64,000 nt of DNA from Hyphomonadaceae bacterium (GTDB taxonomy: Bacteria > Pseudomonadota > Alphaproteobacteria > Caulobacterales > Aquidulcibacteraceae), in contig JAHDXR010000008.1 of the NCBI GenBank assembly GCA_023384105.1, positions 34,682 through 98,681 of the forward strand. Direction: 5' to 3'. The notes under the pieces are model-generated. The model was not told where the DNA came from. It made no database searches and was given only the letters and a program-made list of their open reading frames with translations. Position 1 is the stretch's first letter, and the number at the start of each line of letters is the position of its first letter. Below are positions 1 through 64,000 of this stretch, piece by piece. Both the position numbers and the translations under genes were made by a program.

Positions 1-11
1 GGCGGTCCATA
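1..11. repeat. Partial palindromic intergenic repeat (left window edge)
   Basis: The first 11 bases, GGCGGTCCATA, match the outer end of the right arm of the palindromic repeat family seen complete at 39616-39719 and 62549-62627. The rest of the element would lie outside the window. The call rests on a short match and on its intergenic position just downstream of the stop codon of the flagellar-cluster repeat protein. Confidence 0.5.
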
Positions 12-28
12 TTTCGCGCCGCCGCTTG

Positions 29-3000
29 CTAGGCCTCGGGCGGCGTCTGCGGCGCGGCGGGGGGTGCGGCGGCTTGCTGCGCTTCGGCGGTCATGCCGTC
101 GCGGAGGCGCGACAGGAAACGCTCCAGCAGATCGGTGCGCGCGACCGCGCGGGCGACGTCGCGGATCGCGGCGCCTTCGGCGTGCACGCCGGAGGCGACC
201 ACCTCGAACGCATCGGCTTGCGCGGTGTCGGCCATGTCGCCGGCGTATTCGCGGTAGAGCGCGCGGACGCCGTTGTCGTCGCCGGCCAGCGTCAGCGCGA
301 CCGCGGCGCGCAGCACGACGATGCGGGCGTGTTGGTCGAGCGGCTGGGCGCGGCTGCGCGCGGCGAGCACGGCGCGCAGTTCCCGCGCGGCGCGCTCCCA
401 GTCTCGCGCGCGCCAGGCGGCTTCGGCGCGGATGCGCTGGGCCTCTTCGCTGCGGTCGCGCTCGACCAGTTCGAGCGCGGTGTCGAGACGGCCGAGATCG
501 ATCAGCGCGCGCGCTTCGAGGATGCGCCGGTCCGCGAGCAGCGTTTGCGGCATGTTGGGCTGGCGCGTGGTGGTCAGCGTCACCAGCGCCTGATCCGGCT
601 TGTGGTCCAGCAGGTAGATCGCGGCGAGATCGGCCGCCACCTGCGCCCTGCTCAAGCCCTGCAGGCGCTCGTTCACCTGGTGATCGAGCAGCTGCGCGGC
701 CTGCTCCAAGAGGTCGACATGCACCAGCCGGCCCGCGAGCAGGCGCACGATGCGGTCGCCGTTGGGGCCGACCGGCGTCAGATCGCTGAACTCGTAGAAC
801 AGGCCGAGCGCCTGGATCGGTTCGAGCCGGTCCGCCTCGCCGTCGAGGAACAGCCGCTCGAACAAAGTGGCCATGTCGGCGCGCAGCTGGCGCGCGGCGG
901 GATCGGCGGGGAAGCGGTCGGCGGCGATGCGCATGGTGGCGAGCGCTTCGCGCCAGCGGCCGAGTTCGGAATAGACGTCGCCCAGCATGCCGACGACGGC
1001 GAGTTCTGTGGAGTCGCCGCGCCAGCGGAAGCGTAGCGCTTCCAGCGGTTCGATCGCGTCGGCGGCGGCGATCGCGCCGGCGGCGCGGCGAACGCGGATG
1101 CCCTCGACGCTGGCGCGCACCGAGACTTCCTCGTCGGACGACCGCGCCAGTTCGCCGAACATGTTGAGCGCGCCGGCGGAATCGCCGCGCGCGGCGGCGA
1201 TGCGCGCAAGCACCAGCCGCGCCTTGAGGCGAAGCTGCTGTTCCGGCGCCTGGCCGGTCGCGGCGTTGGCGGCGGCTTCGGCGGTGGCGTGATCGTTGAG
1301 TTCGAGCGCCGCTTCCGCGAGCGCCAGCTGGAAGCGCGCGCGCCAGACCGGCGGGTGCTCTTCGAGGCCGGCCATGCCGCGCTCGAACTCCTGGCGCGCC
1401 AGCGCCCAGTCCTTGCGCAGCGTCGCCGCATAGCCGCGCCACAGCGCCGCCGACGGATTGGTGCGCAGCGTGGAGGCGTTCAGGTCCGGCTCGGCGGCGC
1501 CGACGCGGCCCATCATGACGTTCGCGGCCCCGCGCAGCAGCCGGAACTCGGGATTGATCTCGACCAGCTCGCCCTGGCTCACCGCCACCATGCGCAAGGC
1601 GCCGAGCGCTTCGGCGGCGAATTCGTTCTGCAGCAGGAAACGCGCAAGCTCCATGCGCGCTTCGATCGGCCCGCCCTCCTGGCCGCCTTCCATGGCGGCG
1701 CGGCGGGTGAGTTCGTCGATGCGCTCGCGCACCTGGGCGAGCGTCATGCCGGGCTGGGCGGCGATGGCCGGGTCGCCGTTCAGCGCCGCCTCGATCAGCA
1801 CCGCGTTGCGGGTGATGCTCTCCTCTTCGTCGGCGCGCGTCGCCAGCAGGCCGCCGCCGCTGCGGGTGACGATGAGGCTGCCTTCGTTGAAGGCGGCGGT
1901 GACGCCGTCGGCGCGCGGCTCGACCACGGCGCCGTGCGCCGAGGGCAGCACCGCCGCTTCGATGGTGGCGCGGCGCATGTCGACGCCGCGGGCCGGGCCG
2001 CCGATCAGCGCGACGGCGATGCGGTCGCCGATCTCGGGGTCGCCGATCCAGCGCACCGCGCCTTCGCGGCCGAAGCGCACGCGGATCTCGGCGCGCCCGT
2101 CGCTCTCGATCTGACGCATCAGCTCGGCGCGCTCGCCGCCGGTGGCGCGGGCGCCGAGCGTGAAGCTCCAGGTGTTGTCGTGCGCCGAAGCGGAGACGAG
2201 CACGTCCGGCGGCGCCGGGATGCGCACGCCGATGACGCCTTCGCCGCGCACGATCTCGACGTTCTGATGGCGCCGCCCCGCGCGCGAGACGCCGCTGAGA
2301 TCGATAGCGCCGACCGCGTCGAACAGCAGCCAGATCGCCTCGCCGCGGCGGAACGCGGCCGCGCGCGCCGGCGCGGGCCAGGTGACGTCGACGCGGGTTT
2401 CGTCGGCGGCCTCGATCAGCTGGACGCGGCCCGTGCCGCGCACCGGCGGCGCGGCCGGCGCAGGCGCGGCGTCCCGGCCCGCGGCGCGCGCGGCGTCCGT
2501 CGCGGCCTGCACCTCTGGTTCGGGCGCAAGCAGATCGACCACCACGCGGGCGCCGTCGACGAAGTGACGCTGGCGCACGCCGGGATCGAGCGTGAGCTGC
2601 AGCCGCACCGGCGCGCCCGGCGCGCTGACGCGGCGGATCTCGCGCACGAAACGCGGCGGCGAAGCGCGCAGCTCGGCGATGTCGATGTCGGCGGCGCGCG
2701 AGAAGCGCAGATCGAGCCGCCCACCCTGCAAGAGCGGCGTCACCGTGGTGACGTTCTGAAACGCGAAGGCGAGGCGCGTGTACTCTTCCGTGAGCCCGAC
2801 GCTGACCGTGGCCGTGGGCGCCGGGGCGATGCGCTGCCGCTCGGCCTGCCGCGCCGGCGCGGGCGGCGGCGTCTCCGCCGGCGGCGGAGACTGAGCCGGC
2901 GGCGGCGGCTCTTCGTTGGCGGCGATGTCGAGGATCGGCGGCAGCGGCGTCGCGCCGCGCAGGGCGGCCTCCTCGCCGCCGCTGTCGGACGCGGGCGCAG

Positions 3001-3109
3001 CCGGCTGCGTCTCCGCCGGCGGCGTGAGCTGCATCGGCTGACCGGTCGCGGACGGCGTCGCCATCAACGCCGCCGTGGCGATCGCCAGGGGAGAGCGCAA
3101 GGATTTCAT
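29..3109 (-). CDS. Secreted tetratricopeptide-type repeat protein of the fliLM operon
   Basis: About 1,026 aa. The start at 3109 is chosen because it opens a clear signal peptide (MKSLRSPLAIATAALMATPS followed by ATGQ); the open frame extends further upstream only through the neighbouring genes. After export comes a Pro/Ala-rich stretch (about residues 25-95) and a beta-rich region (about 95-180, around VSVGLTEEYTRLAFAF) resembling AMIN-type envelope-binding segments. A second similar beta region follows, then a long alpha-helical C-terminal half (about 480-1000) with TPR-like helix pairs rich in A/L/R/E. It is the last gene of the minus-strand run fliL-fliM-DUF6468-MotE-like, 53 bp after the MotE-like gene. 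That context and the exported topology suggest a periplasmic or envelope role connected with the flagellar motor; this is inference. No enzymatic motif was recognised. Confidence 0.75.
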   Translation of the reverse strand: MKSLRSPLAIATAALMATPSATGQPMQLTPPAETQPAAPASDSGGEEAALRGATPLPPILDIAANEEPPPPAQSPPPAETPPPAPARQAERQRIAPAPTATVSVGLTEEYTRLAFAFQNVTTVTPLLQGGRLDLRFSRAADIDIAELRASPPRFVREIRRVSAPGAPVRLQLTLDPGVRQRHFVDGARVVVDLLAPEPEVQAATDAARAAGRDAAPAPAAPPVRGTGRVQLIEAADETRVDVTWPAPARAAAFRRGEAIWLLFDAVGAIDLSGVSRAGRRHQNVEIVRGEGVIGVRIPAPPDVLVSASAHDNTWSFTLGARATGGERAELMRQIESDGRAEIRVRFGREGAVRWIGDPEIGDRIAVALIGGPARGVDMRRATIEAAVLPSAHGAVVEPRADGVTAAFNEGSLIVTRSGGGLLATRADEEESITRNAVLIEAALNGDPAIAAQPGMTLAQVRERIDELTRRAAMEGGQEGGPIEARMELARFLLQNEFAAEALGALRMVAVSQGELVEINPEFRLLRGAANVMMGRVGAAEPDLNASTLRTNPSAALWRGYAATLRKDWALARQEFERGMAGLEEHPPVWRARFQLALAEAALELNDHATAEAAANAATGQAPEQQLRLKARLVLARIAAARGDSAGALNMFGELARSSDEEVSVRASVEGIRVRRAAGAIAAADAIEPLEALRFRWRGDSTELAVVGMLGDVYSELGRWREALATMRIAADRFPADPAARQLRADMATLFERLFLDGEADRLEPIQALGLFYEFSDLTPVGPNGDRIVRLLAGRLVHVDLLEQAAQLLDHQVNERLQGLSRAQVAADLAAIYLLDHKPDQALVTLTTTRQPNMPQTLLADRRILEARALIDLGRLDTALELVERDRSEEAQRIRAEAAWRARDWERAARELRAVLAARSRAQPLDQHARIVVLRAAVALTLAGDDNGVRALYREYAGDMADTAQADAFEVVASGVHAEGAAIRDVARAVARTDLLERFLSRLRDGMTAEAQQAAAPPAAPQTPPEA

Positions 3110-3162
3110 CGTCAGCTGCGCGTGCTCTCCAAATCTTCGTTGCGGAGCGGTTAAGCGCGGGT

Positions 3163-3894
3163 TTAGCGGGCGCCCTGAGCCGGCGCGGTCCCTGCTCCGC
3201 GCGCGCGCGCGAGCAGATCGTCGCCGCCGGTCGGCGGGCGGGCGCGGTCGGCCAGCATCTCGGTGAGTTCGCGCGCGCGCGCAGGCTCCATCCGGCCCAT
3301 CACCTCGGCCAGATTCGCCTGGCGCATCCGGCTCGCCACCTGCACCAGCACCTCGTCGTCGAGGCCGTTGAACACTTCGGCCGCATCCTTCGAGCGCATG
3401 CGCTGATAGACGTCGACCAGGCTGGCGAGGCGGGTCTCCTGCGCCTCGTCGAGCCGGCCCAGCAGATCGTTCACATGGGTTTCGAGCTGGCGCAGTTCGG
3501 CCAGGCGCTCGTTCAGCCGGCGTTCGGCGGCGAGCATCAGCTCGTCTTGGGTCTGGTACTGCTCGGCGCGGCTGTCGAGCGCGGCGCGGCGCGCGGACAG
3601 CGCCTGCAGCACCTGAACCTCGGCGGCGCTCAAGCCGGCCATGTCCGCCAGCGTCGGCGGCGCGCACTGGGCGGCGGCGGGCGCGGCGCTCGGCTCGGTC
3701 TGCGCATCGGCGGCGGGCGCGGGCGCGGCGTGCTCGTTGTTGGTCGCGGTCTCGGCGACGGCTTCGACCATCGACACGGCCTTCAGGCCGAGCACGACGG
3801 CAAGCGTCGCCATCGCCGCGGGCATCAGGCGCACGCCGGCGCCGGCCTTCGCTTTCGCCGCCCGCGGCGTGCGCTTGAGCAGATGCTTCAGCAT
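3163..3894 (-). CDS. MotE-like flagellar protein (MgtE intracellular N-type domain)
   Basis: 243 aa. One N-terminal transmembrane or signal-anchor segment (about residues 22-45, MPAAMATLAVVLGLKAV), an Ala/Pro linker, a coiled coil (about 85-155, ending ETHVNDLLGRLDEAQETRLA), then an MgtE_N-like helical domain with the family pattern VYQRMRSKDAAEVFNGLDDEVLVQVASRM. In rhizobia MotE is a periplasmic chaperone for the motility protein MotC, and proteins of this layout sit beside fliM in many alphaproteobacteria. The start ATG at 3894 overlaps the stop of the upstream DUF6468 gene by one base, so the two are translationally linked. The link to the motor is from family and operon context, not shown directly. 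Confidence 0.8.
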   Translation of the reverse strand: MLKHLLKRTPRAAKAKAGAGVRLMPAAMATLAVVLGLKAVSMVEAVAETATNNEHAAPAPAADAQTEPSAAPAAAQCAPPTLADMAGLSAAEVQVLQALSARRAALDSRAEQYQTQDELMLAAERRLNERLAELRQLETHVNDLLGRLDEAQETRLASLVDVYQRMRSKDAAEVFNGLDDEVLVQVASRMRQANLAEVMGRMEPARARELTEMLADRARPPTGGDDLLARARGAGTAPAQGAR

Positions 3895-4214
3895 CAGATC
3901 CGTCCGCGGACGGCGCCGAGATCGGCGCTGGTGCGCACCCGGCCGACGCCCAGCCCCAGCCGGTCGGCGGCGGCGCGGGCGTCGTTGATGCGCGACTGCA
4001 GATCGCGCCCGGCATCGCTCGCGGCGCCGCGCAGCGCGCGCACGGCGGCTTCGGCCTGCGCCGTCGCCTGCGCCAGTTCGGCGGCGGCCTTCAGCGCGCC
4101 GTCCTGGCCCGAGCGCAGCGCCGACAGCTTCTTGTCGAGGCGCCAGAAGTAGAACAGGCACGCGGCCAGCATCAAAGCGAGCACCACTTCGATGACGAGC
4201 GTGATCGGGCTCAT
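3894..4214 (-). CDS. DUF6468-type flagellar-cluster membrane protein
   Basis: 106 aa: an N-terminal transmembrane helix (ITLVIEVVLALMLAACLFYF, residues 4-23) followed by a cytoplasmic coiled-coil region with heptad-like Ala/Leu/Arg spacing. It matches the small single-pass proteins (DUF6468) found between fliM and motE-like genes in alphaproteobacteria. Its ATG at 4214 overlaps the fliM stop by four bases (ATGA arrangement), and its stop overlaps the next start, so it is embedded in a tightly coupled operon. No molecular function is known to me. Confidence 0.75.
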   Translation of the reverse strand: MSPITLVIEVVLALMLAACLFYFWRLDKKLSALRSGQDGALKAAAELAQATAQAEAAVRALRGAASDAGRDLQSRINDARAAADRLGLGVGRVRTSADLGAVRGRI

Positions 4215-5287
4215 GCGCGGTCTCCAAGTCTCATAACGGCTTGCTGTGTCGCCGGCGCGATCGGCCGATCGACGCGCACCGCGAGTGAATGGCCCATGCG
4301 GCCGACCTTGCCTTCGCTGAGTTCGACCGCGCCGCACTTCAGCATCACCGGCGCATCGGGCGGCGCATCGAGCATCAGCGTGTCGCCGACCTTCAGGTCG
4401 AGCACGCGCTTCAGCGGCTCCATGTGCTCGTCGAGCACGGCGCGCACTTCGAGCCTGGTGGCCCAAAGTTCGCTGGCGAGGTGGCCTTCCCAGATATTGT
4501 CGCGGCCGAACTTCTCGCCCATGAACTGCTGCAGCAGCATCTTGCGGATCGGCTCGAGCGTCGCATAGGGCAGCAGCAGTTCGAGCCGGCCGCCGCGGTC
4601 TTCCATGTCGACGCGCAGCTTGACGATGATCGCCGCGTTGGGCGGGCGCGCGATGGCGGCGAAGCGCGGGTTGGTTTCGATGCGGTCGAGCTTGAACTCG
4701 ACGTCGGTCAGCGGCGCGAACGCCTGGCGCGCGTCCTGCAGCACCACCTCGATCATGCGCGTGACCAGCATGCGCTCGATGGTGGTGTAGGGCCGCCCCT
4801 CCACCCGCGTCGCCGGCGCGCCGCGACGCCCGCCCAGCAGCACGTCGACGACCGAATAGATCAGGCTGGAATCGACGGTGACCAGGCCGAAATTGTCGAG
4901 CTGCTCGGCGCGGAACACGGCGATGATGGCCGGCAGCGGGATCGAGTTCAGATAATCGCCGAAGCGGACCGAGGTGATCTGGTCGAGGCTGACTTCCACG
5001 TTGTCGGAGGTGAAATTGCGCAGGCTGGTCGTCATCAGCCGCACCAGGCGGTCGAAGACGATTTCGAGCATCGGCAGGCGCTCGTAGGAGACGAGCGTCG
5101 AATTGATGATGGCGCGGACGCCGGTCTTGCCGTCGTTGTCGTCCTCGGCGAGGCCGAAACCGAGCAGGCTGTCGATCTCGTCCTGATTGAGGATGCGCTC
5201 GGCCGGCTGTTCGCCGAGCGCGCCGTCGGCCGCGCCCGGCGCGTCGGCCGACCACTCCTCCGCCTTGGCTGCCGGATCAGCGCTCAT
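4211..5287 (-). CDS. fliM: Flagellar motor switch protein FliM
   Basis: 358 aa, the usual FliM length. The N-terminus carries the CheY-binding EIDSLL peptide (ILNQDEIDSLLGF, about residues 35-47). The middle CheC-like domain follows (MLEIVFDRLVRLMTTSLRNF), and the C-terminal SpoA/FliN-like domain is around LDLKVGDTLMLDAPPDAPVML. FliM sits in the cytoplasmic C-ring and switches rotation when phospho-CheY binds. It begins 3 bp after the fliL stop and overlaps the next gene by 4 bp. Confidence 0.97.
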   Translation of the reverse strand: MSADPAAKAEEWSADAPGAADGALGEQPAERILNQDEIDSLLGFGLAEDDNDGKTGVRAIINSTLVSYERLPMLEIVFDRLVRLMTTSLRNFTSDNVEVSLDQITSVRFGDYLNSIPLPAIIAVFRAEQLDNFGLVTVDSSLIYSVVDVLLGGRRGAPATRVEGRPYTTIERMLVTRMIEVVLQDARQAFAPLTDVEFKLDRIETNPRFAAIARPPNAAIIVKLRVDMEDRGGRLELLLPYATLEPIRKMLLQQFMGEKFGRDNIWEGHLASELWATRLEVRAVLDEHMEPLKRVLDLKVGDTLMLDAPPDAPVMLKCGAVELSEGKVGRMGHSLAVRVDRPIAPATQQAVMRLGDRA

Positions 5288-5290
5288 CGG

Positions 5291-5917
5291 CTATTGCACC
5301 AGCATTTCTTCGATCAGCACCGCGTTGACCTGCAGCGGCGCGATGACGAGGTTCACCCGCCGGAGCAGTTCGAGCCGCAACCGGTAGGCGCCCGCGGAGC
5401 CGGCGAGATCGTCGGTGCGCAGCTCGCGCAGGAAGCCGTTGAACTGATCGCTGATGCGCGGGATGTCCTCGCCCAGCGCGACGACGGTTTCGTCGTTCGG
5501 CGCTTCCAGCGTGAGCTTGAGCTTCAGGTAGGCCGGGCGCCCGTCGGGGCCGACAATGTTCACCAGCATTTCCGGAAGCGCGATGAAGGCGACGCCTTCG
5601 CCATAGGTGATGGTGGTTCCGTTCGGCCCCGGAACGGGTTCGCCCGTAGCCGCGCCGTGGCCGCCTTTCTGCCTGGCGTGGCGGGCGCCGCTCTCGGCCT
5701 GGGCGTGCTGTTCGCCGCCGCCGCTGAACAGCAGCATGTACGCCGCCGCGCCGCCGCCGCCGAGGATCAACACGGCGGGCAGGATAATGAAGAGCACGAG
5801 CTTCTTGCCCGACAGCTTCTTCCCGGAAGGCGCTTCGCCCTCGGCGCCGTCCGGCGCCGGCGCGCCCTCGGCTTCCGACGCCGCCTCGTCCTTATTCTTC
5901 TTGCCTTTGCCGAACAT
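5291..5917 (-). CDS. fliL: Flagellar basal body-associated protein FliL
   Basis: 208 aa from the ATG at 5917 (MFGKGKKNKDEAAS). A charged cytoplasmic N-terminus is followed by one transmembrane helix (about residues 36-62, LVLFIILPAVLILGGGGAAA) and a periplasmic FliL domain (ALPEMLVNIVGPDGRPAYLKLKLTLE) ending in the characteristic hydrophobic C-terminus (VNAVLIEEMLVQ). FliL is an inner-membrane protein that supports stator function. It is the first gene of the minus-strand flagellar operon. A longer start at 6031 is possible but adds a region that overlaps the flgF promoter and looks non-coding. Confidence 0.95.
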   Translation of the reverse strand: MFGKGKKNKDEAASEAEGAPAPDGAEGEAPSGKKLSGKKLVLFIILPAVLILGGGGAAAYMLLFSGGGEQHAQAESGARHARQKGGHGAATGEPVPGPNGTTITYGEGVAFIALPEMLVNIVGPDGRPAYLKLKLTLEAPNDETVVALGEDIPRISDQFNGFLRELRTDDLAGSAGAYRLRLELLRRVNLVIAPLQVNAVLIEEMLVQ

Positions 5918-6073
5918 GGAATCGCCCACGCATTGACCGCCCTCCTTGGTGCGCAAGATGTGGTTAAGGATTGGTAGCAACCCGGCAAAACTTGCCTGCC
6001 AAAGGCAGAAACCGCCCACTGCGTTCACCATGCCGCGGCGGCGCGGGTCTTGAAAATCAAGCGATTAAGCATG

Positions 6074-6089
6074 TGGCACGGGGCTTGCG
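6074..6089 (+). promoter_or_regulatory. Sigma-54 (RpoN) promoter of flgF operon
   Basis: The sequence TGGCACGGGGCTTGCG matches the sigma-54 consensus TGGCACG-N4-TTGC, with GG at 6075-6076 and GC at 6087-6088 spaced by exactly 10 bases. It reads towards flgF, whose ATG is at 6102. In Caulobacter relatives the flgF operon is a class III gene set driven by sigma-54 with FlbD. The predicted transcription start, about 12 bases after the GC, falls at ~6100, leaving almost no leader. Confidence 0.88.
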
Positions 6090-6101
6090 TGGTTAACGGC
6101 G

Positions 6102-6830
6102 ATGGATAACGCCCTCATGCTCGGCCTGCAGTCGCAACGCGTGCTGCAACGGCGCATGGACATTGCCGCCAACAATCTGGCCAACGTCGCCACCACCGGC
6201 TTCAAGGCCGACGGCATGTTGCTGGAGGAAGCGGACCGCACCGACGCGCACGCGGAAGACGATCCGCGCAACATCCGCTTCGTGCGCGACATCGGCGTCA
6301 TGCACAACATGGAGCAAGGGCCGATCGCGATGACGGGCAACACGCTCGACCTCGCGCTCGAAGGCGAAGGCTTCTTCATGGTCGAGGGTCCGGGGGGACG
6401 GACCATGTACACGCGCGACGGCGCGTTCCGTCTAACGGGCGAAGGACGGCTCGTAACCAGCGATGGCTACGCCGTGCTGAGCTCCGGGGGGGCGCCGATC
6501 GTGATCGATCCGCAGGGGGAAGCTCCTGTGGTCGGCCGCGACGGCGCAATTCGCGTGGCCGGCGTCGAAGCCGGCCGCATCGGCGTGGCCAGCTTCGCCG
6601 CGCCGGGCGCGCTCGCAAAGGTCGGGGACAACCTTTGGGACGCGCAAGGCCAAGCGGCGGGTGAGTTTCAAGGCGTCGTGCTGCAAGGCGCGCTCGAAGG
6701 GTCGAACGTCCGGCCCGTCCTTGAACTCACCCGTCTCATTGAAATCTCGCGCGCTTACCAGTCAGCGGCCAAGATCGTTTCGAACGCCGATGACCTGCGC
6801 CAGCGCGCGATCGAGCGGCTGGGCCGGTGA
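6102..6830 (+). CDS. flgF: Flagellar proximal rod protein FlgF
   Basis: 242 aa. It has the N-terminal rod/hook signature (RRMDIAANNLANVATTGFKAD), the central region with GEGFFMVEGPGG, and the C-terminal helix (LTRLIEISRAYQSAAKIV) shared by axial proteins. The start MDNALMLGLQ fits the family N-terminus (MDNA...GL). FlgF forms part of the proximal rod through the periplasm. It is the first gene of flgF-flgG-flgA-flgH and starts only ~2 bases after the predicted sigma-54 transcription start, with no clear ribosome binding site. Confidence 0.95.
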   Translation: MDNALMLGLQSQRVLQRRMDIAANNLANVATTGFKADGMLLEEADRTDAHAEDDPRNIRFVRDIGVMHNMEQGPIAMTGNTLDLALEGEGFFMVEGPGGRTMYTRDGAFRLTGEGRLVTSDGYAVLSSGGAPIVIDPQGEAPVVGRDGAIRVAGVEAGRIGVASFAAPGALAKVGDNLWDAQGQAAGEFQGVVLQGALEGSNVRPVLELTRLIEISRAYQSAAKIVSNADDLRQRAIERLGR

Positions 6831-6831
6831 T

Positions 6832-6859
6832 GCGAATGGCGAATAGCGAATGGCGAATG
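6832..6859. repeat. Four tandem GCGAATR heptamers with downstream inverted copy
   Basis: Four consecutive 7-bp units, GCGAATG, GCGAATA, GCGAATG, GCGAATG, lie immediately after the flgF stop. The same core in opposite orientation (CGCCATTCGCT at 6940-6950) lies just before the flgG ribosome binding site, so the flgF-flgG spacer could fold into a long imperfect hairpin. Function unknown; a processing or attenuation element is possible. Confidence 0.7.
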
Positions 6860-6962
6860 GGGACATTTGCACCGCGTGCGTGCGGCGCGTCTCCCCGCTC
6901 CCCATTCTCTCCGCGCCGCTCAATTCGCCGCTCGCCGATCGCCATTCGCTAGGAGTCCCCTC

Positions 6963-7748
6963 ATGCGCGCACTGAATATCGCCGCGAGCGGCATGCAAGC
7001 TCAGCAGCTGAACGTCGACGTCATCTCGCACAACATCGCGAACATGAACACGACGGCCTACAAGCGCCAGCGCGCGGAATTCCAGGACATGCTCTACCAG
7101 AACCTGGAGCGGCCCGGCTCGACCTCGTCGGCGTCCGGCTCGATCCTGCCGCTGGGCATTCAGCTCGGCGTCGGCGTGCGCGCCGACGCGGTGGGCCGCA
7201 TCACCGAGCAGGGCGGCATCAACTCCACGCTCAATCCCTACGACATGGCCATCAACGGGCGCGGCTTCTTCCAGATCACCCTGCCCTCCGGCCAGACCGC
7301 CTACACGCGCGCCGGCAACATGGCGGTGAACGCGGACGGCAACGTCGTCACCGCGGACGGCTATCTGCTGGAGCCGGCCATCGCGGTGCCGAACGAAGCG
7401 GTCGGCGTGCAGATCACGCGCGACGGCATCGTCGAAGTGACGCTCGCCGGCCAGGTCGAACCGCAGCAGATCGGCCAGATCGAGATCGCCACCTTCATCA
7501 ATCCGGCGGGCCTCGAAGCCATCGGCGACAACCTCTATCTGGAGACGCCGGCGTCCGGCGCGGCCAATGTCGGCCAGCCCGGCCAACCCGGCTTCGGCAC
7601 GCTGATGCAGGGCTTCCTCGAACTCTCCAACGTCAATGCGGTGGAGGAGATTTCGGCGCTGATCGTGGCGCAGCGCGCCTACGAGATGAACGCGCGCGTC
7701 ATCACCGCCGCCGACGAGATGCTGCAATCCACCACGCAGCTGCGCTGA
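6963..7748 (+). CDS. flgG: Flagellar distal rod protein FlgG
   Basis: 261 aa, the usual FlgG length. The start at 6963 is preceded by AGGAG (6951-6955) and gives the conserved N-terminus MRALNIAASGMQAQQ followed by VISHNIANMNTTAYKR. The C-terminus has the axial-protein motif (ELSNVNAVEEISALIVAQRAYE) and ends TQLR. FlgG forms the distal rod crossing the outer periplasm. It lies 132 bp after flgF with a repeat-rich spacer, and 14 bp before flgA. Confidence 0.97.
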   Translation: MRALNIAASGMQAQQLNVDVISHNIANMNTTAYKRQRAEFQDMLYQNLERPGSTSSASGSILPLGIQLGVGVRADAVGRITEQGGINSTLNPYDMAINGRGFFQITLPSGQTAYTRAGNMAVNADGNVVTADGYLLEPAIAVPNEAVGVQITRDGIVEVTLAGQVEPQQIGQIEIATFINPAGLEAIGDNLYLETPASGAANVGQPGQPGFGTLMQGFLELSNVNAVEEISALIVAQRAYEMNARVITAADEMLQSTTQLR

Positions 7749-7762
7749 GGGAGGGCCGACGC

Positions 7763-8299
7763 ATGCTTCGCTGGTTCTGTCTCGCCGCCTGCGGCTTCTT
7801 CCTGTTCGCCGCCTCGTTCGCGCATGCGCAGACCGTCACGCTGCGCCCGCGCATCGAAGCGAACGGGCCGGCCGTCACCATGGGCGACGTGTTCGACGGC
7901 GCGCCCGCCGAGGTGGCCGGACGCGCGATCGCCCCTTCCCCGCCCGCCGGGCAGCTGACGAGCATTTCCATGCCCGTGCTCGCCGCAGCCGCTTCGGCGG
8001 CGGGGTTGAACTTTGCGCCGCCCGCCGGCGTGAGCAGCGTCAATGTCGTGCGCCCCGGCGGCGCGCGCGCGACGCTGCCGGCGTCGTCGAACGGCGGGCG
8101 CGCCGCCGCCGACGCCGCGGTGCGGCGCGGCGAGAGCGTGACGCTCGTGTACCAGGCGCCGGGCCTGTCGCTGACCATGCGCGCGCGCGCGCTGGAGGAC
8201 GCCGCCGTGGGCGAGAGCGTGCGCCTGCTCAACACTTCGTCCAACCGCACCGTCGATGCGGTCGTCACCGGTCCGGGCGCTGCGCGCGCTAATCCATGA
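7763..8299 (+). CDS. flgA: Flagellar P-ring assembly chaperone FlgA
   Basis: 178 aa with a signal peptide (MLRWFCLAACGFFLFAASFAHAQ) and a periplasmic region ending in the FlgA C-terminal domain (RRGESVTLVYQAPGLSLTMR, then GESVRLLNTSSNRTVDAVV). It has a GAGGGAGG ribosome binding site (7747-7754). FlgA helps FlgI form the P ring around the rod. The protein is shorter than common FlgA proteins (about 220 aa or more), mainly in the N-terminal SAF-like part. Position between flgG and flgH supports the call. Confidence 0.9.
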   Translation: MLRWFCLAACGFFLFAASFAHAQTVTLRPRIEANGPAVTMGDVFDGAPAEVAGRAIAPSPPAGQLTSISMPVLAAAASAAGLNFAPPAGVSSVNVVRPGGARATLPASSNGGRAAADAAVRRGESVTLVYQAPGLSLTMRARALEDAAVGESVRLLNTSSNRTVDAVVTGPGAARANP

Positions 8300-8313
8300 T
8301 CCAGGAGCATCCC

Positions 8314-9102
8314 ATGCGCACACTCGCCCTTATCGCCCTCGCCGCCGGCGCCGCAGGCTGCGCCAGCGGCGGCCGCGCCGAGTTCGCCCCCGACGTGCTC
8401 GCAACGCCCGGCGTCGCGTACGACGCCGCGCGCCGCGCCGTCGCGCCGCCGCAGCTGCAGCCGGTCGGCACGCCCGCGGCGCTGACCGGAGGCCAGCAGC
8501 ACACGATGCCCTATCCGCCGCCGACGGCGATGGAGGCCGGCGCACCCAATTCGCTGTGGCGCGCAGGCTCGCGCAGCTTCTTCAACGATCAGCGCGCCTC
8601 GCGCATCGGCGACATCCTCACCGTCAAGATCGAGATCGACGACAGCGCCGAACTCTCGAACTCCTCCAACCGCCAGCGCGAAGCCTCCACCAGCGCCGGC
8701 GTTAGCAACTTCTTCGGGCTCGAGCGCGTGGCCGGCCAGATCTTCAACAGCGCGTTCGACCCGTCGAACCTGATCAGCGCCGATTCCGACTCCGAGCATC
8801 GCGGCACGGGCGCGATCAATCGCGAAGAGAAGATCGAACTCACGGTGGCCGCCGTGATCGTCGACCGGCTGCCGAACGGCAATCTGGTGATCGCCGGGCG
8901 CCAGGAAGTGCGCATCAACGGCGAACTGCGCGAACTCACCGTCAGCGGCGTGATCCGCCCGGAGGACGTCACCGCCGACAACAAGATCAACCACACTCAG
9001 ATCGCCGAAGCGCGCATCTCCTATGGCGGGCGCGGCTCGATCAGCGCCGTGCAGCGCCCGAACTGGGGCCAGCGCGCCGCGGACGCGGTCTCGCCCTGGT
9101 GA
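8314..9102 (+). CDS. flgH: Flagellar L-ring protein FlgH (lipoprotein)
   Basis: 262 aa from the ATG at 8314, preceded by AGGAG (8303-8307). The lipoprotein signal is MRTLALIALAAGAAGC with Cys16 as the lipidation site. The conserved L-ring core is present (LWRAGSRSFFNDQRASRIGD, GDILTVKIEIDDSAELSN, NGNLVIAGRQEVRINGELRE, VRPEDVTADNKI-like segment). It forms the outer-membrane bushing for the rod. It is last in the flgFGAH operon and converges on the flagellin-like gene 22 bp away. Confidence 0.96.
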   Translation: MRTLALIALAAGAAGCASGGRAEFAPDVLATPGVAYDAARRAVAPPQLQPVGTPAALTGGQQHTMPYPPPTAMEAGAPNSLWRAGSRSFFNDQRASRIGDILTVKIEIDDSAELSNSSNRQREASTSAGVSNFFGLERVAGQIFNSAFDPSNLISADSDSEHRGTGAINREEKIELTVAAVIVDRLPNGNLVIAGRQEVRINGELRELTVSGVIRPEDVTADNKINHTQIAEARISYGGRGSISAVQRPNWGQRAADAVSPW

Positions 9103-9124
9103 GACGGCCGGTGGGCGCGACGGG

Positions 9125-9847
9125 TTACGCCCGGAACAGCGAGAGCACGGCCTGCGGTTCGACGTTGGCGATGGCGGCGCCGCCGACGCCTTCGAGGCCC
9201 TGGCGCACCTGCAGCGCCAGGAGACGCGCGCCGTCCGCATCGATGTCGTGACGGATGCCGGCCGCGCCTTGCGCGGCGCCGAGGAAGCCCTGGTGCGCTT
9301 CGAGCGCGCGGGCGCTGTCGAGCAGCCGGCCCATCGCCTCCTGCAGCGTCTCGAGCGAACGCTGCGCAAGCTGCGCCAGCTCCGGATCGCTCGCCTGGGC
9401 GTCGGCGTTAAACGCAATCGTCGCGCCGCCGAGGCTGAGATCGACGCCGGCGATGCCGACGGGCGCCGCGCCCGGCTCCGCCTGAACCGCCAGATCCTCG
9501 CCGGCCGCCAGCGAGGCGCCGTCGGAAATCGCCGCCTGCACGCGCTCGGCGAAACCGGACAGCAGCGCCGACAGCTCGGCCTGCACGGTGTCGCCGCCGG
9601 AGCGGGCGAGCGTCTGCACTTGCAGCAGCATGGCTTGCGCGTCGTGGCCGAGGGCCAGCGCCTGGTGCACCTGCATCAACCCGTCGCGCACGCTGTCGCG
9701 GGCGGCGTTCAGGCTTGCGCCGGCGATTTCGACGCGGTCGCCGACGCCGTTCTGTTCGCGCTGCGGCTGCGCCTGCGGCCGGCTCACGCGCGTATCGACA
9801 TTGAACGCGCCCGCGCCGACATTGCTCGGGTTGATGCTCGTGACCAT
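9125..9847 (-). CDS. Compact flagellin-like protein (C-terminal D0/D1 retained)
   Basis: 240 aa from ATG 9847, preceded on the minus strand by AAGGAG. The last ~75 residues align by eye with the C-terminus of the 415-aa flagellin next door: ALEAHQGFLG against ALEVQKTFLG, and ARLLALQVRQGL...AIANVEPQAVLSLF against ARLQALQVKQQL...SIANSAPSIVLSFF. The N-terminus (MVTSINPSNVGAGAF) vaguely echoes flagellin MTSVNTNYGALVAL. It lacks the conserved N-terminal D0 helix block (RINTGLKVGNAKDNG...) and the variable D2/D3 region. It could be a minor or junctional filament subunit, a regulator, or a decaying paralog. A TTAA-N7-TTAA box lies 82 bp upstream. Confidence 0.7.
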   Translation of the reverse strand: MVTSINPSNVGAGAFNVDTRVSRPQAQPQREQNGVGDRVEIAGASLNAARDSVRDGLMQVHQALALGHDAQAMLLQVQTLARSGGDTVQAELSALLSGFAERVQAAISDGASLAAGEDLAVQAEPGAAPVGIAGVDLSLGGATIAFNADAQASDPELAQLAQRSLETLQEAMGRLLDSARALEAHQGFLGAAQGAAGIRHDIDADGARLLALQVRQGLEGVGGAAIANVEPQAVLSLFRA

Positions 9848-9928
9848 GGCCAGCCGCTCCTTCGGATCGCGCGCCGAGCGACGGCGCGCGGCGTTTCTCA
9901 CCGCGGCGGCGAAATGACAGCAGAATCG

Positions 9929-9943
9929 TTAATGAAACGTTAA
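9929..9943 (-). promoter_or_regulatory. CtrA-type box (TTAA-N7-TTAA)
   Basis: TTAATGAAACGTTAA has both TTAA half-sites at the exact seven-base spacing of the CtrA recognition sequence known from Caulobacter. It lies in the 133-bp gap upstream of the compact flagellin-like gene and downstream of flaG, where both neighbours are on the minus strand. CtrA control of flagellar genes is established in the order; binding here is inferred. Confidence 0.6.
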
Positions 9944-9980
9944 CGATAACGCCTGCGAAACGGCAATTTTCAGACTCTGT

Positions 9981-10286
9981 TTACTTATCGCCGTTGAGCG
10001 CGCGCAGATAGGCCATCACCGCCCTCGAATAGGCGAGTTGGGACTCGCTGGGGTAGCTGCGCAGAGTCTCGTCCGTATCGGGGTCCGTCCAGATGGCGAC
10101 GAAACGCTGGGCTTCGGCGTCGAGCTGAACGCTGAACTCGGTGGCCGCGGCCTTGCCGGACAGCGCGGCGAGGTGTTCGGCAAAACGCGGTTCGGCCGCT
10201 TGCGCGGCCGGTCCCTTGTCCGCATCGAGTTGCGGCGCTCGTACTTGCAACTCGGGCGGCGGGGCCTTTGGAGCGATGCGATCCAT
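9981..10286 (-). CDS. flaG: FlaG-like flagellar protein
   Basis: 101 aa. The C-terminal half carries the FlaG pattern: a beta strand (TEFSVQLDAEAQRFVAIW), an acidic turn (TDPDTDETLR) and the S-Y-P-S-E segment that corresponds to the I-P-x-E motif of FlaG. The N-terminus is Pro/Ala-rich and disordered. FlaG proteins affect filament length or assembly. It follows the flagellin gene by 64 bp across a strong hairpin. Confidence 0.7.
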   Translation of the reverse strand: MDRIAPKAPPPELQVRAPQLDADKGPAAQAAEPRFAEHLAALSGKAAATEFSVQLDAEAQRFVAIWTDPDTDETLRSYPSESQLAYSRAVMAYLRALNGDK

Positions 10287-10310
10287 GGCTCAATCCCTGC
10301 CCGGGAGATT

Positions 10311-10336
10311 GGCGGGGAGCCCGTGGGCTCCCCGCC
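10311..10336 (-). terminator. Strong hairpin after flagellin gene
   Basis: A perfect inverted repeat, GGCGGGGAGCCC against GGGCTCCCCGCC, lies 15 bp past the flagellin stop codon. Twelve base pairs with a two-base centre (or eleven with a CGTG loop) make a very stable stem. There is no clear U-run on the minus strand, so it may act as a 3' stabiliser or partial terminator that lowers flaG expression relative to flagellin. Confidence 0.65.
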
Positions 10337-10350
10337 TTTCCCATTTCCGC

Positions 10351-11598
10351 TTAGCGGAAGAACGACAGAACGATCGACGGCGCGGAGTTCGCGATCGACA
10401 AGGCTTGCGCGCCCAGCTGCTGCTTGACTTGCAGAGCTTGCAGGCGAGCGGATTCCTTGGCGAGGTCCGCGTCGACGAGGTTGCCGATGCCGGCTTCAAT
10501 CGAGTCCGACAGCTTGCCCAAGAAGGTCTTCTGGACTTCCAGAGCCTTCGCCTGGGCGCCGAGCGTGGCCATGTCCTTGTTCAGGTTGGTCAGCGCGGTG
10601 TCGATGGCGTCGGACGCGAGCGCCGCGCCGGTAGCCGTCGAGATGTCGAGCGACGAGGTGAAGCCCGCGAGCGCCTGGCCGGCCGTGCCGAGACGGAAGT
10701 CGAAGCCGGAAACCGTCAGCTGGTTGTTGCCGGCGCCGGGCGCCACGACTTGCGAGAAGGTGGAGCCCGCGGTGGTGGCGCCGCCGTCGAAGAAGCCGCC
10801 GTCGTCTTTGCCGGCGTCGGCGCTGTCGTTATAGCGGACCGAGAACTGTTCCGACGAGTGGTAGGTGATCTTGCCGGTCGTATCGTCGTAGGTCGCGGTC
10901 ACGCGGCCGCCCGAGGCTGTGCCGACCTTATCCACGAACTGCTGGATCGTGTCGGTGCCGACGACGTCGATCGTGAAGGTCGTCGTCTCGTTGCCGTTGG
11001 TGATCGTGAAGGCGAGGTTGTCGCCGGCGGCGACCGAGAGCGCGCCGTTGGCCGTTTCCAGCGTGGCGGTCGACGAGTACAGCGTGGCGAACGCGGTGCC
11101 TTCGAGCTCGTAAGCGCCCGAGGTGCCGCCGATGTCCGAGGTCAGAACGGTGAAGGCCGCGCTGCCGCCGGTCAGGTTGGTGCCGTTGACGAGGTTCGAG
11201 CCGTTGAACGTCGCGGCGTTGGCGATCTGGTCGATCTGGTTGCGCAGCGCGTTGAAGTCGGCGTGCAGAGCGTCGCGCTGATCCTGGCTCAGGTCGTTCG
11301 CCTGCGCGGCGACCGCCTTGTCCTTCAGCTGCTTCAGGATGTCGCCGATGGCTTCGCCGGCCGACAGGCCCACGTCGATCACCGACGTCGCGCGATCGAT
11401 GCCGTCCTGCACAGCGCCGAGCGAAGCAACGCGGGCGCGCTGACCTTCGGCGATGGCGAACACGGCGCCGTTGTCCTTGGCGTTGCCGACCTTCAGGCCG
11501 GTGTTGATGCGCTGCTGGACTTCGGAGAGGTCGTTGCTGGTGCGGTTCAGGGATTGGAGCGCAACGAGCGCGCCATAATTGGTGTTGACGCTGGTCAT
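10351..11598 (-). CDS. Flagellin
   Basis: 415 aa. The N-terminal D0/D1 helix is canonical (ALQSLNRTSNDLSEVQQRIN and TGLKVGNAKDNGAVFAIAEG), as is the C-terminal D1/D0 block (KALEVQKTFLGKLSDSIEAG, ending SIVLSFFR). The middle ~200 residues form a Thr/Gly-rich variable domain. It has no signal peptide, as expected for type III flagellar export. Upstream on the same strand are flaF and flbT, and its 185-bp leader region contains two hairpins. It is about 100 aa longer than the short flagellins of many Caulobacterales. Confidence 0.97.
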   Translation of the reverse strand: MTSVNTNYGALVALQSLNRTSNDLSEVQQRINTGLKVGNAKDNGAVFAIAEGQRARVASLGAVQDGIDRATSVIDVGLSAGEAIGDILKQLKDKAVAAQANDLSQDQRDALHADFNALRNQIDQIANAATFNGSNLVNGTNLTGGSAAFTVLTSDIGGTSGAYELEGTAFATLYSSTATLETANGALSVAAGDNLAFTITNGNETTTFTIDVVGTDTIQQFVDKVGTASGGRVTATYDDTTGKITYHSSEQFSVRYNDSADAGKDDGGFFDGGATTAGSTFSQVVAPGAGNNQLTVSGFDFRLGTAGQALAGFTSSLDISTATGAALASDAIDTALTNLNKDMATLGAQAKALEVQKTFLGKLSDSIEAGIGNLVDADLAKESARLQALQVKQQLGAQALSIANSAPSIVLSFFR

Positions 11599-11627
11599 TT
11601 ATGTTGGTCCTTCTGGACGTAGGTTGA

Positions 11628-11660
11628 CCGGCCGTTTTGGCCGGCTGGACACGAGTGTCC
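11628..11660 (-). promoter_or_regulatory. Two hairpins in the flagellin 5' leader
   Basis: Two perfect inverted repeats lie 30-62 bp upstream of the flagellin start: CCGGCC-GTTTT-GGCCGG (11628-11644) and GGACAC-GA-GTGTCC (11647-11660). In Caulobacter, FlbT binds the flagellin mRNA leader and destabilises it. Here flbT is encoded just upstream, so this leader is a plausible FlbT target. Confidence 0.5.
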
Positions 11661-11783
11661 GCTGGCGCGCAAGCACTCCGCTCTTCTGGAGGAGACACTT
11701 CCGCGTTGGCGATGTTTGTAAGGATCGAAGGTTAATAAGAGGTCGACGCCGGAACGATCCGAGTAGGCAATGTTTGCCCGGTC

Positions 11784-12131
11784 TTAACGGACGGCGAGCC
11801 CTTCCATCATCGTCCGGTTGATGTCGATCAGCGGCTCAACGTCGGCGCCGTCGCGCAGCACCTCGCTGGAATAGCGCGCCACCCAGAGCGCCAGCGAGAT
11901 GATCTGGCCGCGCAGCGCCAATGGCAGCCTGTTCTCGGGCGAGGCGCAGTCGGCCGACAGCATGTTCCAGAGCCGGCGGTTGAGATCGATCGCCTGCACC
12001 TTCTCGTCGACCGTCGGCGCGCCCTCTTTCAGCCGCACCAGTCCGGCCGTCGCCTGGCCGAACGCCCGGTACTCCAACTCGCGCGGATGCTCAGCCTGCG
12101 TGGCCGCGCGCTGGTACGCTTTGATCGACAT
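11784..12131 (-). CDS. flaF: Flagellar biosynthesis regulator FlaF
   Basis: 115 aa from ATG 12131 (MSIKAYQRAATQAEHPRELE). It carries the FlaF family features: YRAFGQATAGL, LNRRLWNMLSADCASPENRLP and LALWVARYSSEVLRDGADVEPLIDINR. FlaF is needed for flagellin translation or secretion and works opposite to FlbT. Its start overlaps the end of flbT by 41 bp, an unusually long overlap that implies translational coupling. Confidence 0.95.
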   Translation of the reverse strand: MSIKAYQRAATQAEHPRELEYRAFGQATAGLVRLKEGAPTVDEKVQAIDLNRRLWNMLSADCASPENRLPLALRGQIISLALWVARYSSEVLRDGADVEPLIDINRTMMEGLAVR

Positions 12132-12522
12132 GCCCCAGCCCCAAGCGCTCGGCCTCATAGGAAATGAGTTTCCGGCAGCGCATCAACGCACGGTAGTATT
12201 CGCCGCTCATTACTTCTTTGGAAACGCCGATGCATTCGGCCAGCACGGCCGGATCGCGCACCGCGCCCATGAACTCGGCCAGCCGGGCGGCGAACTCGGC
12301 GTAGGCTTTGTCCCGGCCCTGGTCGTCCAGGTACATGAGCATGATTGGGAAGTAGATCCGCTTGGCCGGGGTGTCGGCCTCGTCCGGCTGCATGATGTCC
12401 TTCTCGCGCAGCACCGAGGCCTTGTTCTGCAGCACCAGCGCCGCGCGGCGGTCGCCGTTCTGCACGACGGCCCCGTTCACGACGAACTTCTCACCCGGAC
12501 GCAACGACAACTTGAGCGGCAT
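12091..12522 (-). CDS. flbT: Flagellin mRNA regulator FlbT
   Basis: 143 aa from ATG 12522 (MPLKLSLRPGEKFVVNGAVV). Family motifs include NGDRRAALVLQNKASVLREK, IMQPDEADTPAKRIYFPIML and YYRALMRCRKLISYE. FlbT is a post-transcriptional repressor of flagellin synthesis that acts on the mRNA leader. It is first in flbT-flaF-flagellin and diverges from the MoxR gene, with 120 bp between start codons holding a nested palindrome. Confidence 0.96.
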   Translation of the reverse strand: MPLKLSLRPGEKFVVNGAVVQNGDRRAALVLQNKASVLREKDIMQPDEADTPAKRIYFPIMLMYLDDQGRDKAYAEFAARLAEFMGAVRDPAVLAECIGVSKEVMSGEYYRALMRCRKLISYEAERLGLGHVDQSVPARGHAG

Positions 12523-12554
12523 CGGCCCCCCTCCCGATTCTGGGAGTCCATCGG

Positions 12555-12583
12555 CGTTAACCTTTGCAGCGCTGCGGTTAACG
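12555..12583. promoter_or_regulatory. Nested palindrome between flbT and moxR-like gene
   Basis: Arms CGTTAACC (12555-12562) and GGTTAACG (12576-12583) form a perfect 8-bp inverted repeat enclosing a second perfect 10-bp palindrome GCAGCGCTGC (12566-12575). It sits in the divergent promoter region, 33 bp from the flbT start. The GTTAAC arms contain TTAA half-sites, but their spacing (17) is not the CtrA N7. Likely an operator; protein unknown. Confidence 0.55.
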
Positions 12584-12642
12584 AGATGTTGCGAAAGACG
12601 CCGCGCGCCCCTTATTGCTGGTGCGAAACACCAGGAGCGGAA

Positions 12643-13500
12643 ATGCGGTTCGAAGGCACGAAAGACTATGTCGCTACGGAAGACCTGAAGGTCGCCGTCA
12701 ACGCGGCGATCACGCTGGAGCGGCCGCTCCTGGTGAAGGGCGAGCCGGGCACCGGCAAGACCATGCTGGCGATCGAAGTGGCCAAGAGCCTCGGCGCGCC
12801 GCTGATCGAGTGGCACATCAAGTCGACCACCAAGGCGGTCCAGGGGCTTTACGAGTACGACGCGGTGATGCGCCTGCGCGACAGCCAGCTCGGCGACGCG
12901 CGCGCGAGCGAGATCGGCAACTACATCAAGAAGGGCAAGCTCTGGGAGGCGTTCGAGAGCGGCGCGCGCCCGATCCTGCTGATCGACGAGATCGACAAGG
13001 CCGACATCGAATTCCCGAACGACCTGCTGCAGGAACTCGATCGGATGGAGTTCTACGTCTACGAACTCAACAAGACCATCAAGGCCAAGCAGCGGCCGAT
13101 CATCCTGATCACCTCGAACAACGAGAAGGAGCTGCCGGACGCCTTCCTGCGCCGCTGCTTCTTCCACTACATCCGCTTCCCCGACGAAGAGACGATGAAG
13201 GCGATCGTGGAGGCGCACTATCCGGGGGTGAAGGCGCGGCTCGTCAACGAGGCGCTGAAAATCTTCTACGACATGCGCAAGGTGCCCGGCCTGAAGAAGA
13301 AGCCGTCGACGAGCGAGCTGCTGGACTGGCTGAAGCTCCTGCTCACGGACGACGTCGATCCGGAAACGCTGAAGAGCCGCGATCCCTCCAAGCTGATCCC
13401 GCCGATGCACGGGGCGCTGCTGAAGAACGAGGCCGACGTGATGCTGTTCGAACGGCTGGCGTTCCTGGCGCGGCGCGAGCAGCGAGGCGGCGCGAGCTAG
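12643..13500 (+). CDS. MoxR-type AAA+ ATPase
   Basis: 285 aa. The Walker A motif is GEPGTGKT (about residues 34-41) and Walker B is PILLIDEIDKAD (about 109-120). Sensor 1 is IILITSNNEKELPDAFLRRC with the arginine finger region. The C-terminal lid runs through KKKPSTSELLDWLKLLL. An AGGAG ribosome binding site (12633-12637) precedes the ATG. MoxR ATPases act with VWA-domain partners as metal- or cofactor-insertion chaperones, and the VWA gene follows with overlapping stop/start codons. Confidence 0.92.
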   Translation: MRFEGTKDYVATEDLKVAVNAAITLERPLLVKGEPGTGKTMLAIEVAKSLGAPLIEWHIKSTTKAVQGLYEYDAVMRLRDSQLGDARASEIGNYIKKGKLWEAFESGARPILLIDEIDKADIEFPNDLLQELDRMEFYVYELNKTIKAKQRPIILITSNNEKELPDAFLRRCFFHYIRFPDEETMKAIVEAHYPGVKARLVNEALKIFYDMRKVPGLKKKPSTSELLDWLKLLLTDDVDPETLKSRDPSKLIPPMHGALLKNEADVMLFERLAFLARREQRGGAS

Positions 13501-14675
13501 TGTTCCAGCGATTCTTCACCGAGCTGCGCGCCGCGCGCGTGCCCGTCAGCCTCAAGGAGTATCTCACGCTCGTCGAGGCGCTGGAGAAGGACGCCATTCC
13601 GCCGCGCGTGGAGGATTTCTACTACCTCTCGCGCGCGGCGCTGGTGAAGGACGAGCGCCACCTCGACAAGTTCGACCGCGTGTTCGGCCAGGTGTTCAAG
13701 GGCATCGAAAACACCGGCGAAGCGGTCAACGCCGACATTCCGGAAGACTGGCTGAAGGCGCTCTCGCAGAAATTCCTGACCGACGAGGAAAAGGCCCAGA
13801 TCGAGGCGCTGGGCGGCTGGGACAAACTGATGGAGACGCTCAAAGAGCGGCTCGAAGAACAGCAGAAGCGTCACGAAGGCGGCAACAAGTGGATCGGCGC
13901 CGGCGGCACGAGCCCGTTCGGCAATTCGGGCTACAACCCCGAGGGCGTGCGCATCGGCGGCGAAGGCGGCCAGCGCCGCGCGGTGAAGGTCTGGGACAAG
14001 CGCGAGTACAAGAACCTCGACGACTCCGTTGAACTCGGCGTGCGCAACATCAAGGTGGCGCTGCGGCGGCTGCGCAAGTTCGCCCGCACCGGCGCGCCGG
14101 ACGAACTCGATCTCGACGGCACCATCTCGAAATCGGCCAAGGAAGGCTATCTCGACATCGTGCTCCGCCCCGAGCGGCGCAACGCGGTGAAGGTGCTGCT
14201 GCTGCTCGACATCGGCGGCTCGATGGACAGCCACATCAAGCTCTGCGAGGAGCTGTTCTCGGCCGCGCGCACCGAGTTCAAGAGCCTCGAATTCTTCTAC
14301 TTCCACAACTGCCTCTATGAGCACGTGTGGAAGGACAACCGCCGCCGCCACGATGAAAAGACGCTCACCTGGGACATGCTGCACAAGTATCCGAGCGACT
14401 ATCGCGTCGTGTTCGTCGGCGACGCCACCATGAGCCCCTACGAGATCACCTATCCGGGCGGTTCGGTGGAGCATTGGAACGAGGAGCCCGGCGCGGTGTG
14501 GCTGAAGCGCGTGGCGGACGTCTATGAGCGGCTGGTGTGGCTCAATCCCACGCCGCAGGCGCACTGGGGCCACACGCCGAGCATCCAGCTGGTGCAGGAA
14601 ATCGTCGGCCCGCAGCGCATGTTCCCGCTGACGATCGAAGGACTGGACGGCGCAATGCGCGAGCTGAGCCGCTAA
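13500..14675 (+). CDS. VWA domain protein, CoxE-like partner of MoxR
   Basis: 391 aa with a GTG start whose first base is the last base of the MoxR stop codon (TAGTG), implying strict coupling. The N-terminal helical domain is FQRFFTELRAARVPVSLKEY. The C-terminal VWA domain begins near residue 225 with KVLLLLDIGGSMDSHI, where the MIDAS DxSxS is replaced by the D-x-G-G-S variant typical of this family. A later conserved stretch is YRVVFVGDATMSPYEI. MoxR/VWA pairs are thought to remodel or activate partner enzymes; the client here is unknown. Confidence 0.9.
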   Translation: MFQRFFTELRAARVPVSLKEYLTLVEALEKDAIPPRVEDFYYLSRAALVKDERHLDKFDRVFGQVFKGIENTGEAVNADIPEDWLKALSQKFLTDEEKAQIEALGGWDKLMETLKERLEEQQKRHEGGNKWIGAGGTSPFGNSGYNPEGVRIGGEGGQRRAVKVWDKREYKNLDDSVELGVRNIKVALRRLRKFARTGAPDELDLDGTISKSAKEGYLDIVLRPERRNAVKVLLLLDIGGSMDSHIKLCEELFSAARTEFKSLEFFYFHNCLYEHVWKDNRRRHDEKTLTWDMLHKYPSDYRVVFVGDATMSPYEITYPGGSVEHWNEEPGAVWLKRVADVYERLVWLNPTPQAHWGHTPSIQLVQEIVGPQRMFPLTIEGLDGAMRELSR

Positions 14676-14685
14676 AGCTGAGGAC

Positions 14686-14714
14686 GCAGGCCGGCGGGAC
14701 GCCGGCGGTCCATA
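14686..14714. repeat. Half copy of palindromic intergenic repeat
   Basis: GCAGGCCGGCGGGACGCCGG then CGGTCCATA matches the right arm of the complete element at 62549-62627 with no visible mismatch over its 29 bases. The left arm is absent. It lies 11 bp after the stop of the VWA gene and 33 bp before the end of the convergent PIN toxin gene. Confidence 0.75.
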
Positions 14715-14746
14715 GCGACGGCGAGTCCGATCTGGCGCGCGGCGCT

Positions 14747-15154
14747 TTAGGACGGCGCTATCAATTCGAGCCGCGGAAAGTTGCTGCGATAGCGGCCGCC
14801 GTCGCGCGTCAGCAAGGGCAGCCCTGCGACGGCCGCGTGGGCGCCGATGAAGAAGTCCGGCAGCACGCCCGAACGAACGCCGCCGGCGGCGCGATAGCGC
14901 TGGAACGCCTTGGCGGCGAGAAACAGCGCCGCGCGCGGCGTCGGCGCGTGTACAAGACCGGCTTCCGCAACAAAGGCGTCCAACGTCTCGATTTCGGAGA
15001 ACCGCACCGAGAGTTCGGCGTAGATTACGTCGTTGATCAGAAGCGGGCCCCGCAGAGCCGTTTCTTCCAATTTGCGGATCGACCATTCGGCCCATTGCGG
15101 ATCGTCGGTCGCCACATCCAGCAAGACGTTCGTATCGACAAGGGCGCCGCTCAT
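14747..15154 (-). CDS. PIN-domain ribonuclease toxin, VapC-like
   Basis: 135 aa. It has the PIN acidic residues: Asp in GALVDTNVLLD, Glu in INDVIYAEL, Asp in GVLPDFFIGAHA and Asp near LLTRDGGRYRSNFP. These coordinate metal for endoribonuclease activity. The ATG at 15154 overlaps the stop of the antitoxin gene by four bases, a standard toxin-antitoxin layout. Target RNA not predictable from sequence. Confidence 0.88.
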   Translation of the reverse strand: MSGALVDTNVLLDVATDDPQWAEWSIRKLEETALRGPLLINDVIYAELSVRFSEIETLDAFVAEAGLVHAPTPRAALFLAAKAFQRYRAAGGVRSGVLPDFFIGAHAAVAGLPLLTRDGGRYRSNFPRLELIAPS

Positions 15155-15378
15155 TCGCCGCGCGTGAGCGCCATGATCTGATCGGTGCGCAGGCCCTTGC
15201 CGGCGCGCCCGCGCAAGGCCGCAAAGCGGCTGCGGCCCGGCTTGCCGCGGAGCTTGCTGATCACGATCTGGCCGTCGGCGCTCAATTCGAACTTCACCTC
15301 GTCGCCCGGCTTCACGCCCAGCCGCTCGCGCACCGCCTTCGGAATGGTGACCTGGCCCTTGATGGTGACGCTGCTCAT
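15151..15378 (-). CDS. AbrB/SpoVT-type antitoxin, VapB-like
   Basis: 75 aa from ATG 15378 (MSSVTIKGQVTIPKAVRERL). The swapped-hairpin AbrB domain spans residues 1-45 (KGQVTIPKAVRERLGVKPGD), and the basic C-terminal tail likely binds the toxin. It is cotranscribed with the PIN toxin. A palindrome and a direct repeat (15384-15412) lie directly upstream as probable autoregulatory operator. A longer start at 15417 is possible but would place the operator inside the gene. Confidence 0.87.
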   Translation of the reverse strand: MSSVTIKGQVTIPKAVRERLGVKPGDEVKFELSADGQIVISKLRGKPGRSRFAALRGRAGKGLRTDQIMALTRGE

Positions 15379-15383
15379 GGGCG

Positions 15384-15412
15384 TGGTAATACCATAATGA
15401 AACAGGTAATAC
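15384..15412 (-). promoter_or_regulatory. Probable operator of the VapBC-like pair
   Basis: TGGTAATACCA (15384-15394) is a perfect 11-bp palindrome. Its core GGTAATAC is repeated at 15405-15412, exactly 20 bp (two helical turns) away. Both lie within 35 bp upstream of the antitoxin ATG, in an AT-rich patch in otherwise GC-rich DNA. AbrB-fold antitoxins autoregulate by binding such repeats. Confidence 0.6.
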
Positions 15413-15491
15413 AACAAGGCGCCGCCGGCCGGGCCTTGCCAGCCGCGCCGGCGGGACCATGTTGCAGACGCCCTTGCTTTAGGAGCCGCCC

Positions 15492-16571
15492 ATGCACGCG
15501 TTCGTCACCCGCTCTGCTACGGCCCTTGCCCTCGCCCTCGCTCTCGCCGGCTGCGGCCGGCCGGCGGTTGACAGCCAGGGGGCGGATCCGCGCGTGGTGC
15601 AGGCGCGGGGCACGCTGGCGGAGAGCGAACAGGCGACGATCGCGATCTTCGAATCGGCTTCGCCCTCGGTGGTGCTGGTGATCAGCCGCACGGCGGCGGG
15701 CCCGTTCGAGGAGCAGATCGGCGCCGGCACCGGCTTCATCTGGGACGAGGAAGGCCACATCATCACCAACAACCACGTGGTGCAGGCCCAGCAGATCGCG
15801 GTGCGCATGCCCGGCGGCGAGGACGTCCCGGCGACGGTGATCGGGCGCGCGCCGCAATACGATCTGGCCGTGCTGCGGCTCGCGCGGGCGCCCAACGCGC
15901 CGCCGCTGCCGATCGGCACGTCGAGCGACCTGCAGGTCGGCCAGGCGGTGTTCGCGATCGGCAACCCGTTCGGCTTCGACCGGACCATCACCTCGGGCAT
16001 CGTCAGCGCGCTCGGCCGGCAATTGCCGACGCAGGAAGGCCGCGAGATCGCCGACGTGATCCAGACCGACGCCGCCATCAATCCCGGCAATTCCGGCGGC
16101 CCCCTGCTCGACAGCGCCGGGCGCGTCATCGGCGTGACGACGGCGATCTATTCGCCGTCCGGCGCCTATGCGGGGCTTGGCTTCGCGGTGCCGATCGACA
16201 CGGTCGCGCGCGTGGCGCCGCAGCTGATCGCCAACGGCCGCGCGCCGATCGCCGGCATCGGCATCCTCACCGCCAACCAGTCGCTCACCGCGCGGCTCGG
16301 CCTGGAAGGCGTGCTGGTCTGGCAGGTCGGGCGCGGCTCGCCGGCGGAGCGCGCGGGCCTGCGCAGCACCGACCCGCAACGCGGCCTCGTCGGCGACGTC
16401 ATCGTGGAGGCGAACGGACAGCCGGTGCGGCGCCTGGCCGACCTCACCAGCGCGCTCGACCGCGCCGGCGTCGGCGGCACGGTCAATCTCACCGTGCAGC
16501 GCGGCGATCAGCGCGTCGACGTGCCGGTGGCCGTGGAAGACATCGGCGCAAGCGAAGCTTCGGGCAAATAG
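15492..16571 (+). CDS. HtrA/DegP-like serine protease lipoprotein with PDZ domain
   Basis: 359 aa. The lipoprotein signal ends LALALALAGC (Cys ~21). The trypsin-like domain has the full triad: His in IITNNHVV, Asp in QYDLAVLRL and Ser in NPGNSGGPLLD. A single PDZ domain follows (about 255-345, with LVWQVGRGSPAERAGLR and GDVIVEANGQPVRRL). HtrA-family proteases degrade or hold misfolded envelope proteins; lipidation would anchor it to a membrane facing the periplasm. It diverges from the VapBC-like pair. Confidence 0.93.
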   Translation: MHAFVTRSATALALALALAGCGRPAVDSQGADPRVVQARGTLAESEQATIAIFESASPSVVLVISRTAAGPFEEQIGAGTGFIWDEEGHIITNNHVVQAQQIAVRMPGGEDVPATVIGRAPQYDLAVLRLARAPNAPPLPIGTSSDLQVGQAVFAIGNPFGFDRTITSGIVSALGRQLPTQEGREIADVIQTDAAINPGNSGGPLLDSAGRVIGVTTAIYSPSGAYAGLGFAVPIDTVARVAPQLIANGRAPIAGIGILTANQSLTARLGLEGVLVWQVGRGSPAERAGLRSTDPQRGLVGDVIVEANGQPVRRLADLTSALDRAGVGGTVNLTVQRGDQRVDVPVAVEDIGASEASGK

Positions 16572-16574
16572 GCG

Positions 16575-16596
16575 GCCTTCGGCCCCGGGCGAAGGC
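16575..16596 (+). terminator. Hairpin after the HtrA-like gene
   Basis: GCCTTCG and CGAAGGC form a 7-bp stem around a GC-rich 8-base loop, starting 3 bp after the stop codon. There is no following T-run, so intrinsic termination is only suggested. Confidence 0.4.
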
Positions 16597-16682
16597 GACA
16601 ACGAAAGCGTAACGCATCACCGCCGATACCCTGCTTGTCGGCTCGGTTCCCTTCAAGGACAATGCGCCGGCCGGGGAGTCTG

Positions 16683-17693
16683 ATGCACCGCCGCTCCTTT
16701 CTCACGTCCGCCGCCGCGTGCAGCGTGGTGAGCGCGTCCGCCGCGCCGATAGCTGTGGCGCAGCCCGCGGGCCGGTTCGCGCAGGCGATCGCCTACAGCG
16801 CCCAGCGCGACGGCGCGAGCTTCCTGGCGATCCGCAACGGCGTGGTGCTGGGCGAGGACTATGCCGGCGGCAACCCGGACACGCGCCTGCCCATCGGCGC
16901 CGGCACGCGCGCCTTCCTGGCGCTGCTCGCCGCCTCGCTGGCCGAGGACCGGCTGCTGCGGCTAGACGAACCGGTGGCGCTCACGCTCGGCGACTGGGGC
17001 GCGCATCCGGTCAAGAGCGGCATTTCCATCCGCGCGCTGGTCACCGGCGTCAGCGGCGTCGCCTTTGGCCGGTCGCGCGAGCGCACGCTGCAGGCGGCGC
17101 TCGCGCTGGAGCCGAGCGATACGCCGGGCCTGCGTTTCCAGAACGATCCCGCGCCGTACGTGCTGTTCGCCGAGATCGCGCGGCGCAAGCTCGTGAATGC
17201 GCGCCGCGAGCCCGATCCGGCGCGCTGGCTGACGACGCGCACGCTGCTGCCGATCGGCTGCGTGCCGATCGGCTGGGCGCGCAGCCAGGACGGCGCGCCG
17301 CTGTTTCACGACGGCGCGGCGGTGTCGGCGCGCGGCTGGGCCGCCGCGGGCGAACTGATCCGCCGCGAAGGAATCTGGCGCGCGCAGCAGCTGGCCGACG
17401 ACGACGCCCTGCGCGAGGCGATGCGCGGCTCGTTCGCCGAACCGCGCGCCGGCATCGGCCTGTGGCTGGCCGCCCCCGCGCGCGATCGCGAACAGCCCGA
17501 TGTCGAAAGCGATCTATGGCGCGCCGCCTCGCCGGCGCCGGCCGATCTCGCCATGGCCGCCGGCGCCGGCGGCCAGCGGCTCTACATCTCGCCGGCCGAA
17601 CGGCTGGTGATCGTGCGCCAGTCGCGCAGCATGAGCGCGTCCGGCCAATGGTCGGACACGCAATTTCTGTCGCTGGTCTATCGCGACCTCTAA
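16683..17693 (+). CDS. Exported beta-lactamase-fold protein lacking catalytic residues
   Basis: 336 aa from ATG 16683 with a Tat-like signal (MHRRSFLTSAAACSVVSASA), preceded by GGGGAG. The overall order follows the serine beta-lactamase/PBP4* family (LAIRNGVVLGEDYAGG, RLLRLDEPVALTLGDWG, ISIRALVTGVSG). However, the S-x-x-K catalytic tetrad aligns with A-G-T-R in PIGAGTRAF, and the Y-x-N motif aligns with F-Q-N. Both the nucleophile and general base therefore appear lost, so it may be a binding protein. The alignment is by eye. Confidence 0.75.
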   Translation: MHRRSFLTSAAACSVVSASAAPIAVAQPAGRFAQAIAYSAQRDGASFLAIRNGVVLGEDYAGGNPDTRLPIGAGTRAFLALLAASLAEDRLLRLDEPVALTLGDWGAHPVKSGISIRALVTGVSGVAFGRSRERTLQAALALEPSDTPGLRFQNDPAPYVLFAEIARRKLVNARREPDPARWLTTRTLLPIGCVPIGWARSQDGAPLFHDGAAVSARGWAAAGELIRREGIWRAQQLADDDALREAMRGSFAEPRAGIGLWLAAPARDREQPDVESDLWRAASPAPADLAMAAGAGGQRLYISPAERLVIVRQSRSMSASGQWSDTQFLSLVYRDL

Positions 17694-17696
17694 GCT

Positions 17697-18017
17697 TCAG
17701 CTGCGCTCGCGGATCAGCAGGCCGCCGATCAGACCGAGCACGCCGCCGCCGGCGCCGCCGGTGATGGCGCTGGCGATGTGGCCGGACAGAGCCGCGTCGT
17801 CCGGCATCAGATTGGACCAGTTGGCCGCGAGGTTGCTCACAGCGGCGACGTTGGCGCCGTCGGGCGAGGCGAGATAGCCGAGCGCCACCCCGCCGATGGC
17901 GCCAATGATGGTGCGCCCGACGATCCCGCCGCCGCCGCGCGTAATGGCGCCCATGATGTTGCCGGCGACCGCGCCGCCCACGCCCTGAACGATGTAGGCC
18001 AGGATTGTCGGATCCAT
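17697..18017 (-). CDS. Small glycine-zipper membrane protein, unknown function
   Basis: 106 aa from ATG 18017, with AAGGGGA upstream. The sequence is dominated by Gly/Ala-rich hydrophobic segments (VQGVGGAVAGNIMGAITRGG, IIGAIGGVALGYLA, AITGGAGGGVLGLIGGLLI), a pattern of glycine-zipper membrane proteins, ending in a basic RERS tail. It converges with the beta-lactamase-fold gene 3 bp away. I do not recognise a specific family. Confidence 0.65.
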   Translation of the reverse strand: MDPTILAYIVQGVGGAVAGNIMGAITRGGGGIVGRTIIGAIGGVALGYLASPDGANVAAVSNLAANWSNLMPDDAALSGHIASAITGGAGGGVLGLIGGLLIRERS

Positions 18018-18226
18018 GCTCGTTTCCCCTTCCCTCCGGCGCGGTTGCTCGGAGCGAGACAGGCCCGCGCAGCAGGGCGAGAATAGACCGGTCCGAGAAA
18101 TCCACAACAAAGATTGCACGCGCGTAATGCTGCGTCCGGGCCAATTCTTCCGCCAGGCGAGCCTCGCCGACGCACTTGCGCGAACGTTGAAGCCGCGCAA
18201 CGCTGCAGCCTGCGCCATGCGGTTAT

Positions 18227-18240
18227 GCACAATGTTGTGC
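18227..18240. promoter_or_regulatory. Palindrome upstream of the TIR-like gene
   Basis: GCACAA-TG-TTGTGC is an inverted repeat with 6-bp arms centred 36 bp upstream of the chosen start at 18270. It lies in the ~250-bp divergent gap between the glycine-zipper gene and the TIR-like gene. Candidate operator; protein unknown. Confidence 0.4.
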
Positions 18241-18269
18241 CGCGATGCAGCGTACAGAGTGGGAGCGCC

Positions 18270-19067
18270 ATGTTAGATCAGGGCTCACTTTCGCAACGGC
18301 CCCCCATGATCGCCATTCACATCGTATGCACGCACGACGGCGTGAAGCTGGCGGAGACGCTGATGCGTCTCCTCGAAGCGGAAGAGCATCAGGCGCGCCT
18401 GAGCTACGGGCGCCAGTCGCTCGCCGCGCTCGAAGCCGCGAAGACGTCCGAAGATGCGGTTCTGCTGATCTGGTCGGCGGACGCGCCGACGTCGCACTAC
18501 ATGCTGGAATGGGCGCGCCAGATTCCGGAGAAGCGCCTGGTCGAGATCGCGCGCGCGCCGGGCTGGCCGCGCAGCGCGCGCAAGGCGCCGGTGATCGACT
18601 TCATCAGCTGGCGCGGCGCGCGCGGCGAACGCGCGTGGAACGCGCTGAACGAACGGCTGCGCGCGATCCAGCGCCTGTACGAACCGCAGAAGCCCCCGCC
18701 CAGCCGCGCCGCGCTCGCGCTCGGCGTCGCCAGCCTCGCGGCGGTCACCGGCGCGGTGATGGTGCGCGTCAACATGCCGGCGCCGCCGGAGTTCGCGCCG
18801 GAGCCCAACGAGCAGCTGCAGCAGATCGCATTCGACGATCCGTCCGCCGGCATCGGCGGCCCGCTGCGCGCGGTGGAGCCGGCGTCGCTGGAAGAACTGG
18901 ACGCCATTCCGCGCCTGCCCGCGCCGCGCTATGCGCCGCTGGAGGGCGTGCGGGACTACCATCTGGCCGACCTGCCCGAACTGGCGCCGCCGGAACTGCG
19001 CGAGCCGACGCTGATCGAGCGCATCGCCGCGCTCAATCCGCTGCGCAGCGACGTCGTCAGCGAATAG
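18270..19067 (+). CDS. TIR-like domain protein with a transmembrane helix
   Basis: 265 aa from ATG 18270 (GGGAG four bases upstream); an internal ATG at 18306 lacks a ribosome binding site but would start directly at the domain (MIAIHIVCTHDG). Residues ~13-140 resemble bacterial TIR domains: VLLIWSADAPTSHYMLEWAR places a Glu at the catalytic position, and FISWRGARGERAWNALNERL matches the W-R-G segment seen near the end of many TIR domains. A transmembrane helix follows (ALALGVASLAAVTGAVMV), then a ~110-aa Pro-rich tail. TIR domains can cleave NAD or mediate oligomerisation. There is no defence partner nearby. The family call is tentative. Confidence 0.55.
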   Translation: MLDQGSLSQRPPMIAIHIVCTHDGVKLAETLMRLLEAEEHQARLSYGRQSLAALEAAKTSEDAVLLIWSADAPTSHYMLEWARQIPEKRLVEIARAPGWPRSARKAPVIDFISWRGARGERAWNALNERLRAIQRLYEPQKPPPSRAALALGVASLAAVTGAVMVRVNMPAPPEFAPEPNEQLQQIAFDDPSAGIGGPLRAVEPASLEELDAIPRLPAPRYAPLEGVRDYHLADLPELAPPELREPTLIERIAALNPLRSDVVSE

Positions 19068-19076
19068 AAGCTGCAC

Positions 19077-19535
19077 TCAAGGGCCGCGCCGCGCGCGCAG
19101 CCAATGGATGATCGCCCAGGCGTGCGCCTCGTGGCGCACTTTCGTCAGCGCCTCCTGCGGGCTCATCCAGACCAGGGCGTGGTCCGGCTCCGAAGGATCG
19201 CTGTCGTCGGCGGACAGCTCGACCTCGTAGAAGGTCGAGAGCGAATTGCGCGGCTCGCCCTTGTTGATCCAGTACTGGCCGGCGCGGCCGATCACGCGCG
19301 TCGGCCACACGGTGAGTCCCGTTTCTTCGAGGAACTCGCGCATCAGCGCGCCGGCTTCGTCCTCGTCGATTTCCACGCCGCCGCCCGGCAGGTCGTACTC
19401 GTACGGCGCCTTCCTGCCGATCTGGACGATGGCGATGTTGCTCTCGCCGCGCGCGCACAGACCGTAGACGGTCATCCGTTCGAGATAGGTGAGGCCGGGC
19501 TGAGTCTGGCCGAACTGGAGCGCAAAGCGTGTCAT
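19077..19535 (-). CDS. NUDIX hydrolase
   Basis: 152 aa. A complete Nudix box is present (GGVEIDEDEAGALMREFLEE followed by TGL), matching GX5EX7REUXEEXGU, so it should hydrolyse a nucleoside diphosphate derivative; the substrate cannot be named. The N-terminus (YLERMTVYGLCARGESNIAI) and C-terminus (VWMSPQEALTKVRHEAHAWA) fit the fold. It converges with the TIR-like gene and diverges from the SDR-like gene. Confidence 0.92.
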   Translation of the reverse strand: MTRFALQFGQTQPGLTYLERMTVYGLCARGESNIAIVQIGRKAPYEYDLPGGGVEIDEDEAGALMREFLEETGLTVWPTRVIGRAGQYWINKGEPRNSLSTFYEVELSADDSDPSEPDHALVWMSPQEALTKVRHEAHAWAIIHWLRARRGP

Positions 19536-19613
19536 CGGGGGCGATATAGCTCACGCGCGGCGAGGTGGCGACGTCCTTGAAACGGCCTCGCCGGGATGGC
19601 CTATGGGCGGAGC

Positions 19614-20372
19614 ATGCGGCTCAATCCGGTCATTCTTATCAGCGGCGCGGCCTCGGGCGCCGGGGCGGCGGCGGCGCGCGCGCTCGCGCCCCGCGCCCAG
19701 GGCGGGCTGATCCTGGTCGGCGCCGACGGCGGCGAACTCGACAAGGTCGCCGACAGCCTGATCAATCCGCCCGAGCGCGTCTCCACCCTCGCCTTCGACG
19801 TCGCCGACGACGACCGCTGGACCCAGGCCGGCAATTTCATCGAGAGCCAGTACGGCCGGCTCGACTGGGCGATCGTCAGCTACGCGCCGCCGGCCGAGGC
19901 GGAGACCGATCTGGTGTCCTGGGGCGACGAGCCGCCGCAAGAGCTGCGCGGCGCCTTCTTCACCCTGCGCGCGCTGATGCTGCTGATGCAGCGCAACACC
20001 CAGGGCGGCGCGATCGTGATCACGGCGCCGGCGGGCGCGTTCGAGCGCGAGCTTTCGGGCGCCGCCGAGAACGGCCTGCTGAGCCTGGTGCGGATGGCGG
20101 CCAAGGAAGGCGCGCACGACAATGTCCGCATCAACGCCGTCGCCTTCGCCGACGATGCGGGCGCATCCTGGCCGGAGATGGCGCACGTCGCCGACCTGGT
20201 GCGCGAAACCGGCAGCGAGCGGCGCGCGTTCGAACGCATCTCGCACCTGCCGCTGCCGATGGCGCGCTACACCGTCAGCGGCGACGCCGGACGCCTGTTC
20301 GCCAGCCTGCTGGCCGATGAATCGCCGATGACCGGCGCGGTGCTCGTCGTGGACGGCGGCTATGCGCTGTGA
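19614..20372 (+). CDS. SDR-fold protein with degenerate active site
   Basis: 252 aa from ATG 19614 (GGGCGGAG upstream). The nucleotide-binding motif is close to standard (ILISGAASGAGAAAARALA) and the C-terminus has the usual SDR ending (MTGAVLVVDGGYAL). In the catalytic region the Ser strand reads AIVITAPAGAF, and the position of Y-x-x-x-K reads S-G-A-A-E in ELSGAAENGLLSLVRMAAKE, so Ser, Tyr and Lys all appear replaced. It may bind a cofactor without oxidoreductase activity, or be a regulator. Confidence 0.75.
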   Translation: MRLNPVILISGAASGAGAAAARALAPRAQGGLILVGADGGELDKVADSLINPPERVSTLAFDVADDDRWTQAGNFIESQYGRLDWAIVSYAPPAEAETDLVSWGDEPPQELRGAFFTLRALMLLMQRNTQGGAIVITAPAGAFERELSGAAENGLLSLVRMAAKEGAHDNVRINAVAFADDAGASWPEMAHVADLVRETGSERRAFERISHLPLPMARYTVSGDAGRLFASLLADESPMTGAVLVVDGGYAL

Positions 20373-20405
20373 TCCGATCGAAGGCGCGATTCGCGAGGTC
20401 CGCCG

Positions 20406-20735
20406 ATGACGCCGCTGGTGCAACGCATGCTGAGCTTTGAGCACTTGCTCGGACCGTCCCTGGTGAGGATCGTCTATTATGTCGGCGCCGCGATCATCGT
20501 GCTCGCGGGCGCCGGCGCGCTGCTGACGGCGATCTTCACGCTGGCCGGCGGCAATATCGGCGGCGGCTTCGTGCAATTGATCGCCGCGCCTGCGGTGTGC
20601 GCGGCGGCGTTCGTCTATTGGCGCTTCATGTGCGAACTCTTCATGCTCGCGTTTCTGGCCTACGAACGCCTGGGCGAAATCCGCAACCTGCTCGCCGGCG
20701 CAAGCGCCCCCGATCCCGACTATCCGCAGTTCTGA
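20406..20735 (+). CDS. DUF4282-type membrane protein
   Basis: 109 aa with two transmembrane helices (VYYVGAAIIVLAGAGALLTA and FVQLIAAPAVCAAAFVYWRF), then an amphipathic segment (CELFMLAFLAYERLGEIRNL) that matches the DUF4282 family ending. Function unknown. It follows the SDR-like gene by 33 bp in the same direction. Confidence 0.75.
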   Translation: MTPLVQRMLSFEHLLGPSLVRIVYYVGAAIIVLAGAGALLTAIFTLAGGNIGGGFVQLIAAPAVCAAAFVYWRFMCELFMLAFLAYERLGEIRNLLAGASAPDPDYPQF

Positions 20736-20751
20736 AGCAGCCTCCATGGGG

Positions 20752-21162
20752 CTAACTTGGCGGCGACAGGAAGCGCGCCACCAGGTCCGGGGGCACGCGG
20801 CGGATGCGGCGGGTCCGGGCGTCGAGCAGGCACCAGTTCGACTTGATCTGCGCCGCGGGCTTGCCGGCGCCGGCCTTGTAGATGTCGACGAAGCGCGTCC
20901 AGGCCGGGCCGCGCGCCCGATCGTCGACCCAGGTGCGCGCCTCGGCCTCGTCGCCCAGCATCAGCGCGGCGCGATAATCGACCTCGTGGCGCATCACCAC
21001 CCAGACGTAATTCGCCGCCATGTCCGGCGTCGCCCGCGCGCGCCAGTGGGCGATGGCGATCTCCTGCGCGTAGCGCAGATAGACGATGTTGTTGACATGG
21101 CCGAGTTCGTCGATGTCGGCGGCGGCGACGGGAAAGCGCTGGGTGAAGATTTCGGCGGCCAT
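20752..21162 (-). CDS. Hotdog-fold acyl-CoA thioesterase
   Basis: 136 aa, the length of single-hotdog 4HBT/YbgC-type thioesterases. The helix motif DIDELGHVNNIVYLRYAQEI carries the Asp/His-Asn region typical of the active site, followed by MRHEVDYRAALMLGDEAEAR and the strand IKSNWCLLDARTRRIRRVP. It probably hydrolyses a fatty or aromatic acyl-CoA in the cytoplasm; substrate unknown. Confidence 0.85.
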   Translation of the reverse strand: MAAEIFTQRFPVAAADIDELGHVNNIVYLRYAQEIAIAHWRARATPDMAANYVWVVMRHEVDYRAALMLGDEAEARTWVDDRARGPAWTRFVDIYKAGAGKPAAQIKSNWCLLDARTRRIRRVPPDLVARFLSPPS

Positions 21163-21185
21163 CGCCCGAAGCTTAGCGCAAGAGC

Positions 21186-21497
21186 TTACGCCGCTTCAGC
21201 CGCGAATTGCTCGAGCGCCGCCAGCGCCTGGCCGAGCGCCGCGCGCACCTCGGCCAAGGCGGCGGCGGCTTCGCCGTCCGGCGCGCGCTCGGCCGTCTCG
21301 CACGCGCTCGCCAGCGCCGCGAAGCCGATGCCGCGGGCCGAGCCCTTCATCGTGTGGACGGCCTCGCGCCAACCCTCGGCCATGGCGAAGGCCCCGCTCC
21401 AGCCCTCGACCTGGGCGCGGAAAAGACCCAGCACTTCCAGCTGCAGCGCACGGTCGCCGCCGGTCATCATGTCGAAATGGGCGCGGTCGAGGATCAT
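21186..21497 (-). CDS. Histidine phosphotransfer (Hpt) domain protein
   Basis: 103 aa consisting of one Hpt four-helix bundle. The phospho-acceptor motif AVHTMKGSARGIGFAALA contains His at about residue 48 in the standard H-x-x-K-G-S context. Hpt proteins relay phosphate between the receiver of a hybrid kinase and a response regulator. No kinase is adjacent; the hybrid kinase at 36191-38908 has a receiver but no Hpt domain, so it is a possible partner (inference). Confidence 0.88.
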   Translation of the reverse strand: MILDRAHFDMMTGGDRALQLEVLGLFRAQVEGWSGAFAMAEGWREAVHTMKGSARGIGFAALASACETAERAPDGEAAAALAEVRAALGQALAALEQFAAEAA

Positions 21498-21531
21498 GCC
21501 CCGTTCTGGCGCGAGCGGGCTTAAGGGCGGG

Positions 21532-22230
21532 TTAGAACGCCGGCGCCCCGATCACGTGCCCGTGCCCCAGCGCCAGCAGCAGCGCCGCGGCCAGCCCGGC
21601 CAGCCCGCGCCAGCCGATCTCGCCCAGCGCCAGCCGGTTCCGGCCCTGGGCGATGGCGGCGAACGGCGCGTTGGAGGTGACGTCCTCGAACGCCTCCCAG
21701 CCTTCGGCGTTGCGGGCGCGGCCCTTGCGGTCGATCGAGCGGGCCCCGAACAGCACCATCAGCCCCAGCGCCCCGAACAGCATGACCGCAAACCGCTCGC
21801 CATTGACCAGCAGGTGGCCCAGCGCCCACAGCGCAGCGCCCCACAGGAAAGGATGGCGGGTAATCCGCAGCACGCCATAGGCCGGCTCGGCGCGCTTCAG
21901 GGCGCGGGTCTCGAAGCCGGCGAGGGTCGGCCCCGGCGTGAGCACGCCGGTGATCGCCAGCGTGACGCCGAGGAAGATCAGCGCGCGCGCCGGCCAGGCG
22001 AGCCAGAGCGGCGGCGCCCACAGCGCCTCGTTGAGCGGGTCGAACGGATCCTGCCGCATCGCCGCGAAGGACTGGACCAGCCAGACCAGCAGCGCGAGCG
22101 AGGCCAGCGAGAACAGCGCCCGGTACGGCCCTTCGCCGACCGCCTCGACCAGCCGCTTGCGCAGGCCCGTCGCAGAGACGCCGATATGGATCAGCACGAA
22201 CCCCGCCAGCGCCCAAACAAACCCGTCCAT
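21532..22230 (-). CDS. NnrU family membrane protein
   Basis: 232 aa from ATG 22230 (AGGAGA upstream). Multiple transmembrane helices are visible (FVWALAGFVLIHIGVSATGL, ALFSLASLALLVWLVQSFAA, ALIFLGVTLAITGVL and others), with the conserved ITRHPFLWGAALWALGHLLV segment shared by NnrU and isoprenylcysteine methyltransferase-like proteins. NnrU is associated with denitrification in some species, but no such genes are nearby, so the role here is open. Confidence 0.85.
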   Translation of the reverse strand: MDGFVWALAGFVLIHIGVSATGLRKRLVEAVGEGPYRALFSLASLALLVWLVQSFAAMRQDPFDPLNEALWAPPLWLAWPARALIFLGVTLAITGVLTPGPTLAGFETRALKRAEPAYGVLRITRHPFLWGAALWALGHLLVNGERFAVMLFGALGLMVLFGARSIDRKGRARNAEGWEAFEDVTSNAPFAAIAQGRNRLALGEIGWRGLAGLAAALLLALGHGHVIGAPAF

Positions 22231-22314
22231 GCCCTCTCCTACGCCGCCGCCCGCCCACATGAGCACACTGGACGAGCGCGCCCAATGCCCTTATCTCCGG
22301 GGCCTTCGCGAGTC

Positions 22315-22390
<76 letters not shown>

Positions 22391-22451
22391 TCGCTCCGGC
22401 CGGCCCGCCGCCCCGGATCGCTCGCGAAAACCTCCCCCCACCCCGCCGCGA

Positions 22452-23069
22452 TCAGGCGATCCTGCGGAACACGTGGTAGCGGAACGCCTGTTCGGCGCCG
22501 GCGGGCGTGCGGTGCGTCTCGTCGCGGGCGTGGACCAGTTCGAAGCCTGGTCCGAGCAGCGCCGCGAGGCTCGCCGCATCGTGCTGCACCACCGGCAGGC
22601 CGCTGCACCGTTCGGGACCGCCCGGCGCGAAGCCGGCGATAATGGCGTGGCCGCCGGGCTTCAGCGCCGCGTGCAAACATGCGGCGTAGGCCTGCTGGTC
22701 GGCCGGCTCGATCAGGAAATGCAGCGCGGCGCGATCATGCCAGAGATCGAACTGCGCTTCCGGCCGGCACTTGGCGACGTCCGCGATCACCCAGCGCACC
22801 TGCTCCGCGCGCGGGCCGAGGCGCGTGCGCGCCTGCGCCAGCGCCGCGTGCGAGATGTCGAGCACGGTCGGCGCGAAGCCCTGCTCCAGCAGATGGTCGA
22901 CAAGCGTCGAGGCGCCGCCGCCGACATCGATCACCGCCGCGCCGCGGCGCAAGCCGATCGCGCCGATCAGCTCAAGCGAAACCTCCGGCCGCGCCTGGCG
23001 CCAGCTCGCCTGTTCGGGCGGCGTCCCGGAATAAACCTTATCCCAGTGGGTCTGGCTCGATCCGCTCAT
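22452..23069 (-). CDS. Class I SAM-dependent methyltransferase
   Basis: 205 aa from ATG 23069 (MSGSSQTHWDKVYSGTPPEQ). Motif I is AAVIDVGGGASTLVDHLLE. The acidic end of beta 2 is in APTVLDISHAALAQAR, and motif IV is in FDLWHDRAALHFL. The layout resembles small thiopurine- or tellurite-type methyltransferases that begin with a W-x-x-x-Y segment. Substrate unknown. It diverges from the carbonic anhydrase gene around an FNR/FixK-type box 55 bp upstream of its start. Confidence 0.87.
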   Translation of the reverse strand: MSGSSQTHWDKVYSGTPPEQASWRQARPEVSLELIGAIGLRRGAAVIDVGGGASTLVDHLLEQGFAPTVLDISHAALAQARTRLGPRAEQVRWVIADVAKCRPEAQFDLWHDRAALHFLIEPADQQAYAACLHAALKPGGHAIIAGFAPGGPERCSGLPVVQHDAASLAALLGPGFELVHARDETHRTPAGAEQAFRYHVFRRIA

Positions 23070-23124
23070 GTGCTTGATGTGGCGATGGCCGCCGCAGCGG
23101 ACAACAGCGCGCCGGATCGCATAT

Positions 23125-23138
23125 TTGATGTGGATCAA
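23125..23138. promoter_or_regulatory. FNR/FixK-type box
   Basis: TTGATGTGGATCAA is a perfect match to the FNR/FixK consensus TTGAT-N4-ATCAA. It sits between the divergent methyltransferase (start 23069) and carbonic anhydrase (start 23198). Its centre at ~23131.5 would place a class II activated transcription start near 23173, upstream of the 23198 start. FNR-family regulators respond to oxygen limitation; no fnr or fixK gene is in the window. Confidence 0.75.
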
Positions 23139-23197
23139 GGCGAATACGGCCGGATAAGCCCAAACGCTGCATGGATTCATCTGACTTGAGGCTGGGC

Positions 23198-23899
23198 ATG
23201 CCGCTCCGGGAATTGTTCGACCGCAACGTCGTCTGGGCGCTCGATAAGACGCGCGACGATCCCACCTATTTCGTCCGCATGGCCGAGCAGCAATCGCCGA
23301 AATATCTCTGGATCGGCTGCTCCGACAGCCGCGTCCCCGCCAACGACGTGCTGGGCCTCGATCCCGGCGCCGTGTTCGTTCAGCGCAACATCGCCAACAT
23401 CGTCCACACCAGCGACATGAACCTGCTCTCGGTGCTGGAATTCGCCATCGACACGTTGCGCGTCGAGCATGTGATCGTGTGCGGCCATTACGGATGCGGC
23501 GGCGTGCATCGCGCGCTCGGCGAGGACCGCACCGCCCTGGTCGATCACTGGCTGCAGCCGATCGTCATGCTCTATCGCAAGCACCGCGCGGTGTTCGACG
23601 GCGCGCCGGATCCGGTCTCGCGCGCGAACCTCCTGTGCGAGCTGAACGTCGAGATGCAGGTGCGCCGCCTCGCGTCGATCCCCACGGTCGAGAACGCGTG
23701 GGCGCGCGGCCAGACGCTGAACGTGCACGGATGGATCTACGGCATCCATGACGGCCTGCTGCGCGACATCGGCCCGACCTTGAGTTCGATCGACGACCGC
23801 GATGCGCTGCCGACCATCGACGAGCGCGTGCTGCAGCCGGTCGAACCCGTCAGCAGCCTGCGCAGCCAGGCGATCGACGCCTTCACCGGCGCCGGCTGA
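23198..23899 (+). CDS. Beta-class carbonic anhydrase
   Basis: 233 aa. The zinc-site residues are all present: Cys and Asp in LWIGCSDSRVPAN and His and Cys in CGHYGCGGVHRA. It interconverts CO2 and bicarbonate in the cytoplasm. The start at 23198 (MPLRELFDRN) is preferred because TTGAGGCTGGGC gives a ribosome binding site and because activation from the upstream FNR/FixK box would start transcription near 23173. An earlier ATG at 23171 would add nine residues and has no visible ribosome binding site. Confidence 0.94.
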   Translation: MPLRELFDRNVVWALDKTRDDPTYFVRMAEQQSPKYLWIGCSDSRVPANDVLGLDPGAVFVQRNIANIVHTSDMNLLSVLEFAIDTLRVEHVIVCGHYGCGGVHRALGEDRTALVDHWLQPIVMLYRKHRAVFDGAPDPVSRANLLCELNVEMQVRRLASIPTVENAWARGQTLNVHGWIYGIHDGLLRDIGPTLSSIDDRDALPTIDERVLQPVEPVSSLRSQAIDAFTGAG

Positions 23900-23910
23900 A
23901 GCGCCGCGCC

Positions 23911-24012
23911 TATGGAGCGCCGGCGCCCTCGCCGGCACGGCGCAACCGCTACCGACACGCGTCGGCGCTTGTTCGATCGGGCGCATGCCGGCGAGGGCGC
24001 CGGCGCTCCGTA
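23911..24012. repeat. Palindromic intergenic repeat, copy A
   Basis: Two 27-bp arms (23911-23937 and 23986-24012) are inverted repeats with one mismatch, starting TATGGAGCGCCGGCG and ending CGCCGGCGCTCCGTA. The 48-bp loop contains its own small stem (CCGAC/GTCGG) and the shared core GTCGGCGCTTGTTCGAT. The same core recurs in copies at 39616-39719 and 58783-58857. It lies 11 bp after the carbonic anhydrase stop. Confidence 0.88.
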
Positions 24013-24098
24013 GGCGCAGTTCTGCGCGACGACGGCGGTTCGGCAAAACGGTCCGGCGGCGCGGTCATTCAAGCGCGCGCGATCTCGCTCTAGCCAGA

Positions 24099-24129
24099 CT
24101 GCGCCGTCTTCTCCCCCGAAACGGCGCAG
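24099..24129 (+). promoter_or_regulatory. Hairpin directly upstream of the OsmC gene
   Basis: CTGCGCCGT and ACGGCGCAG form a perfect 9-bp stem around a 13-base C-rich loop. The hairpin ends two bases before the AGGAAAG ribosome binding site of the OsmC-family gene. It may be a 5' leader structure or a repressor operator. Confidence 0.5.
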
Positions 24130-24146
24130 ACAGGAAAGACGAAACG

Positions 24147-24716
24147 ATGACTACAGCTCCCGCAACGCCCGCGCCGACCATCCTCAACGGCGTCAACGTC
24201 ACCGCGATGTTCGAGACGATCGAAGCGGTCAAAGCCAACGCCGACATCGCCAAGTTCAACTTCCGCGCCAGGAACACGTGGCTCGGCGGCGACTGCAACC
24301 GCACGACGATCAAGGACTTCACCGGCGCGCTGAGCGAACACCGCGCGAGCGCCCAGGCCTTCATCGCCGACAACGGCGAACCGGAGGTGCTGCTGGGCGC
24401 GGACAAGGCGCCCAATCCGGTCGAATGGCTGCTGCACGCGCTGATCGGCTGCATGACGACGACGACGGCCTACCACGCCGCCTCGCGCAACATCGCCGTC
24501 GACGCGATCGACAGCGAGATCGACGGCGATCTCGATCTGCGCGGCTTCCTCGGCCTCAGCCAGGACGTGCGCAACGGCTACCAGGTCATCCGCGTGCGCA
24601 TGCGGGTCAAGACCAAGGCCGCGCCCGAGACGATCGAAGCGCTGACGCTGATGTCGCCGGTCTACGACGTCGTCTCCAAATCCGTGCCGGTCGATCTCTC
24701 GATCGAGACGTACTGA
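24147..24716 (+). CDS. OsmC family protein
   Basis: 189 aa. The OsmC core is present: PNPVEWLLHALIGCMTTTTAYHAA holds the conserved helix with the redox Cys, and the swapped beta strands appear in DAIDSEIDGDLDLRGFLGL and GYQVIRVRMRVKTKAAPE. The first peroxidatic Cys of classical OsmC/Ohr is not at its usual place, so peroxidase activity is uncertain. The C-terminus SPVYDVVSKSVPVDLSIE is typical. AGGAAAG precedes the ATG. Confidence 0.88.
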   Translation: MTTAPATPAPTILNGVNVTAMFETIEAVKANADIAKFNFRARNTWLGGDCNRTTIKDFTGALSEHRASAQAFIADNGEPEVLLGADKAPNPVEWLLHALIGCMTTTTAYHAASRNIAVDAIDSEIDGDLDLRGFLGLSQDVRNGYQVIRVRMRVKTKAAPETIEALTLMSPVYDVVSKSVPVDLSIETY

Positions 24717-24791
24717 GCACGAAGCGGCCCGGCGGACGCTCCATCCTCCCCCGCCCCGCCGGGCCGCGCCCCTCTTGCAGCATCGGACCAC

Positions 24792-24941
24792 ATGATCATG
24801 CCCTCTACGCGCAATCCCCATACGCGCAAGCCGAGCCGCCTGCCCCTCGCCTGTTATGCGGCGGCGTACGCGCTTTCGGTGCTGCTGGCGGCGAGCGTGC
24901 ATTTCGCCGTCGCCGCGCGCGCCATGCTGCTGCCGGCGTGA
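24792..24941 (+). CDS. Possible small single-pass membrane protein (49 aa)
   Basis: A short reading frame with a basic N-terminus (MIMPSTRNPHTRKPSRLP) and one predicted transmembrane helix (LACYAAAYALSVLLAASVHFA). The positive-inside layout supports a real membrane peptide. It lies 75 bp after the OsmC gene on the same strand and ends 7 bp before the convergent AraC gene. No strong ribosome binding site is visible. Family unknown. Confidence 0.4.
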   Translation: MIMPSTRNPHTRKPSRLPLACYAAAYALSVLLAASVHFAVAARAMLLPA

Positions 24942-24948
24942 TGCGATG

Positions 24949-25911
24949 CTAGGCCGCCTGCATCTGCTTGCGGAACGCCGCCGGAGGCTGGCCCATCTCG
25001 CGCCGGAACGCGCGGGTGAACGCCGCCTCCGACTCGTAGCCGACATCGAAGGCGATCTGCGCGATCGTCCGGCGGCTTTCGCGCAGCTTGCCGGCGGCCA
25101 GCTGCATGCGCCAGTTGGTGAGGTAGCGCATCGGCGGCGCGCCGATCAGCTGGGTGAAGCGCTCGGCGAAGGCGGAGCGCGACATGTTCACCGCGCTCGC
25201 CAGCTCTTCGGCTGTCCAAGCCCTGTTCGCCTGCGCATGCAGCAGCGAAAGCGCGCGGCCGATGGCCGGATCGCGCAGGCCCGCGAGCCAGCCTGTCTGC
25301 TCCGGCGGCAGTTCGTTCAAGTGGCGGCGCACGGTCTCGACGAACAGCAGTTCGCTCATTTTCGACATCACCGTCGCCGCGCCCGGATCGCCGTTGGCGA
25401 GATTGCGCGCGGCGTAGATGAAGGAATTCGACAGCCATTCCCCGCCCGGCACGTCGCCGACGCGAATGACGATCAGCGGCGGCAGGTTGGCCAGCAGCAA
25501 GCCGAGTTCCGGGCCGCCGCCGAGAAAGCCGCACACCAGCCGTGTCAGACTTCCGCCGCCGCCATGCACGACGCGCGAAAGCCCAACGCCGTTGAGCGGC
25601 GGCTGCACCAGGCCCGCCGCGTTGACCGGCGCGGCGTCGGGCGCGCTGCCGAAGATATGCACGTCGTTGTGCGGGATCAGCACGACTTCGCCGGCCTTGA
25701 GCCGCACGCCCTCGCCGCGTTCGAGGCGGAGATCGAAACCGCCCTCGATCACGTAGTGGAACGCCACCACGTGCGCCGGCGCCGGCATGAACGGACGGCA
25801 GAATTCCGGATCGACCTTGCCGGCGATCAGCCACGGATCGCTGAGTTCGGCGTCGACGAACACGCCGCCGGTCAGGCCGACAACACGCAGAACATCCGAG
25901 AGCGCGTCCAT
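24949..25911 (-). CDS. AraC-family transcriptional regulator with cupin sensor domain
   Basis: 320 aa from ATG 25911 (MDALSDVLRVVGLTGGVFVD). The N-terminal cupin domain contains VVAFHYVIEGGFDLRLERGE and LKAGEVVLIPHNDVHIFGS. The C-terminal double helix-turn-helix has AEELASAVNMSRSAFAERFT and AQIAFDVGYESEAAFTRAFR, ending GQPPAAFRKQ. This is the AraC/cupin_6 type. It diverges from the diiron protein gene, 95 bp apart, which is therefore a likely target. Confidence 0.92.
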   Translation of the reverse strand: MDALSDVLRVVGLTGGVFVDAELSDPWLIAGKVDPEFCRPFMPAPAHVVAFHYVIEGGFDLRLERGEGVRLKAGEVVLIPHNDVHIFGSAPDAAPVNAAGLVQPPLNGVGLSRVVHGGGGSLTRLVCGFLGGGPELGLLLANLPPLIVIRVGDVPGGEWLSNSFIYAARNLANGDPGAATVMSKMSELLFVETVRRHLNELPPEQTGWLAGLRDPAIGRALSLLHAQANRAWTAEELASAVNMSRSAFAERFTQLIGAPPMRYLTNWRMQLAAGKLRESRRTIAQIAFDVGYESEAAFTRAFRREMGQPPAAFRKQMQAA

Positions 25912-26006
25912 GCCGGCATAGGCCGCCCGTGCGCGTCTCCGGTCAAGAGGTCCGGCGCTTCGGGTGCGCCGCACGTCACACTCCAGCCTCCCCGGGAGAC
26001 CTTTCC

Positions 26007-26918
26007 ATGACCTACCAGTACACGTTCAAAGACTGCCTCCAGCGCGCCGAACGCATCACCTGGCGCGTCGAAGACCTGATCGGCGGCGACAAGACGCTGG
26101 ATTTCGCCCGGCCGTTCCTGCCCGAGACGTTCGCCCGCACCGAGCCGCTCGATTTCCTCGGCGCCGACGAAAAGCTCACGCTGAACCAGATCCGCGGCCA
26201 CGCCTATCTCGCCATGTTCGGCCTGGTGGAGGAATTCATCCTGCCGTTCGTACTCGATCACGCGCGCTCGGTGATCAATGGCGACGACTATCGCGCCCGC
26301 GCGTTTCTCGAGTTCGCCAGCGAAGAGGCCAAGCACATCCATCTGTTCCGCCGCTTCCGCGAGGAGTTCCACGCCGGGTTCGGCTCGCCGTGCGACGTGA
26401 TCGGCCCGCCCGAGGCGATCGGCGCGCACGTGCTGGGCCAGCCGCCGCTCGCGGTGGCGCTGCTGACGCTGCAGATCGAGTGGATGACGCAGGCGCATTT
26501 CCTCGGCAGCGTGAAGGACGACCAGGCGCTCGATCCGCAGTTCAAGAGCCTGCTGCTGCACCACTGGATGGAGGAGCATCAGCATGCGCAGCTCGACGCG
26601 CTGATGACGCTCTCGATCGCCGAGACCCTCGACCAGGCCGGGATCGACGCCGGCATCGACGCCTATGTCGGCCTCGCCGGCTTCTTCGACAGCGGTCTGA
26701 AGCAGCAGGCCAGGTTCGATCTCGAAGCGCTGCAGCGCGCGATCGGGCGCAGCTTCAGCGCGGCCGAGTGCGAGAGCTTCCTGCGCCAGCAGCACCAGGC
26801 CAATCGCTGGACCTATCTGGGCTCCGGCATGACGCACCCGCGCTTTCTCGGCACGCTCGGCGCGCTCAACGCCGAAAAGCGCGCCGCCGTCGAAGCGATG
26901 GCGCCGGCCTACTCGTGA
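26007..26918 (+). CDS. Ferritin-like diiron protein
   Basis: 303 aa, largely helical. Two metal-binding signatures are visible: EFASEEAKHIHLFRRF (E-x-x-x-H type) and HHWMEEHQHAQLDALM (E-x-x-H), with other candidate Glu in the helix GLVEEFILPF and in QIEWMTQAHF. This fits diiron ferritin-like enzymes such as AurF-type N-oxygenases or related oxidases, but the reaction cannot be assigned. GGGAG lies upstream. Divergent from an AraC regulator, suggesting inducible expression. Confidence 0.7.
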   Translation: MTYQYTFKDCLQRAERITWRVEDLIGGDKTLDFARPFLPETFARTEPLDFLGADEKLTLNQIRGHAYLAMFGLVEEFILPFVLDHARSVINGDDYRARAFLEFASEEAKHIHLFRRFREEFHAGFGSPCDVIGPPEAIGAHVLGQPPLAVALLTLQIEWMTQAHFLGSVKDDQALDPQFKSLLLHHWMEEHQHAQLDALMTLSIAETLDQAGIDAGIDAYVGLAGFFDSGLKQQARFDLEALQRAIGRSFSAAECESFLRQQHQANRWTYLGSGMTHPRFLGTLGALNAEKRAAVEAMAPAYS

Positions 26919-26978
26919 ACGAAAGCGGCCGGCGCTCCGCCAGCGCCGGCCGTGCGTTCTTCGCGCTTGCGCGCCGGA

Positions 26979-29900
26979 TCAGAACCGGAAGCGGATCGCC
27001 GCGTTCAGGCTGTGCCGCTCGATCTGGTCGCCGAACTCGCCTTCGTAGCCGATCGACAGCGTCGAGTAGCCGTTGGTGGCGTCGAGGCCGATGCCGACCA
27101 GCGGCCCGCCGTCGCCCAGCGGCTCGTCGGTCAAGGTGAAGTCGGTCGCGCCGGAGACGAAGCGGAACGTGCGCTCGGCCTCCTCGTCGATCGCGTTGGC
27201 GCGATAGCCGGCATAGATGCGCGGCGAGACCACACCGCCGCTGCGCAGCCGCCAGCGCGCGCTGAACTCGACGCCGGCGTCGGCCCACAGCCGTTGCGAG
27301 GTCGCCGAATCCGCTTCCAGATCGAAGGCGGCGCCGCCGCCTTCTTCGGTGTAGCTCTGCTCGTGCAGCACCACGTAGGTGAGGCCCGCCTTCGGCGTGA
27401 GCGTGAAATGCTCGCCGAGCGCCAGCGGCAGCGAAGCGCGCGCCGCGCCGTGGCCTTCGTAGGCCCACCACTCGGCGTCCGTCCGCGCGCTGAAGCTCGA
27501 ACCGATGTCGATGAAGCGGCGCGAACGCATCTGGCCGAAGCCGGCGCCGACGATGAAGTCCAGATCGACCGGCCCCATCGCCGTGCCGAGATAGGCGTTG
27601 CCCTGGCCGAACCAGGAGGAAATCTCGCCGTCGTCCCGATCCGGCTCTTCCGCTTCCGAGGCCAGGAACGCCGCCGAGAGGCCGAACAGCGCACCATTGT
27701 CGAGCGGCCCGTCGATGCCCACGGCGATGCCGAAGCCCAGGCCGCGGAATTCCTGCGCGTTGGCGTTCGGCGGCTCGCGGTTCACGCCGTAGGCGATCTC
27801 CTGCGCCCACACCGAGACCTCGTCGAGGCCCTGCAGGCGCGTGTAGGCCATCCGGTTGGCGGTGGCGCCCTGGGCCTGCTGGATCGCCGTCGCCGCCAGT
27901 TCCGCCGACGCCGAGGCGTAGCTCGGCATCAGGTCGGCGTAGGCGTCGTGGAAATCGTCGCCGCCGGTCAGCGATGCGAGCGCGGCGGCGGCGTCATCGT
28001 TCAAGCGCAGCGCCTCGATGATCGGATCGAACGCCGCGCCCTGGTTGGCGGTGAGGCCAAGCTCGCTTGCGGTCTTCATCACGTAATTGGTCTCGAGCGA
28101 ATTGGGGTCGCTGTCGACGACATCGATGGCGAGATTGTAGATGAACGGCGCACCCGTCGCGCCGACGACGCCGATCACGTTGGACGCGCCGACAAGCCCG
28201 CCGTCCGCGGTCAGGAACGTGTGGCTGCCCGACGCCGGCAGGCCGCGCGGCACGATGGGAACGATCTCGGCCCCCGCGGCGAAGGTCACCGCGCCGCTGG
28301 CGTGGAGGAACGAACTCTCGCCGGGCGTGCTCGAAAGCGTGATGCCGAGCACGGAATCGGCGCCGAAATTGGCGCTGGTGAGATCGGTCGTCCCACCGGT
28401 GTGATTGAGCGCGCCGTTCTGCACGCTGATCGTCAGCGCGCCGTCGCTGTCGGCGATGCGGCCGGTGAACACGGCCTCGTTGTCGATCACGAACGTGTCG
28501 GCCCCGGCGCCGAACGAGACGTTGCCGATGATCTGGCCGGCGAGCAGATTGATGGCGTCCGCGCCCGAGCCGAAGCGGACTTCGCCGCGGATCAACGTCG
28601 CGGGACGGGCGTTCACGTCGTTATCCGTCGAATCCTCGTCCGTGAACGGAACGTCCTCGGTCTGGTTCAGCGTCACGCCGATGGTCGAGGCGGACACGTC
28701 GATGGCGACGGCCGAACCGGTCACCGGCGGCGGCGGGATGTCGTCCGTGGGATTCTCATCGGTGGCGGCGATTTCGGCGAGGATCGTGCCGGTGTTGTTG
28801 ATGACGGCCAGCGTGTTCGAGCGGTCCTCAATCACAATGGCGTCGCCGGTCTCGCCCAGCAGCCGCGCGTGGACGACGCCCGTATTGCTGAGTTCGGGCA
28901 GGCTGGCGCCCGCGTCGATCAGAACGCCGCGCGCGACCTCGGCGTTGTCGGAAACGACGACGCTGACGACGCTCTTGCGCGTAAGCAGTTCGGAAACGAT
29001 CGCATCCGCGCCGATCAGCACGGCGGTGGCGCTGCCGTTGACCGCGGAGGCGGTTACGCTGCCGTCGAGAGCGATTCCATCCGCGATCGTCACGGTCGAG
29101 CCGCCCACGCCGTGAATCCTGAGCGTCGTGGCGTCGACATCGTCGTAGACGCCGTTCGCCGAGAGGCTGCCCTGCACGTGGACGCCGAAGCCGCTCACCG
29201 TGGCGCCGATGGCGATGTCGCCGCCGTCGGCCTCGATCAGCAGCGCCTCGCCCGGACCGTATGAGGTGATCGCAGCCGAAACATCGTCGTCGGTGTCGCC
29301 GTCAGCCTCGGTCTGGCCGTCGCCGTCGTCGTCTTCGTCGTCCTCCACGCCGACGCCGTCGATATGGACGCCGCCCGTCACATTGGCGCGGACGGCGATC
29401 GCCGGCCCCGACTCCAGCAGATCGTCGGCGTCGAGCTTGCTGATGTCGAGCGGACGGTTGACATTGTGGAAGCCCGAAACGGCCCATGTGCCGTTGATGA
29501 CGAGCGCCCCGTCGATGGCGCCGTTCACATCCAGGCCGGTGCTGTTCTCGCCGCGCGCGGTCACGTTGCCGGTGAGGCGCACGTCGCCGTTCACTCCGCC
29601 ATTGATGGCGATGGCGGTCGAGTCATCGCCGGTGACGCTGATCGCGCTGGAGCTGATGAGATCGCCGATCAGCAGCGCATCGAGCGTGATGGCGCTGGAG
29701 TTCATGCCTTCGACCGTAATCGTGCCGCTGGTCGTGATGTCGCCGGTGAAGGCCGGGCCCGCCGCCAGCCGGATGCCGTGCCGGTTCGTTCCGATGGCGA
29801 AGGCGCCGTCGAGATCGCCGTCGCTGTCGGTGTCGGTCATGGTGTGATCTTCGAGCAGCGCGATCGAGCCCGTGCTGGCGATCGAGCCGCTATTGCCGCC

Positions 29901-30200
29901 CAGGATCAGGATTCCGGTGGTGTTGTCGGCGTCATCGGACCTCAGCGCGCCGTTGTTGGCGACGTCGTTGCTGGTGTTGACGGTGATCGCGGCCTGACCG
30001 GCGCTCACCGTAATCGAACCGCCGCTCGCGACGGTGATGTCGCCCGCTTCCACGGGGGCCGCCGCCGGGTTGGGGTCCGACGTCGTCAGCGGCGTCGTCG
30101 TCGCCGTGCTGATGGTCACATCTTCGGCCGCCGCGCCGCCGGCCGTGACGCCCGCGAGCACGACCGCCAAACCCGCGAGCTGAATTTTGTTGATGCGCAT
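26979..30200 (-). CDS. Autotransporter (type V secretion) with beta-barrel domain
   Basis: 1,073 aa from ATG 30200 with signal peptide MRINKIQLAGLAVVLAGVTA then GGAAAED. The passenger (about 35-740) is a Gly/Asn/Asp-rich beta-helix repeat region (ITVASGGSITVSAGQAAITV and many similar turns). Two Asp-rich Ca-binding-like loops are visible (DTDSDGDLDG; EDDDGDGQTEADGDTDDD). The C-terminal ~290 residues form the autotransporter barrel (SVWAQEIAYGVN, RLWADAGVEFSARWRLR) and end in the outer-membrane signature AAIRFRF. It should be surface-exposed; adhesion is plausible but not shown. Confidence 0.9.
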   Translation of the reverse strand: MRINKIQLAGLAVVLAGVTAGGAAAEDVTISTATTTPLTTSDPNPAAAPVEAGDITVASGGSITVSAGQAAITVNTSNDVANNGALRSDDADNTTGILILGGNSGSIASTGSIALLEDHTMTDTDSDGDLDGAFAIGTNRHGIRLAAGPAFTGDITTSGTITVEGMNSSAITLDALLIGDLISSSAISVTGDDSTAIAINGGVNGDVRLTGNVTARGENSTGLDVNGAIDGALVINGTWAVSGFHNVNRPLDISKLDADDLLESGPAIAVRANVTGGVHIDGVGVEDDEDDDGDGQTEADGDTDDDVSAAITSYGPGEALLIEADGGDIAIGATVSGFGVHVQGSLSANGVYDDVDATTLRIHGVGGSTVTIADGIALDGSVTASAVNGSATAVLIGADAIVSELLTRKSVVSVVVSDNAEVARGVLIDAGASLPELSNTGVVHARLLGETGDAIVIEDRSNTLAVINNTGTILAEIAATDENPTDDIPPPPVTGSAVAIDVSASTIGVTLNQTEDVPFTDEDSTDNDVNARPATLIRGEVRFGSGADAINLLAGQIIGNVSFGAGADTFVIDNEAVFTGRIADSDGALTISVQNGALNHTGGTTDLTSANFGADSVLGITLSSTPGESSFLHASGAVTFAAGAEIVPIVPRGLPASGSHTFLTADGGLVGASNVIGVVGATGAPFIYNLAIDVVDSDPNSLETNYVMKTASELGLTANQGAAFDPIIEALRLNDDAAAALASLTGGDDFHDAYADLMPSYASASAELAATAIQQAQGATANRMAYTRLQGLDEVSVWAQEIAYGVNREPPNANAQEFRGLGFGIAVGIDGPLDNGALFGLSAAFLASEAEEPDRDDGEISSWFGQGNAYLGTAMGPVDLDFIVGAGFGQMRSRRFIDIGSSFSARTDAEWWAYEGHGAARASLPLALGEHFTLTPKAGLTYVVLHEQSYTEEGGGAAFDLEADSATSQRLWADAGVEFSARWRLRSGGVVSPRIYAGYRANAIDEEAERTFRFVSGATDFTLTDEPLGDGGPLVGIGLDATNGYSTLSIGYEGEFGDQIERHSLNAAIRFRF

Positions 30201-30496
30201 CCCGGCTCCGTCCCCTGTTTCGCGCGGGCATGCCAAGGCGCCTCATCGCCTAAAGGCCGCCCCCCGCGCCCAGTTCATCCGGCGCACGGAACGGCCCCAT
30301 ACCTCACCCGCACCCGCCCCCGCTGACGGGCGGCGCTTTGGTTTGGCATGCCGACTTTGCTTAATTTTGTCCAGTGCGCGACGCACGCCGCGAGCCTGCT
30401 CGGCGTGTCAAAAAATCGTGGGGCCAGTTCAGGTTAGGCCGGCCGGACGCGGGCACGGCGCGGGTCGTTGCGCCGCCGTCACACCGATGGCGGGAA
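30201..30496. other. Intergenic region between autotransporter and diguanylate cyclase genes
   Basis: About 296 bp lie between the autotransporter start and the end of the CHASE4-GGDEF-EAL gene. It contains the autotransporter promoter region, with an AT-richer patch (about 30340-30370), and the 3' tail of the signalling gene. No gene, perfect palindrome or sigma-54 promoter was recognised. Confidence 0.6.
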
Positions 30497-32833
30497 TTAT
30501 GTCCGCCGTTGCGCGCGCAGATCGGCCACGGTCGCGATCGCGCCGCTGCGCCCGGCCGCCGGCTCGCCCGCCATTCGCGCGATCAGCGCATCGACCTGAT
30601 CGGCCGGCGTCGCTTGCGAGAAGAAGAACCCTTGCAACTCGGTCACGCCGACCAGGCGCATGACCGAAGCCTCGGCCTCCGTCTCCACGCCCTCGGCGAC
30701 GATGTCCATGCCGAGGCCGCGCCCGAGCGTCACCACCGACTGGATGATGGTCATCGCCCGCTTGCGTTCGTGGATGCCGGTGACGAAGGCGCGGTCGATC
30801 TTGATCTTGTCGAAGCGGAAATCGCACAGATAGCGCAGCGACGAGAAGCCGGTGCCGAAATCGTCGAGCGCGACCTTGAAGCCGAGCCCGCGCACGGTTT
30901 CGAGGATGTGACGGTTGCGGTCCGTCGACTCCATCAGCACGCCTTCGGTGACTTCGAGCACGATCCGGCTCGGGTTGACGTCGTGCTTGGCCAGGAGCCG
31001 CTCCAGCAGCTCGACCAGGTCGACGTGGCGGAACTGCACCGGCGACAGATTGATGGCGAGATCGAGGTTCGGCCAGCGCTTGGCCTCCTCGAACGCGCGC
31101 TCCAGCACGAACGCACCCAGCGCCGGCATCAGCCCCGCCTCCTCCGCGATCGGCACGAACACCGCCGGCGAAATGTCGCCCTTGCCCGGATGCCTCCAGC
31201 GCAGCAGCGCCTCGAGCCCGACCACCTGCCCGGTGGAGCACGAGATCAGCGGCTGGTAGTGCAACTGTAAGCCACCGGCGTCGATCGCCGTGTGGAGTTC
31301 GAGTTCGATCTCGCGGCGCTGTTCGACTTCCGCCGCCATCTCGGCGCAGAACAGCATGGCGCGGTCGCGGCCCTGGTTCTTGCCCTGGTAGAGCGCGATG
31401 TCGGCGTGGCGCATCAGCTCCTGCGGCGAGGCGCCGTGGTCCGGCGCCTGCGCCAGACCGACCGTCGCCGTCATGCGCACATGCTGGCCGTAGACGTCAA
31501 ACGCATCCTCGAACGCGTCGCGCAGCCGCGACGCCAGCTCGGCCTCGGCGTCGTCGCTGCCGGAATGGCGCAGCACGGCGAACTCGTCGCCGCCGAAGCG
31601 GGCGAGGAAATCGTTCGGCCCCAATTGCTGCTGCAGCCGGGTCGCCACCGCCATGATCAGCGCGTCGCCGGCGGCGTGGCCCATCGTGTCGTTGACGTCC
31701 TTGAAGCGGTCGACGTCGATATAGGCCACCACCACGCGGTGGTTGTTACGCGATTGGATGACGCCGTCGAGCGCCTGCTGCAGCCGCTCGACGAAATGGT
31801 GCCGGTTGGGCAGGCCGGAGAGCGCGTCGTGCAGCGCCTGGTGGCGGGATTCCCGCTCGCGGTTGGCAAGCTCGCTCGACGCGCGCTTCAGCCGCCGGAT
31901 CATCACCCAGGTCAGCAGCCCCGCGCCGATGACGCCAAGCACCACCATCGGCAGGATGAACATGAGCAGCGCCTGGCCCGGACGGCGCGGCGTCCAGGTG
32001 AGATAGCCCACCGGCGCGCCGTCGTCGGCGACGAACGCTTCCGAGAGCGCCTGCCGCGACGGGCTGGGCTCGGAGGAAATCGACAAATCGTCGATCAGCA
32101 GCGAACTGCCGACCTGGGCCATGAAGCCCTCGTCGATGCGCACGATGCTGAGCAACAGGTGCGGCTCGCCTTCGAGCAGCTCCGGATAAAGGTTCGGCAC
32201 GATGCTGATGGCGGCGACCACCGCCGGTTCGCCGTCGACGCTCATGATGTGGCCGGCCCACCTGCCGAAGCTGGCCGCCAGCAGCGCACTGTAATTGCCC
32301 TGGCTTTCCGCGAACGCTTGGTCGCGCCGGCGCAAGCCTTCGGCGGCGCCCCCGCGCGCCTCGGCGACGATCTGGTCGAGCACGTCCGAGCGCGCGGCGT
32401 AGGCGGCGATCGGGTTCGTCAGCTCGCCGCCGAGATTGGCGTAAACGGGCCGATTGCGGCCGTCGACGATGAGGACCTCGTCATGGCCGTAGGTCTCGAA
32501 GAAATAGATGCCGACATTGGTCTCGAGCCATTCGGTGTCGACCGGGCGGCGCTGGGCGTGGACCACCGCGTCGTCCCACCAGGCGATCGCCTTCTGCTGG
32601 TCCAGCACCTGGCTCACGCTGCGGTCGAGCGCGTTCTCCACGAGCTGGCGCTCGCGCACGATCGCGGTCCGGTTCGCCGACCAGCCCGCATAGGCGACGA
32701 TCACGAGCAAAAGCGCGCCGAAGATAAGCAGCGCCCCGCCGATCATCGCCGTCAGTCGACTCAAGTCGCTCTTGTAATGATCGTTTCTCGCACCCGCTGC
32801 GATCATAGTATTAAGCCGCTGTAAACTGGTCAC
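30497..32833 (-). CDS. Membrane CHASE4-GGDEF-EAL c-di-GMP protein
   Basis: 778 aa. One transmembrane helix lies at ~28-50 (MIGGALLIFGALLLVIVAYA), a periplasmic CHASE4-type sensor at ~60-255 (with AIAWWDDAVVHAQ), and a second helix at ~290-312. The GGDEF domain has an intact active site (FLARFGGDEFAVL) but no RxxD inhibitory site just upstream. The EAL domain starts GLEALLRWRHPG and has the catalytic-region motifs LAINLSPVQFR, LEVTEGVLME and LDDFGTGFSSLRYL. Both cyclase and phosphodiesterase sites look intact, so the net activity must depend on signal. Confidence 0.93.
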   Translation of the reverse strand: MTSLQRLNTMIAAGARNDHYKSDLSRLTAMIGGALLIFGALLLVIVAYAGWSANRTAIVRERQLVENALDRSVSQVLDQQKAIAWWDDAVVHAQRRPVDTEWLETNVGIYFFETYGHDEVLIVDGRNRPVYANLGGELTNPIAAYAARSDVLDQIVAEARGGAAEGLRRRDQAFAESQGNYSALLAASFGRWAGHIMSVDGEPAVVAAISIVPNLYPELLEGEPHLLLSIVRIDEGFMAQVGSSLLIDDLSISSEPSPSRQALSEAFVADDGAPVGYLTWTPRRPGQALLMFILPMVVLGVIGAGLLTWVMIRRLKRASSELANRERESRHQALHDALSGLPNRHHFVERLQQALDGVIQSRNNHRVVVAYIDVDRFKDVNDTMGHAAGDALIMAVATRLQQQLGPNDFLARFGGDEFAVLRHSGSDDAEAELASRLRDAFEDAFDVYGQHVRMTATVGLAQAPDHGASPQELMRHADIALYQGKNQGRDRAMLFCAEMAAEVEQRREIELELHTAIDAGGLQLHYQPLISCSTGQVVGLEALLRWRHPGKGDISPAVFVPIAEEAGLMPALGAFVLERAFEEAKRWPNLDLAINLSPVQFRHVDLVELLERLLAKHDVNPSRIVLEVTEGVLMESTDRNRHILETVRGLGFKVALDDFGTGFSSLRYLCDFRFDKIKIDRAFVTGIHERKRAMTIIQSVVTLGRGLGMDIVAEGVETEAEASVMRLVGVTELQGFFFSQATPADQVDALIARMAGEPAAGRSGAIATVADLRAQRRT

Positions 32834-33110
32834 ATTTCCAGCCGTGCCAATACTTGCAAATTTGTACGAATACTATCTTACGTAAACTGGTGTTATGTCC
32901 TGATTTTTCATGGTCAATACTTCTCTAACCACGATTGTTGATTTGCGCATGCTGCGCCGCAGAAACGTTTGTTAATAAAGGTAAATAGAGATTTAGGCTT
33001 GTCTTCCGGAGATTTACTCTTTATTAGTGAAATGACGCTGGGGACAGGCAAAGCCGGGTAATCGCCAGGGCTAGGCGCCAGCACTATGGTTAACAAGTCC
33101 TGGGTGGAAC
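32834..33110. other. AT-rich intergenic island with 10-bp direct repeat
   Basis: This 277-bp gap between the divergent CHASE4-GGDEF-EAL and GNAT genes is clearly richer in A/T than the rest of the window. The decamer GTAAACTGGT occurs at 32821-32830 and again at 32882-32891 in direct orientation, 61 bp apart. The region must hold both divergent promoters. A 60-codon minus-strand frame inside it has no good start and was not accepted. No known RNA was recognised. Confidence 0.6.
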
Positions 33111-33860
33111 ATGACGCGGTACGTGGTGAAAACGCGCGCCGACAGCCCTGAACTGCGCAAGGCCGCGGTGGCGATCGAGCAGGCCGCCTGGAGTGCGCTC
33201 GGGTTCCTGAACTTCACCCGCGCCCACTTCGCCTACTACCAGCAATTGCTCGACGACCATGCCGACTGCCAGCTCTGCCTCGTCGACGACGTGACCGGCT
33301 ATCCGGTCGCGGTCGGCAATTGCGTGCCGCTCGCCTGCGATTTCGACAATTTGCCGCCGGAAGGCTGGGACTGGATCGTGGAATCCGCCGCCAACAACAA
33401 CGGCAAGCGGCGCAACGCGCTCGGCGCGCTGGCGATTTCGGTGCCGAACCTCCATCGCGGCAAGGGCGTCGCCCGGCGCATGATCGAGGAGTTCCGCGCC
33501 CTCGCCGAGCGCAAGGGCCTCGACGGCGTGATCGCGCCGGTGCGCCCCTCGGAGAAGCACCGCCATCCGTTCATCCCGATCGACGACTATATCGGCTGGG
33601 AGGACGACAAGGGCCGGCTCTACGATCCGTGGCTGCGCAGCCATTCCGCCGCCGGCGGCAAGCTGATCAAGCCGGCGCTGCGCTCGATGGTGGTGGAGGA
33701 GCCGGTCGGCTTCTGGGAGATGTGGACCGGCCGCTCGTTCGATCAGTCGGGCGATTACGCCGTCGATGGCGGCCTGGTGCCGGTCTCGGTCGATCTCGAC
33801 AGCGGCGTCGGCCGCTATGTCGAGCCGAACGTCTGGTTCGCTTACAGCGCCGCGGCCTGA
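33111..33860 (+). CDS. GNAT-family N-acetyltransferase
   Basis: 249 aa. The acetyl-CoA-binding motif A is recognisable as ALAISVPNLHRGKGVARRMIEEF, with the R/Q-x-x-G-x-G/A loop as HRGKGVA. The N-terminal part (LRKAAVAIEQAAWSALGFLN) and the long C-terminal part (FWEMWTGRSFDQ, PVSVDLDSGVGRYVEPNVWF) are less familiar. Substrate unknown. It lies inside a signalling cluster on the opposite strand, and its 3' end overlaps that of the REC-GGDEF-EAL gene by 19 bp. Confidence 0.75.
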   Translation: MTRYVVKTRADSPELRKAAVAIEQAAWSALGFLNFTRAHFAYYQQLLDDHADCQLCLVDDVTGYPVAVGNCVPLACDFDNLPPEGWDWIVESAANNNGKRRNALGALAISVPNLHRGKGVARRMIEEFRALAERKGLDGVIAPVRPSEKHRHPFIPIDDYIGWEDDKGRLYDPWLRSHSAAGGKLIKPALRSMVVEEPVGFWEMWTGRSFDQSGDYAVDGGLVPVSVDLDSGVGRYVEPNVWFAYSAAA

Positions 33861-35686
33861 ACCTGCGCCGCGCTCACGCCGGGCGGCGGATAGACCGGCA
33901 TCACCGCGGCCGCGCCATAGAGATAGCCCTGGGCGTACTCGCAACCCATGGCGCGCAGCGCCTCGGCGGTGGCTTCGTCTTCAACGCCCTCGGCCGTCAC
34001 CTTGAGCCCGAGCGCTTTGCCCAGCCCCACCAGCGCGCCGACGATGGTCGCGTTCTCGCGGTCGCTCAGGATCCGCGCGACGAACGACTGGTCGATCTTC
34101 AATTTGTCGATCGGCAGTTCGCGCAGCAGGAACAGCGATGAATAGCCGGTGCCGAAATCGTCGAGCGCGATCTGCACGCCCTGGTTCTTGAGCGACAGCA
34201 GCGCCGACTTCGCCCGCGCCGTGTCGCCGATCATCGCGCTTTCGGTGACCTCGATCTCGAGCCGCTGCGCCGGGAAGCCGGTCTCGCGCAGCGTGCGCAG
34301 CACCTTCTCCGGGAACCACTGGTCGCGCACCTGGCTCGGCGAGATGTTGACCGCAAGCACGAAGTCGCCCGGCGCATCGAGCGCCTTGCGGCACGCCTGC
34401 GCCAGCAGCGCCCAGAACATCGCGTCGACGAGGCCGGCGTCCTCCGCCACCGGGATGAACGCCGTCGGCGAGATCATGCCGCGTTCGAGATGGGGCCAGC
34501 GGGCCAGCACCTCGAAGCCGGCCAGCTCGCACGTGTCGAGCCGCACCACCGGCTGGAAGTACGGCACGATGTCGCCATTGGGGATCGCCGCGCGCAGTTC
34601 GGTTTCGAGCGCCGCCTTCGACTTGAGCTCCTCGTCGATCGAGGAGTCGAAAAACTTGAACGCGCCGCGCTCTTCCTTGGCGCGCAGCATGGCGGCGTCG
34701 CCGCGCTGCAGCAGGTCGGCTGCGCCGCGTCCGTCTTCCGGACACAGCGCGACGCCGATCGAGGCGCCGACCGTGAGCTTGAGGCCGTTGACCAGGATCG
34801 GCGCGGCAAGCTCGTGCAGAATCCGCCGCGAGGCCGCGGCGATGCCGTCGCGCCCTTCCGGGCCCTCAAGCAGGATGGCGAATTCGTCGCCGCCGAGACG
34901 CGCGGCGAAGCTGTCGTCGCGGATGCAGCCGCGCAGGCGCGTGGCGATCACCTGCAGCAGCTGGTCGCCGATGGCGTGGCCGTGCACGTCGTTGATCGGC
35001 TTGAAGCGGTCGAGGTCGATGAACATCAGCGCGAACGCGCTCTTCTCGTCGCCGACGAGCGAAAGCCGGCGTTCGAGCTCTTCCAGGAAGTGGCGGCGGT
35101 TGGCGAGGCCGGTGAGCGGATCGTGCCGCGCCAGCGACTGCGCCCGCGCCTCGGCGGCTTCGCGTTCGCTGATCTCGGCCGAAAGCGTCTCGTTGGTCTT
35201 GATCAGATCCTGGGTGCGCTCCTGGACGGTGCGCTCGAGGCTGTCGCGGATCGCGTCGAGTTCGAGCACGGCCTTGCGGCGGTCCAGCTGCGCCTTCACC
35301 CGCGCCGTCAGCACGCGCAGGTCGATCGGCTTGGTGATGTAGTCGTTGGCGCCGCCTTCCAGCGCCTTGGAGACGATGTCGCCGTCGTCCAGGGCGGTGA
35401 CGACGATGACGGGCACGTGCTCGGCGTCGAACCGCGCGCGAATGCCGGTGAGCGCATCGGCGCCGGACCGCTCCGGCATCATCCAGTCGAGCAGGACGAG
35501 TTCGATCTTCTCGGCTTCGATGGCGTCTTCGATGCCGACGGCGCTTTCACGCAAAACGACCTCGTAGCCGCGCCGTTCGAGGCGGCGGCCGAGCATGTCG
35601 CGGTTCTGCGCCTGGTCGTCGACCAGGAGAATGCGACCTAGGCGCGTCGCGGTGGACGCGCCGTCTTCGCCTTGCGCCGAGGACAT
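33842..35686 (-). CDS. Response regulator with REC-GGDEF-EAL domains
   Basis: 614 aa from ATG 35686 (GGGGAG upstream). The receiver domain (about 15-135) has LLDWMMPERSG around the phospho-acceptor Asp and a conserved Lys in ANDYITKPIDL. A coiled linker (LERTVQERTQDLIKTNETLS) joins the GGDEF domain (FAARLGGDEFAIL, intact) to the EAL domain, whose signature reads GFEVLARW (EVL variant) with LAVNISPSQVRD, EVTESAMI and LDDFGTGYSSLFLL. It is a cytoplasmic, phosphorylation-controlled c-di-GMP enzyme. It lies 137 bp downstream of the CheY-like gene on the same strand. Confidence 0.93.
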   Translation of the reverse strand: MSSAQGEDGASTATRLGRILLVDDQAQNRDMLGRRLERRGYEVVLRESAVGIEDAIEAEKIELVLLDWMMPERSGADALTGIRARFDAEHVPVIVVTALDDGDIVSKALEGGANDYITKPIDLRVLTARVKAQLDRRKAVLELDAIRDSLERTVQERTQDLIKTNETLSAEISEREAAEARAQSLARHDPLTGLANRRHFLEELERRLSLVGDEKSAFALMFIDLDRFKPINDVHGHAIGDQLLQVIATRLRGCIRDDSFAARLGGDEFAILLEGPEGRDGIAAASRRILHELAAPILVNGLKLTVGASIGVALCPEDGRGAADLLQRGDAAMLRAKEERGAFKFFDSSIDEELKSKAALETELRAAIPNGDIVPYFQPVVRLDTCELAGFEVLARWPHLERGMISPTAFIPVAEDAGLVDAMFWALLAQACRKALDAPGDFVLAVNISPSQVRDQWFPEKVLRTLRETGFPAQRLEIEVTESAMIGDTARAKSALLSLKNQGVQIALDDFGTGYSSLFLLRELPIDKLKIDQSFVARILSDRENATIVGALVGLGKALGLKVTAEGVEDEATAEALRAMGCEYAQGYLYGAAAVMPVYPPPGVSAAQVQAAAL

Positions 35687-35823
35687 TTTCTCCCCTGGCC
35701 TTTGAAACCCCATACCAGCCATCGAATTTACGATGGGGTGGTTGAAGCGGCGCTAATTCGGGAACCGCGAACAGCCATAATCGTAGCTAACGCGCGCTAA
35801 CCTTGACGGCGCGTTCACCGCTC

Positions 35824-36183
35824 TCAGGCGGCGTATTTCTCGATCAGCGCGACAAGGCCGGCGAAATCGACCGGCTTGGTGGCGAAGTCGTCGCAGCCCG
35901 CTTCCATGCACTCGCGCCGCGCGCTCTCCATCGCGTGCGCGGTGAGCGCCACGATCTTCACGCCCGCCACGTCCGGCGTCTGGCGCAGCACCTTGGTCGC
36001 CTCGATCCCGGACATCACCGGCATCGAGATGTCCATCAGGATCAGGTCCGGCGCGCATTGCTTGGCCTTCTCCACCGCCTCGGCGCCGTTCTCGGCGACA
36101 TGCACCTCGTAGCCGCGGCGTTCGAGCCGCCGCGTCAGCATCTCGCGATTGTCGGGATGATCTTCAGCAATCAGGATACGCAT
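35824..36183 (-). CDS. Single-domain CheY-like response regulator
   Basis: 119 aa, a bare receiver domain. Acidic pocket residues appear in MRILIAEDHPDN, the phospho-acceptor Asp in DLILMDISMPVMSG (about residue 51), Thr/Ala in VALTAHAM and Lys in DDFATKPVDF. It resembles DivK-type receivers (PDNREMLTRRLERRGYEV). It begins 7 bp after the hybrid kinase stop, so the two form an operon and it likely accepts phosphate from that kinase. Confidence 0.93.
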   Translation of the reverse strand: MRILIAEDHPDNREMLTRRLERRGYEVHVAENGAEAVEKAKQCAPDLILMDISMPVMSGIEATKVLRQTPDVAGVKIVALTAHAMESARRECMEAGCDDFATKPVDFAGLVALIEKYAA

Positions 36184-36190
36184 GTGCGCC

Positions 36191-38908
<2,718 letters not shown>

Positions 38909-38984
38909 GGGCGAGCGTCTCCGCCGAACAGAGAATTGGCTCAGACGCTGCCAGCCGGTGGTGAAGATAGGCTAAACTATCCCG

Positions 38985-38994
38985 ATACCGGTAT
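38985..38994. promoter_or_regulatory. Palindrome upstream of the TetR gene
   Basis: ATACCGGTAT is a perfect 10-bp palindrome 17 bp upstream of the TetR start and 77 bp upstream of the divergent kinase start. TetR regulators usually repress themselves from such sites, so this is a candidate operator; it could also affect the kinase gene. Confidence 0.5.
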
Positions 38995-39011
38995 GCTTTC
39001 GCCTCGATTCG

Positions 39012-39614
39012 ATGCCGAGGCATGCAGATCCCGCCCTGCCCCAGCGCCGCCGCAGCCAGATCCTGGAGGCGGCGCGGGCCTGTTTCCGCGAGCGGGGCTT
39101 CCGCGACGCGACGATCGAGGAAATCTGCGCCGAGGCCCGCATCAGCCCCGGCGCGCTCTATCGCTACTTCGACTCCAAGGCCGATATCGTCGCCGCCATC
39201 GCCCTCGATGCGCGCGCCGAGGCGGAGGCGGCGCTGGACCGGCTCTCATCCGAGGACCGGCTGCTCGACGGCCTCGCCGAGATGGCGCGCGCGTTTTTCG
39301 AGGCGTTTGACGGCGATAGCGACGCCGCCCTGCTCTCCGACATCTGGGCGGAAGCCGCGCGCGATCCGGTGCTTGCCAAGGCGTTAAGGGCGCGCGACCG
39401 CATCGCCGCGGGCCGCGTCGCCGCCGCGATCGAGCGGGCCCAGGCCGCCGGCGCCGCCTACCCGGCGTTCGCGCCGGCCGACGCCGCCGAGGCGCTGCTC
39501 GCCGCGCTCGAAGGTCTCGCCCTGCGCCGGGCGCTCTGGGCCGAGGCCGATATCGGCGACGCCGTGCGCCGCTACCGGGCGCTGGCGCTGCATATTCTGA
39601 AGCCGAAACGCTAA
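39012..39614 (+). CDS. TetR/AcrR-family transcriptional regulator
   Basis: 200 aa. The N-terminal helix-turn-helix is standard (RSQILEAARACFRERGFRDA, TIEEICAEARISPGALYRYF, DSKADIVAAI). The C-terminal ligand domain is Ala-rich and helical, with no family-specific motif. Divergent from the hybrid kinase, 103 bp apart. No obvious drug pump is adjacent, so its regulon is unclear. Confidence 0.93.
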   Translation: MPRHADPALPQRRRSQILEAARACFRERGFRDATIEEICAEARISPGALYRYFDSKADIVAAIALDARAEAEAALDRLSSEDRLLDGLAEMARAFFEAFDGDSDAALLSDIWAEAARDPVLAKALRARDRIAAGRVAAAIERAQAAGAAYPAFAPADAAEALLAALEGLALRRALWAEADIGDAVRRYRALALHILKPKR

Positions 39615-39615
39615 G

Positions 39616-39719
39616 TATGGACCGCCGGCGCCCTCGCCGGCACGTGCAGCGACGGCTACCGACAAGCGTCGGCGCTTGTTCGATAAGGCGCATGCCGGCG
39701 GGGGCGCCGGCGGTCCATA
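39616..39719. repeat. Palindromic intergenic repeat, copy B
   Basis: Two 27-bp arms (39616-39642 and 39693-39719) are inverted repeats with a single mismatch, starting TATGGACCGCCGGCG and ending CGCCGGCGGTCCATA. The 50-bp loop has the core CGTCGGCGCTTGTTCGATAA shared with copy A (one base different) and copy C. The element fills the gap between the TetR stop and the end of the convergent membrane protein gene. Confidence 0.9.
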
Positions 39720-39734
39720 GACCGGCGCGACGCT

Positions 39735-40094
39735 TCAGACGGCGCGGTGGGCGACGACGATCGCCACGTTGATCAGGAAGCTGAACACGGAGATCAGGAA
39801 CAGCCAGGGGAAGCCGTGTGTGTGGGGCCCGCGCCGCGCTGCCGCCTCCAGCGCGCCCCCGGCCGCCACCAGCGCCGCCGAAACCACCAGGATCCAGATC
39901 TCGTGTCGGTGCAGAAGATCATGAAAAGGTTCGACAAAACTGGCGAGTGCAGCGATCCCCGACGTCGCCCCCGAGAGCGCCGCAGCCAGCATCGCCAGCG
40001 CCGGCAGCCCGCAGCACAGCGCATGCAGGCTGACCACCGCAGCATGGGCGAGGTGCGCCTTCCGGCCGGCCTGGGCGCTGTTATGTTGTAACAT
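39735..40094 (-). CDS. Small MerC-like membrane protein
   Basis: 119 aa from ATG 40094 (CGGAG just upstream). About four transmembrane segments; the first carries a Cys pair (VVSLHALCCGLPALAMLAAA), as in MerC-type metal transport proteins. The second and third are ATSGIAALASFV and IWILVVSAALVAAGGALEAA, and the last is FPWLFLISVFSFLINVAIVV. The MerC resemblance is by topology and the Cys motif only. A palindrome resembling Zur boxes overlaps the start codon, hinting at zinc-related control. Confidence 0.55.
   Translation of the reverse strand: MLQHNSAQAGRKAHLAHAAVVSLHALCCGLPALAMLAAALSGATSGIAALASFVEPFHDLLHRHEIWILVVSAALVAAGGALEAAARRGPHTHGFPWLFLISVFSFLINVAIVVAHRAV
40083..40094 (-). promoter_or_regulatory. 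Zur-like palindrome at the MerC-like gene start
   Basis: ATGTTGTAACAT has perfect 5-bp arms (ATGTT/AACAT) and resembles the ATGTTATAACAT core of alphaproteobacterial Zur boxes. It overlaps the proposed start codon, where a repressor would block transcription or a short-leader mRNA. No zur gene is in the window, so this is suggestive only. Confidence 0.4.
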
Positions 40095-40246
40095 TGCTCC
40101 GTATCTAACCGACCACACCGGCCGGTCAAGGCCCGTCCGGGCCCGTAATTTCCGTTTCGTTTTTCCGCATTATGCTCCACGAAGCGCTCTTGCTGCGGAC
40201 AGCGGAGCGGCGCACATACGCGCCTGCCGGACTGAGGTATTAGGCC

Positions 40247-40384
40247 ATGTTGATGTCCCTGCTGGTCGCGCTTCGAGATTTCCTGCTGGTGGTGGCGCTC
40301 GCATGGGTCGGCGTCACGGTGGAGCAGCGCGTGGACGGCGGCGAACGCTGCGCCGGCGAAAGCTGCCAGGCAGCCGATCGCTGA
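40247..40384 (+). CDS. Possible small exported or membrane protein (45 aa)
   Basis: A short frame with an N-terminal hydrophobic helix (MLMSLLVALRDFLLVVALAW) and a short polar tail with two Cys (GERCAGESC). ACTGAGGTATTAGGCC upstream contains a GAGG-type ribosome binding site at somewhat long spacing. It sits alone in the 409-bp gap before the coiled-coil membrane protein gene. Not recognised as a known family. Confidence 0.4.
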   Translation: MLMSLLVALRDFLLVVALAWVGVTVEQRVDGGERCAGESCQAADR

Positions 40385-40503
40385 AACCTCGTCCATCTGG
40401 GCGCATAACAGCTGTGCGCTCTTGAAAAGGCCGCACTTATTCCGTTTCCGTTAAGCCTAACGCGCGCAGCACGCGTGCAGTCGACTTGGCGGGACGCACT
40501 CCT

Positions 40504-42189
40504 ATGACGAACACGACGCCTGATGCCGGCCGCATGCGCGATCCGGGCGCCATGGTGGGCCTGTTGGCTCTCGGCGTGGGCGTTCTCTGGGTGATCGGTT
40601 CGCTCGCGGCCGCATTCGCGCTGCTCGGCGCGGACCGCATCTTCTCGCTCGGCCTGGTCGAAGCGGCCGCGCTCACGGCCGCGGTGATCCTGCCCGCGCT
40701 GATGGCGATCTTCGCCGGCGCCGCCGCGCGCGATAGCGCGCTGGTCCGGTTCGAAGCGCGCCGCCTGGCCGATGCGGCCGACCGGCTGCTCAATCCCGAG
40801 CGCAGCGCCGAGGACGCGGCGCGCCAGCTGGCGACGACGGTGCGCGGCGAGATCGGCGCGCTCGACACGGCGCTCGAACACACGCTGGCGCGGCTGCGGG
40901 AGGTCGAAGGCCAGATCGCGCGCCAGACGCAGTCGGTCGACGCCATGGCCGACAAGGCCAAGGGCGGCGCCGGCGCGATGATCACCGGCATGGAGCGCGA
41001 ACGCGAAGAGCTGATGCGCATTTCGCAAGAGCTCACCGGCCAGGCGCAGACGATCGGCGCCGCCATCAGCCGTCACACCCAGTCGATCTCGGAAGCGGCC
41101 AAGCTCGCCGAAGCCGAAGTGCGCGCCGCCGACCAGGCGCTCGATCACCGTCTCAGTTCGTTCGGCGCCGCCGCCGCGCTGATCAGCGACCGCACGCACG
41201 GCCTCTCGACCGCCGCGCAAGCCAGCGCCGATTCCGCGCTGCGGCTCGAACAGGCGCTGTCCAACGCGCTCGACGTGCTGGCGAAAGCCACGAACCTCAC
41301 CGACGCTGCGCGCCAGTCCGCCGACGCGGCGACGCTGGCCGCCAACTCCACCGCCGGCGCCGTGCGCGAAACCACCAGCCGCGCCATCGACGACGCCAAG
41401 CGCGCCGCCGATCTGATCCGCGGCGAGGCGGTCAATGTCGAACGCGAAGCCGCGCTGGCGCTGGAGCGGCTGCGCGATGCGGCGGATGCGGCGCGCGCCG
41501 CGGCGATGGGCGCGCGCGACGCCATCGAAGATACAGCGCCGGCGCCGCGCCGCACGCGCGGGCCGCGCGAAGACTACGATGCATCCTGGCGCAACGAGCC
41601 CGATCCGCTCGAACAGCCGCAGCCGCGCCGCGCCGCGCGCGATGGGTACGAGGAGCGCCCCGCCGCGCCGCAGCCCGCGCGCAGCCTGCGCGGCGAGCGC
41701 GCCGAGCGTTCCGCCGGCGCCGACTGGACCTGGCGCGAACTGCTCTCGAACGTCGACGAGGACGGCCGCGCCGCAGCGCCCGCGCCGGCGCCGCCGCAAC
41801 GGCGCGAGCCGGCGGACGATCCGGTCGCGCATTTGCGCCGGCGCATTTCCGATCCGCGCCCGGCCGCGCCGTCGCTGCCGATCGTGGAAACCATCGCCCA
41901 CGCCGGGCTCGATCTCGACACGGTGTTCTCGCCCTCCGGCCTCGAACGCATCGCCCAGCGCGCACGCTCGGGCACGCAGGCGCGCCGGCGCGCGGTCCAT
42001 GACGCGGCGCCGGACGCGGCGCGGCGGCTGGCCGAGCATCTGGCGCACGATCCGGTCGCCAATCAGGACGCGATGCAATTTCTGCGCAGCGAAGGCGCGC
42101 GCATCGCCGAACTGATCTCGCGCGGCCGCGCCTCGATGAACGCCGAAGCCACGCGCGCCTTTCTGCTGATCGACGCGGCGGCGGGTTAA
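40504..42189 (+). CDS. Coiled-coil membrane protein, TipN-like layout (paralog 1)
   Basis: 561 aa from ATG 40504. Two N-terminal transmembrane helices (AMVGLLALGVGVLWVIGSLA and VEAAALTAAVILPALMAIFA) are followed by a ~270-residue Ala/Glu/Arg-rich coiled coil and an Arg/Pro/Ala-rich linker. The C-terminal helical domain (about 465-561) has GLDLDTVFSPSGLERIAQRA and ends RAFLLIDAAAG. It is a paralog of the next gene. Two helices plus a long coiled coil recalls the Caulobacter new-pole marker TipN, but this identity is inferred from layout only. Confidence 0.75.
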   Translation: MTNTTPDAGRMRDPGAMVGLLALGVGVLWVIGSLAAAFALLGADRIFSLGLVEAAALTAAVILPALMAIFAGAAARDSALVRFEARRLADAADRLLNPERSAEDAARQLATTVRGEIGALDTALEHTLARLREVEGQIARQTQSVDAMADKAKGGAGAMITGMEREREELMRISQELTGQAQTIGAAISRHTQSISEAAKLAEAEVRAADQALDHRLSSFGAAAALISDRTHGLSTAAQASADSALRLEQALSNALDVLAKATNLTDAARQSADAATLAANSTAGAVRETTSRAIDDAKRAADLIRGEAVNVEREAALALERLRDAADAARAAAMGARDAIEDTAPAPRRTRGPREDYDASWRNEPDPLEQPQPRRAARDGYEERPAAPQPARSLRGERAERSAGADWTWRELLSNVDEDGRAAAPAPAPPQRREPADDPVAHLRRRISDPRPAAPSLPIVETIAHAGLDLDTVFSPSGLERIAQRARSGTQARRRAVHDAAPDAARRLAEHLAHDPVANQDAMQFLRSEGARIAELISRGRASMNAEATRAFLLIDAAAG

Positions 42190-42482
42190 TTCTTCGGAGC
42201 GCCCCCGCTTCCCGGCCGCAGCGCAGCGGAGAACCGGGACCCAGGGGCGAACGCACCCGCGCTTCAACTCCTAAGCCCCGGCTCGCACCCCGGCTTTCGC
42301 CAGGGCTGCGTCCGGGGAGCGGCGACGCGCATCAAGCTTAACGCCCGCGCCTGCGCCGCACCGGCGCGGGTCGTGCGTCAAATCGGTTCACGCGCGCCGC
42401 GCGAACGGCGCTCGCCTAGCTGGCATGGTCGTTGCAGCCGACGGGTTAACGCCCGCAAAGCGCGGGCGCGCGGGAGTTTACG

Positions 42483-44327
42483 ATGCACTTCGACCTCAAG
42501 GACGACGAGCGCGAGCGCGACCCGTTCCTGGCGTTCGGCGATCTCGAACCCAGCAACGATCACGCGCCGTTCGATGCGGACCTGGCGTACGACGACGCCT
42601 ACGCCGCTCCGGCGCGGGCGCTTGCGGAGATTCACCCGGAGAAGCCGGTGAAGACGGGCTTCTCCTGGGCCGGCTTCCTGGGCGGGACGACGGCGCTGGT
42701 GTGGATCGTCGGCGCGATCGGCGGGCCGATCTCCTATTTCGGCCCCGACGCGCTGATGACGATGGACCCGGCATTGCAGGCGGGGCTCCTCGCGCTCGCG
42801 TTCGGCCCGGCGCTGCTGTTCTGGATCACCTCCTCCGCCGCGGGCGAGGCGTTCAAGGCGCGCCGCCTCGGCATGCGGCTGGCCAAGCTGGCCGAGCAGA
42901 GCCGCTTCCCGAACGAAGCGGTCGAGCAGGATGCGCGGCGCCTCAGCGAAACGGTGAAGAGCGAGATCGAGTCGCTGAACGATGCGGTGGCTTCGGCGCT
43001 CAACCGCCTGGCGGAACTGGAGCGCAGCGCCCAGCGCAACGCGGCGCTGTTCGGCGACGCCGTCGCCAACGCCCGCATCAACGCCGAGTCGATGACCGAA
43101 ACGCTGCGCCAGGAGCGCGAAGCGATCGCCGACGTCAGCAACGACCTGAAGGGCCAGACCGAAGTCGTCGCGCATTCGATCGGCCGCCAGGTGCGGCTGA
43201 TGCGCGAAGCGTCGAAGCTGGTGAAGACCGAACTCGACTCGGTCAAGGACGCGCTGGAGACCCGGCTCGCCTCGTTCGCCGAGTCCGCCGCCGTGATGAG
43301 CGAGCACACCACCCAATTCCACGTCGTCGCCGACAAGGCCGCGGCCGCGACCTCGCAGCTCAACGGCGCGATGTCGGACATGCTCGACGGCCTCGCCGAA
43401 GCGACGCGGCTCACCGAAACGGCGAAGAAGTCGACCGCCGAAGCGGTGCTGGCGGCCAACGAGACCGCCGGCGCGGTGCGCGAGACCATCCGCGCGGCGG
43501 TGTTCGAAGCCAAGCGCGCCGCACAGCTGATCCGCGCCGAAGCCGCGGCGATGCAGGAAACCGCCGACGGGACGCTGGGCAAGCTGCAGGGCGCGGCCGC
43601 CGCCGCGCGCGACGCTTCGGCCGAAAGCCAAGCCGCCGCCGACCGCTACACGACGCAGATCGAGAAGCGCCTCGGCGCCCTCGCCGCGACGGCAGGCGCC
43701 AGAAAGCCCGCGCCGCAGCCGCGCGCGGCGGAGCGTCCGCCCGCGCGCAGCATCGAACGTCCGGTCGAGCGCGCCGCCGCGCGCGCGCCGGCGCCGGTTG
43801 TCGAAGAGATGAACACGCTGCACGCCGCGGCCCGCGCCGCCGTCGCCCGCGGCGGCGCTCCGCGCGCGGACGCCGAGACGCAGCCGCGCCGCGTGTTCAA
43901 GGGCTTCAGCTCCTGGACCAATTTCATGCCGCCGGCGCCGCGCGAAGAGGAAGCGCCGCCGATCGCCGCCAATGAGGACGATTACCAGCTCGCCTCGTTC
44001 GGCAATGCAGACGACGACCTCAAAGCCGGCGCGATCAATCTGGTGATCGATTCCGGCGTCGACATCGACGAGGTGCTGGGGCCGGTCGATCTCGACCGCA
44101 TCGCCCGCTCGTCGCGCGCCGGGGGCAATGCGCGCCGCCGCGCCGTGCTCGACGCCGCCCCGAACGCGGTGGGCCGCATCGCCCGCCACGTGCGCCGCCA
44201 CGCCTCGGCGCAACACCTGGCGACGCAGTTCCGCGCCCGCCCCGACCTCGCCAAAAGCGAGAACCGGAGCGAAGGTTCGGACCTGGTCCGCGCCTATCTG
44301 CTGATCGACGCGGCGCTCGCTTCGTAG
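42483..44327 (+). CDS. Coiled-coil membrane protein, TipN-like layout (paralog 2)
   Basis: 614 aa. An acidic N-terminal extension (MHFDLKDDERERDPFLAFGD) precedes two transmembrane helices (AGFLGGTTALVWIVGAIGGP and LQAGLLALAFGPALLFWITS), a long coiled coil, a basic disordered linker and a C-terminal domain. Shared segments with paralog 1 include ANxTAGAVRET, AKRAAxLIRxEA, the ARRRAVxDAAPxA motif and the ending RAYLLIDAALA. GGGAG lies upstream. The 293-bp gap between the paralogs has no visible gene. Probable envelope-anchored scaffold; function inferred. Confidence 0.78.
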   Translation: MHFDLKDDERERDPFLAFGDLEPSNDHAPFDADLAYDDAYAAPARALAEIHPEKPVKTGFSWAGFLGGTTALVWIVGAIGGPISYFGPDALMTMDPALQAGLLALAFGPALLFWITSSAAGEAFKARRLGMRLAKLAEQSRFPNEAVEQDARRLSETVKSEIESLNDAVASALNRLAELERSAQRNAALFGDAVANARINAESMTETLRQEREAIADVSNDLKGQTEVVAHSIGRQVRLMREASKLVKTELDSVKDALETRLASFAESAAVMSEHTTQFHVVADKAAAATSQLNGAMSDMLDGLAEATRLTETAKKSTAEAVLAANETAGAVRETIRAAVFEAKRAAQLIRAEAAAMQETADGTLGKLQGAAAAARDASAESQAAADRYTTQIEKRLGALAATAGARKPAPQPRAAERPPARSIERPVERAAARAPAPVVEEMNTLHAAARAAVARGGAPRADAETQPRRVFKGFSSWTNFMPPAPREEEAPPIAANEDDYQLASFGNADDDLKAGAINLVIDSGVDIDEVLGPVDLDRIARSSRAGGNARRRAVLDAAPNAVGRIARHVRRHASAQHLATQFRARPDLAKSENRSEGSDLVRAYLLIDAALAS

Positions 44328-44333
44328 GTCAGC

Positions 44334-44927
44334 TCAACGGCCGGCGGAGGCCGCAGCTTCCGCCGCAAACTCCCCGATGCGCGCGCTGCCTTCACGGGCG
44401 GCGCGCGCAAGCGCATTGGCGGCCAGCGCCGAGGAGCGTCCCGCCACCGGCGCTTCGGCGGAGACGATGCGCTGGGCGAGGATCTGGCGCCCGCGCGCCA
44501 CAAGACGCACGTCGGCGACGAAGCGCGCGGTCATGGTCTCTTCCCGCACCTCGAAATCGAGCACTTCCCAGCGGATCTGATACTCGGCCTGGGCCTCGCC
44601 CGCGCGCGCGGCGGAGCGGAAACGGCCTTGCCGCAGCAGCGTCTCCAACAGCGTCTGCTGCAGCGCCTCGCTTGCGCGGGAAGACCATTGCGTCTGGCCG
44701 ACATAGGCGATGCTGTCGCCGGTGCGCCAGATCAGATCGGCGCCGAGAATGGCGCGCTCGCCGGTCGGCTCGGCGACGGCGACGACGGCGTCGATCGGCG
44801 CGCCCGGCAGCGGCTGAACGCCCTGCGCCTCGAGCACATACAGGGCCGGCGGCGGCGGCGGCTCCGGCAGAAGCGAGATGCAGCCGCCGAGCAGCGTCAG
44901 CGAGGCAAGCAGAAAAGCGCGCGTCAT
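44334..44927 (-). CDS. ABC-type transport auxiliary lipoprotein (PqiC/YmbA-like)
   Basis: 197 aa. Lipoprotein signal MTRAFLLASLTLLGGC with Cys16. The mature part begins with a Pro-rich linker and the strand ALYVLEAQGVQPLP, then follows the family order (GERAILGADLIWRTGDSIAY, WSSRASEALQQTLLETLLR). It is the last gene of an Mla-type operon, overlapping the MlaD-like gene by 4 bp. Such lipoproteins probably connect the transporter to the outer membrane. Confidence 0.85.
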   Translation of the reverse strand: MTRAFLLASLTLLGGCISLLPEPPPPPALYVLEAQGVQPLPGAPIDAVVAVAEPTGERAILGADLIWRTGDSIAYVGQTQWSSRASEALQQTLLETLLRQGRFRSAARAGEAQAEYQIRWEVLDFEVREETMTARFVADVRLVARGRQILAQRIVSAEAPVAGRSSALAANALARAAREGSARIGEFAAEAAASAGR

Positions 44928-45772
44928 GGCTCAAGCTCCACTGTCGGCCGCGGCGCGCGCGGCGTGAGCACGGATGGATTTTCTTCCAGATTGTTGGCGA
45001 CGCGGCTGATCGAACTCGCGGCGCGGCGGATTTCCTCGGCGGCCTGAGTCAGCTCCGGCAGCGTCTCGCCGCCGGCCACGCCCGCGGCGTCGCGGATTTC
45101 GCCGATGGTCTGGTCGAGTTCGGCGAGATCGCTCTGCATCTGCCGCGCCAGCGCCGCGATCTCGCGCGCGGCGGCGCCGCTCTGGTTGATGACGGAATCC
45201 TGCGCCGCGAGCTGGCGCGAGACGGTTTCGAGATTGCTGACGATGCGGGTGACGCGCTGGATGTTCTCGTCGGTCAGCAGGTCGCGCACGGCGGCCATCG
45301 CTTCGCTGGCGCGCAGCGCGATGTCCTCGGAACGGGCGACGAGGATGTCGATCTGGCTGCCGCGGCCGCGAATGCGCGGCGGCGGGCCGCCGAAACCCGG
45401 CCGCAGCAGCTCCGCCTCGGCGCTGCCGGGCGAGAGCTGGATCAGGGTGACGCCGGTGAGGCCGATCGGTTCGAGCTGGGCGGTGGAATCGGTCTTCACC
45501 GGCACGTCGGTGGAGACGCGGATGCGGGCGATGACGCGATTGGTGTTGTCGGGATCGATGCGCAGCGACTCCACTTCGCCGACCTTGATGCCGTTGAAGC
45601 GCACCTCGCCGCCTTCGGTGAGGCCGCGCACCGGATCGTCGAACACGACGTCGTAGGTGTTGAAGCCTCGCCGCAGCTCGCCGCCCGTGATCCACATCGC
45701 GAACAGCATGATCAACACCGCGCCGATCACGGTGGCTGCGCCGATCAAGACGTAATTGGCTTTCGTTTCCAT
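44924..45772 (-). CDS. MlaD-family substrate-binding protein of lipid ABC transporter
   Basis: 282 aa. One N-terminal transmembrane helix (YVLIGAATVIGAVLIMLFAM) is followed by an MCE/MlaD domain (TYDVVFDDPVRGLTEGGEVR, FNGIKVGEVESLRIDP, STAQLEPIGLTGVTLIQLSP) and a C-terminal helical region. MCE proteins form hexameric rings that pass phospholipids between membranes. Four bases separate it from the ATPase gene. Confidence 0.92.
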   Translation of the reverse strand: METKANYVLIGAATVIGAVLIMLFAMWITGGELRRGFNTYDVVFDDPVRGLTEGGEVRFNGIKVGEVESLRIDPDNTNRVIARIRVSTDVPVKTDSTAQLEPIGLTGVTLIQLSPGSAEAELLRPGFGGPPPRIRGRGSQIDILVARSEDIALRASEAMAAVRDLLTDENIQRVTRIVSNLETVSRQLAAQDSVINQSGAAAREIAALARQMQSDLAELDQTIGEIRDAAGVAGGETLPELTQAAEEIRRAASSISRVANNLEENPSVLTPRAPRPTVELEP

Positions 45773-45776
45773 GGCG

Positions 45777-46529
45777 CTACCTTTCCGCCGCGCCGCGCCC
45801 GGCTGCGCGGCCGCGCGGTCCTGAGAAATATTCCTTCACCCAGCCCGTCGCGTGGGCTTCGACTTCGGGGATCGCGCCGATCGCCGCGATCTTGCCGCCA
45901 TAGATCACGGCGACGCGGTCGCAGATGGCGTGCAGCGTGTCGAGATCGTGGGTGACGAGAAAGACGGTGAGGCCGAGCGAGCGGGCGAGATCGCGCGTCA
46001 TCTCGTCGAACTTGGCGGCCGAGATCGGATCGAGGCCCGCCGTCGGCTCGTCGAGGAAGAGCAGTTCCGGATCGAGCGCGATCGCACGCGCCACCGCGGC
46101 GCGCTTGCGCATGCCGCCGGAGATCTGCGCCGGCTTCTTGTCGTAGGCGCTCGGATCGAGCCCGGCCATCGACAGCTTGAGTCCGGCGATCTCGGCGCGG
46201 AGCTTCGGCGAAAGCCCGGTGTGCTCGCGCAAGGGCGCCTCGACGTTCTCCAGCACGGTGAGGTTGGAGAACAGCGCGCCGTCCTGGAACATCACGCCGC
46301 GGCGCGGCTCGATGTTGTGCTCTTCGAAATACGGAAACGTGATCTCCCCCGCCGTGACCGGCTGGAGATCGACGATCTCGCGCAGCAGCACCGACTTGCC
46401 GCAGCCGGACGGGCCGACGACGCCGAGAATCTCGCCGCGGAGGACGTCGAGGTCGAGCCCGTCATGCACGGTCTGGCGGCCGAAGCGGGTGACGAGGCCG
46501 CGCACGCGAATGGCGATCTCCTGGCTCAC
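45777..46529 (-). CDS. ATPase of Mla-type lipid ABC transporter
   Basis: 250 aa with a GTG start at 46529 that overlaps the permease stop (GTGA). Walker A is GPSGCGKS, the signature motif is ISGGMRKRAA, Walker B is LLFLDEPTAGLDP and the H-loop is FLVTHDLD. This is the MlaF-like group. It energises lipid movement by the MlaE-type permease. Confidence 0.94.
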   Translation of the reverse strand: MSQEIAIRVRGLVTRFGRQTVHDGLDLDVLRGEILGVVGPSGCGKSVLLREIVDLQPVTAGEITFPYFEEHNIEPRRGVMFQDGALFSNLTVLENVEAPLREHTGLSPKLRAEIAGLKLSMAGLDPSAYDKKPAQISGGMRKRAAVARAIALDPELLFLDEPTAGLDPISAAKFDEMTRDLARSLGLTVFLVTHDLDTLHAICDRVAVIYGGKIAAIGAIPEVEAHATGWVKEYFSGPRGRAAGRGAAER

Positions 46530-47659
46530 CAGTCCATCTCCAGGAACCAGAGCGCGAACAGCGCATCCATCAGGATGACCATGAAGATGGCCTGCACCAC
46601 CGAAGTGGTGACGCGCTTGCCGAGCGAGCCGACGTCGCCGCCGACGCTGAGCCCCTGCTTGCAGCCGATCACGGCGAGCACGACCGCGAACGCCGGTGCC
46701 TTCGAGAAACCGACCCAGAAATGCTGCGCCGGCACCACTTCCGAGATGCGCCCGAAGAACATGGCCGGGCTGATGCCCAGTTCGGCCCAGCACACCAGCA
46801 TGCCGCCGAAGATGCCGGTCATCATCGCGGCGAAGGTGAGGATCGGCGTCATCAGCACCATGGCGATGACGCGCGGCGCCACCAGCGCGTCCATCGGATC
46901 GATGCCGATCACGCGCATGGCGTCGATCTCCTGGCGCATCTTCATCGCGCCGATCTCGGCGGTGAAGGAGCTGTCGGTGCGGCCGGCCAGCAGGATGGCG
47001 GTGATCAGCACGCCGAATTCACGCAGCACCGAGAAGGCGACAAGGTCGACCGTGAACACGGTGGCGCCGAAATCGTGCAGGATGCGGGCGCCGAGATAGG
47101 CGACGACCATGCCGATGAAGAACGACAGCAGAGTGACGATCGGCAGCGCGTTGAGCCCCGCCGATTCCATGACCGCGACGATCGAGGTCCAGCGGATGCG
47201 GCGCGGATTGATGACGAGGCGGCCCAGCACGATCAGCGTCTCGCCGAACAGGCCGAGCGTGTCGATAATCTCCTCGCCGATGTCGGCGACGATGCGGCCG
47301 ACGGCGTCGAACAGGCCGACGAGCCCAGTCAGCCGCGGCGGCGGCTCCGCCGGCGGCGCATAGGCTTTGCGCGCGGCCTGCAGCAGACGCATGGCGTTGA
47401 CGTGCTGGCCGCGGATGGCGATGCGGGTCTGCGCGCCGGCGGGGCTGTCGCGGAAGGTGCGGTCGACGAGATAGGCGCCGGCGACGTCGAAGCGGCCGAG
47501 CTGGCTCACGTCCACGGCGGCGCCCGCCGCCAGCCGCGGCGACAGCGCGAGCAAATCGTCTTCGAGCCGGGCGATGGTGTCCACCGTCCAGTCCCCGCGC
47601 AGCGCCAGCACCGGCGCGCGCTCATCCTCGCGGAAATCGAAGGCGGCCTCTGCGGCCAT
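46526..47659 (-). CDS. MlaE-family permease with fused N-terminal STAS domain
   Basis: 377 aa. Residues ~1-100 form a STAS-like domain (APVLALRGDWTVDTIARLED, AAVDVSQLGRFDVAGAYLVD), the counterpart of separate MlaB. Residues ~120-377 are the MlaE permease (TSIVAVMESAGLNALPIVTL, FIGMVVAYLGARILHDFGAT, MKMRQEIDAMRVIGIDPMDA). It is first in permease-ATPase-MlaD-lipoprotein, so the operon encodes a complete inner-membrane lipid trafficking complex. Confidence 0.94.
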   Translation of the reverse strand: MAAEAAFDFREDERAPVLALRGDWTVDTIARLEDDLLALSPRLAAGAAVDVSQLGRFDVAGAYLVDRTFRDSPAGAQTRIAIRGQHVNAMRLLQAARKAYAPPAEPPPRLTGLVGLFDAVGRIVADIGEEIIDTLGLFGETLIVLGRLVINPRRIRWTSIVAVMESAGLNALPIVTLLSFFIGMVVAYLGARILHDFGATVFTVDLVAFSVLREFGVLITAILLAGRTDSSFTAEIGAMKMRQEIDAMRVIGIDPMDALVAPRVIAMVLMTPILTFAAMMTGIFGGMLVCWAELGISPAMFFGRISEVVPAQHFWVGFSKAPAFAVVLAVIGCKQGLSVGGDVGSLGKRVTTSVVQAIFMVILMDALFALWFLEMDW

Positions 47660-47781
47660 CTCGCGTTAATTCCCTCTCAACACAGGCTCTCAGCCCCTCA
47701 ACCCATAACGGCTAACAGAAAATATTAGGCAAAGATGCCAAACGCGCGCATCGGGCGATGTTCCCGCCCCAGGCGAAAATC

Positions 47782-48969
47782 TTAACGCGGCGGCGCCGAA
47801 GCGCGCGGTTTCGGCTGCAACAGGAGAACGGCCAGCGCGCCGCCGGCCGCCGCCAGGATCGCCATCGACCAATAGCCGCGCGCGCCGACATGATCGTAAA
47901 GATAGCCTGAAAGCAGCGTCGAGCAGCCCATCAGCACGCCGGCGGAGAGCGCCGCGTAAAGCGTCTGCGCCATGGTAGCGGCGTGCTCGGGCGCCTCGCG
48001 ATGGATCAGCCGCATGGCGCCGACATGGGCGGCGGCGAAGCTCAGCGCATGCAGCGCCTGCAGCGGCCAGAGCACCAGGCCGAGCGGGGCGAAGCCCATC
48101 GCGATCCATCGCGCCACGGCGCCGCCCGCGCCCATCAGGATCAGCGCTTCGGGCGTCACCCGCCGCTCGACCGCCGGCAGGCTGAACAGGAAGCCGATCT
48201 CGATCGCTACGCCGAACGCCCACAGCACGCCCACCATCTCCGGCGACAGTCCCTGCCCGCGCCAGACGATGGTCGAGAAGCCGTAATAGAAGCCGTGCGC
48301 GCTCTGGATCAGGCCGCAGGCGAGGATCAGGGTCAGGAAGCGGCGGTTGCGCAAAAGATGGCTGAACGCGCCGGTGCGCGCGGCGCGGCCGTGCGGCTCA
48401 GGCGCATCGCGCTTCAGCCCGAGCCAGGATGCGGCCGCCGTCAGCGCCAGCCCGCACAGCACCCAGACGACGACGGCGTCGAGGCCGAACCGCGAGATCA
48501 GCGCGCCGCCGGCGATGTTGGCGACGATGAACGCCGCCGAACCGACGCCGCGGGCGACGCCGTAGCTCAGCTTGCCGTGCGCGGTGGCGCGCAGCGTCGC
48601 CGCTTCGATCAGCGGGTTGAGCGCCTGCGTCAGCGACAGCGCGACGAAGCCGAAGGCGAGCAGCTGCCAGAAGCCTTGGGCGAGGAAGAAGAACGCGGCG
48701 TACGAGAGCAGCGCCGCCGCCGAGACGAGCTTGAGCGGCGCGCCGCGGTCGCGCGCGCCGTCGGCCCAGTAGGCGATGGCCGGGCCGGTGACGATCCGCG
48801 CGAACTGCGCCAGCGAAAGCACCGCGCCGATCTCGGCGCCGGTCAGCGCGCGCTCGACCTCGAGCCAGCGCGGCAGGAAAACCAGGATGACGCCCGTCGT
48901 GCCGAACAGCGCCGACATCACCATGGTGACGCGCGCGGCGCGGGAGGAAAGGATGGGCTGCTCGCTCAT
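47782..48969 (-). CDS. MFS transporter
   Basis: 395 aa from ATG 48969 with GGGGAG upstream. Twelve hydrophobic segments are predicted; the first half has TMVMSALFGTTGVILVFLPR and the loop WADGARDRGAPLKLVSAAAL at the MFS motif A position. The overall pattern resembles the MFS_1-like/3-phenylpropionate transporter group. Substrate unknown. Confidence 0.85.
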   Translation of the reverse strand: MSEQPILSSRAARVTMVMSALFGTTGVILVFLPRWLEVERALTGAEIGAVLSLAQFARIVTGPAIAYWADGARDRGAPLKLVSAAALLSYAAFFFLAQGFWQLLAFGFVALSLTQALNPLIEAATLRATAHGKLSYGVARGVGSAAFIVANIAGGALISRFGLDAVVVWVLCGLALTAAASWLGLKRDAPEPHGRAARTGAFSHLLRNRRFLTLILACGLIQSAHGFYYGFSTIVWRGQGLSPEMVGVLWAFGVAIEIGFLFSLPAVERRVTPEALILMGAGGAVARWIAMGFAPLGLVLWPLQALHALSFAAAHVGAMRLIHREAPEHAATMAQTLYAALSAGVLMGCSTLLSGYLYDHVGARGYWSMAILAAAGGALAVLLLQPKPRASAPPR

Positions 48970-48979
48970 GATCGACTCC

Positions 48980-48997
48980 CCTCCCCCAAGGGGGAGG
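48980..48997. repeat. G/C palindrome upstream of MFS gene
   Basis: CCTCCCCC and GGGGGAGG flank AA in a near-perfect palindrome, nearly identical to the one at 49381-49402. Together the two bracket a decayed DUF559 gene. The left copy overlaps the leader of the MFS gene, including its ribosome binding site region. Confidence 0.7.
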
Positions 48998-49045
48998 AGG
49001 AGGGGTGGGGGGCGGCAACAGCGGGAGATTCCGCCAATGGGATAG

Positions 49046-49371
49046 ACGCCAAGGGAAGGCGAGGACCGGCGCAAAGATCACTCGCGCGCACAGAAGCGCG
49101 CGAGGAGAGTGCGGGCGGAGGAGACACCATCGGAAAAGGCAGCTGTGGCGAGTCTTGAGGACGTTCGAACATGACGGGGCGCACTTCCGGCGGCAATGCC
49201 ATGTCGGCGACTACGTCTACGATTTCGCCTGCTTGTCACATCGCCTCCCGATCGAACTCGACGGCGCCGTGCATGACGATCCGGATGGAAGGGTGTTCGA
49301 CGCCGTCAAAGCGCAAGCCGCCGAAACACGGGGGTTTCGCGTGCTTCGACTCTCGAACGCTGTCGCCCCCC
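49046..49371 (+). pseudogene. Frameshifted DUF559 (endonuclease-like) gene remnant
   Basis: Two frames together give a recognisable DUF559 domain. The first frame reads RARRVRAEETPSEK (to 49138). After a +1 shift at the GGAAAAGG run (49132-49139) the next frame reads QLWRVLRTFEHDGAHFRRQ, then VGDYVYDFACLSHRLPIELD and RGFRVLRLSN. A TAG at 49043 blocks the first frame upstream and no start codon precedes the domain. The C-terminus is cut short at the palindrome 49381-49402. Either a decayed gene or, for the shift alone, a sequencing error. Confidence 0.75.
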
Positions 49372-49380
49372 CACCCCTGG

Positions 49381-49402
49381 CCCCTCCCCCAAGGGGGAGG
49401 GG
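49381..49402. repeat. G/C palindrome at the end of the DUF559 remnant
   Basis: Perfect 22-bp palindrome: CCCCTCCCCC and GGGGGAGGGG around AA. It matches the palindrome at 48980-48997, and both flank the DUF559 remnant. Confidence 0.75.
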
Positions 49403-49458
49403 AATCGGGCATGACGCTCAGCCTTGCCCCGAGGGCGCTGCGCCCCTAACCAAGCCGC

Positions 49459-50439
49459 ATGTACGGACAAACCCCCGCGCGCCGCCGCGACCTCTACCCC
49501 GCGATCGAGGCCAGCCAGAGCGAAATGCTCAAGGTCTCGGATCTGCACACGATCTATGTCGAGCAGAGCGGCGCCCCGCGCGGGCGCCCGGCGGTGGCGC
49601 TGCACGGCGGGCCCGGCGGGGGGCTGTCGCCGGAGATGCGCCGCTTCTTCGACCCGCAGCGCTACCGCATCGTCATGATGGACCAGCGCGGCTGCGGCCG
49701 CTCCACCCCACACGCGGAGCTGCGCGAGAACACCACCTGGGACCTCGTCGCCGACATCGAGCGCGTGCGCGAACGCTGCGGCGTCGACAAATGGCTGGTG
49801 TTCGGCGGCTCGTGGGGCTCGACGCTGGCGCTGGCGTACGCGGCCAAGCATCCCGAGCGCGTGGCGGGGCTGGTGCTGCGCGGCGTCTTCACGCTGCGCA
49901 AGAGCGAGATCGACTGGTTCTACCAGAACGGCGCAAGCCACGTGTTTCCCGATGCGTTCGCGCGCTACGCGGCGGCGATCCCGGAAAACGAACGCGGCGA
50001 CTTCCTCGCCGCCTATCACAAGCGGCTGACCTCGGACGATTGGGAGACGCGGCTGAAGGCGGCGCGCGCCTGGGCGCGCTGGGAAGGCGAGACCATCTCG
50101 ATCGCGGGCCCGAGCGCGCTGCCCTCGCGCTTCAACGAGGATCGCTTCGTCGAGGCCTTCGCGCGGATCGAGAACCACTATTTCATGCATGACGGCTTCT
50201 TCGAGCACGACGGCTGGCTGCTGGATCAAGCGCCGCGCCTGCGCCACATCCCCTGCCGCATCGCCCACGGCCGCTACGACATGTGCACGCCGCTGACGAC
50301 CGCCTGGGAGCTGAAGCAGCGCTGGCCGGAAGCCGAGCTGGAGATCGTGCACGACGCGGGGCACTCGTCGCTGGAGCCGGGGATCGTCGACGCGCTGGTG
50401 CGGGCGACGGACTGGATGGCGGATCGGGCGAGCTGGTAG
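49459..50439 (+). CDS. pip: Prolyl aminopeptidase
   Basis: 326 aa, the standard length. Family motifs: N-terminal MYGQTPARRRDLYPAIE, the oxyanion region ALHGGPGGGLSPEMRRFFDP, DQRGCGRSTPHAELRENTTW, and the nucleophile elbow VFGGSWGSTLALAYA with catalytic Ser. Catalytic Asp and His lie in HGRYDMCTP and HDAGHSSLEP. It removes N-terminal proline from peptides in the cytoplasm. DUF559 sequences lie on both sides. Confidence 0.96.
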   Translation: MYGQTPARRRDLYPAIEASQSEMLKVSDLHTIYVEQSGAPRGRPAVALHGGPGGGLSPEMRRFFDPQRYRIVMMDQRGCGRSTPHAELRENTTWDLVADIERVRERCGVDKWLVFGGSWGSTLALAYAAKHPERVAGLVLRGVFTLRKSEIDWFYQNGASHVFPDAFARYAAAIPENERGDFLAAYHKRLTSDDWETRLKAARAWARWEGETISIAGPSALPSRFNEDRFVEAFARIENHYFMHDGFFEHDGWLLDQAPRLRHIPCRIAHGRYDMCTPLTTAWELKQRWPEAELEIVHDAGHSSLEPGIVDALVRATDWMADRASW

Positions 50440-50442
50440 CGC

Positions 50443-50469
50443 TTCCCTCGCCCCGCGCAGCGGGGGAGG
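50443..50469. repeat. G/C hairpin between pip and DUF559 gene
   Basis: CCCTCGCCCCGC and GCGGGGGAGGG form an inverted repeat with a short GCA loop, starting 4 bp after the pip stop. It may terminate pip transcription. It resembles the hairpin on the other side of the DUF559 gene (50896-50923). Confidence 0.65.
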
Positions 50470-50487
50470 GATCGAGGGAGGGGGACG

Positions 50488-50895
50488 GTGAAACATCCTC
50501 CGGAGGTCGAACGAGCCCGCCGTTTGCGGCAGACGCAAAGCGTCGCTGAGAAGCTGCTATGGGATCGCCTGCGCCGCAACAAGCTCAACGGATGGGGCTT
50601 TCGCCGACAGTCGCCGATCGGCGGCTTCGTTGTCGATTTTCTATGTCACAGGCCGGCGCTGGTGATCGAGGTCGATGGGCCGGCGCATGACGATGACGAG
50701 CAGAAAGTTTTCGACGCCGCGCGGACGCGAAAGCTGGAGGCGCTGGGATATTTGGTGATCCGCGTGAAAGAACGCGTCGTGCGCGACGGGACGGAGCACG
50801 TTTTGGCGTGGATCGCTGAAGTCGGCGAGTTGGTGCTGGCGACGAAGTTTGTGCCGGCTTCGATGCGGAGGCTGGAGAAAGTCCCCCTCCCCTAG
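50488..50895 (+). CDS. DUF559 endonuclease-like protein
   Basis: 135 aa with a GTG start (KHPPEVERARRLRQTQSVAE). The restriction-endonuclease-like fold of DUF559/Vsr-related proteins is visible: KLLWDRLRRNKLNGWGFRRQ, then GGFVVDFLCHRPALVIEVDG with acidic D...E-x-D residues and the following HDDDEQ, and KLEALGYLVIRVKERVV. Biological role unknown; a DNA repair or nuclease function is assumed from the fold. G/C hairpins lie on both sides. Confidence 0.88.
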   Translation: MKHPPEVERARRLRQTQSVAEKLLWDRLRRNKLNGWGFRRQSPIGGFVVDFLCHRPALVIEVDGPAHDDDEQKVFDAARTRKLEALGYLVIRVKERVVRDGTEHVLAWIAEVGELVLATKFVPASMRRLEKVPLP

Positions 50896-50923
50896 CCCCT
50901 CCCCCGCTTTGCGGGGCGAGGGG
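50896..50923. terminator. G/C hairpin between DUF559 gene and rodA
   Basis: CCCCTCCCCCGC and GCGGGGCGAGGGG pair around a TTT loop with one bulged C. It lies between the convergent DUF559 and rodA stop codons and could end transcription from both sides. Confidence 0.55.
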
Positions 50924-50929
50924 AAAGGC

Positions 50930-52072
50930 TCACCACAGCCAGCCGCGCGCGCCGTGCTGGTCCTTGTGCAGGTCGATCGAGAGCACGATGGCGTAGCCGG
51001 CCAGCAGGGTGAACATGGCGGTGCCGCCGAACGAAATGATCGGCAGCGGGATGCCGACGACGGGCACCAGGCCGATCACCATGGCGGTGTTGATGAAGAC
51101 GTAGCAGGCGAGCGTGGCGGCGACGCCGGCGGCGGCGAGCTTGCCGAACAGCGAGCGCGCGCGCAGCGCCACCTGCATCGTCAGCGCCATCAGCGCGCCG
51201 AACAGGCCGAGCACCAGGACGCCGCCGAGCAGGCCGAATTCCTCGACGATCATGGTGAAGATGAAGTCGGTGTGCTTTTCGGGCAGGAAGTCGAGCTGGC
51301 TTTGCGTGCCCTGCAGGTAGCCGCGGCCGAACAGGCCGGACGAGCCGATGGCGATCTTCGACTGCAGCACGTGGTAGCCGGCGCCGAGCGGATCGTCGGT
51401 GATGCCGAGGAAGACGTTGACGCGCTCGCGCTGATAGTCGTGCAGCACGCTGGTGTAGGCGAACACGGCGCCGCCGACGGCGACGATCGCGCCTGCGGCG
51501 ATGATGCGCCAGAGCAGGCCGCCGAGAAACATGATGCAGACGCCGGCGAACAGGATCATCAGCGAGGTGCCGAGATCGGGCTGGTGCATGACCAGCGCCA
51601 CCGGCGCGACGATCATCAGGAACGGCGGGATCACCCAGAGCACGGTGCCGGTCTTGCGCGCGTCGAGCTGGTGATAGTAGCGCGCCAGCGCCAGCACGAT
51701 GCCGATCTTCATGAGTTCAGACGGCTGCAGCGACAGCGGCCCGATGTCGAGCCAGCGCTGCGCGCCCATGCGGGTCGCGCCGAAGAGTTCGACCCCCACC
51801 AGCAGCAGCAGCGCAGCGCCATAGAGCGGATAGGCGATGGCGAGCCAGAAGCGCGCGTCGAGGAACATCGCCGCGACGATCACCACGCTCATCATCGCCA
51901 CGAAGCGGATGCCGTGCGTCAGCGGCATGTCCGTCCAGGCGCCGGACGAAACCGAGAAATGCATCAGCACGCCGATGAAGGCGAGCGCGATCAGGATGGT
52001 GATGATGCCCCAGTTGAGCTTGGCGAACCGGTCGAGGATCGTGTTCGGGCCCTGGGCGGCGGCGATGGTCAT
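50930..52072 (-). CDS. rodA: Rod shape-determining peptidoglycan polymerase RodA
   Basis: 380 aa, SEDS family with about ten transmembrane helices. Conserved segments include GAQRWLDIGPLSLQPSELMK, ALVMHQPDLGTSLMILFAG, LPEKHTDFIFTMIVEEFGLL and GIPLPIISFGGTAMFTLLAG. RodA polymerises glycan strands with its partner PBP2. The ATG at 52072 overlaps the mrdA stop by 4 bp. Confidence 0.97.
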   Translation of the reverse strand: MTIAAAQGPNTILDRFAKLNWGIITILIALAFIGVLMHFSVSSGAWTDMPLTHGIRFVAMMSVVIVAAMFLDARFWLAIAYPLYGAALLLLVGVELFGATRMGAQRWLDIGPLSLQPSELMKIGIVLALARYYHQLDARKTGTVLWVIPPFLMIVAPVALVMHQPDLGTSLMILFAGVCIMFLGGLLWRIIAAGAIVAVGGAVFAYTSVLHDYQRERVNVFLGITDDPLGAGYHVLQSKIAIGSSGLFGRGYLQGTQSQLDFLPEKHTDFIFTMIVEEFGLLGGVLVLGLFGALMALTMQVALRARSLFGKLAAAGVAATLACYVFINTAMVIGLVPVVGIPLPIISFGGTAMFTLLAGYAIVLSIDLHKDQHGARGWLW

Positions 52073-54054
52073 GCGCTGCGCCCCACCTGCTCTTCGAGCT
52101 GCGCCAGCCGCGCCGGCTCGCGGCGCGAGGGATCGCGCAGCAGCGTCGCCTTCATGATCTCCTTGGCGATCGGGCCGGCGACCGCCGAGCCGGCGCCGCC
52201 GTGCTCGACGACGACCGCGCACGCATAGCGCGGCTCGTGCCAGGGGCCGAAGCAGCAGAACAGCGCATTGTCGCGGAAGCGCCACTCGATCGTCGAATAG
52301 TGGCGGCCGCGGTTGGCGCCGAGGGCGCGCACCTGCGCGGTGCCGGTCTTGCCGGCGATCTGCACCGGCTGCCAGCCGCGCGTCTCCGGCGTGAGCGGCA
52401 CGGCCGCGCCGGTTTCCGGATGGCGCACGAGTTCGAGCGCGCCGGCGCGCATGGCGGTGCCGCCGGGCTCGTTGCAGACGCCGAACATGCCGTCGCGCAC
52501 GCGGGCGAGATGTTCGGACTCGATGCCGCTCATGTGCGGCGGCTGCGGCGGATCGGCGACGCCGGGCGCTTCGCGCACCAGGCGCGGGCGCACCGCATAG
52601 CCATTGTTGCCGAGACGCGCGGCCATCACCGCAAGCTGCAGCGGCGTGACGCCCATCGCGCCCTGCCCGATGCCGTAATTGACGGTGAGGCCGCCGGTCC
52701 AGCCTTCGTTGCGGTTGGCGCGCCACCAGACCGGATCGGGGATGAGGCCGTCGCGGACGTTCGGGACGTTGACGTCGAAGTGCTCGCCCAGGCCGAACTG
52801 GCGCGCGACCGCGGCGATGCGTTCGGGGCCGGCGCGCAGTGCGGCCTGGTAGAAGTAGACGTCGCACGAATGCTTGATCCCATTGTGCAGGTTCATGCGG
52901 CCGTGGCCGCCCGCGCGCCAGCAATGGAAGGTGCGGCCGCCATAGTAGAACCCGCCCGAGCAGCTGACCGCCCAATCGTCCTCCACGCCCGCCTGCTTGG
53001 CGGCGATGCCGACGATCATCTTGAAGGTGGAGCCCGGCGCGTACACGCCCGTCACGGTCTTATGATAGAGCGGCTTCTTCTCATCGAGATTGTAGGCGTC
53101 GAAATTGGCCTGGCTGATGCCGTTGACGAACAGGTTCGGATCGAAGCCGGGCGCCGAGGCCATCACCAGGAGATCGCCGCTGTGGATGTCCATCACCACG
53201 GCGGAGCCGGATTGGTCGCCGAAATTCTGCATCGCCGTGCGCTGCAGTTCGTGGTCGAGCGTCAGCACCACGCCGGCGCCGCGCTTCGGCGCGCGCCGTT
53301 CGCTCTCGTCTTCGCCCTGCTCCACGCCGCGCGCGTTGACGATGACCTTGCGCCAGCCGGCCTCGCCGTGGAGCGTCGGCTCCATCGAGGCTTCGAGCCC
53401 GGCCTTGCCGACGCGCACGTGCGGATTGCGCAGATAGACCGCGCGGCTCTGGCCCTGTTCGGGGGTCTGCAGCGCCCGGTCGATGTCACGCTGGGTCGGC
53501 TTCTGCACGTAGCCGATCGGGTGGCCGTAAACGACGTCGTACGGATAGGCGCGCACGTCCGCCGACTGCGCGACGACGCCCGGCAGTTCGGGCAGCCGCA
53601 CATTGATGGCGTTGAACTGCTCCCAGGTCAGCCCTTCCTGCAGCGGCTGCGGCTCGTAGCGCGAGCCGCCGCGCACGCGGATGACGGCGCGGCGCGCCCA
53701 TTCGGGGCTGAGGCCGAGAATCTGACGGACGCGCTCGACCACCTCTTCGAGGTCGCGCACGTCGTCCTGCACGACGGCGACCTGATAGTCCTTGCTGGTC
53801 TGCGCCAGGATGACGCCGAAGCGGTCGTAGATGACGCCGCGCGGCGGAGCGATGATGCGGGTGTCGAAGCGGTTCTCGTCGGCTGCGGCGGTGTACTGGC
53901 GGCTGATCAGGTTTTCCGCCTGCAGCTGGCCCATGCGGAACAGGATCGCGCCCAGCACGCCCACGCCGACGAACGACAACAGCGCGGCGCGGCGGTTGAA
54001 GATGACGTTCGCGTCCCGCTTCGGCAGCGTGGAGCCTACGCGCTTGCCCTTCAT
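52069..54054 (-). CDS. mrdA: Penicillin-binding protein 2 (transpeptidase)
   Basis: 661 aa. N-terminal membrane anchor (AALLSFVGVGVLGAILFRMG), dimerisation domain (PRGVIYDRFGVILAQTSKDY) and transpeptidase domain with S-x-x-K in YAPGSTFKMIVG, S-x-D/N-like HSCDVYF and K-T-G in IAGKTGTAQVRA. It crosslinks peptidoglycan made by RodA during elongation. Overlaps mreD and rodA by 4 bp each. Confidence 0.97.
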   Translation of the reverse strand: MKGKRVGSTLPKRDANVIFNRRAALLSFVGVGVLGAILFRMGQLQAENLISRQYTAAADENRFDTRIIAPPRGVIYDRFGVILAQTSKDYQVAVVQDDVRDLEEVVERVRQILGLSPEWARRAVIRVRGGSRYEPQPLQEGLTWEQFNAINVRLPELPGVVAQSADVRAYPYDVVYGHPIGYVQKPTQRDIDRALQTPEQGQSRAVYLRNPHVRVGKAGLEASMEPTLHGEAGWRKVIVNARGVEQGEDESERRAPKRGAGVVLTLDHELQRTAMQNFGDQSGSAVVMDIHSGDLLVMASAPGFDPNLFVNGISQANFDAYNLDEKKPLYHKTVTGVYAPGSTFKMIVGIAAKQAGVEDDWAVSCSGGFYYGGRTFHCWRAGGHGRMNLHNGIKHSCDVYFYQAALRAGPERIAAVARQFGLGEHFDVNVPNVRDGLIPDPVWWRANRNEGWTGGLTVNYGIGQGAMGVTPLQLAVMAARLGNNGYAVRPRLVREAPGVADPPQPPHMSGIESEHLARVRDGMFGVCNEPGGTAMRAGALELVRHPETGAAVPLTPETRGWQPVQIAGKTGTAQVRALGANRGRHYSTIEWRFRDNALFCCFGPWHEPRYACAVVVEHGGAGSAVAGPIAKEIMKATLLRDPSRREPARLAQLEEQVGRSA

Positions 54055-54560
54055 CGGCGCCCCCCGCTGCTCACGGAACTCATGTAGAGCGGACGCACCA
54101 GTGGAAATAGAATGGCGGTGATCAGCGCCGCCTCAGCGTAGGGCACCACCGCGATCGGCGCGAGCAGGCGCTCAACGCCGATGACGATGAGGATGGTCAA
54201 GAGCGCGGTGACGATGAAACCGCCCCAGAGCGAAATCAGGTTCGGCGCAGACATGGCGACAGCGGCGACACGGCCGATCAGATACGCAGATAGATAGATC
54301 AGAACGAACAGACCGTAAGGGCCGCCGGCCAGCTGATCGTGCAAAAGGCCGAGCATGGCGAGCGCCACCGGCGCGCGCCAGCCGCTTTCGTCCTCCGCGG
54401 CCCAGCCATAGGCGGCCCACAGCACCGCAAGCGGCAGCGGCGGCTGCGCGAACACCGGGCCGAGCGGCAGCGCCGGCAGGATCACGCTCGCCACCGCGAG
54501 CACGAGACCCCAGACGCGCAACGCGCGCCGGCCGGGCGCACGAAGGCCGACCGCGCTCAC
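54051..54560 (-). CDS. mreD: Rod shape-determining protein MreD
   Basis: 169 aa, with about five transmembrane helices. The MreD-like segment LAMLGLLHDQLAGGPYGLFV lies mid-protein. Its assignment is strengthened by position between mreC and mrdA with 4-bp overlaps on both sides. It is an inner-membrane part of the elongasome. Confidence 0.9.
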   Translation of the reverse strand: MSAVGLRAPGRRALRVWGLVLAVASVILPALPLGPVFAQPPLPLAVLWAAYGWAAEDESGWRAPVALAMLGLLHDQLAGGPYGLFVLIYLSAYLIGRVAAVAMSAPNLISLWGGFIVTALLTILIVIGVERLLAPIAVVPYAEAALITAILFPLVRPLYMSSVSSGGRR

Positions 54561-55717
54561 TCCTGCGGCTCCGGCGGCTGGGTCTCAGCCGGCGGCGCCG
54601 GCGGCTGAGGCTGCGCGGCGGGCTCGGTTTGCGCCGGCGGCGGCGCGGGCGCGGGCGCGGCGGCAGGCTGCGGCTGTTGCTGCTGCGGCCGTTGCTGCGG
54701 GCGCGGCGCAGCGGCCGCGCCGCTCGGCGCAGTCGGCGGCGGCGCGGTGAGTTCGCGCGAGATCACGGAGACGGAAGAGGACGCCGCCAGCGGCGGCCCT
54801 TCGCTCGGAACCGGATCGTCTTCCGGCGTTTCGACGCCCACGTAAGGAATGATGCGGACGAAATCGATCGGCCGCTCGGCCACGGCGAGCGCGACGCGCC
54901 ACGATCCGTCGTTCTGGCGCCGCGCGACGCCGACGGGAATGCCGCGCGGAAACAGGCCGCCGTCGCCGGAGGTGATGACGCGCTCGCCTTCGCGCAGATT
55001 CTGCGCGCCGACGATGAAATCCATCCGCGGCGCCTGCAGCTGGTAGGGGTGGGTGATCAGTTCGGGCGGGCGCGTCGCCTGCCCGGCCAGCACCGCGCGC
55101 ACGCGCGAGGCCTCGCCCATCACCGGGATGCGCGAGTTGTAGTCGTCCAGCATCAGCACCCGCGCCGAACGGCGCCCGACCGAGACGACGCGGCCGACCA
55201 GGCCGTTCTCGTTGACGGCGATATAGCCGACGCGCACGCCGTGATCGGCGCCGGCGTTGGCGACCAGCGTGCGCGTGAACGGCCCGCCGCTGTCGAGCAC
55301 GAGCTGCGCGGCGACGGAGTTCTCGATGTCGGCGCCTTCGCCGAAGGCGTCGTCCGGCATGCGCAGCAGCGCTTCGTAGCGCGCGTTGCGTTCGGCCAGA
55401 CGCTCGGCCAGTTCCCGCCACGCCCGCAGGTCGCGGTTTTCGCGTTCGAGCTGCTCGATGCGCTCGGTGGCGGTCCACATGCGGGTGAGGCGCTGGAGGA
55501 GATTTTCGCCGGCGCGCGCGGGACCGGTGGCGACGCGGCCGGCGGCGGCGGCGCTGTCGTCGCCGACCTGCTGGGCGACCTGGCCCGCCGGCGTGACGCC
55601 GAAGCGCCAGACGATCAGCGCGGCCGCGCCGACCAGCAGCAAGACGCCGAGCAGAACGCCAGCCGACGCCCGCCTGCCCGCGCCCGCACGCCGTACAACG
55701 CTCCTGCGCCTGGCCAC
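54557..55717 (-). CDS. mreC: Rod shape-determining protein MreC
   Basis: 386 aa. One transmembrane helix near the N-terminus (AGVLLGVLLLVGAAALIVWR), a coiled coil (WTATERIEQLERENRDLRAW) and the beta-barrel MreC domain (VNENGLVGRVVSVGRRSARV, VITSGDGGLFPRGIPVGV). The C-terminal ~70 residues are an unusual Pro/Gln/Ala-rich tail, longer than in E. coli and probably disordered in the periplasm. Confidence 0.95.
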   Translation of the reverse strand: MARRRSVVRRAGAGRRASAGVLLGVLLLVGAAALIVWRFGVTPAGQVAQQVGDDSAAAAGRVATGPARAGENLLQRLTRMWTATERIEQLERENRDLRAWRELAERLAERNARYEALLRMPDDAFGEGADIENSVAAQLVLDSGGPFTRTLVANAGADHGVRVGYIAVNENGLVGRVVSVGRRSARVLMLDDYNSRIPVMGEASRVRAVLAGQATRPPELITHPYQLQAPRMDFIVGAQNLREGERVITSGDGGLFPRGIPVGVARRQNDGSWRVALAVAERPIDFVRIIPYVGVETPEDDPVPSEGPPLAASSSVSVISRELTAPPPTAPSGAAAAPRPQQRPQQQQPQPAAAPAPAPPPAQTEPAAQPQPPAPPAETQPPEPQE

Positions 55718-55817
55718 CTACGCCGCCTCTTTCAAACCGCGCGCCCTGCACGGGACGCGCGCGCGATGCTTGCCTCTACCGTGACGCGACCGATTCCGCA
55801 CGTGCGCGCCGCAGCGT

Positions 55818-57223
<1,406 letters not shown>

Positions 57224-58777
57224 TTGGTCATCAAGGCGTTAAGGTTCTTGGCGGCGATTTTCACGCTCGCCTTGGCGACCTCGGCCGCGGCGCAAAACAG
57301 CGTCGACGAAGCCGAGCGCGGGATCGTGCGCGTGGTGGTGATCCTCCAGACCAGCGAAGGGCGGATGCTGTACGGCTCCGGATCCGGCTTCGTGGTGGCG
57401 CCGAACCTTGTGGTGACCAATGCACACGTGGTCGCGCCGGCGCGGCAGGGCGCGGAATTCGGCGTCGCCGTGGTGCCGCCGCAGGGCGACGGACTGCTGC
57501 CGGCGACGATCATCCGCTATTCGCCGCTGACGGAGCTGGCGCTGCTGGAGTTCCGCGGCGGACCGGAGATGGCGCCGTTGACGATCTCCACGGTGGAGCC
57601 GCATACCGGCGACGGCGTGGTGGCGCTGGGCTATCCCGACGTGGATTACCAGGGCGCCTCCGGCGCGGACCTGCTGCGCCCCGCCCCGCCCTCGCGCACC
57701 TCCGGCCAGATCGCGTCGCTGCGCGACCGCGCGCCGACCGGCGATCCGATCCCGACCATCAACCACCAGGCGGTCATTTCCTCCGGCTCGTCGGGGGGGC
57801 CGCTGCTGGACGAGTGCGGCCGCGTCATCGGCGTGAACTCCTGGCACGTCTCGGGCGCCGACACGCGCGAGACGCGCGGCGTCTCCACCCGCGCCGCACA
57901 GCTGCTCCAGTTCCTGGACGAGGCCGGCGTCACGCCGACGCTGAGCGACGAACGCTGCCTCTCCTTCGCCGAACGCATCCAGGCCGAGCGCAGCGCCACC
58001 ATCGACGCGCTGCAGGCGCAGAACCAGGAACTGGAAGCTAAGCTCGAAACCGCCGACCGGCTGACGCGCATCGCCGTGGTGATCCTGATCGGGGGCACGC
58101 TGGCGCTGTTCGTGGCCGTGTGCGTGCTGGGTGCGGTGGTGCTGTCGCGCCGGCGCGAACAGGGTGCGGGCCAAGTCGCTGTATCGCACGCTCAGCCGCA
58201 CGTGCAGCACCATCCGCCGGAGCCGTTCGAAGCGCCGCGCAAGCGCATGGGCGTGATGACCATCGTCGGCGGTGCGGCGATCGCGGCGATCCTCATCGTC
58301 GCCGCCGGCATCGCGCTGATCCGCGCCCAGAGCGGGCAGCCCCAGCCAACCGCCACGGCGGCGTCCGATTTCAGCGGCTCGATCTCGTGCACACTCGACC
58401 GCGAGGCTTCCAGCGGCGCGCAAGGCGTCGCCGACATGAGCTTCACGGCGTCGGGATCGCTGTGCGTCAACGAACGCACGCTCTATGCGCCGATCGACGA
58501 TGGCGCGCGCTACCGGCGCGCGATCGTGCTGGGCGAAGCGCGCGCGCTCGACGTGCTGACGATCGATCCGGTCAGCGGCGAATTCCGCCGCGAACGCTAT
58601 CCGCTCGACGACGAGGCGTTCACCCACGCCAACGAAGCGGTCGCCTCCTCCGGCGTCGGCCGCGGCTGCACCGGCGAGGGCGCGAGCGAGGCGGTGGCGC
58701 GGCGCAACGAGACGCTGATGCGCTTCGCGCAGGGCACGCCGTCGCAACGCCTGGTCTGGCGCTGCGAAAAGCGCTGA
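57224..58777 (+). CDS. Membrane-anchored trypsin-like serine protease
   Basis: 517 aa if it starts at the TTG at 57224, which has GGGGA upstream and opens a normal signal peptide (VIKALRFLAAIFTLALATSA ending AAQ); an in-frame ATG at 57155 would add 23 residues. The protease domain has His in LVVTNAHVV and Ser in SSGSSGGPLLDECG. The usual catalytic Asp position reads LTELALLEF (Glu). A coiled coil precedes two transmembrane helices (VVILIGGTLALFVAVCVLGA and VGGAAIAAILIVAAGIALIR). A novel ~130-aa C-terminal domain follows. Likely cleaves or senses envelope proteins. Confidence 0.8.
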   Translation: MVIKALRFLAAIFTLALATSAAAQNSVDEAERGIVRVVVILQTSEGRMLYGSGSGFVVAPNLVVTNAHVVAPARQGAEFGVAVVPPQGDGLLPATIIRYSPLTELALLEFRGGPEMAPLTISTVEPHTGDGVVALGYPDVDYQGASGADLLRPAPPSRTSGQIASLRDRAPTGDPIPTINHQAVISSGSSGGPLLDECGRVIGVNSWHVSGADTRETRGVSTRAAQLLQFLDEAGVTPTLSDERCLSFAERIQAERSATIDALQAQNQELEAKLETADRLTRIAVVILIGGTLALFVAVCVLGAVVLSRRREQGAGQVAVSHAQPHVQHHPPEPFEAPRKRMGVMTIVGGAAIAAILIVAAGIALIRAQSGQPQPTATAASDFSGSISCTLDREASSGAQGVADMSFTASGSLCVNERTLYAPIDDGARYRRAIVLGEARALDVLTIDPVSGEFRRERYPLDDEAFTHANEAVASSGVGRGCTGEGASEAVARRNETLMRFAQGTPSQRLVWRCEKR

Positions 58778-58782
58778 AGCGG

Positions 58783-58857
58783 CGCAGCGCCTGCTACCGG
58801 CAAACGTCGGCGCTTGTTCGATAAGGCGCATGCCGGCGAGGACGCCGGCGCTCCATA
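58783..58857. repeat. Palindromic intergenic repeat, copy C (left arm missing)
   Basis: The core (CGTCGGCGCTTGTTCGATAA) and right arm (58831-58857, ending CGCCGGCGCTCCATA) match copies A and B. The left arm is absent; the element begins about 5 bp after the protease stop codon, as if inserted at or truncated by the end of the gene. Confidence 0.85.
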
Positions 58858-58876
58858 GGGGCGCGCAGCGCGCCGA

Positions 58877-60175
58877 TCAGGGCGCGTTGGGCGCGACGCG
58901 CCAGACGATGTTTCCGACATCGTCGGCCACCAGCAGCGCGCCGGTGCGATCCATTGCAACGCCGACGGGGCGGCCCTGCGCCTCTCCGCGCGCGTTGAGG
59001 AAGCCGGTGAGGAAATCCTGCGCATCGCCGCTGGGACGGCCGTCGGCGAACGGGACGAACACGACCTTGTAGCCCACGCGCACGCTGCGGTTCCAGGAGC
59101 CGTGCTGGCCGATGAAGGCGCCGCCGCGATAGCGCTCCGGCAATGCCTCGCCGCGATAGAACATGAGGCCGAGCGACGCCGTGTGTGCGCCGAGCGCATA
59201 GTCGGGAGCGAGCGGCGCCTGCAGGCGGACGTTGGCGGGAATCTCCACGCGCTCGTCGCGGTGCTCGCCGAAATAATAATAGGGCCAGCCGTAGAAGGCG
59301 CCGTCCTGCACGCTAGTCATGTAGTCGGGCACGAGATTGTCGCCGAGCATGTCGCGCTCGTTGACCACGGTCCACAGCGCGTTCGCGCCGGGCGCCCAGT
59401 CCATGCCGACCGGATTGCGCAGGCCGGACGCAAACACGCGCGCGTCCGAACCGTCCGGGTTCATCTCCCATATCGCGGCGCGGCCCTGTTCGATCTCCAT
59501 GCCGTGGTCAGCGATGTTGGTGGCGGAGCCGACGGCGACGTAAATCTTCGAGCCGTCCGGCGCGGCGAGCAGGTTGCGCGTCCAATGGCCGTTGTCGCCT
59601 TCGCGGTACGGCAGTCGCAGCACGGTTTCGCCCGCGCCTTCCAGGCGCGTCGCGCCTTCGGCATAGGGAAAGCGCACCACCGCATCGGTGTTGCCGACGT
59701 AGAAATAGCCGCCGACCAGCGCCATCCCGAACGGCTGGTTCAGGTTCTCGGCGAACACGTGCTGCTCGTCGACATCGCCGTCGCGGTCGCTGTCGCGCAG
59801 CAGCGTGATGCGGTCGGCGCTGTCATGGAAGGCGCCGGCGCGGCGCTGGACGCTGTTGCGGATCCAGCCCATCAGGCCGCCGCCCGCCTGCGGCCGCGTC
59901 GCGCTCTCGGCCGCCAGCACGTCGCCGTTCGGCAGCACGTAGATCCAGCGCGGATGGGCGAGGCCTTCGGCGTAGCGCGTGACGGTGAAGCCTTCGGGCG
60001 CGATCGGCGCCGCGCCATCGGGCCAGCCGACGGCGGTGGCTGGATTGACGGTCGGCAAGCCGCCGCCGGCCGGCGGCGGCAAGTGCGGGTTGGGTCCGAA
60101 CGTTCCCTCGGGAGACGGCGCGTCGGCGCAGGCGGCGAGCAGCAGAAGAGCGGCGAGAACACGGGCGGGCTTCAT
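58877..60175 (-). CDS. PQQ-dependent sugar (sorbosone-type) dehydrogenase lipoprotein
   Basis: 432 aa. Lipoprotein signal MKPARVLAALLLLAAC. The six-bladed propeller follows the glucose/sorbosone dehydrogenase family: FTVTRYAEGLAHPRWIYVLP, LNQPFGMALVGGYFYVGNTD, VYVAVGSATN-like segment KIYVAVGSATNIADHG, GLRNPVGMDWAPGANALWTV and AFIGQHGSWNRS. It would oxidise a sugar or sugar-like compound in the periplasm. PQQ biosynthesis genes are not in the window. It lies 9 bp after the VTT-protein gene. Confidence 0.9.
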   Translation of the reverse strand: MKPARVLAALLLLAACADAPSPEGTFGPNPHLPPPAGGGLPTVNPATAVGWPDGAAPIAPEGFTVTRYAEGLAHPRWIYVLPNGDVLAAESATRPQAGGGLMGWIRNSVQRRAGAFHDSADRITLLRDSDRDGDVDEQHVFAENLNQPFGMALVGGYFYVGNTDAVVRFPYAEGATRLEGAGETVLRLPYREGDNGHWTRNLLAAPDGSKIYVAVGSATNIADHGMEIEQGRAAIWEMNPDGSDARVFASGLRNPVGMDWAPGANALWTVVNERDMLGDNLVPDYMTSVQDGAFYGWPYYYFGEHRDERVEIPANVRLQAPLAPDYALGAHTASLGLMFYRGEALPERYRGGAFIGQHGSWNRSVRVGYKVVFVPFADGRPSGDAQDFLTGFLNARGEAQGRPVGVAMDRTGALLVADDVGNIVWRVAPNAP

Positions 60176-60184
60176 GCCCGCAGT

Positions 60185-60970
60185 CTAGCGCGGCGCGTCG
60201 GCGTCGTCGCGCCCTTCCGGATCGGCCGGCGGGATTTGCGGACGCAGCCACTTGCGCACCACCACCGCGACCACGATCCAGAGCGCGATCGCGATCACGC
60301 CCATCAAAGCGGCGGAACCGAGATTGCCCTCGAGCGCGTCCATGATGCCGTCGCCGGCGAAGGCGATGATCGCGGTCTTCGGCAGCACGCCCAGCGCCAG
60401 ACCGGCGAGGAACGGCCAGAAGTTCACCCGCGCGGCGCCGAACGCCATGTTGACGACGATGAACGGCGCGGTCGGCACGAAGCGCACGATCAGGCTGGCG
60501 AGAAACGCGTTCTTGCCCATGAAGCGGGTGAAGCGTCCGCCGGTGGCGCCGCCGAAGCGCTTCTGCGTCTCGGCGCTGGAGAGACGGCCGGTGAAATAGG
60601 TCGCCGCGCCGGAGACCATGGTCGCGATCCAGGCGTACCAGAACCCCTGTTCCGGGCCGAACGCCACCACGCAGGCGCCGATCAGCACGATCTGCGGCGC
60701 GCCGACATAGGCCGTCAGGGTGAAGACGAGGACGGTGGCGAGAAGCCCCCAGTGGCCGCGCCGGGCCTCGCCCAGCGTGGAGTCGATGAACGCCTCGATC
60801 TCCTCGCCATAAAACAGCCGGCCGACCACCAGCATGGCGCCGACCACGACCACCATGGCGACCGAAATCGCCACCGCCCGCCAGGCGCGCGCGTCCATGT
60901 TGTTGGCGAAATCCGCGAGCTTGGCGAACAGGCCAGGCGGCGGCTGTCGGGGCTCGGCGGGGGTGCTCAT
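60185..60970 (-). CDS. TVP38/TMEM64 (VTT/DedA-like) membrane protein
   Basis: 261 aa, multi-pass. The VTT-domain pattern is clear: TAYVGAPQIVLIGACVVAFG, MVSGAATYFTGRLSSAETQK and FLASLIVRFVPTAPFIVVNM followed by AFGAARVNFWPFLAGLALGV. Such proteins are linked to lipid scrambling or transport. It precedes the sugar dehydrogenase gene in a probable two-gene operon. Confidence 0.88.
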   Translation of the reverse strand: MSTPAEPRQPPPGLFAKLADFANNMDARAWRAVAISVAMVVVVGAMLVVGRLFYGEEIEAFIDSTLGEARRGHWGLLATVLVFTLTAYVGAPQIVLIGACVVAFGPEQGFWYAWIATMVSGAATYFTGRLSSAETQKRFGGATGGRFTRFMGKNAFLASLIVRFVPTAPFIVVNMAFGAARVNFWPFLAGLALGVLPKTAIIAFAGDGIMDALEGNLGSAALMGVIAIALWIVVAVVVRKWLRPQIPPADPEGRDDADAPR

Positions 60971-61011
60971 CGGCCCTGGCTGTCGCGCGCCGGGCTCAGC
61001 CGGTCAAGCGC

Positions 61012-61449
61012 TCACGCCGCGCGCTGCGCACGCCGGCCCAGCAATGCGCTCATGTCGAAAGCGTGGTTGGCGGCGGCGTTCCGCTTGGGGGACGGAGCCT
61101 CGGCCCGCGGAATCTCCATGTCGTTCATGCGCGGCTTGAGACTCCGGATCAGGTCCGCCTCGATGCGGCGGCGGTCGGCCTCGTCGCGGATCGGGCCGAG
61201 CACGTAGCGTTCGGTGGCGCCGTAATACCAGTAGGCGCGGCCCCATTTCTCGTGCCCGAGCAGGCGCGAGCGCAGATCGTGGGCTTTGCCGACATAGAGC
61301 ACTTCGAGGAAGAACGCCCAGCGGCGGCGCACGAAGATATAGATGCCGCCCTGACCCGCCTGGGGCAGGCCCTTCTTGGTCAGGACGCACTTGAACCGAT
61401 AGCGCCGGCGGCTTTCGCCGCGCCAGGAATGCGACCCGAAGAAGAACAT
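61012..61449 (-). CDS. GIY-YIG nuclease-family protein
   Basis: 145 aa from ATG 61449 (MFFFGSHSWRGESRRR). The catalytic domain is recognisable as GGIYIFVRRRW and FLEVLYVGKAHDLRSRLLGH (GIY and YVG strands with the conserved Arg), followed by E in RRRIEADLIRSLKPRMND. Stand-alone GIY-YIG proteins of this size are common and mostly uncharacterised. Divergent from the 2OG oxygenase, 102 bp apart. Confidence 0.85.
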   Translation of the reverse strand: MFFFGSHSWRGESRRRYRFKCVLTKKGLPQAGQGGIYIFVRRRWAFFLEVLYVGKAHDLRSRLLGHEKWGRAYWYYGATERYVLGPIRDEADRRRIEADLIRSLKPRMNDMEIPRAEAPSPKRNAAANHAFDMSALLGRRAQRAA

Positions 61450-61551
61450 GAGCAAGGCTCCCTTGGCTTGAGGCGGAAGCTCGGCGGCGAATCGTAAATG
61501 CGCCGTTAAGACATTGCGCCCGGTTCGTGGCGGGGCGAACATCGCGACTCG

Positions 61552-62490
61552 ATGGTTCTCGACGCCCTGCCCGCCCTGTCGATGCGCGAACGCCGCGCCG
61601 ATCCGCAAGGGTTCGCCCGCGCCATGGGCGAGAGCTATACCCGCTTCGGCTTCGCGGTGGTGCGCGATCACGGTCTCGACAGCGCAACGATCGAGCGCGC
61701 GCTGGCGGCGGCGAGGGACTTCTTCGCGCTGCCGGAGGCGGTGAAGCGGCGCTATCACCTCGCCGGCGGCGCGGGGCAGCGCGGCTACGTGCCGTTCGGC
61801 GTCGAAGCGGCGAAGGGCGCGGCGAAGGTCGATCTGAAGGAGTTCTGGCACGTCGGCCGCGAACTGCCGGAGGGACATCGCTACCGGCCGTTCATGCCGC
61901 ACAATCTGTGGCCGGCGGAGCTGCCCTCCTTCCGCGCCGACGTGTACGCGCTCTACGCCGCGCTCGATGCGCTGGGCGGGGCGCTGTTGCAATCGATCGC
62001 GCTCTATCTCGGCCTGCGGCCGGCGTTCTTCGCCGCCGCCACGCGCGACGGCAATTCGGTGCTGCGCCTGCTGCACTATCCGCCGACGCCGCCCGATCCC
62101 GACGGCGTGCGCGCGGAAGCGCACGAGGACATCAACGTCATCACGCTGCTGCTCGGTGCCGAAGAAGCGGGCCTGCAGCTGCTGACGCGCGAGGACCGGT
62201 GGCTCGACGTCAATCCGCCGGACGGGGCGCTGGTCGTGAATGTCGGCGACATGCTCCAGCGGCTGACCAACCACGTGCTGCCCTCGACCACGCACCGCGT
62301 CGTCAATCCGGCGCCGGAGCGCGCGCACCTGCCGCGCTACTCGATCCCGTTCTTCCTGCACTTCGCGCCGGACTATCTGATCGAGACCCTGCCCGGCTGC
62401 GTCACGCCGGACACTCCGAACCGCTATCCCGAACCGATCACGGCGCAGGATTTCCTGTTCGAGCGGCTGCGGGAGATCAGGCTGGCTTAG
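61552..62490 (+). CDS. 2OG-Fe(II) oxygenase, isopenicillin N synthase-like
   Basis: 312 aa. The N-terminal DIOX_N part is RYGFAVVRDHGL-like (TRFGFAVVRDHGLDSATIE). The iron ligands are the HxD of AEAHEDINVITLLLGAEE and the distal His of STTHRVVNP, and the 2-oxoglutarate-binding Arg-x-Ser is in PRYSIPFFLHF. It is a non-heme dioxygenase of this superfamily; the substrate is unknown. Confidence 0.92.
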   Translation: MVLDALPALSMRERRADPQGFARAMGESYTRFGFAVVRDHGLDSATIERALAAARDFFALPEAVKRRYHLAGGAGQRGYVPFGVEAAKGAAKVDLKEFWHVGRELPEGHRYRPFMPHNLWPAELPSFRADVYALYAALDALGGALLQSIALYLGLRPAFFAAATRDGNSVLRLLHYPPTPPDPDGVRAEAHEDINVITLLLGAEEAGLQLLTREDRWLDVNPPDGALVVNVGDMLQRLTNHVLPSTTHRVVNPAPERAHLPRYSIPFFLHFAPDYLIETLPGCVTPDTPNRYPEPITAQDFLFERLREIRLA

Positions 62491-62548
62491 CGCGGCGCGC
62501 GGCCGCCTTCGACAAGCTCAGGCGCCGCCCGGGCGCGACACGGCGTAG

Positions 62549-62627
62549 TATGGACCGCCGGCGTCCCGCCGGCATGCGCCAACTTCTGCAAGCATTGCGC
62601 AGGCCGGCGGGACGCCGGCGGTCCATA
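62549..62627. repeat. Palindromic intergenic repeat, copy D (short loop)
   Basis: Arms 62549-62579 and 62597-62627 (31 bp each) are inverted repeats with one mismatch, starting TATGGACCGCCGGCGTCCCG. The loop is only 17 bp and lacks the core of copies A-C, so it is a second subtype. It lies between the convergent oxygenase and SDR genes. Confidence 0.9.
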
Positions 62628-62641
62628 GAGGGGCGGCCTGT

Positions 62642-63607
62642 TCACGCTGCGCCGAACGATACGCCTGTCATTTTCTCGCTGAGCGCCCAGAGCTTGTCCG
62701 CCAGCGCCGGATCGACGGCCCAGGGGCGCACGCCCGTATAGCCCTTGTCGTCGGCGGGCACGGCGACGGCGATGTCGCAATCCTCGCAATAGACGCCGCC
62801 TTCGCCGTCGAGCCGAGCATTGGCGGCGCACCAGACGCTGGTGGCGGCGCCCTGGCTCGGCGTCTTGAAGCGCGGATCGACGTTGCCGAGTTCGTCGATC
62901 CAGCCCATGGCGCGCTGCTCCTCTTCCGGCATGTAGCGCTGCAGGTCGGTCATGATGCCGCCGGGATGGACGGCGAAGGCGCGGACCTTGTGCGGTTCGC
63001 CGCGTCTGTCCAAGCCGACGGCGAACAGCGCATTGGCCGACTTGGCGCGGCCGTAGGCGATCCACTTGTTGTACTCGGCGCGCTCGAAGTTCGGATCGTC
63101 GAGATCGGGCGGCGAGATGCGGTGTCCGATCGAGGACAGCGAAACCACGCGCGCGCCGTTCGCGGCCTTGAGCGCCGGCCAAAGACGCGCGGTGAGCTGG
63201 AAATGGCCGAGATGATTGGTGGCGAACTGCGCTTCGTAGCCGCGCGCGTCGCGCATCAGCGGCGAGGCCATGATGGCGGCGTTGTTGACGAGGATGTCGA
63301 GCGTCCCGGCGCGCGAAAGGAAGCCGCCGGCGAAGGCGTCGATACTCGCCGGATCGGCGAGATCGAGCGCGGCCTGCTCGACATTGGCGACGCCGGCGAG
63401 CGCTTTCTGCGCCTTCTCCGGCGTGCGCGCAGGCACGATGACGACAGCGCCCGCGGCGGCGAGCGCCTTCGCGGTTTCGAGGCCGAGGCCGGAATAGCCG
63501 CCGGTGACAATGGCGACCTTGCCGCTCAAGTCGCGGCCGCCGAGCGCTTCGGGCGCTTCGGTGCGCGCGCCGTAGCCGGACTTGATGGGTTTTTGTTCCG
63601 TTGGCAT
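62642..63607 (-). CDS. Short-chain dehydrogenase/reductase
   Basis: 321 aa from ATG 63607. NAD(P)-binding motif VAIVTGGYSGLGLETAKALA, NNAAIM after LDILV, catalytic Ser in RVVSLSSIGHR and Y-x-x-x-K in IAYGRAKSANALF; the layout resembles retinol dehydrogenase-like SDRs. The C-terminal extension (WCAANARLDGEGGVYCEDCD) is also typical of that group. Substrate unknown. Confidence 0.92.
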   Translation of the reverse strand: MPTEQKPIKSGYGARTEAPEALGGRDLSGKVAIVTGGYSGLGLETAKALAAAGAVVIVPARTPEKAQKALAGVANVEQAALDLADPASIDAFAGGFLSRAGTLDILVNNAAIMASPLMRDARGYEAQFATNHLGHFQLTARLWPALKAANGARVVSLSSIGHRISPPDLDDPNFERAEYNKWIAYGRAKSANALFAVGLDRRGEPHKVRAFAVHPGGIMTDLQRYMPEEEQRAMGWIDELGNVDPRFKTPSQGAATSVWCAANARLDGEGGVYCEDCDIAVAVPADDKGYTGVRPWAVDPALADKLWALSEKMTGVSFGAA

Positions 63608-63725
63608 CGCGCGCACCTCCTTTTGTGGAACGCTAGTGGCGGGCGGCGGCGTTGACCAGCATCTTTGAGCGCGCTCAAGGCGCGCCGCGCGCGCCGGCGC
63701 CAGGAAGACAGCGAAAAGGATCGCC

Positions 63726-64000
63726 ATGTCAGATTTTTTTGTTTCGAAGCTCGGCCCCAGCCCCAGCGCGGAGGCCAAGAACCCGCTCTCCTGGTCAAGC
63801 CTCATCAGCGCGGCGCCGGAACCTGAAGGCTGGAGCGTGCCCGAAGCGTTCGTCGCGGTGCTGCTGGCGGCGGTGACGTGCGACGGCGATCTCGCCAGCG
63901 TCGAGCATGAGGAGATCCTGGCGCTGGCGCACCGCTCGCGCGCGCTCAAGACGCTCACGGTGGCGCAGCTTTCGGAGCTGAACGTCAAGGCGCTGGCGCG
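63726..64000 (+). CDS. TerB-like protein (partial, runs off the window)
   Basis: The frame opens at ATG 63726 (MSDFFVSKLGPSPSAEAKNP) and is still open at the window end, giving at least 91 aa. The segment AFVAVLLAAVTCDGDLASVE followed by HEEILALAHRSRALKTL matches the TerB-like helical fold (D-G-x-x-x-x-x-E metal-type motif). TerB-family proteins occur in stress and tellurite-resistance contexts; no other ter gene is visible. Confidence 0.7.
   Translation, partial: MSDFFVSKLGPSPSAEAKNPLSWSSLISAAPEPEGWSVPEAFVAVLLAAVTCDGDLASVEHEEILALAHRSRALKTLTVAQLSELNVKALA

What the first reader, a model, noticed from the sequence alone, without database searches (positions are those of the whole stretch)
23911..62627. 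Family of palindromic intergenic elements (three full, three partial copies)
Copies at 23911-24012, 39616-39719 and 62549-62627 are full palindromes with 27-31 bp arms. Partial copies lie at 58783-58857, 14686-14714 and 1-11. All are intergenic and mostly at gene 3' ends. Three share the loop core GTCGGCGCTTGTTCGAT, so there are at least two subtypes. The density (six in 64 kb) suggests a REPIN- or MITE-like family mobilised by a transposase elsewhere.
Basis: seen in the sequence. Interest (0 to 1): 0.75.

Follow-up and report, generated by a model that had tools for sequence, protein, structure and literature searches.

The report
REPIN repeats with an unusual tag
The palindromes are copies of a small mobile DNA repeat (a REPIN) that has spread to many gene ends in this bacterium, and its likely mover is a single-strand transposase whose gene is, in relatives, bracketed by the same repeat; the kind is known, but the short tag at its ends is not the usual one.

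Summary
The window's palindromes belong to a genome-wide family: 219 exact arms (TATGGANCGCCGGCG) in the 3.67 Mb genome, 0 in a reversed-pattern control. Each arm is a single-strand tag (TATGGACC/TATGGAGC) plus a 7-bp hairpin. In an 855-kb sample 25 of 27 close arm pairs point head-out (REPINs); 0 of 46 intergenic elements lie between divergent genes; target duplications do not exceed chance. The same sites lack arms in 12 of 12, 25 of 25 and 3 of 3 congeners with the gene end. The genome's one detected REP-associated tyrosine transposase (RAYT) is flanked by REPINs of the same hairpin but tag CCCGGACC. In congener G003 two RAYTs are bracketed by TATG-tagged arms with loops CCCT and TCC, the main arm forms of the window. 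So: a REPIN/RAYT system in an unnamed genus near Hyphomonadaceae. The twist is the tag: it keeps the GGAGC core of Xanthomonad/Pseudomonad REPs but not GT[AG]G or CGTC; the three bases before GGA vary between lineages, while both arms of a copy agree more than chance. RAYT relatives in several phyla have arms of this layout. No TATG-flanked RAYT was found here, so the present mover is unproven.

The parts
23911..24012 (.). Full REPIN, loop type A; arms TATGGAGC-GCCGGCG-CCCT-CGCCGGC, right tag TACGGAGC; no arm at the site in 3 of 3 congeners with the gene end
39616..39719 (.). Full REPIN, loop type A; arms TATGGACC-GCCGGCG-CCCT/CCCC-CGCCGGC; no arm at the site in 12 of 12 congeners with the gene end
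62549..62627 (.). Full REPIN, 79 bp, arms TATGGACC-GCCGGCG-TCC-CGCCGGC; no arm behind the gene in 25 of 25 congeners with the gene end
58783..58857 (.). Truncated REPIN, loop type A, left arm missing, right arm TATGGAGC-GCCGGCG-TCCT-CGCCGGC on the - strand
14686..14714 (-). Single REP arm, TATGGACC-GCCGGCG-TCC-CGCCGGC
1..11 (-). End of a REP arm cut by a run of N just upstream of the window; not assessable

Best explanation
These are REPINs: pairs of inverted REP hairpins, non-autonomous elements copied by a RAYT, an HUH single-strand transposase of the Y1 type. The arm gives an 8-nt single-stranded foot (TATGGACC or TATGGAGC) and a 7-bp hairpin with a 3-4 nt loop (shown by folding). The enzyme most likely recognises hairpin plus foot on single-stranded DNA, cuts at the foot, and joins a copy elsewhere without target duplication (inferred from the E. 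coli enzyme as described in print and from the missing duplications). Copies survive mainly behind stop codons, most simply because insertions in genes or promoters are lost (inferred). In this RAYT clade the gene itself often sits between two inverted arms (shown), so a REPIN looks like a transposase unit without its gene (inferred). Fused short copies are deletion products (inferred).
For: 219 exact arms, control 0. Close arms head-out in 25 of 27 pairs, five of them short or fused forms under 50 bp. 46 of 47 elements intergenic; 29 convergent, 17 tandem, 0 divergent; against intergenic base shares p = 4e-7 and 3e-6. No target duplication beyond chance in 38 REPINs. No arm at the site in 12 of 12, 25 of 25 and 3 of 3 congeners with the gene end. 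Arm number 0-219 among the 30 genomes of the genus, 1 match in the other 31 genomes searched. Own RAYT: NF047646 98.4 bits, bracketed by REPINs with the same hairpin, one of four arms varying by a base in the stem. G003 RAYTs bracketed by TATG arms with loop CCCT (L037) and TCC (L062). H96-V97-H98 and Y156 invariant in 16 aligned RAYTs (that these are the catalytic HUH and tyrosine is inferred); best solved match is E. coli TnpA-REP 4er8, E 9e-9. RAYT-bracketing arms: 51 of 100 upstream, 59 of 100 downstream, 40 both; controls further out 2 of 93 and 0 of 94; same stem both sides in 35 of 40, with 24 distinct upstream stems.
Against: The only RAYT found in this genome is flanked by tag CCCG, which has 6 genome-wide matches (control 1), three of them the RAYT's own arms, not TATG. 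G021, one contig, has 59 TATG arms and neither a RAYT nor any Y1 transposase hit. RAYT hits and TATG arms correlate only weakly over 30 genomes (rho 0.31, p 0.09; for TTGG arms rho 0.49, p 0.007). No transposition was observed. Congeners are only 68-85% identical beside the sites, so exact insertion junctions cannot be read; at 62549 the next gene lies elsewhere in many of them, so absence there may partly reflect rearrangement.
Confidence: 0.87

Rival explanations
1. A MITE family of a classical DDE insertion sequence whose terminal inverted repeats are the arms.
For: Long inverted ends, sizes near 100 bp, dispersed copies.
Against: No target duplication beyond chance: 28 of 38 show no match, 8 one base, 2 two bases (shuffled 31.2, 5.0, 1.7). 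Each arm is itself a hairpin. In 854,898 bp only one head-out pair of exact arms 250-3000 bp apart was found; it encloses two predicted genes, not identified. The rest of the genome was not checked for this.
Confidence: 0.04
2. Host-encoded 3'-end hairpins (terminators or transcript stabilisers) that arose in place and only look alike.
For: Position just behind stop codons and strong hairpins.
Against: About 100-bp bodies, loop included, matching at 87-95% between different sites of the genome; no arm at the same sites in congeners; only 1 of 38 REPINs has TTTT within 10 nt on either strand.
Confidence: 0.04
3. A variant of the best explanation, not excluding it: an orphan, no longer moving REPIN population, whose TATG-specific RAYT was lost and on which the remaining CCCG RAYT does not act.
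For: Own RAYT has tag CCCG; TATG-flanked RAYTs with this stem were seen only in G003, G012 and G013 (by eye; in G013 only the downstream side is held); G000, G005, G007 and G021 have 59-219 TATG arms without one, and G021 has no Y1 transposase hit at all.
Against: Stem and loop of own RAYT's arms equal type A copies, so cross-action is possible; a run of N beside REP arms shows gaps that could hide a RAYT in this genome.
Confidence: 0.45

Closest known systems
REPINs and RAYTs of Pseudomonas and Xanthomonas (PMC3116915 and PMC2817692, passages seen)
   Same: Inverted REP pairs, high copy number, a dedicated RAYT next to REPs. Pseudomonad and Xanthomonad REPs such as GTAGGAGCGCGCTCGCGCGCGA share GGAGC followed by a short-loop hairpin.
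   Different: Here the bases before GGA are mostly TAT (also CAT, TCT, CTT, CCC in the genome or genus) instead of GTA/GTG. Many RAYT genes of this clade lie between two inverted arms within 150 bp; that was not compared with Pseudomonas here.
TIRtrons/TIRYTs (PMC3733652, section 16 read, other passages seen)
   Same: Transposase gene bracketed by inverted repeats that also occur as repeats in the genome, often as dimers.
   Different: The motif reported as shared by some TIRs is GGGGWSAS; here it is GGA[C/G/A]C plus a 7-bp hairpin, which behaves as a REP.
CGTC-tagged REPs, most in Alphaproteobacteria (PMC3733652, passages seen)
   Same: Tagged REPs in the same class of bacteria.
   Different: Those are reported to lack an associated transposase gene; no CGTC-tagged hairpin was found at any of 100 RAYT loci here.

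Membership tests
REPIN (REP doublet) | Short palindromic hairpin repeated at high copy number | tested here: met
   219 exact arms, control 0; hairpin folds
REPIN (REP doublet) | Two REPs in inverted orientation, tags outward | tested here: met
   25 of 27 close pairs in an 854,898-bp sample
REPIN (REP doublet) | Extragenic | tested here: met
   46 of 47 elements in the sample (home-made gene finder)
REPIN (REP doublet) | RAYT gene flanked by the same REP | tested here: met
   Met in congener G003 (L037, L062); in the own genome the hairpin matches, the tag differs
REPIN (REP doublet) | Copied by RAYT | not testable with these tools
   No strain series or assay
GTAG/GTGG REP superfamily | GT[AG]G at the hairpin foot | tested here: not met
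   The foot in the window is TATGGASC. GTAG core 0 of 100 RAYT loci in a short-stem search that would miss long bulged REPs; GTGG was not run as a core
CGTC REP superfamily | CGTC at the hairpin foot | tested here: not met
   Foot is TATGGASC; CGTC core 0 of 100 RAYT loci
RAYT (NF047646) | Curated model score and HUH plus tyrosine | tested here: met
   98.4 bits over 80; HVH and Y156 invariant in 16
RAYT published groups or subclasses | Placement in a named group | not tested
   Reference sequences of the groups are not held
Classical MITE | Target-site duplication | tested here: not met
   38 REPINs, none beyond chance
TIRtron | Transposase gene bracketed by inverted repeats | tested here: met
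   74 of 120 loci (duplicates included) score 20 or more against 9 of 357 mismatched flanks
TIRtron | GGGGWSAS motif in many TIRs | tested here: inconclusive
   Arms read GGA[C/G/A]C plus hairpin; GGGGWSAS was judged by eye, not searched for

The most novel reading that the evidence does not exclude
A third REP tag class, GGA[C/G/A]C with a free trinucleotide before it, marks a RAYT clade found in many phyla in which the transposase gene is itself the loop of a giant REPIN; the trinucleotide drifts between lineages and is changed in concert on both arms, so the foot is read by a rule other than fixed recognition of GTAG, and REPIN populations outlive or switch their enzymes.
Probability: 0.4. 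Interest if true: 0.65.

Novelty: new variant of a known kind. Interest (0 to 1): 0.45.

Why it matters
It gives a RAYT clade with a clear physical link between enzyme and repeat (arms at the edges of the gene) and a natural series of changed feet on a constant hairpin. That makes the question of how RAYTs read their tag, and whether enzyme and repeat co-evolve, directly testable. It also shows repeat populations whose enzyme carries another tag or is not found, which bears on how long such populations persist without their mover.

Tried and rejected
Rfam on the window gave only a tRNA. Loose matching (3 mismatches) in the window was little better than chance and was dropped. A hypothesis that REPINs insert into existing inverted repeats failed: flank complementarity 3.13 against 3.23 shuffled. 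A terminator role was set aside for lack of T runs. The idea that one residue near the RAYT's tag-contact site tracks the tag did not hold by eye (contact residues from PMC6006769) and was not tested formally. Literature: REPIN+RAYT+Alphaproteobacteria, 0 papers; repetitive extragenic palindromic+RAYT+Caulobacter, 0; REPIN+alphaproteobacteria as whole words, 3 papers, community surveys by title and abstract. Searches (9, 9 and 10 papers, all listed; 577 papers hold two of the terms, 10 listed) showed no title on this genus. The library lacks most subscription papers; the 2017 RAYT classification cited by PMC6006769 was not's list. So absence from print is not shown.

Papers: PMC3733652 section 16 read plus passages; PMC8266576 outline with abstract, sections 10 and 29; PMC6006769 section 12 with its sub-sections read plus passages; PMC8049555, PMC3116915, PMC2817692 and PMC12306157 passages only; others seen in search listings only.

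Dropped rows and choices: the 80 REPIN loci were picked by me, nearly all from the capped match lists (likeness to two window copies), with one, from G018, taken; 19 of 80 had no two readable arms and were left out of the tag test. In one search, 14 of 125 RAYT loci were set aside as duplicates, 13 by equal contig length; the 14th, L069, was dropped without a twin being identified; others lacked 150 bp on a side, leaving 100. One search kept duplicates. One search kept the best 80 of 553 relatives. At 62549, 25 of the 29 loci given held the gene end. Which genomes carry TTGG- or TATG-flanked RAYTs was judged by eye before the one-sided tests. One search used a narrower arm pattern; one search repeated it with the wider one and a positive control, same result.
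Full report
Observation. The three full copies have arms of 29, 32 and 33 bp with 2-3 mismatches and fold into single long hairpins with z-scores of -7.9, -8.8 and -12.4. An arm on its own folds into an 8-nt foot and a 7-bp hairpin with loop TCC or CCCT (the arm alone is less exceptional, z about -2). In the genome (3,665,001 bases, 28 contigs) TATGGANCGCCGGCG occurs 111 times forward and 108 times reverse, and 0 times read backwards. The window has 7 exact arms. The fragment at 1-11 borders a run of N and cannot be assessed.

Anatomy. In 854,898 bp of the own genome (window plus stretches), 72 exact arms were found, and consecutive arms within 250 bp are head-out in 25 of 27 cases. Allowing up to two mismatches in one arm gave 38 paired and 9 single elements. 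A search for GGA[C/G/A]C plus a 7-bp hairpin gave 113 hits, 90 with stem GCCGGCG; three other cores gave 4-9 hits. The three bases before GGASCGCCGGCG were TAT 71 times, CAT 14, CTT 7, others fewer.

Position. 46 of the 47 elements are intergenic: 29 between convergent genes, 17 between tandem genes, 0 between divergent genes. Against the share of intergenic bases the p values are 4e-7 (convergent) and 3e-6 (divergent). The gene finder was home-made and calls only 74% of one contig coding, so the shares are approximate. The five assessable window copies start 1-58 bp behind a stop. The flanks show no target duplication beyond shuffles.

Distribution. Of 61 genomes (own plus 60 relatives), 24 have a match: 23 of the 30 genomes of the genus, with 1 to 219 matches each, and one genome of another family with a single match; the reversed control gave 1 match in one genome (G010) and none in the other 60. 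Three sites were compared with congeners. No arm follows the gene end in 12 of 12 congeners at 39616, 25 of 25 at 62549 and 3 of 3 at 23911. The same script finds both arms at each site in the window. At 39616 several congeners run from one gene end into the next with almost nothing between.

The enzyme. One Y1 transposase was found in the genome, a RAYT by NCBI's model. REPINs lie 11 bp or less from its start and stop; three of their four arms read CCCGGACC, one CTCGGACC with a base change in the stem. CCCGGANCGCCGGCG has 6 matches in the genome, control 1, and three of the six are these arms. In G003, RAYT L037 lies between single arms TATGGAGC-GCCGGCG-CCCT and RAYT L062 between full REPINs TATGGACC-GCCGGCG-TCC, the main arm forms of the window. 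RAYT loci from named genomes put the genus among Alphaproteobacteria: contigs of the same length as those of G001, G007 and G010 are titled Alphaproteobacteria bacterium, Hyphomonadaceae bacterium and Hyphomonadaceae bacterium, all metagenome-assembled.

Tag behaviour. REPIN bodies of type A and related bodies occur across the genus with different feet: in the copies fetched, TAT throughout in G021 (9 copies), TCT throughout in G011 (4), mixed in G003. In the 61 of 80 fetched loci with two readable arms, both feet agree in 43, against 30 expected by shuffling within genomes (1 of 2000 shuffles as high). Genomes judged to have a TTGG-flanked RAYT have more TTGG arms (6 against 24 genomes, one-sided p 0.002); for TATG the test is weak (3 against 27, p 0.035), and four genomes (G000, G005, G007, G021) have 59-219 TATG arms without such a RAYT. 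Number of RAYT hits correlates with TTGG arms (rho 0.49, p 0.007) and only weakly with TATG arms (rho 0.31, p 0.09). G021, a single contig of 97% completeness, has no Y1 transposase hit by Pfam, NCBIfam or protein search; the Pfam search also found none in seven other congeners tested.

Wider clade. Among 100 non-duplicate RAYT loci, 51 have an arm of the GGANC layout within 150 bp upstream facing the gene, 59 downstream, 40 both; flanks 600 bp further out give 2 of 93 and 0 of 94; two scrambled cores give 0-1 of 100 per side; GTAG and CGTC cores give 0 of 100 in this short-stem search. The stem varies (24 kinds upstream) yet is the same on both sides in 35 of 40, as expected if the hairpin is what the partner enzyme reads. 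Loci with both arms bear titles from Acidobacteria, Verrucomicrobia, Bacteroidales and others; most are metagenome-assembled, so single assignments may be wrong. One hairpin, GGASC-GCGGGCG-TCC-CGCCCGC, was counted in ten of these genomes, some of whose RAYTs have another stem: 149 copies in a Reyranella genome, 44, 38, 23, 23, 8, 5, 5, 2 and 0 in the others, controls 0. More distant RAYTs of the order (31-34% identity) have other flanks, some GTAG-tagged (L059, L060).

Comparison. REPINs are defined as REP doublets forming hairpins; that is met. The GTAG superfamily requires GT[AG]G, which is not met, although Xanthomonad and Pseudomonad REPs such as GTAGGAGC... share the GGAGC part. PMC6006769 reports GT[AG]G REPs near most genes of five RAYT subclasses and notes that 'double foot' REPs can arise by deletion inside an inverted dimer, which fits the 22-48 bp copies here. 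TIRtrons resemble the bracketed genes but were described with other TIRs.

Verdict. A REPIN/RAYT family, ordinary in kind, with an unusual foot and a physically bracketed enzyme gene. What moves the TATG copies in this genome today is open.

Noticed in passing
L034, L035, L036, L037, L039 (RAYT loci of G000, G001, G007, G003, G015): The RAYT sits in one conserved slot between a 117-aa protein gene and a response-regulator gene, but its orientation is reversed in G007 and G015 compared with G000, G001 and G003, as if it flips between its inverted arms.
   Followed up: partly
G000:C11 just upstream of window position 1: A run of N borders the window start and a REP arm precedes the run, so there is a gap at a repeat; such gaps could hide genes.
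   Followed up: no
G000 genome: A second arm population, TTGGANCGCCGGCG, has 41 matches in this genome and up to 65 in congeners.
   Followed up: partly
L059, L060 (G053, G048): More distant RAYTs in the same order are flanked by GTAG-tagged inverted repeats, so RAYTs with different feet coexist in the order.
   Followed up: no
REPIN flanks in G000, against G021: The bases just outside the tag are C-rich in the own genome (C at -1 in 41 of 76 ends) but AA in 13 of 18 ends of the 9 copies fetched from G021; unexplained, may be an extended foot or target preference.
   Followed up: no
window 41241-41429 and 43355-43543; 30772-30883 and 34069-34180: Pairs of diverged direct repeats (70-73% identity), perhaps paralogous genes.
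   Followed up: no
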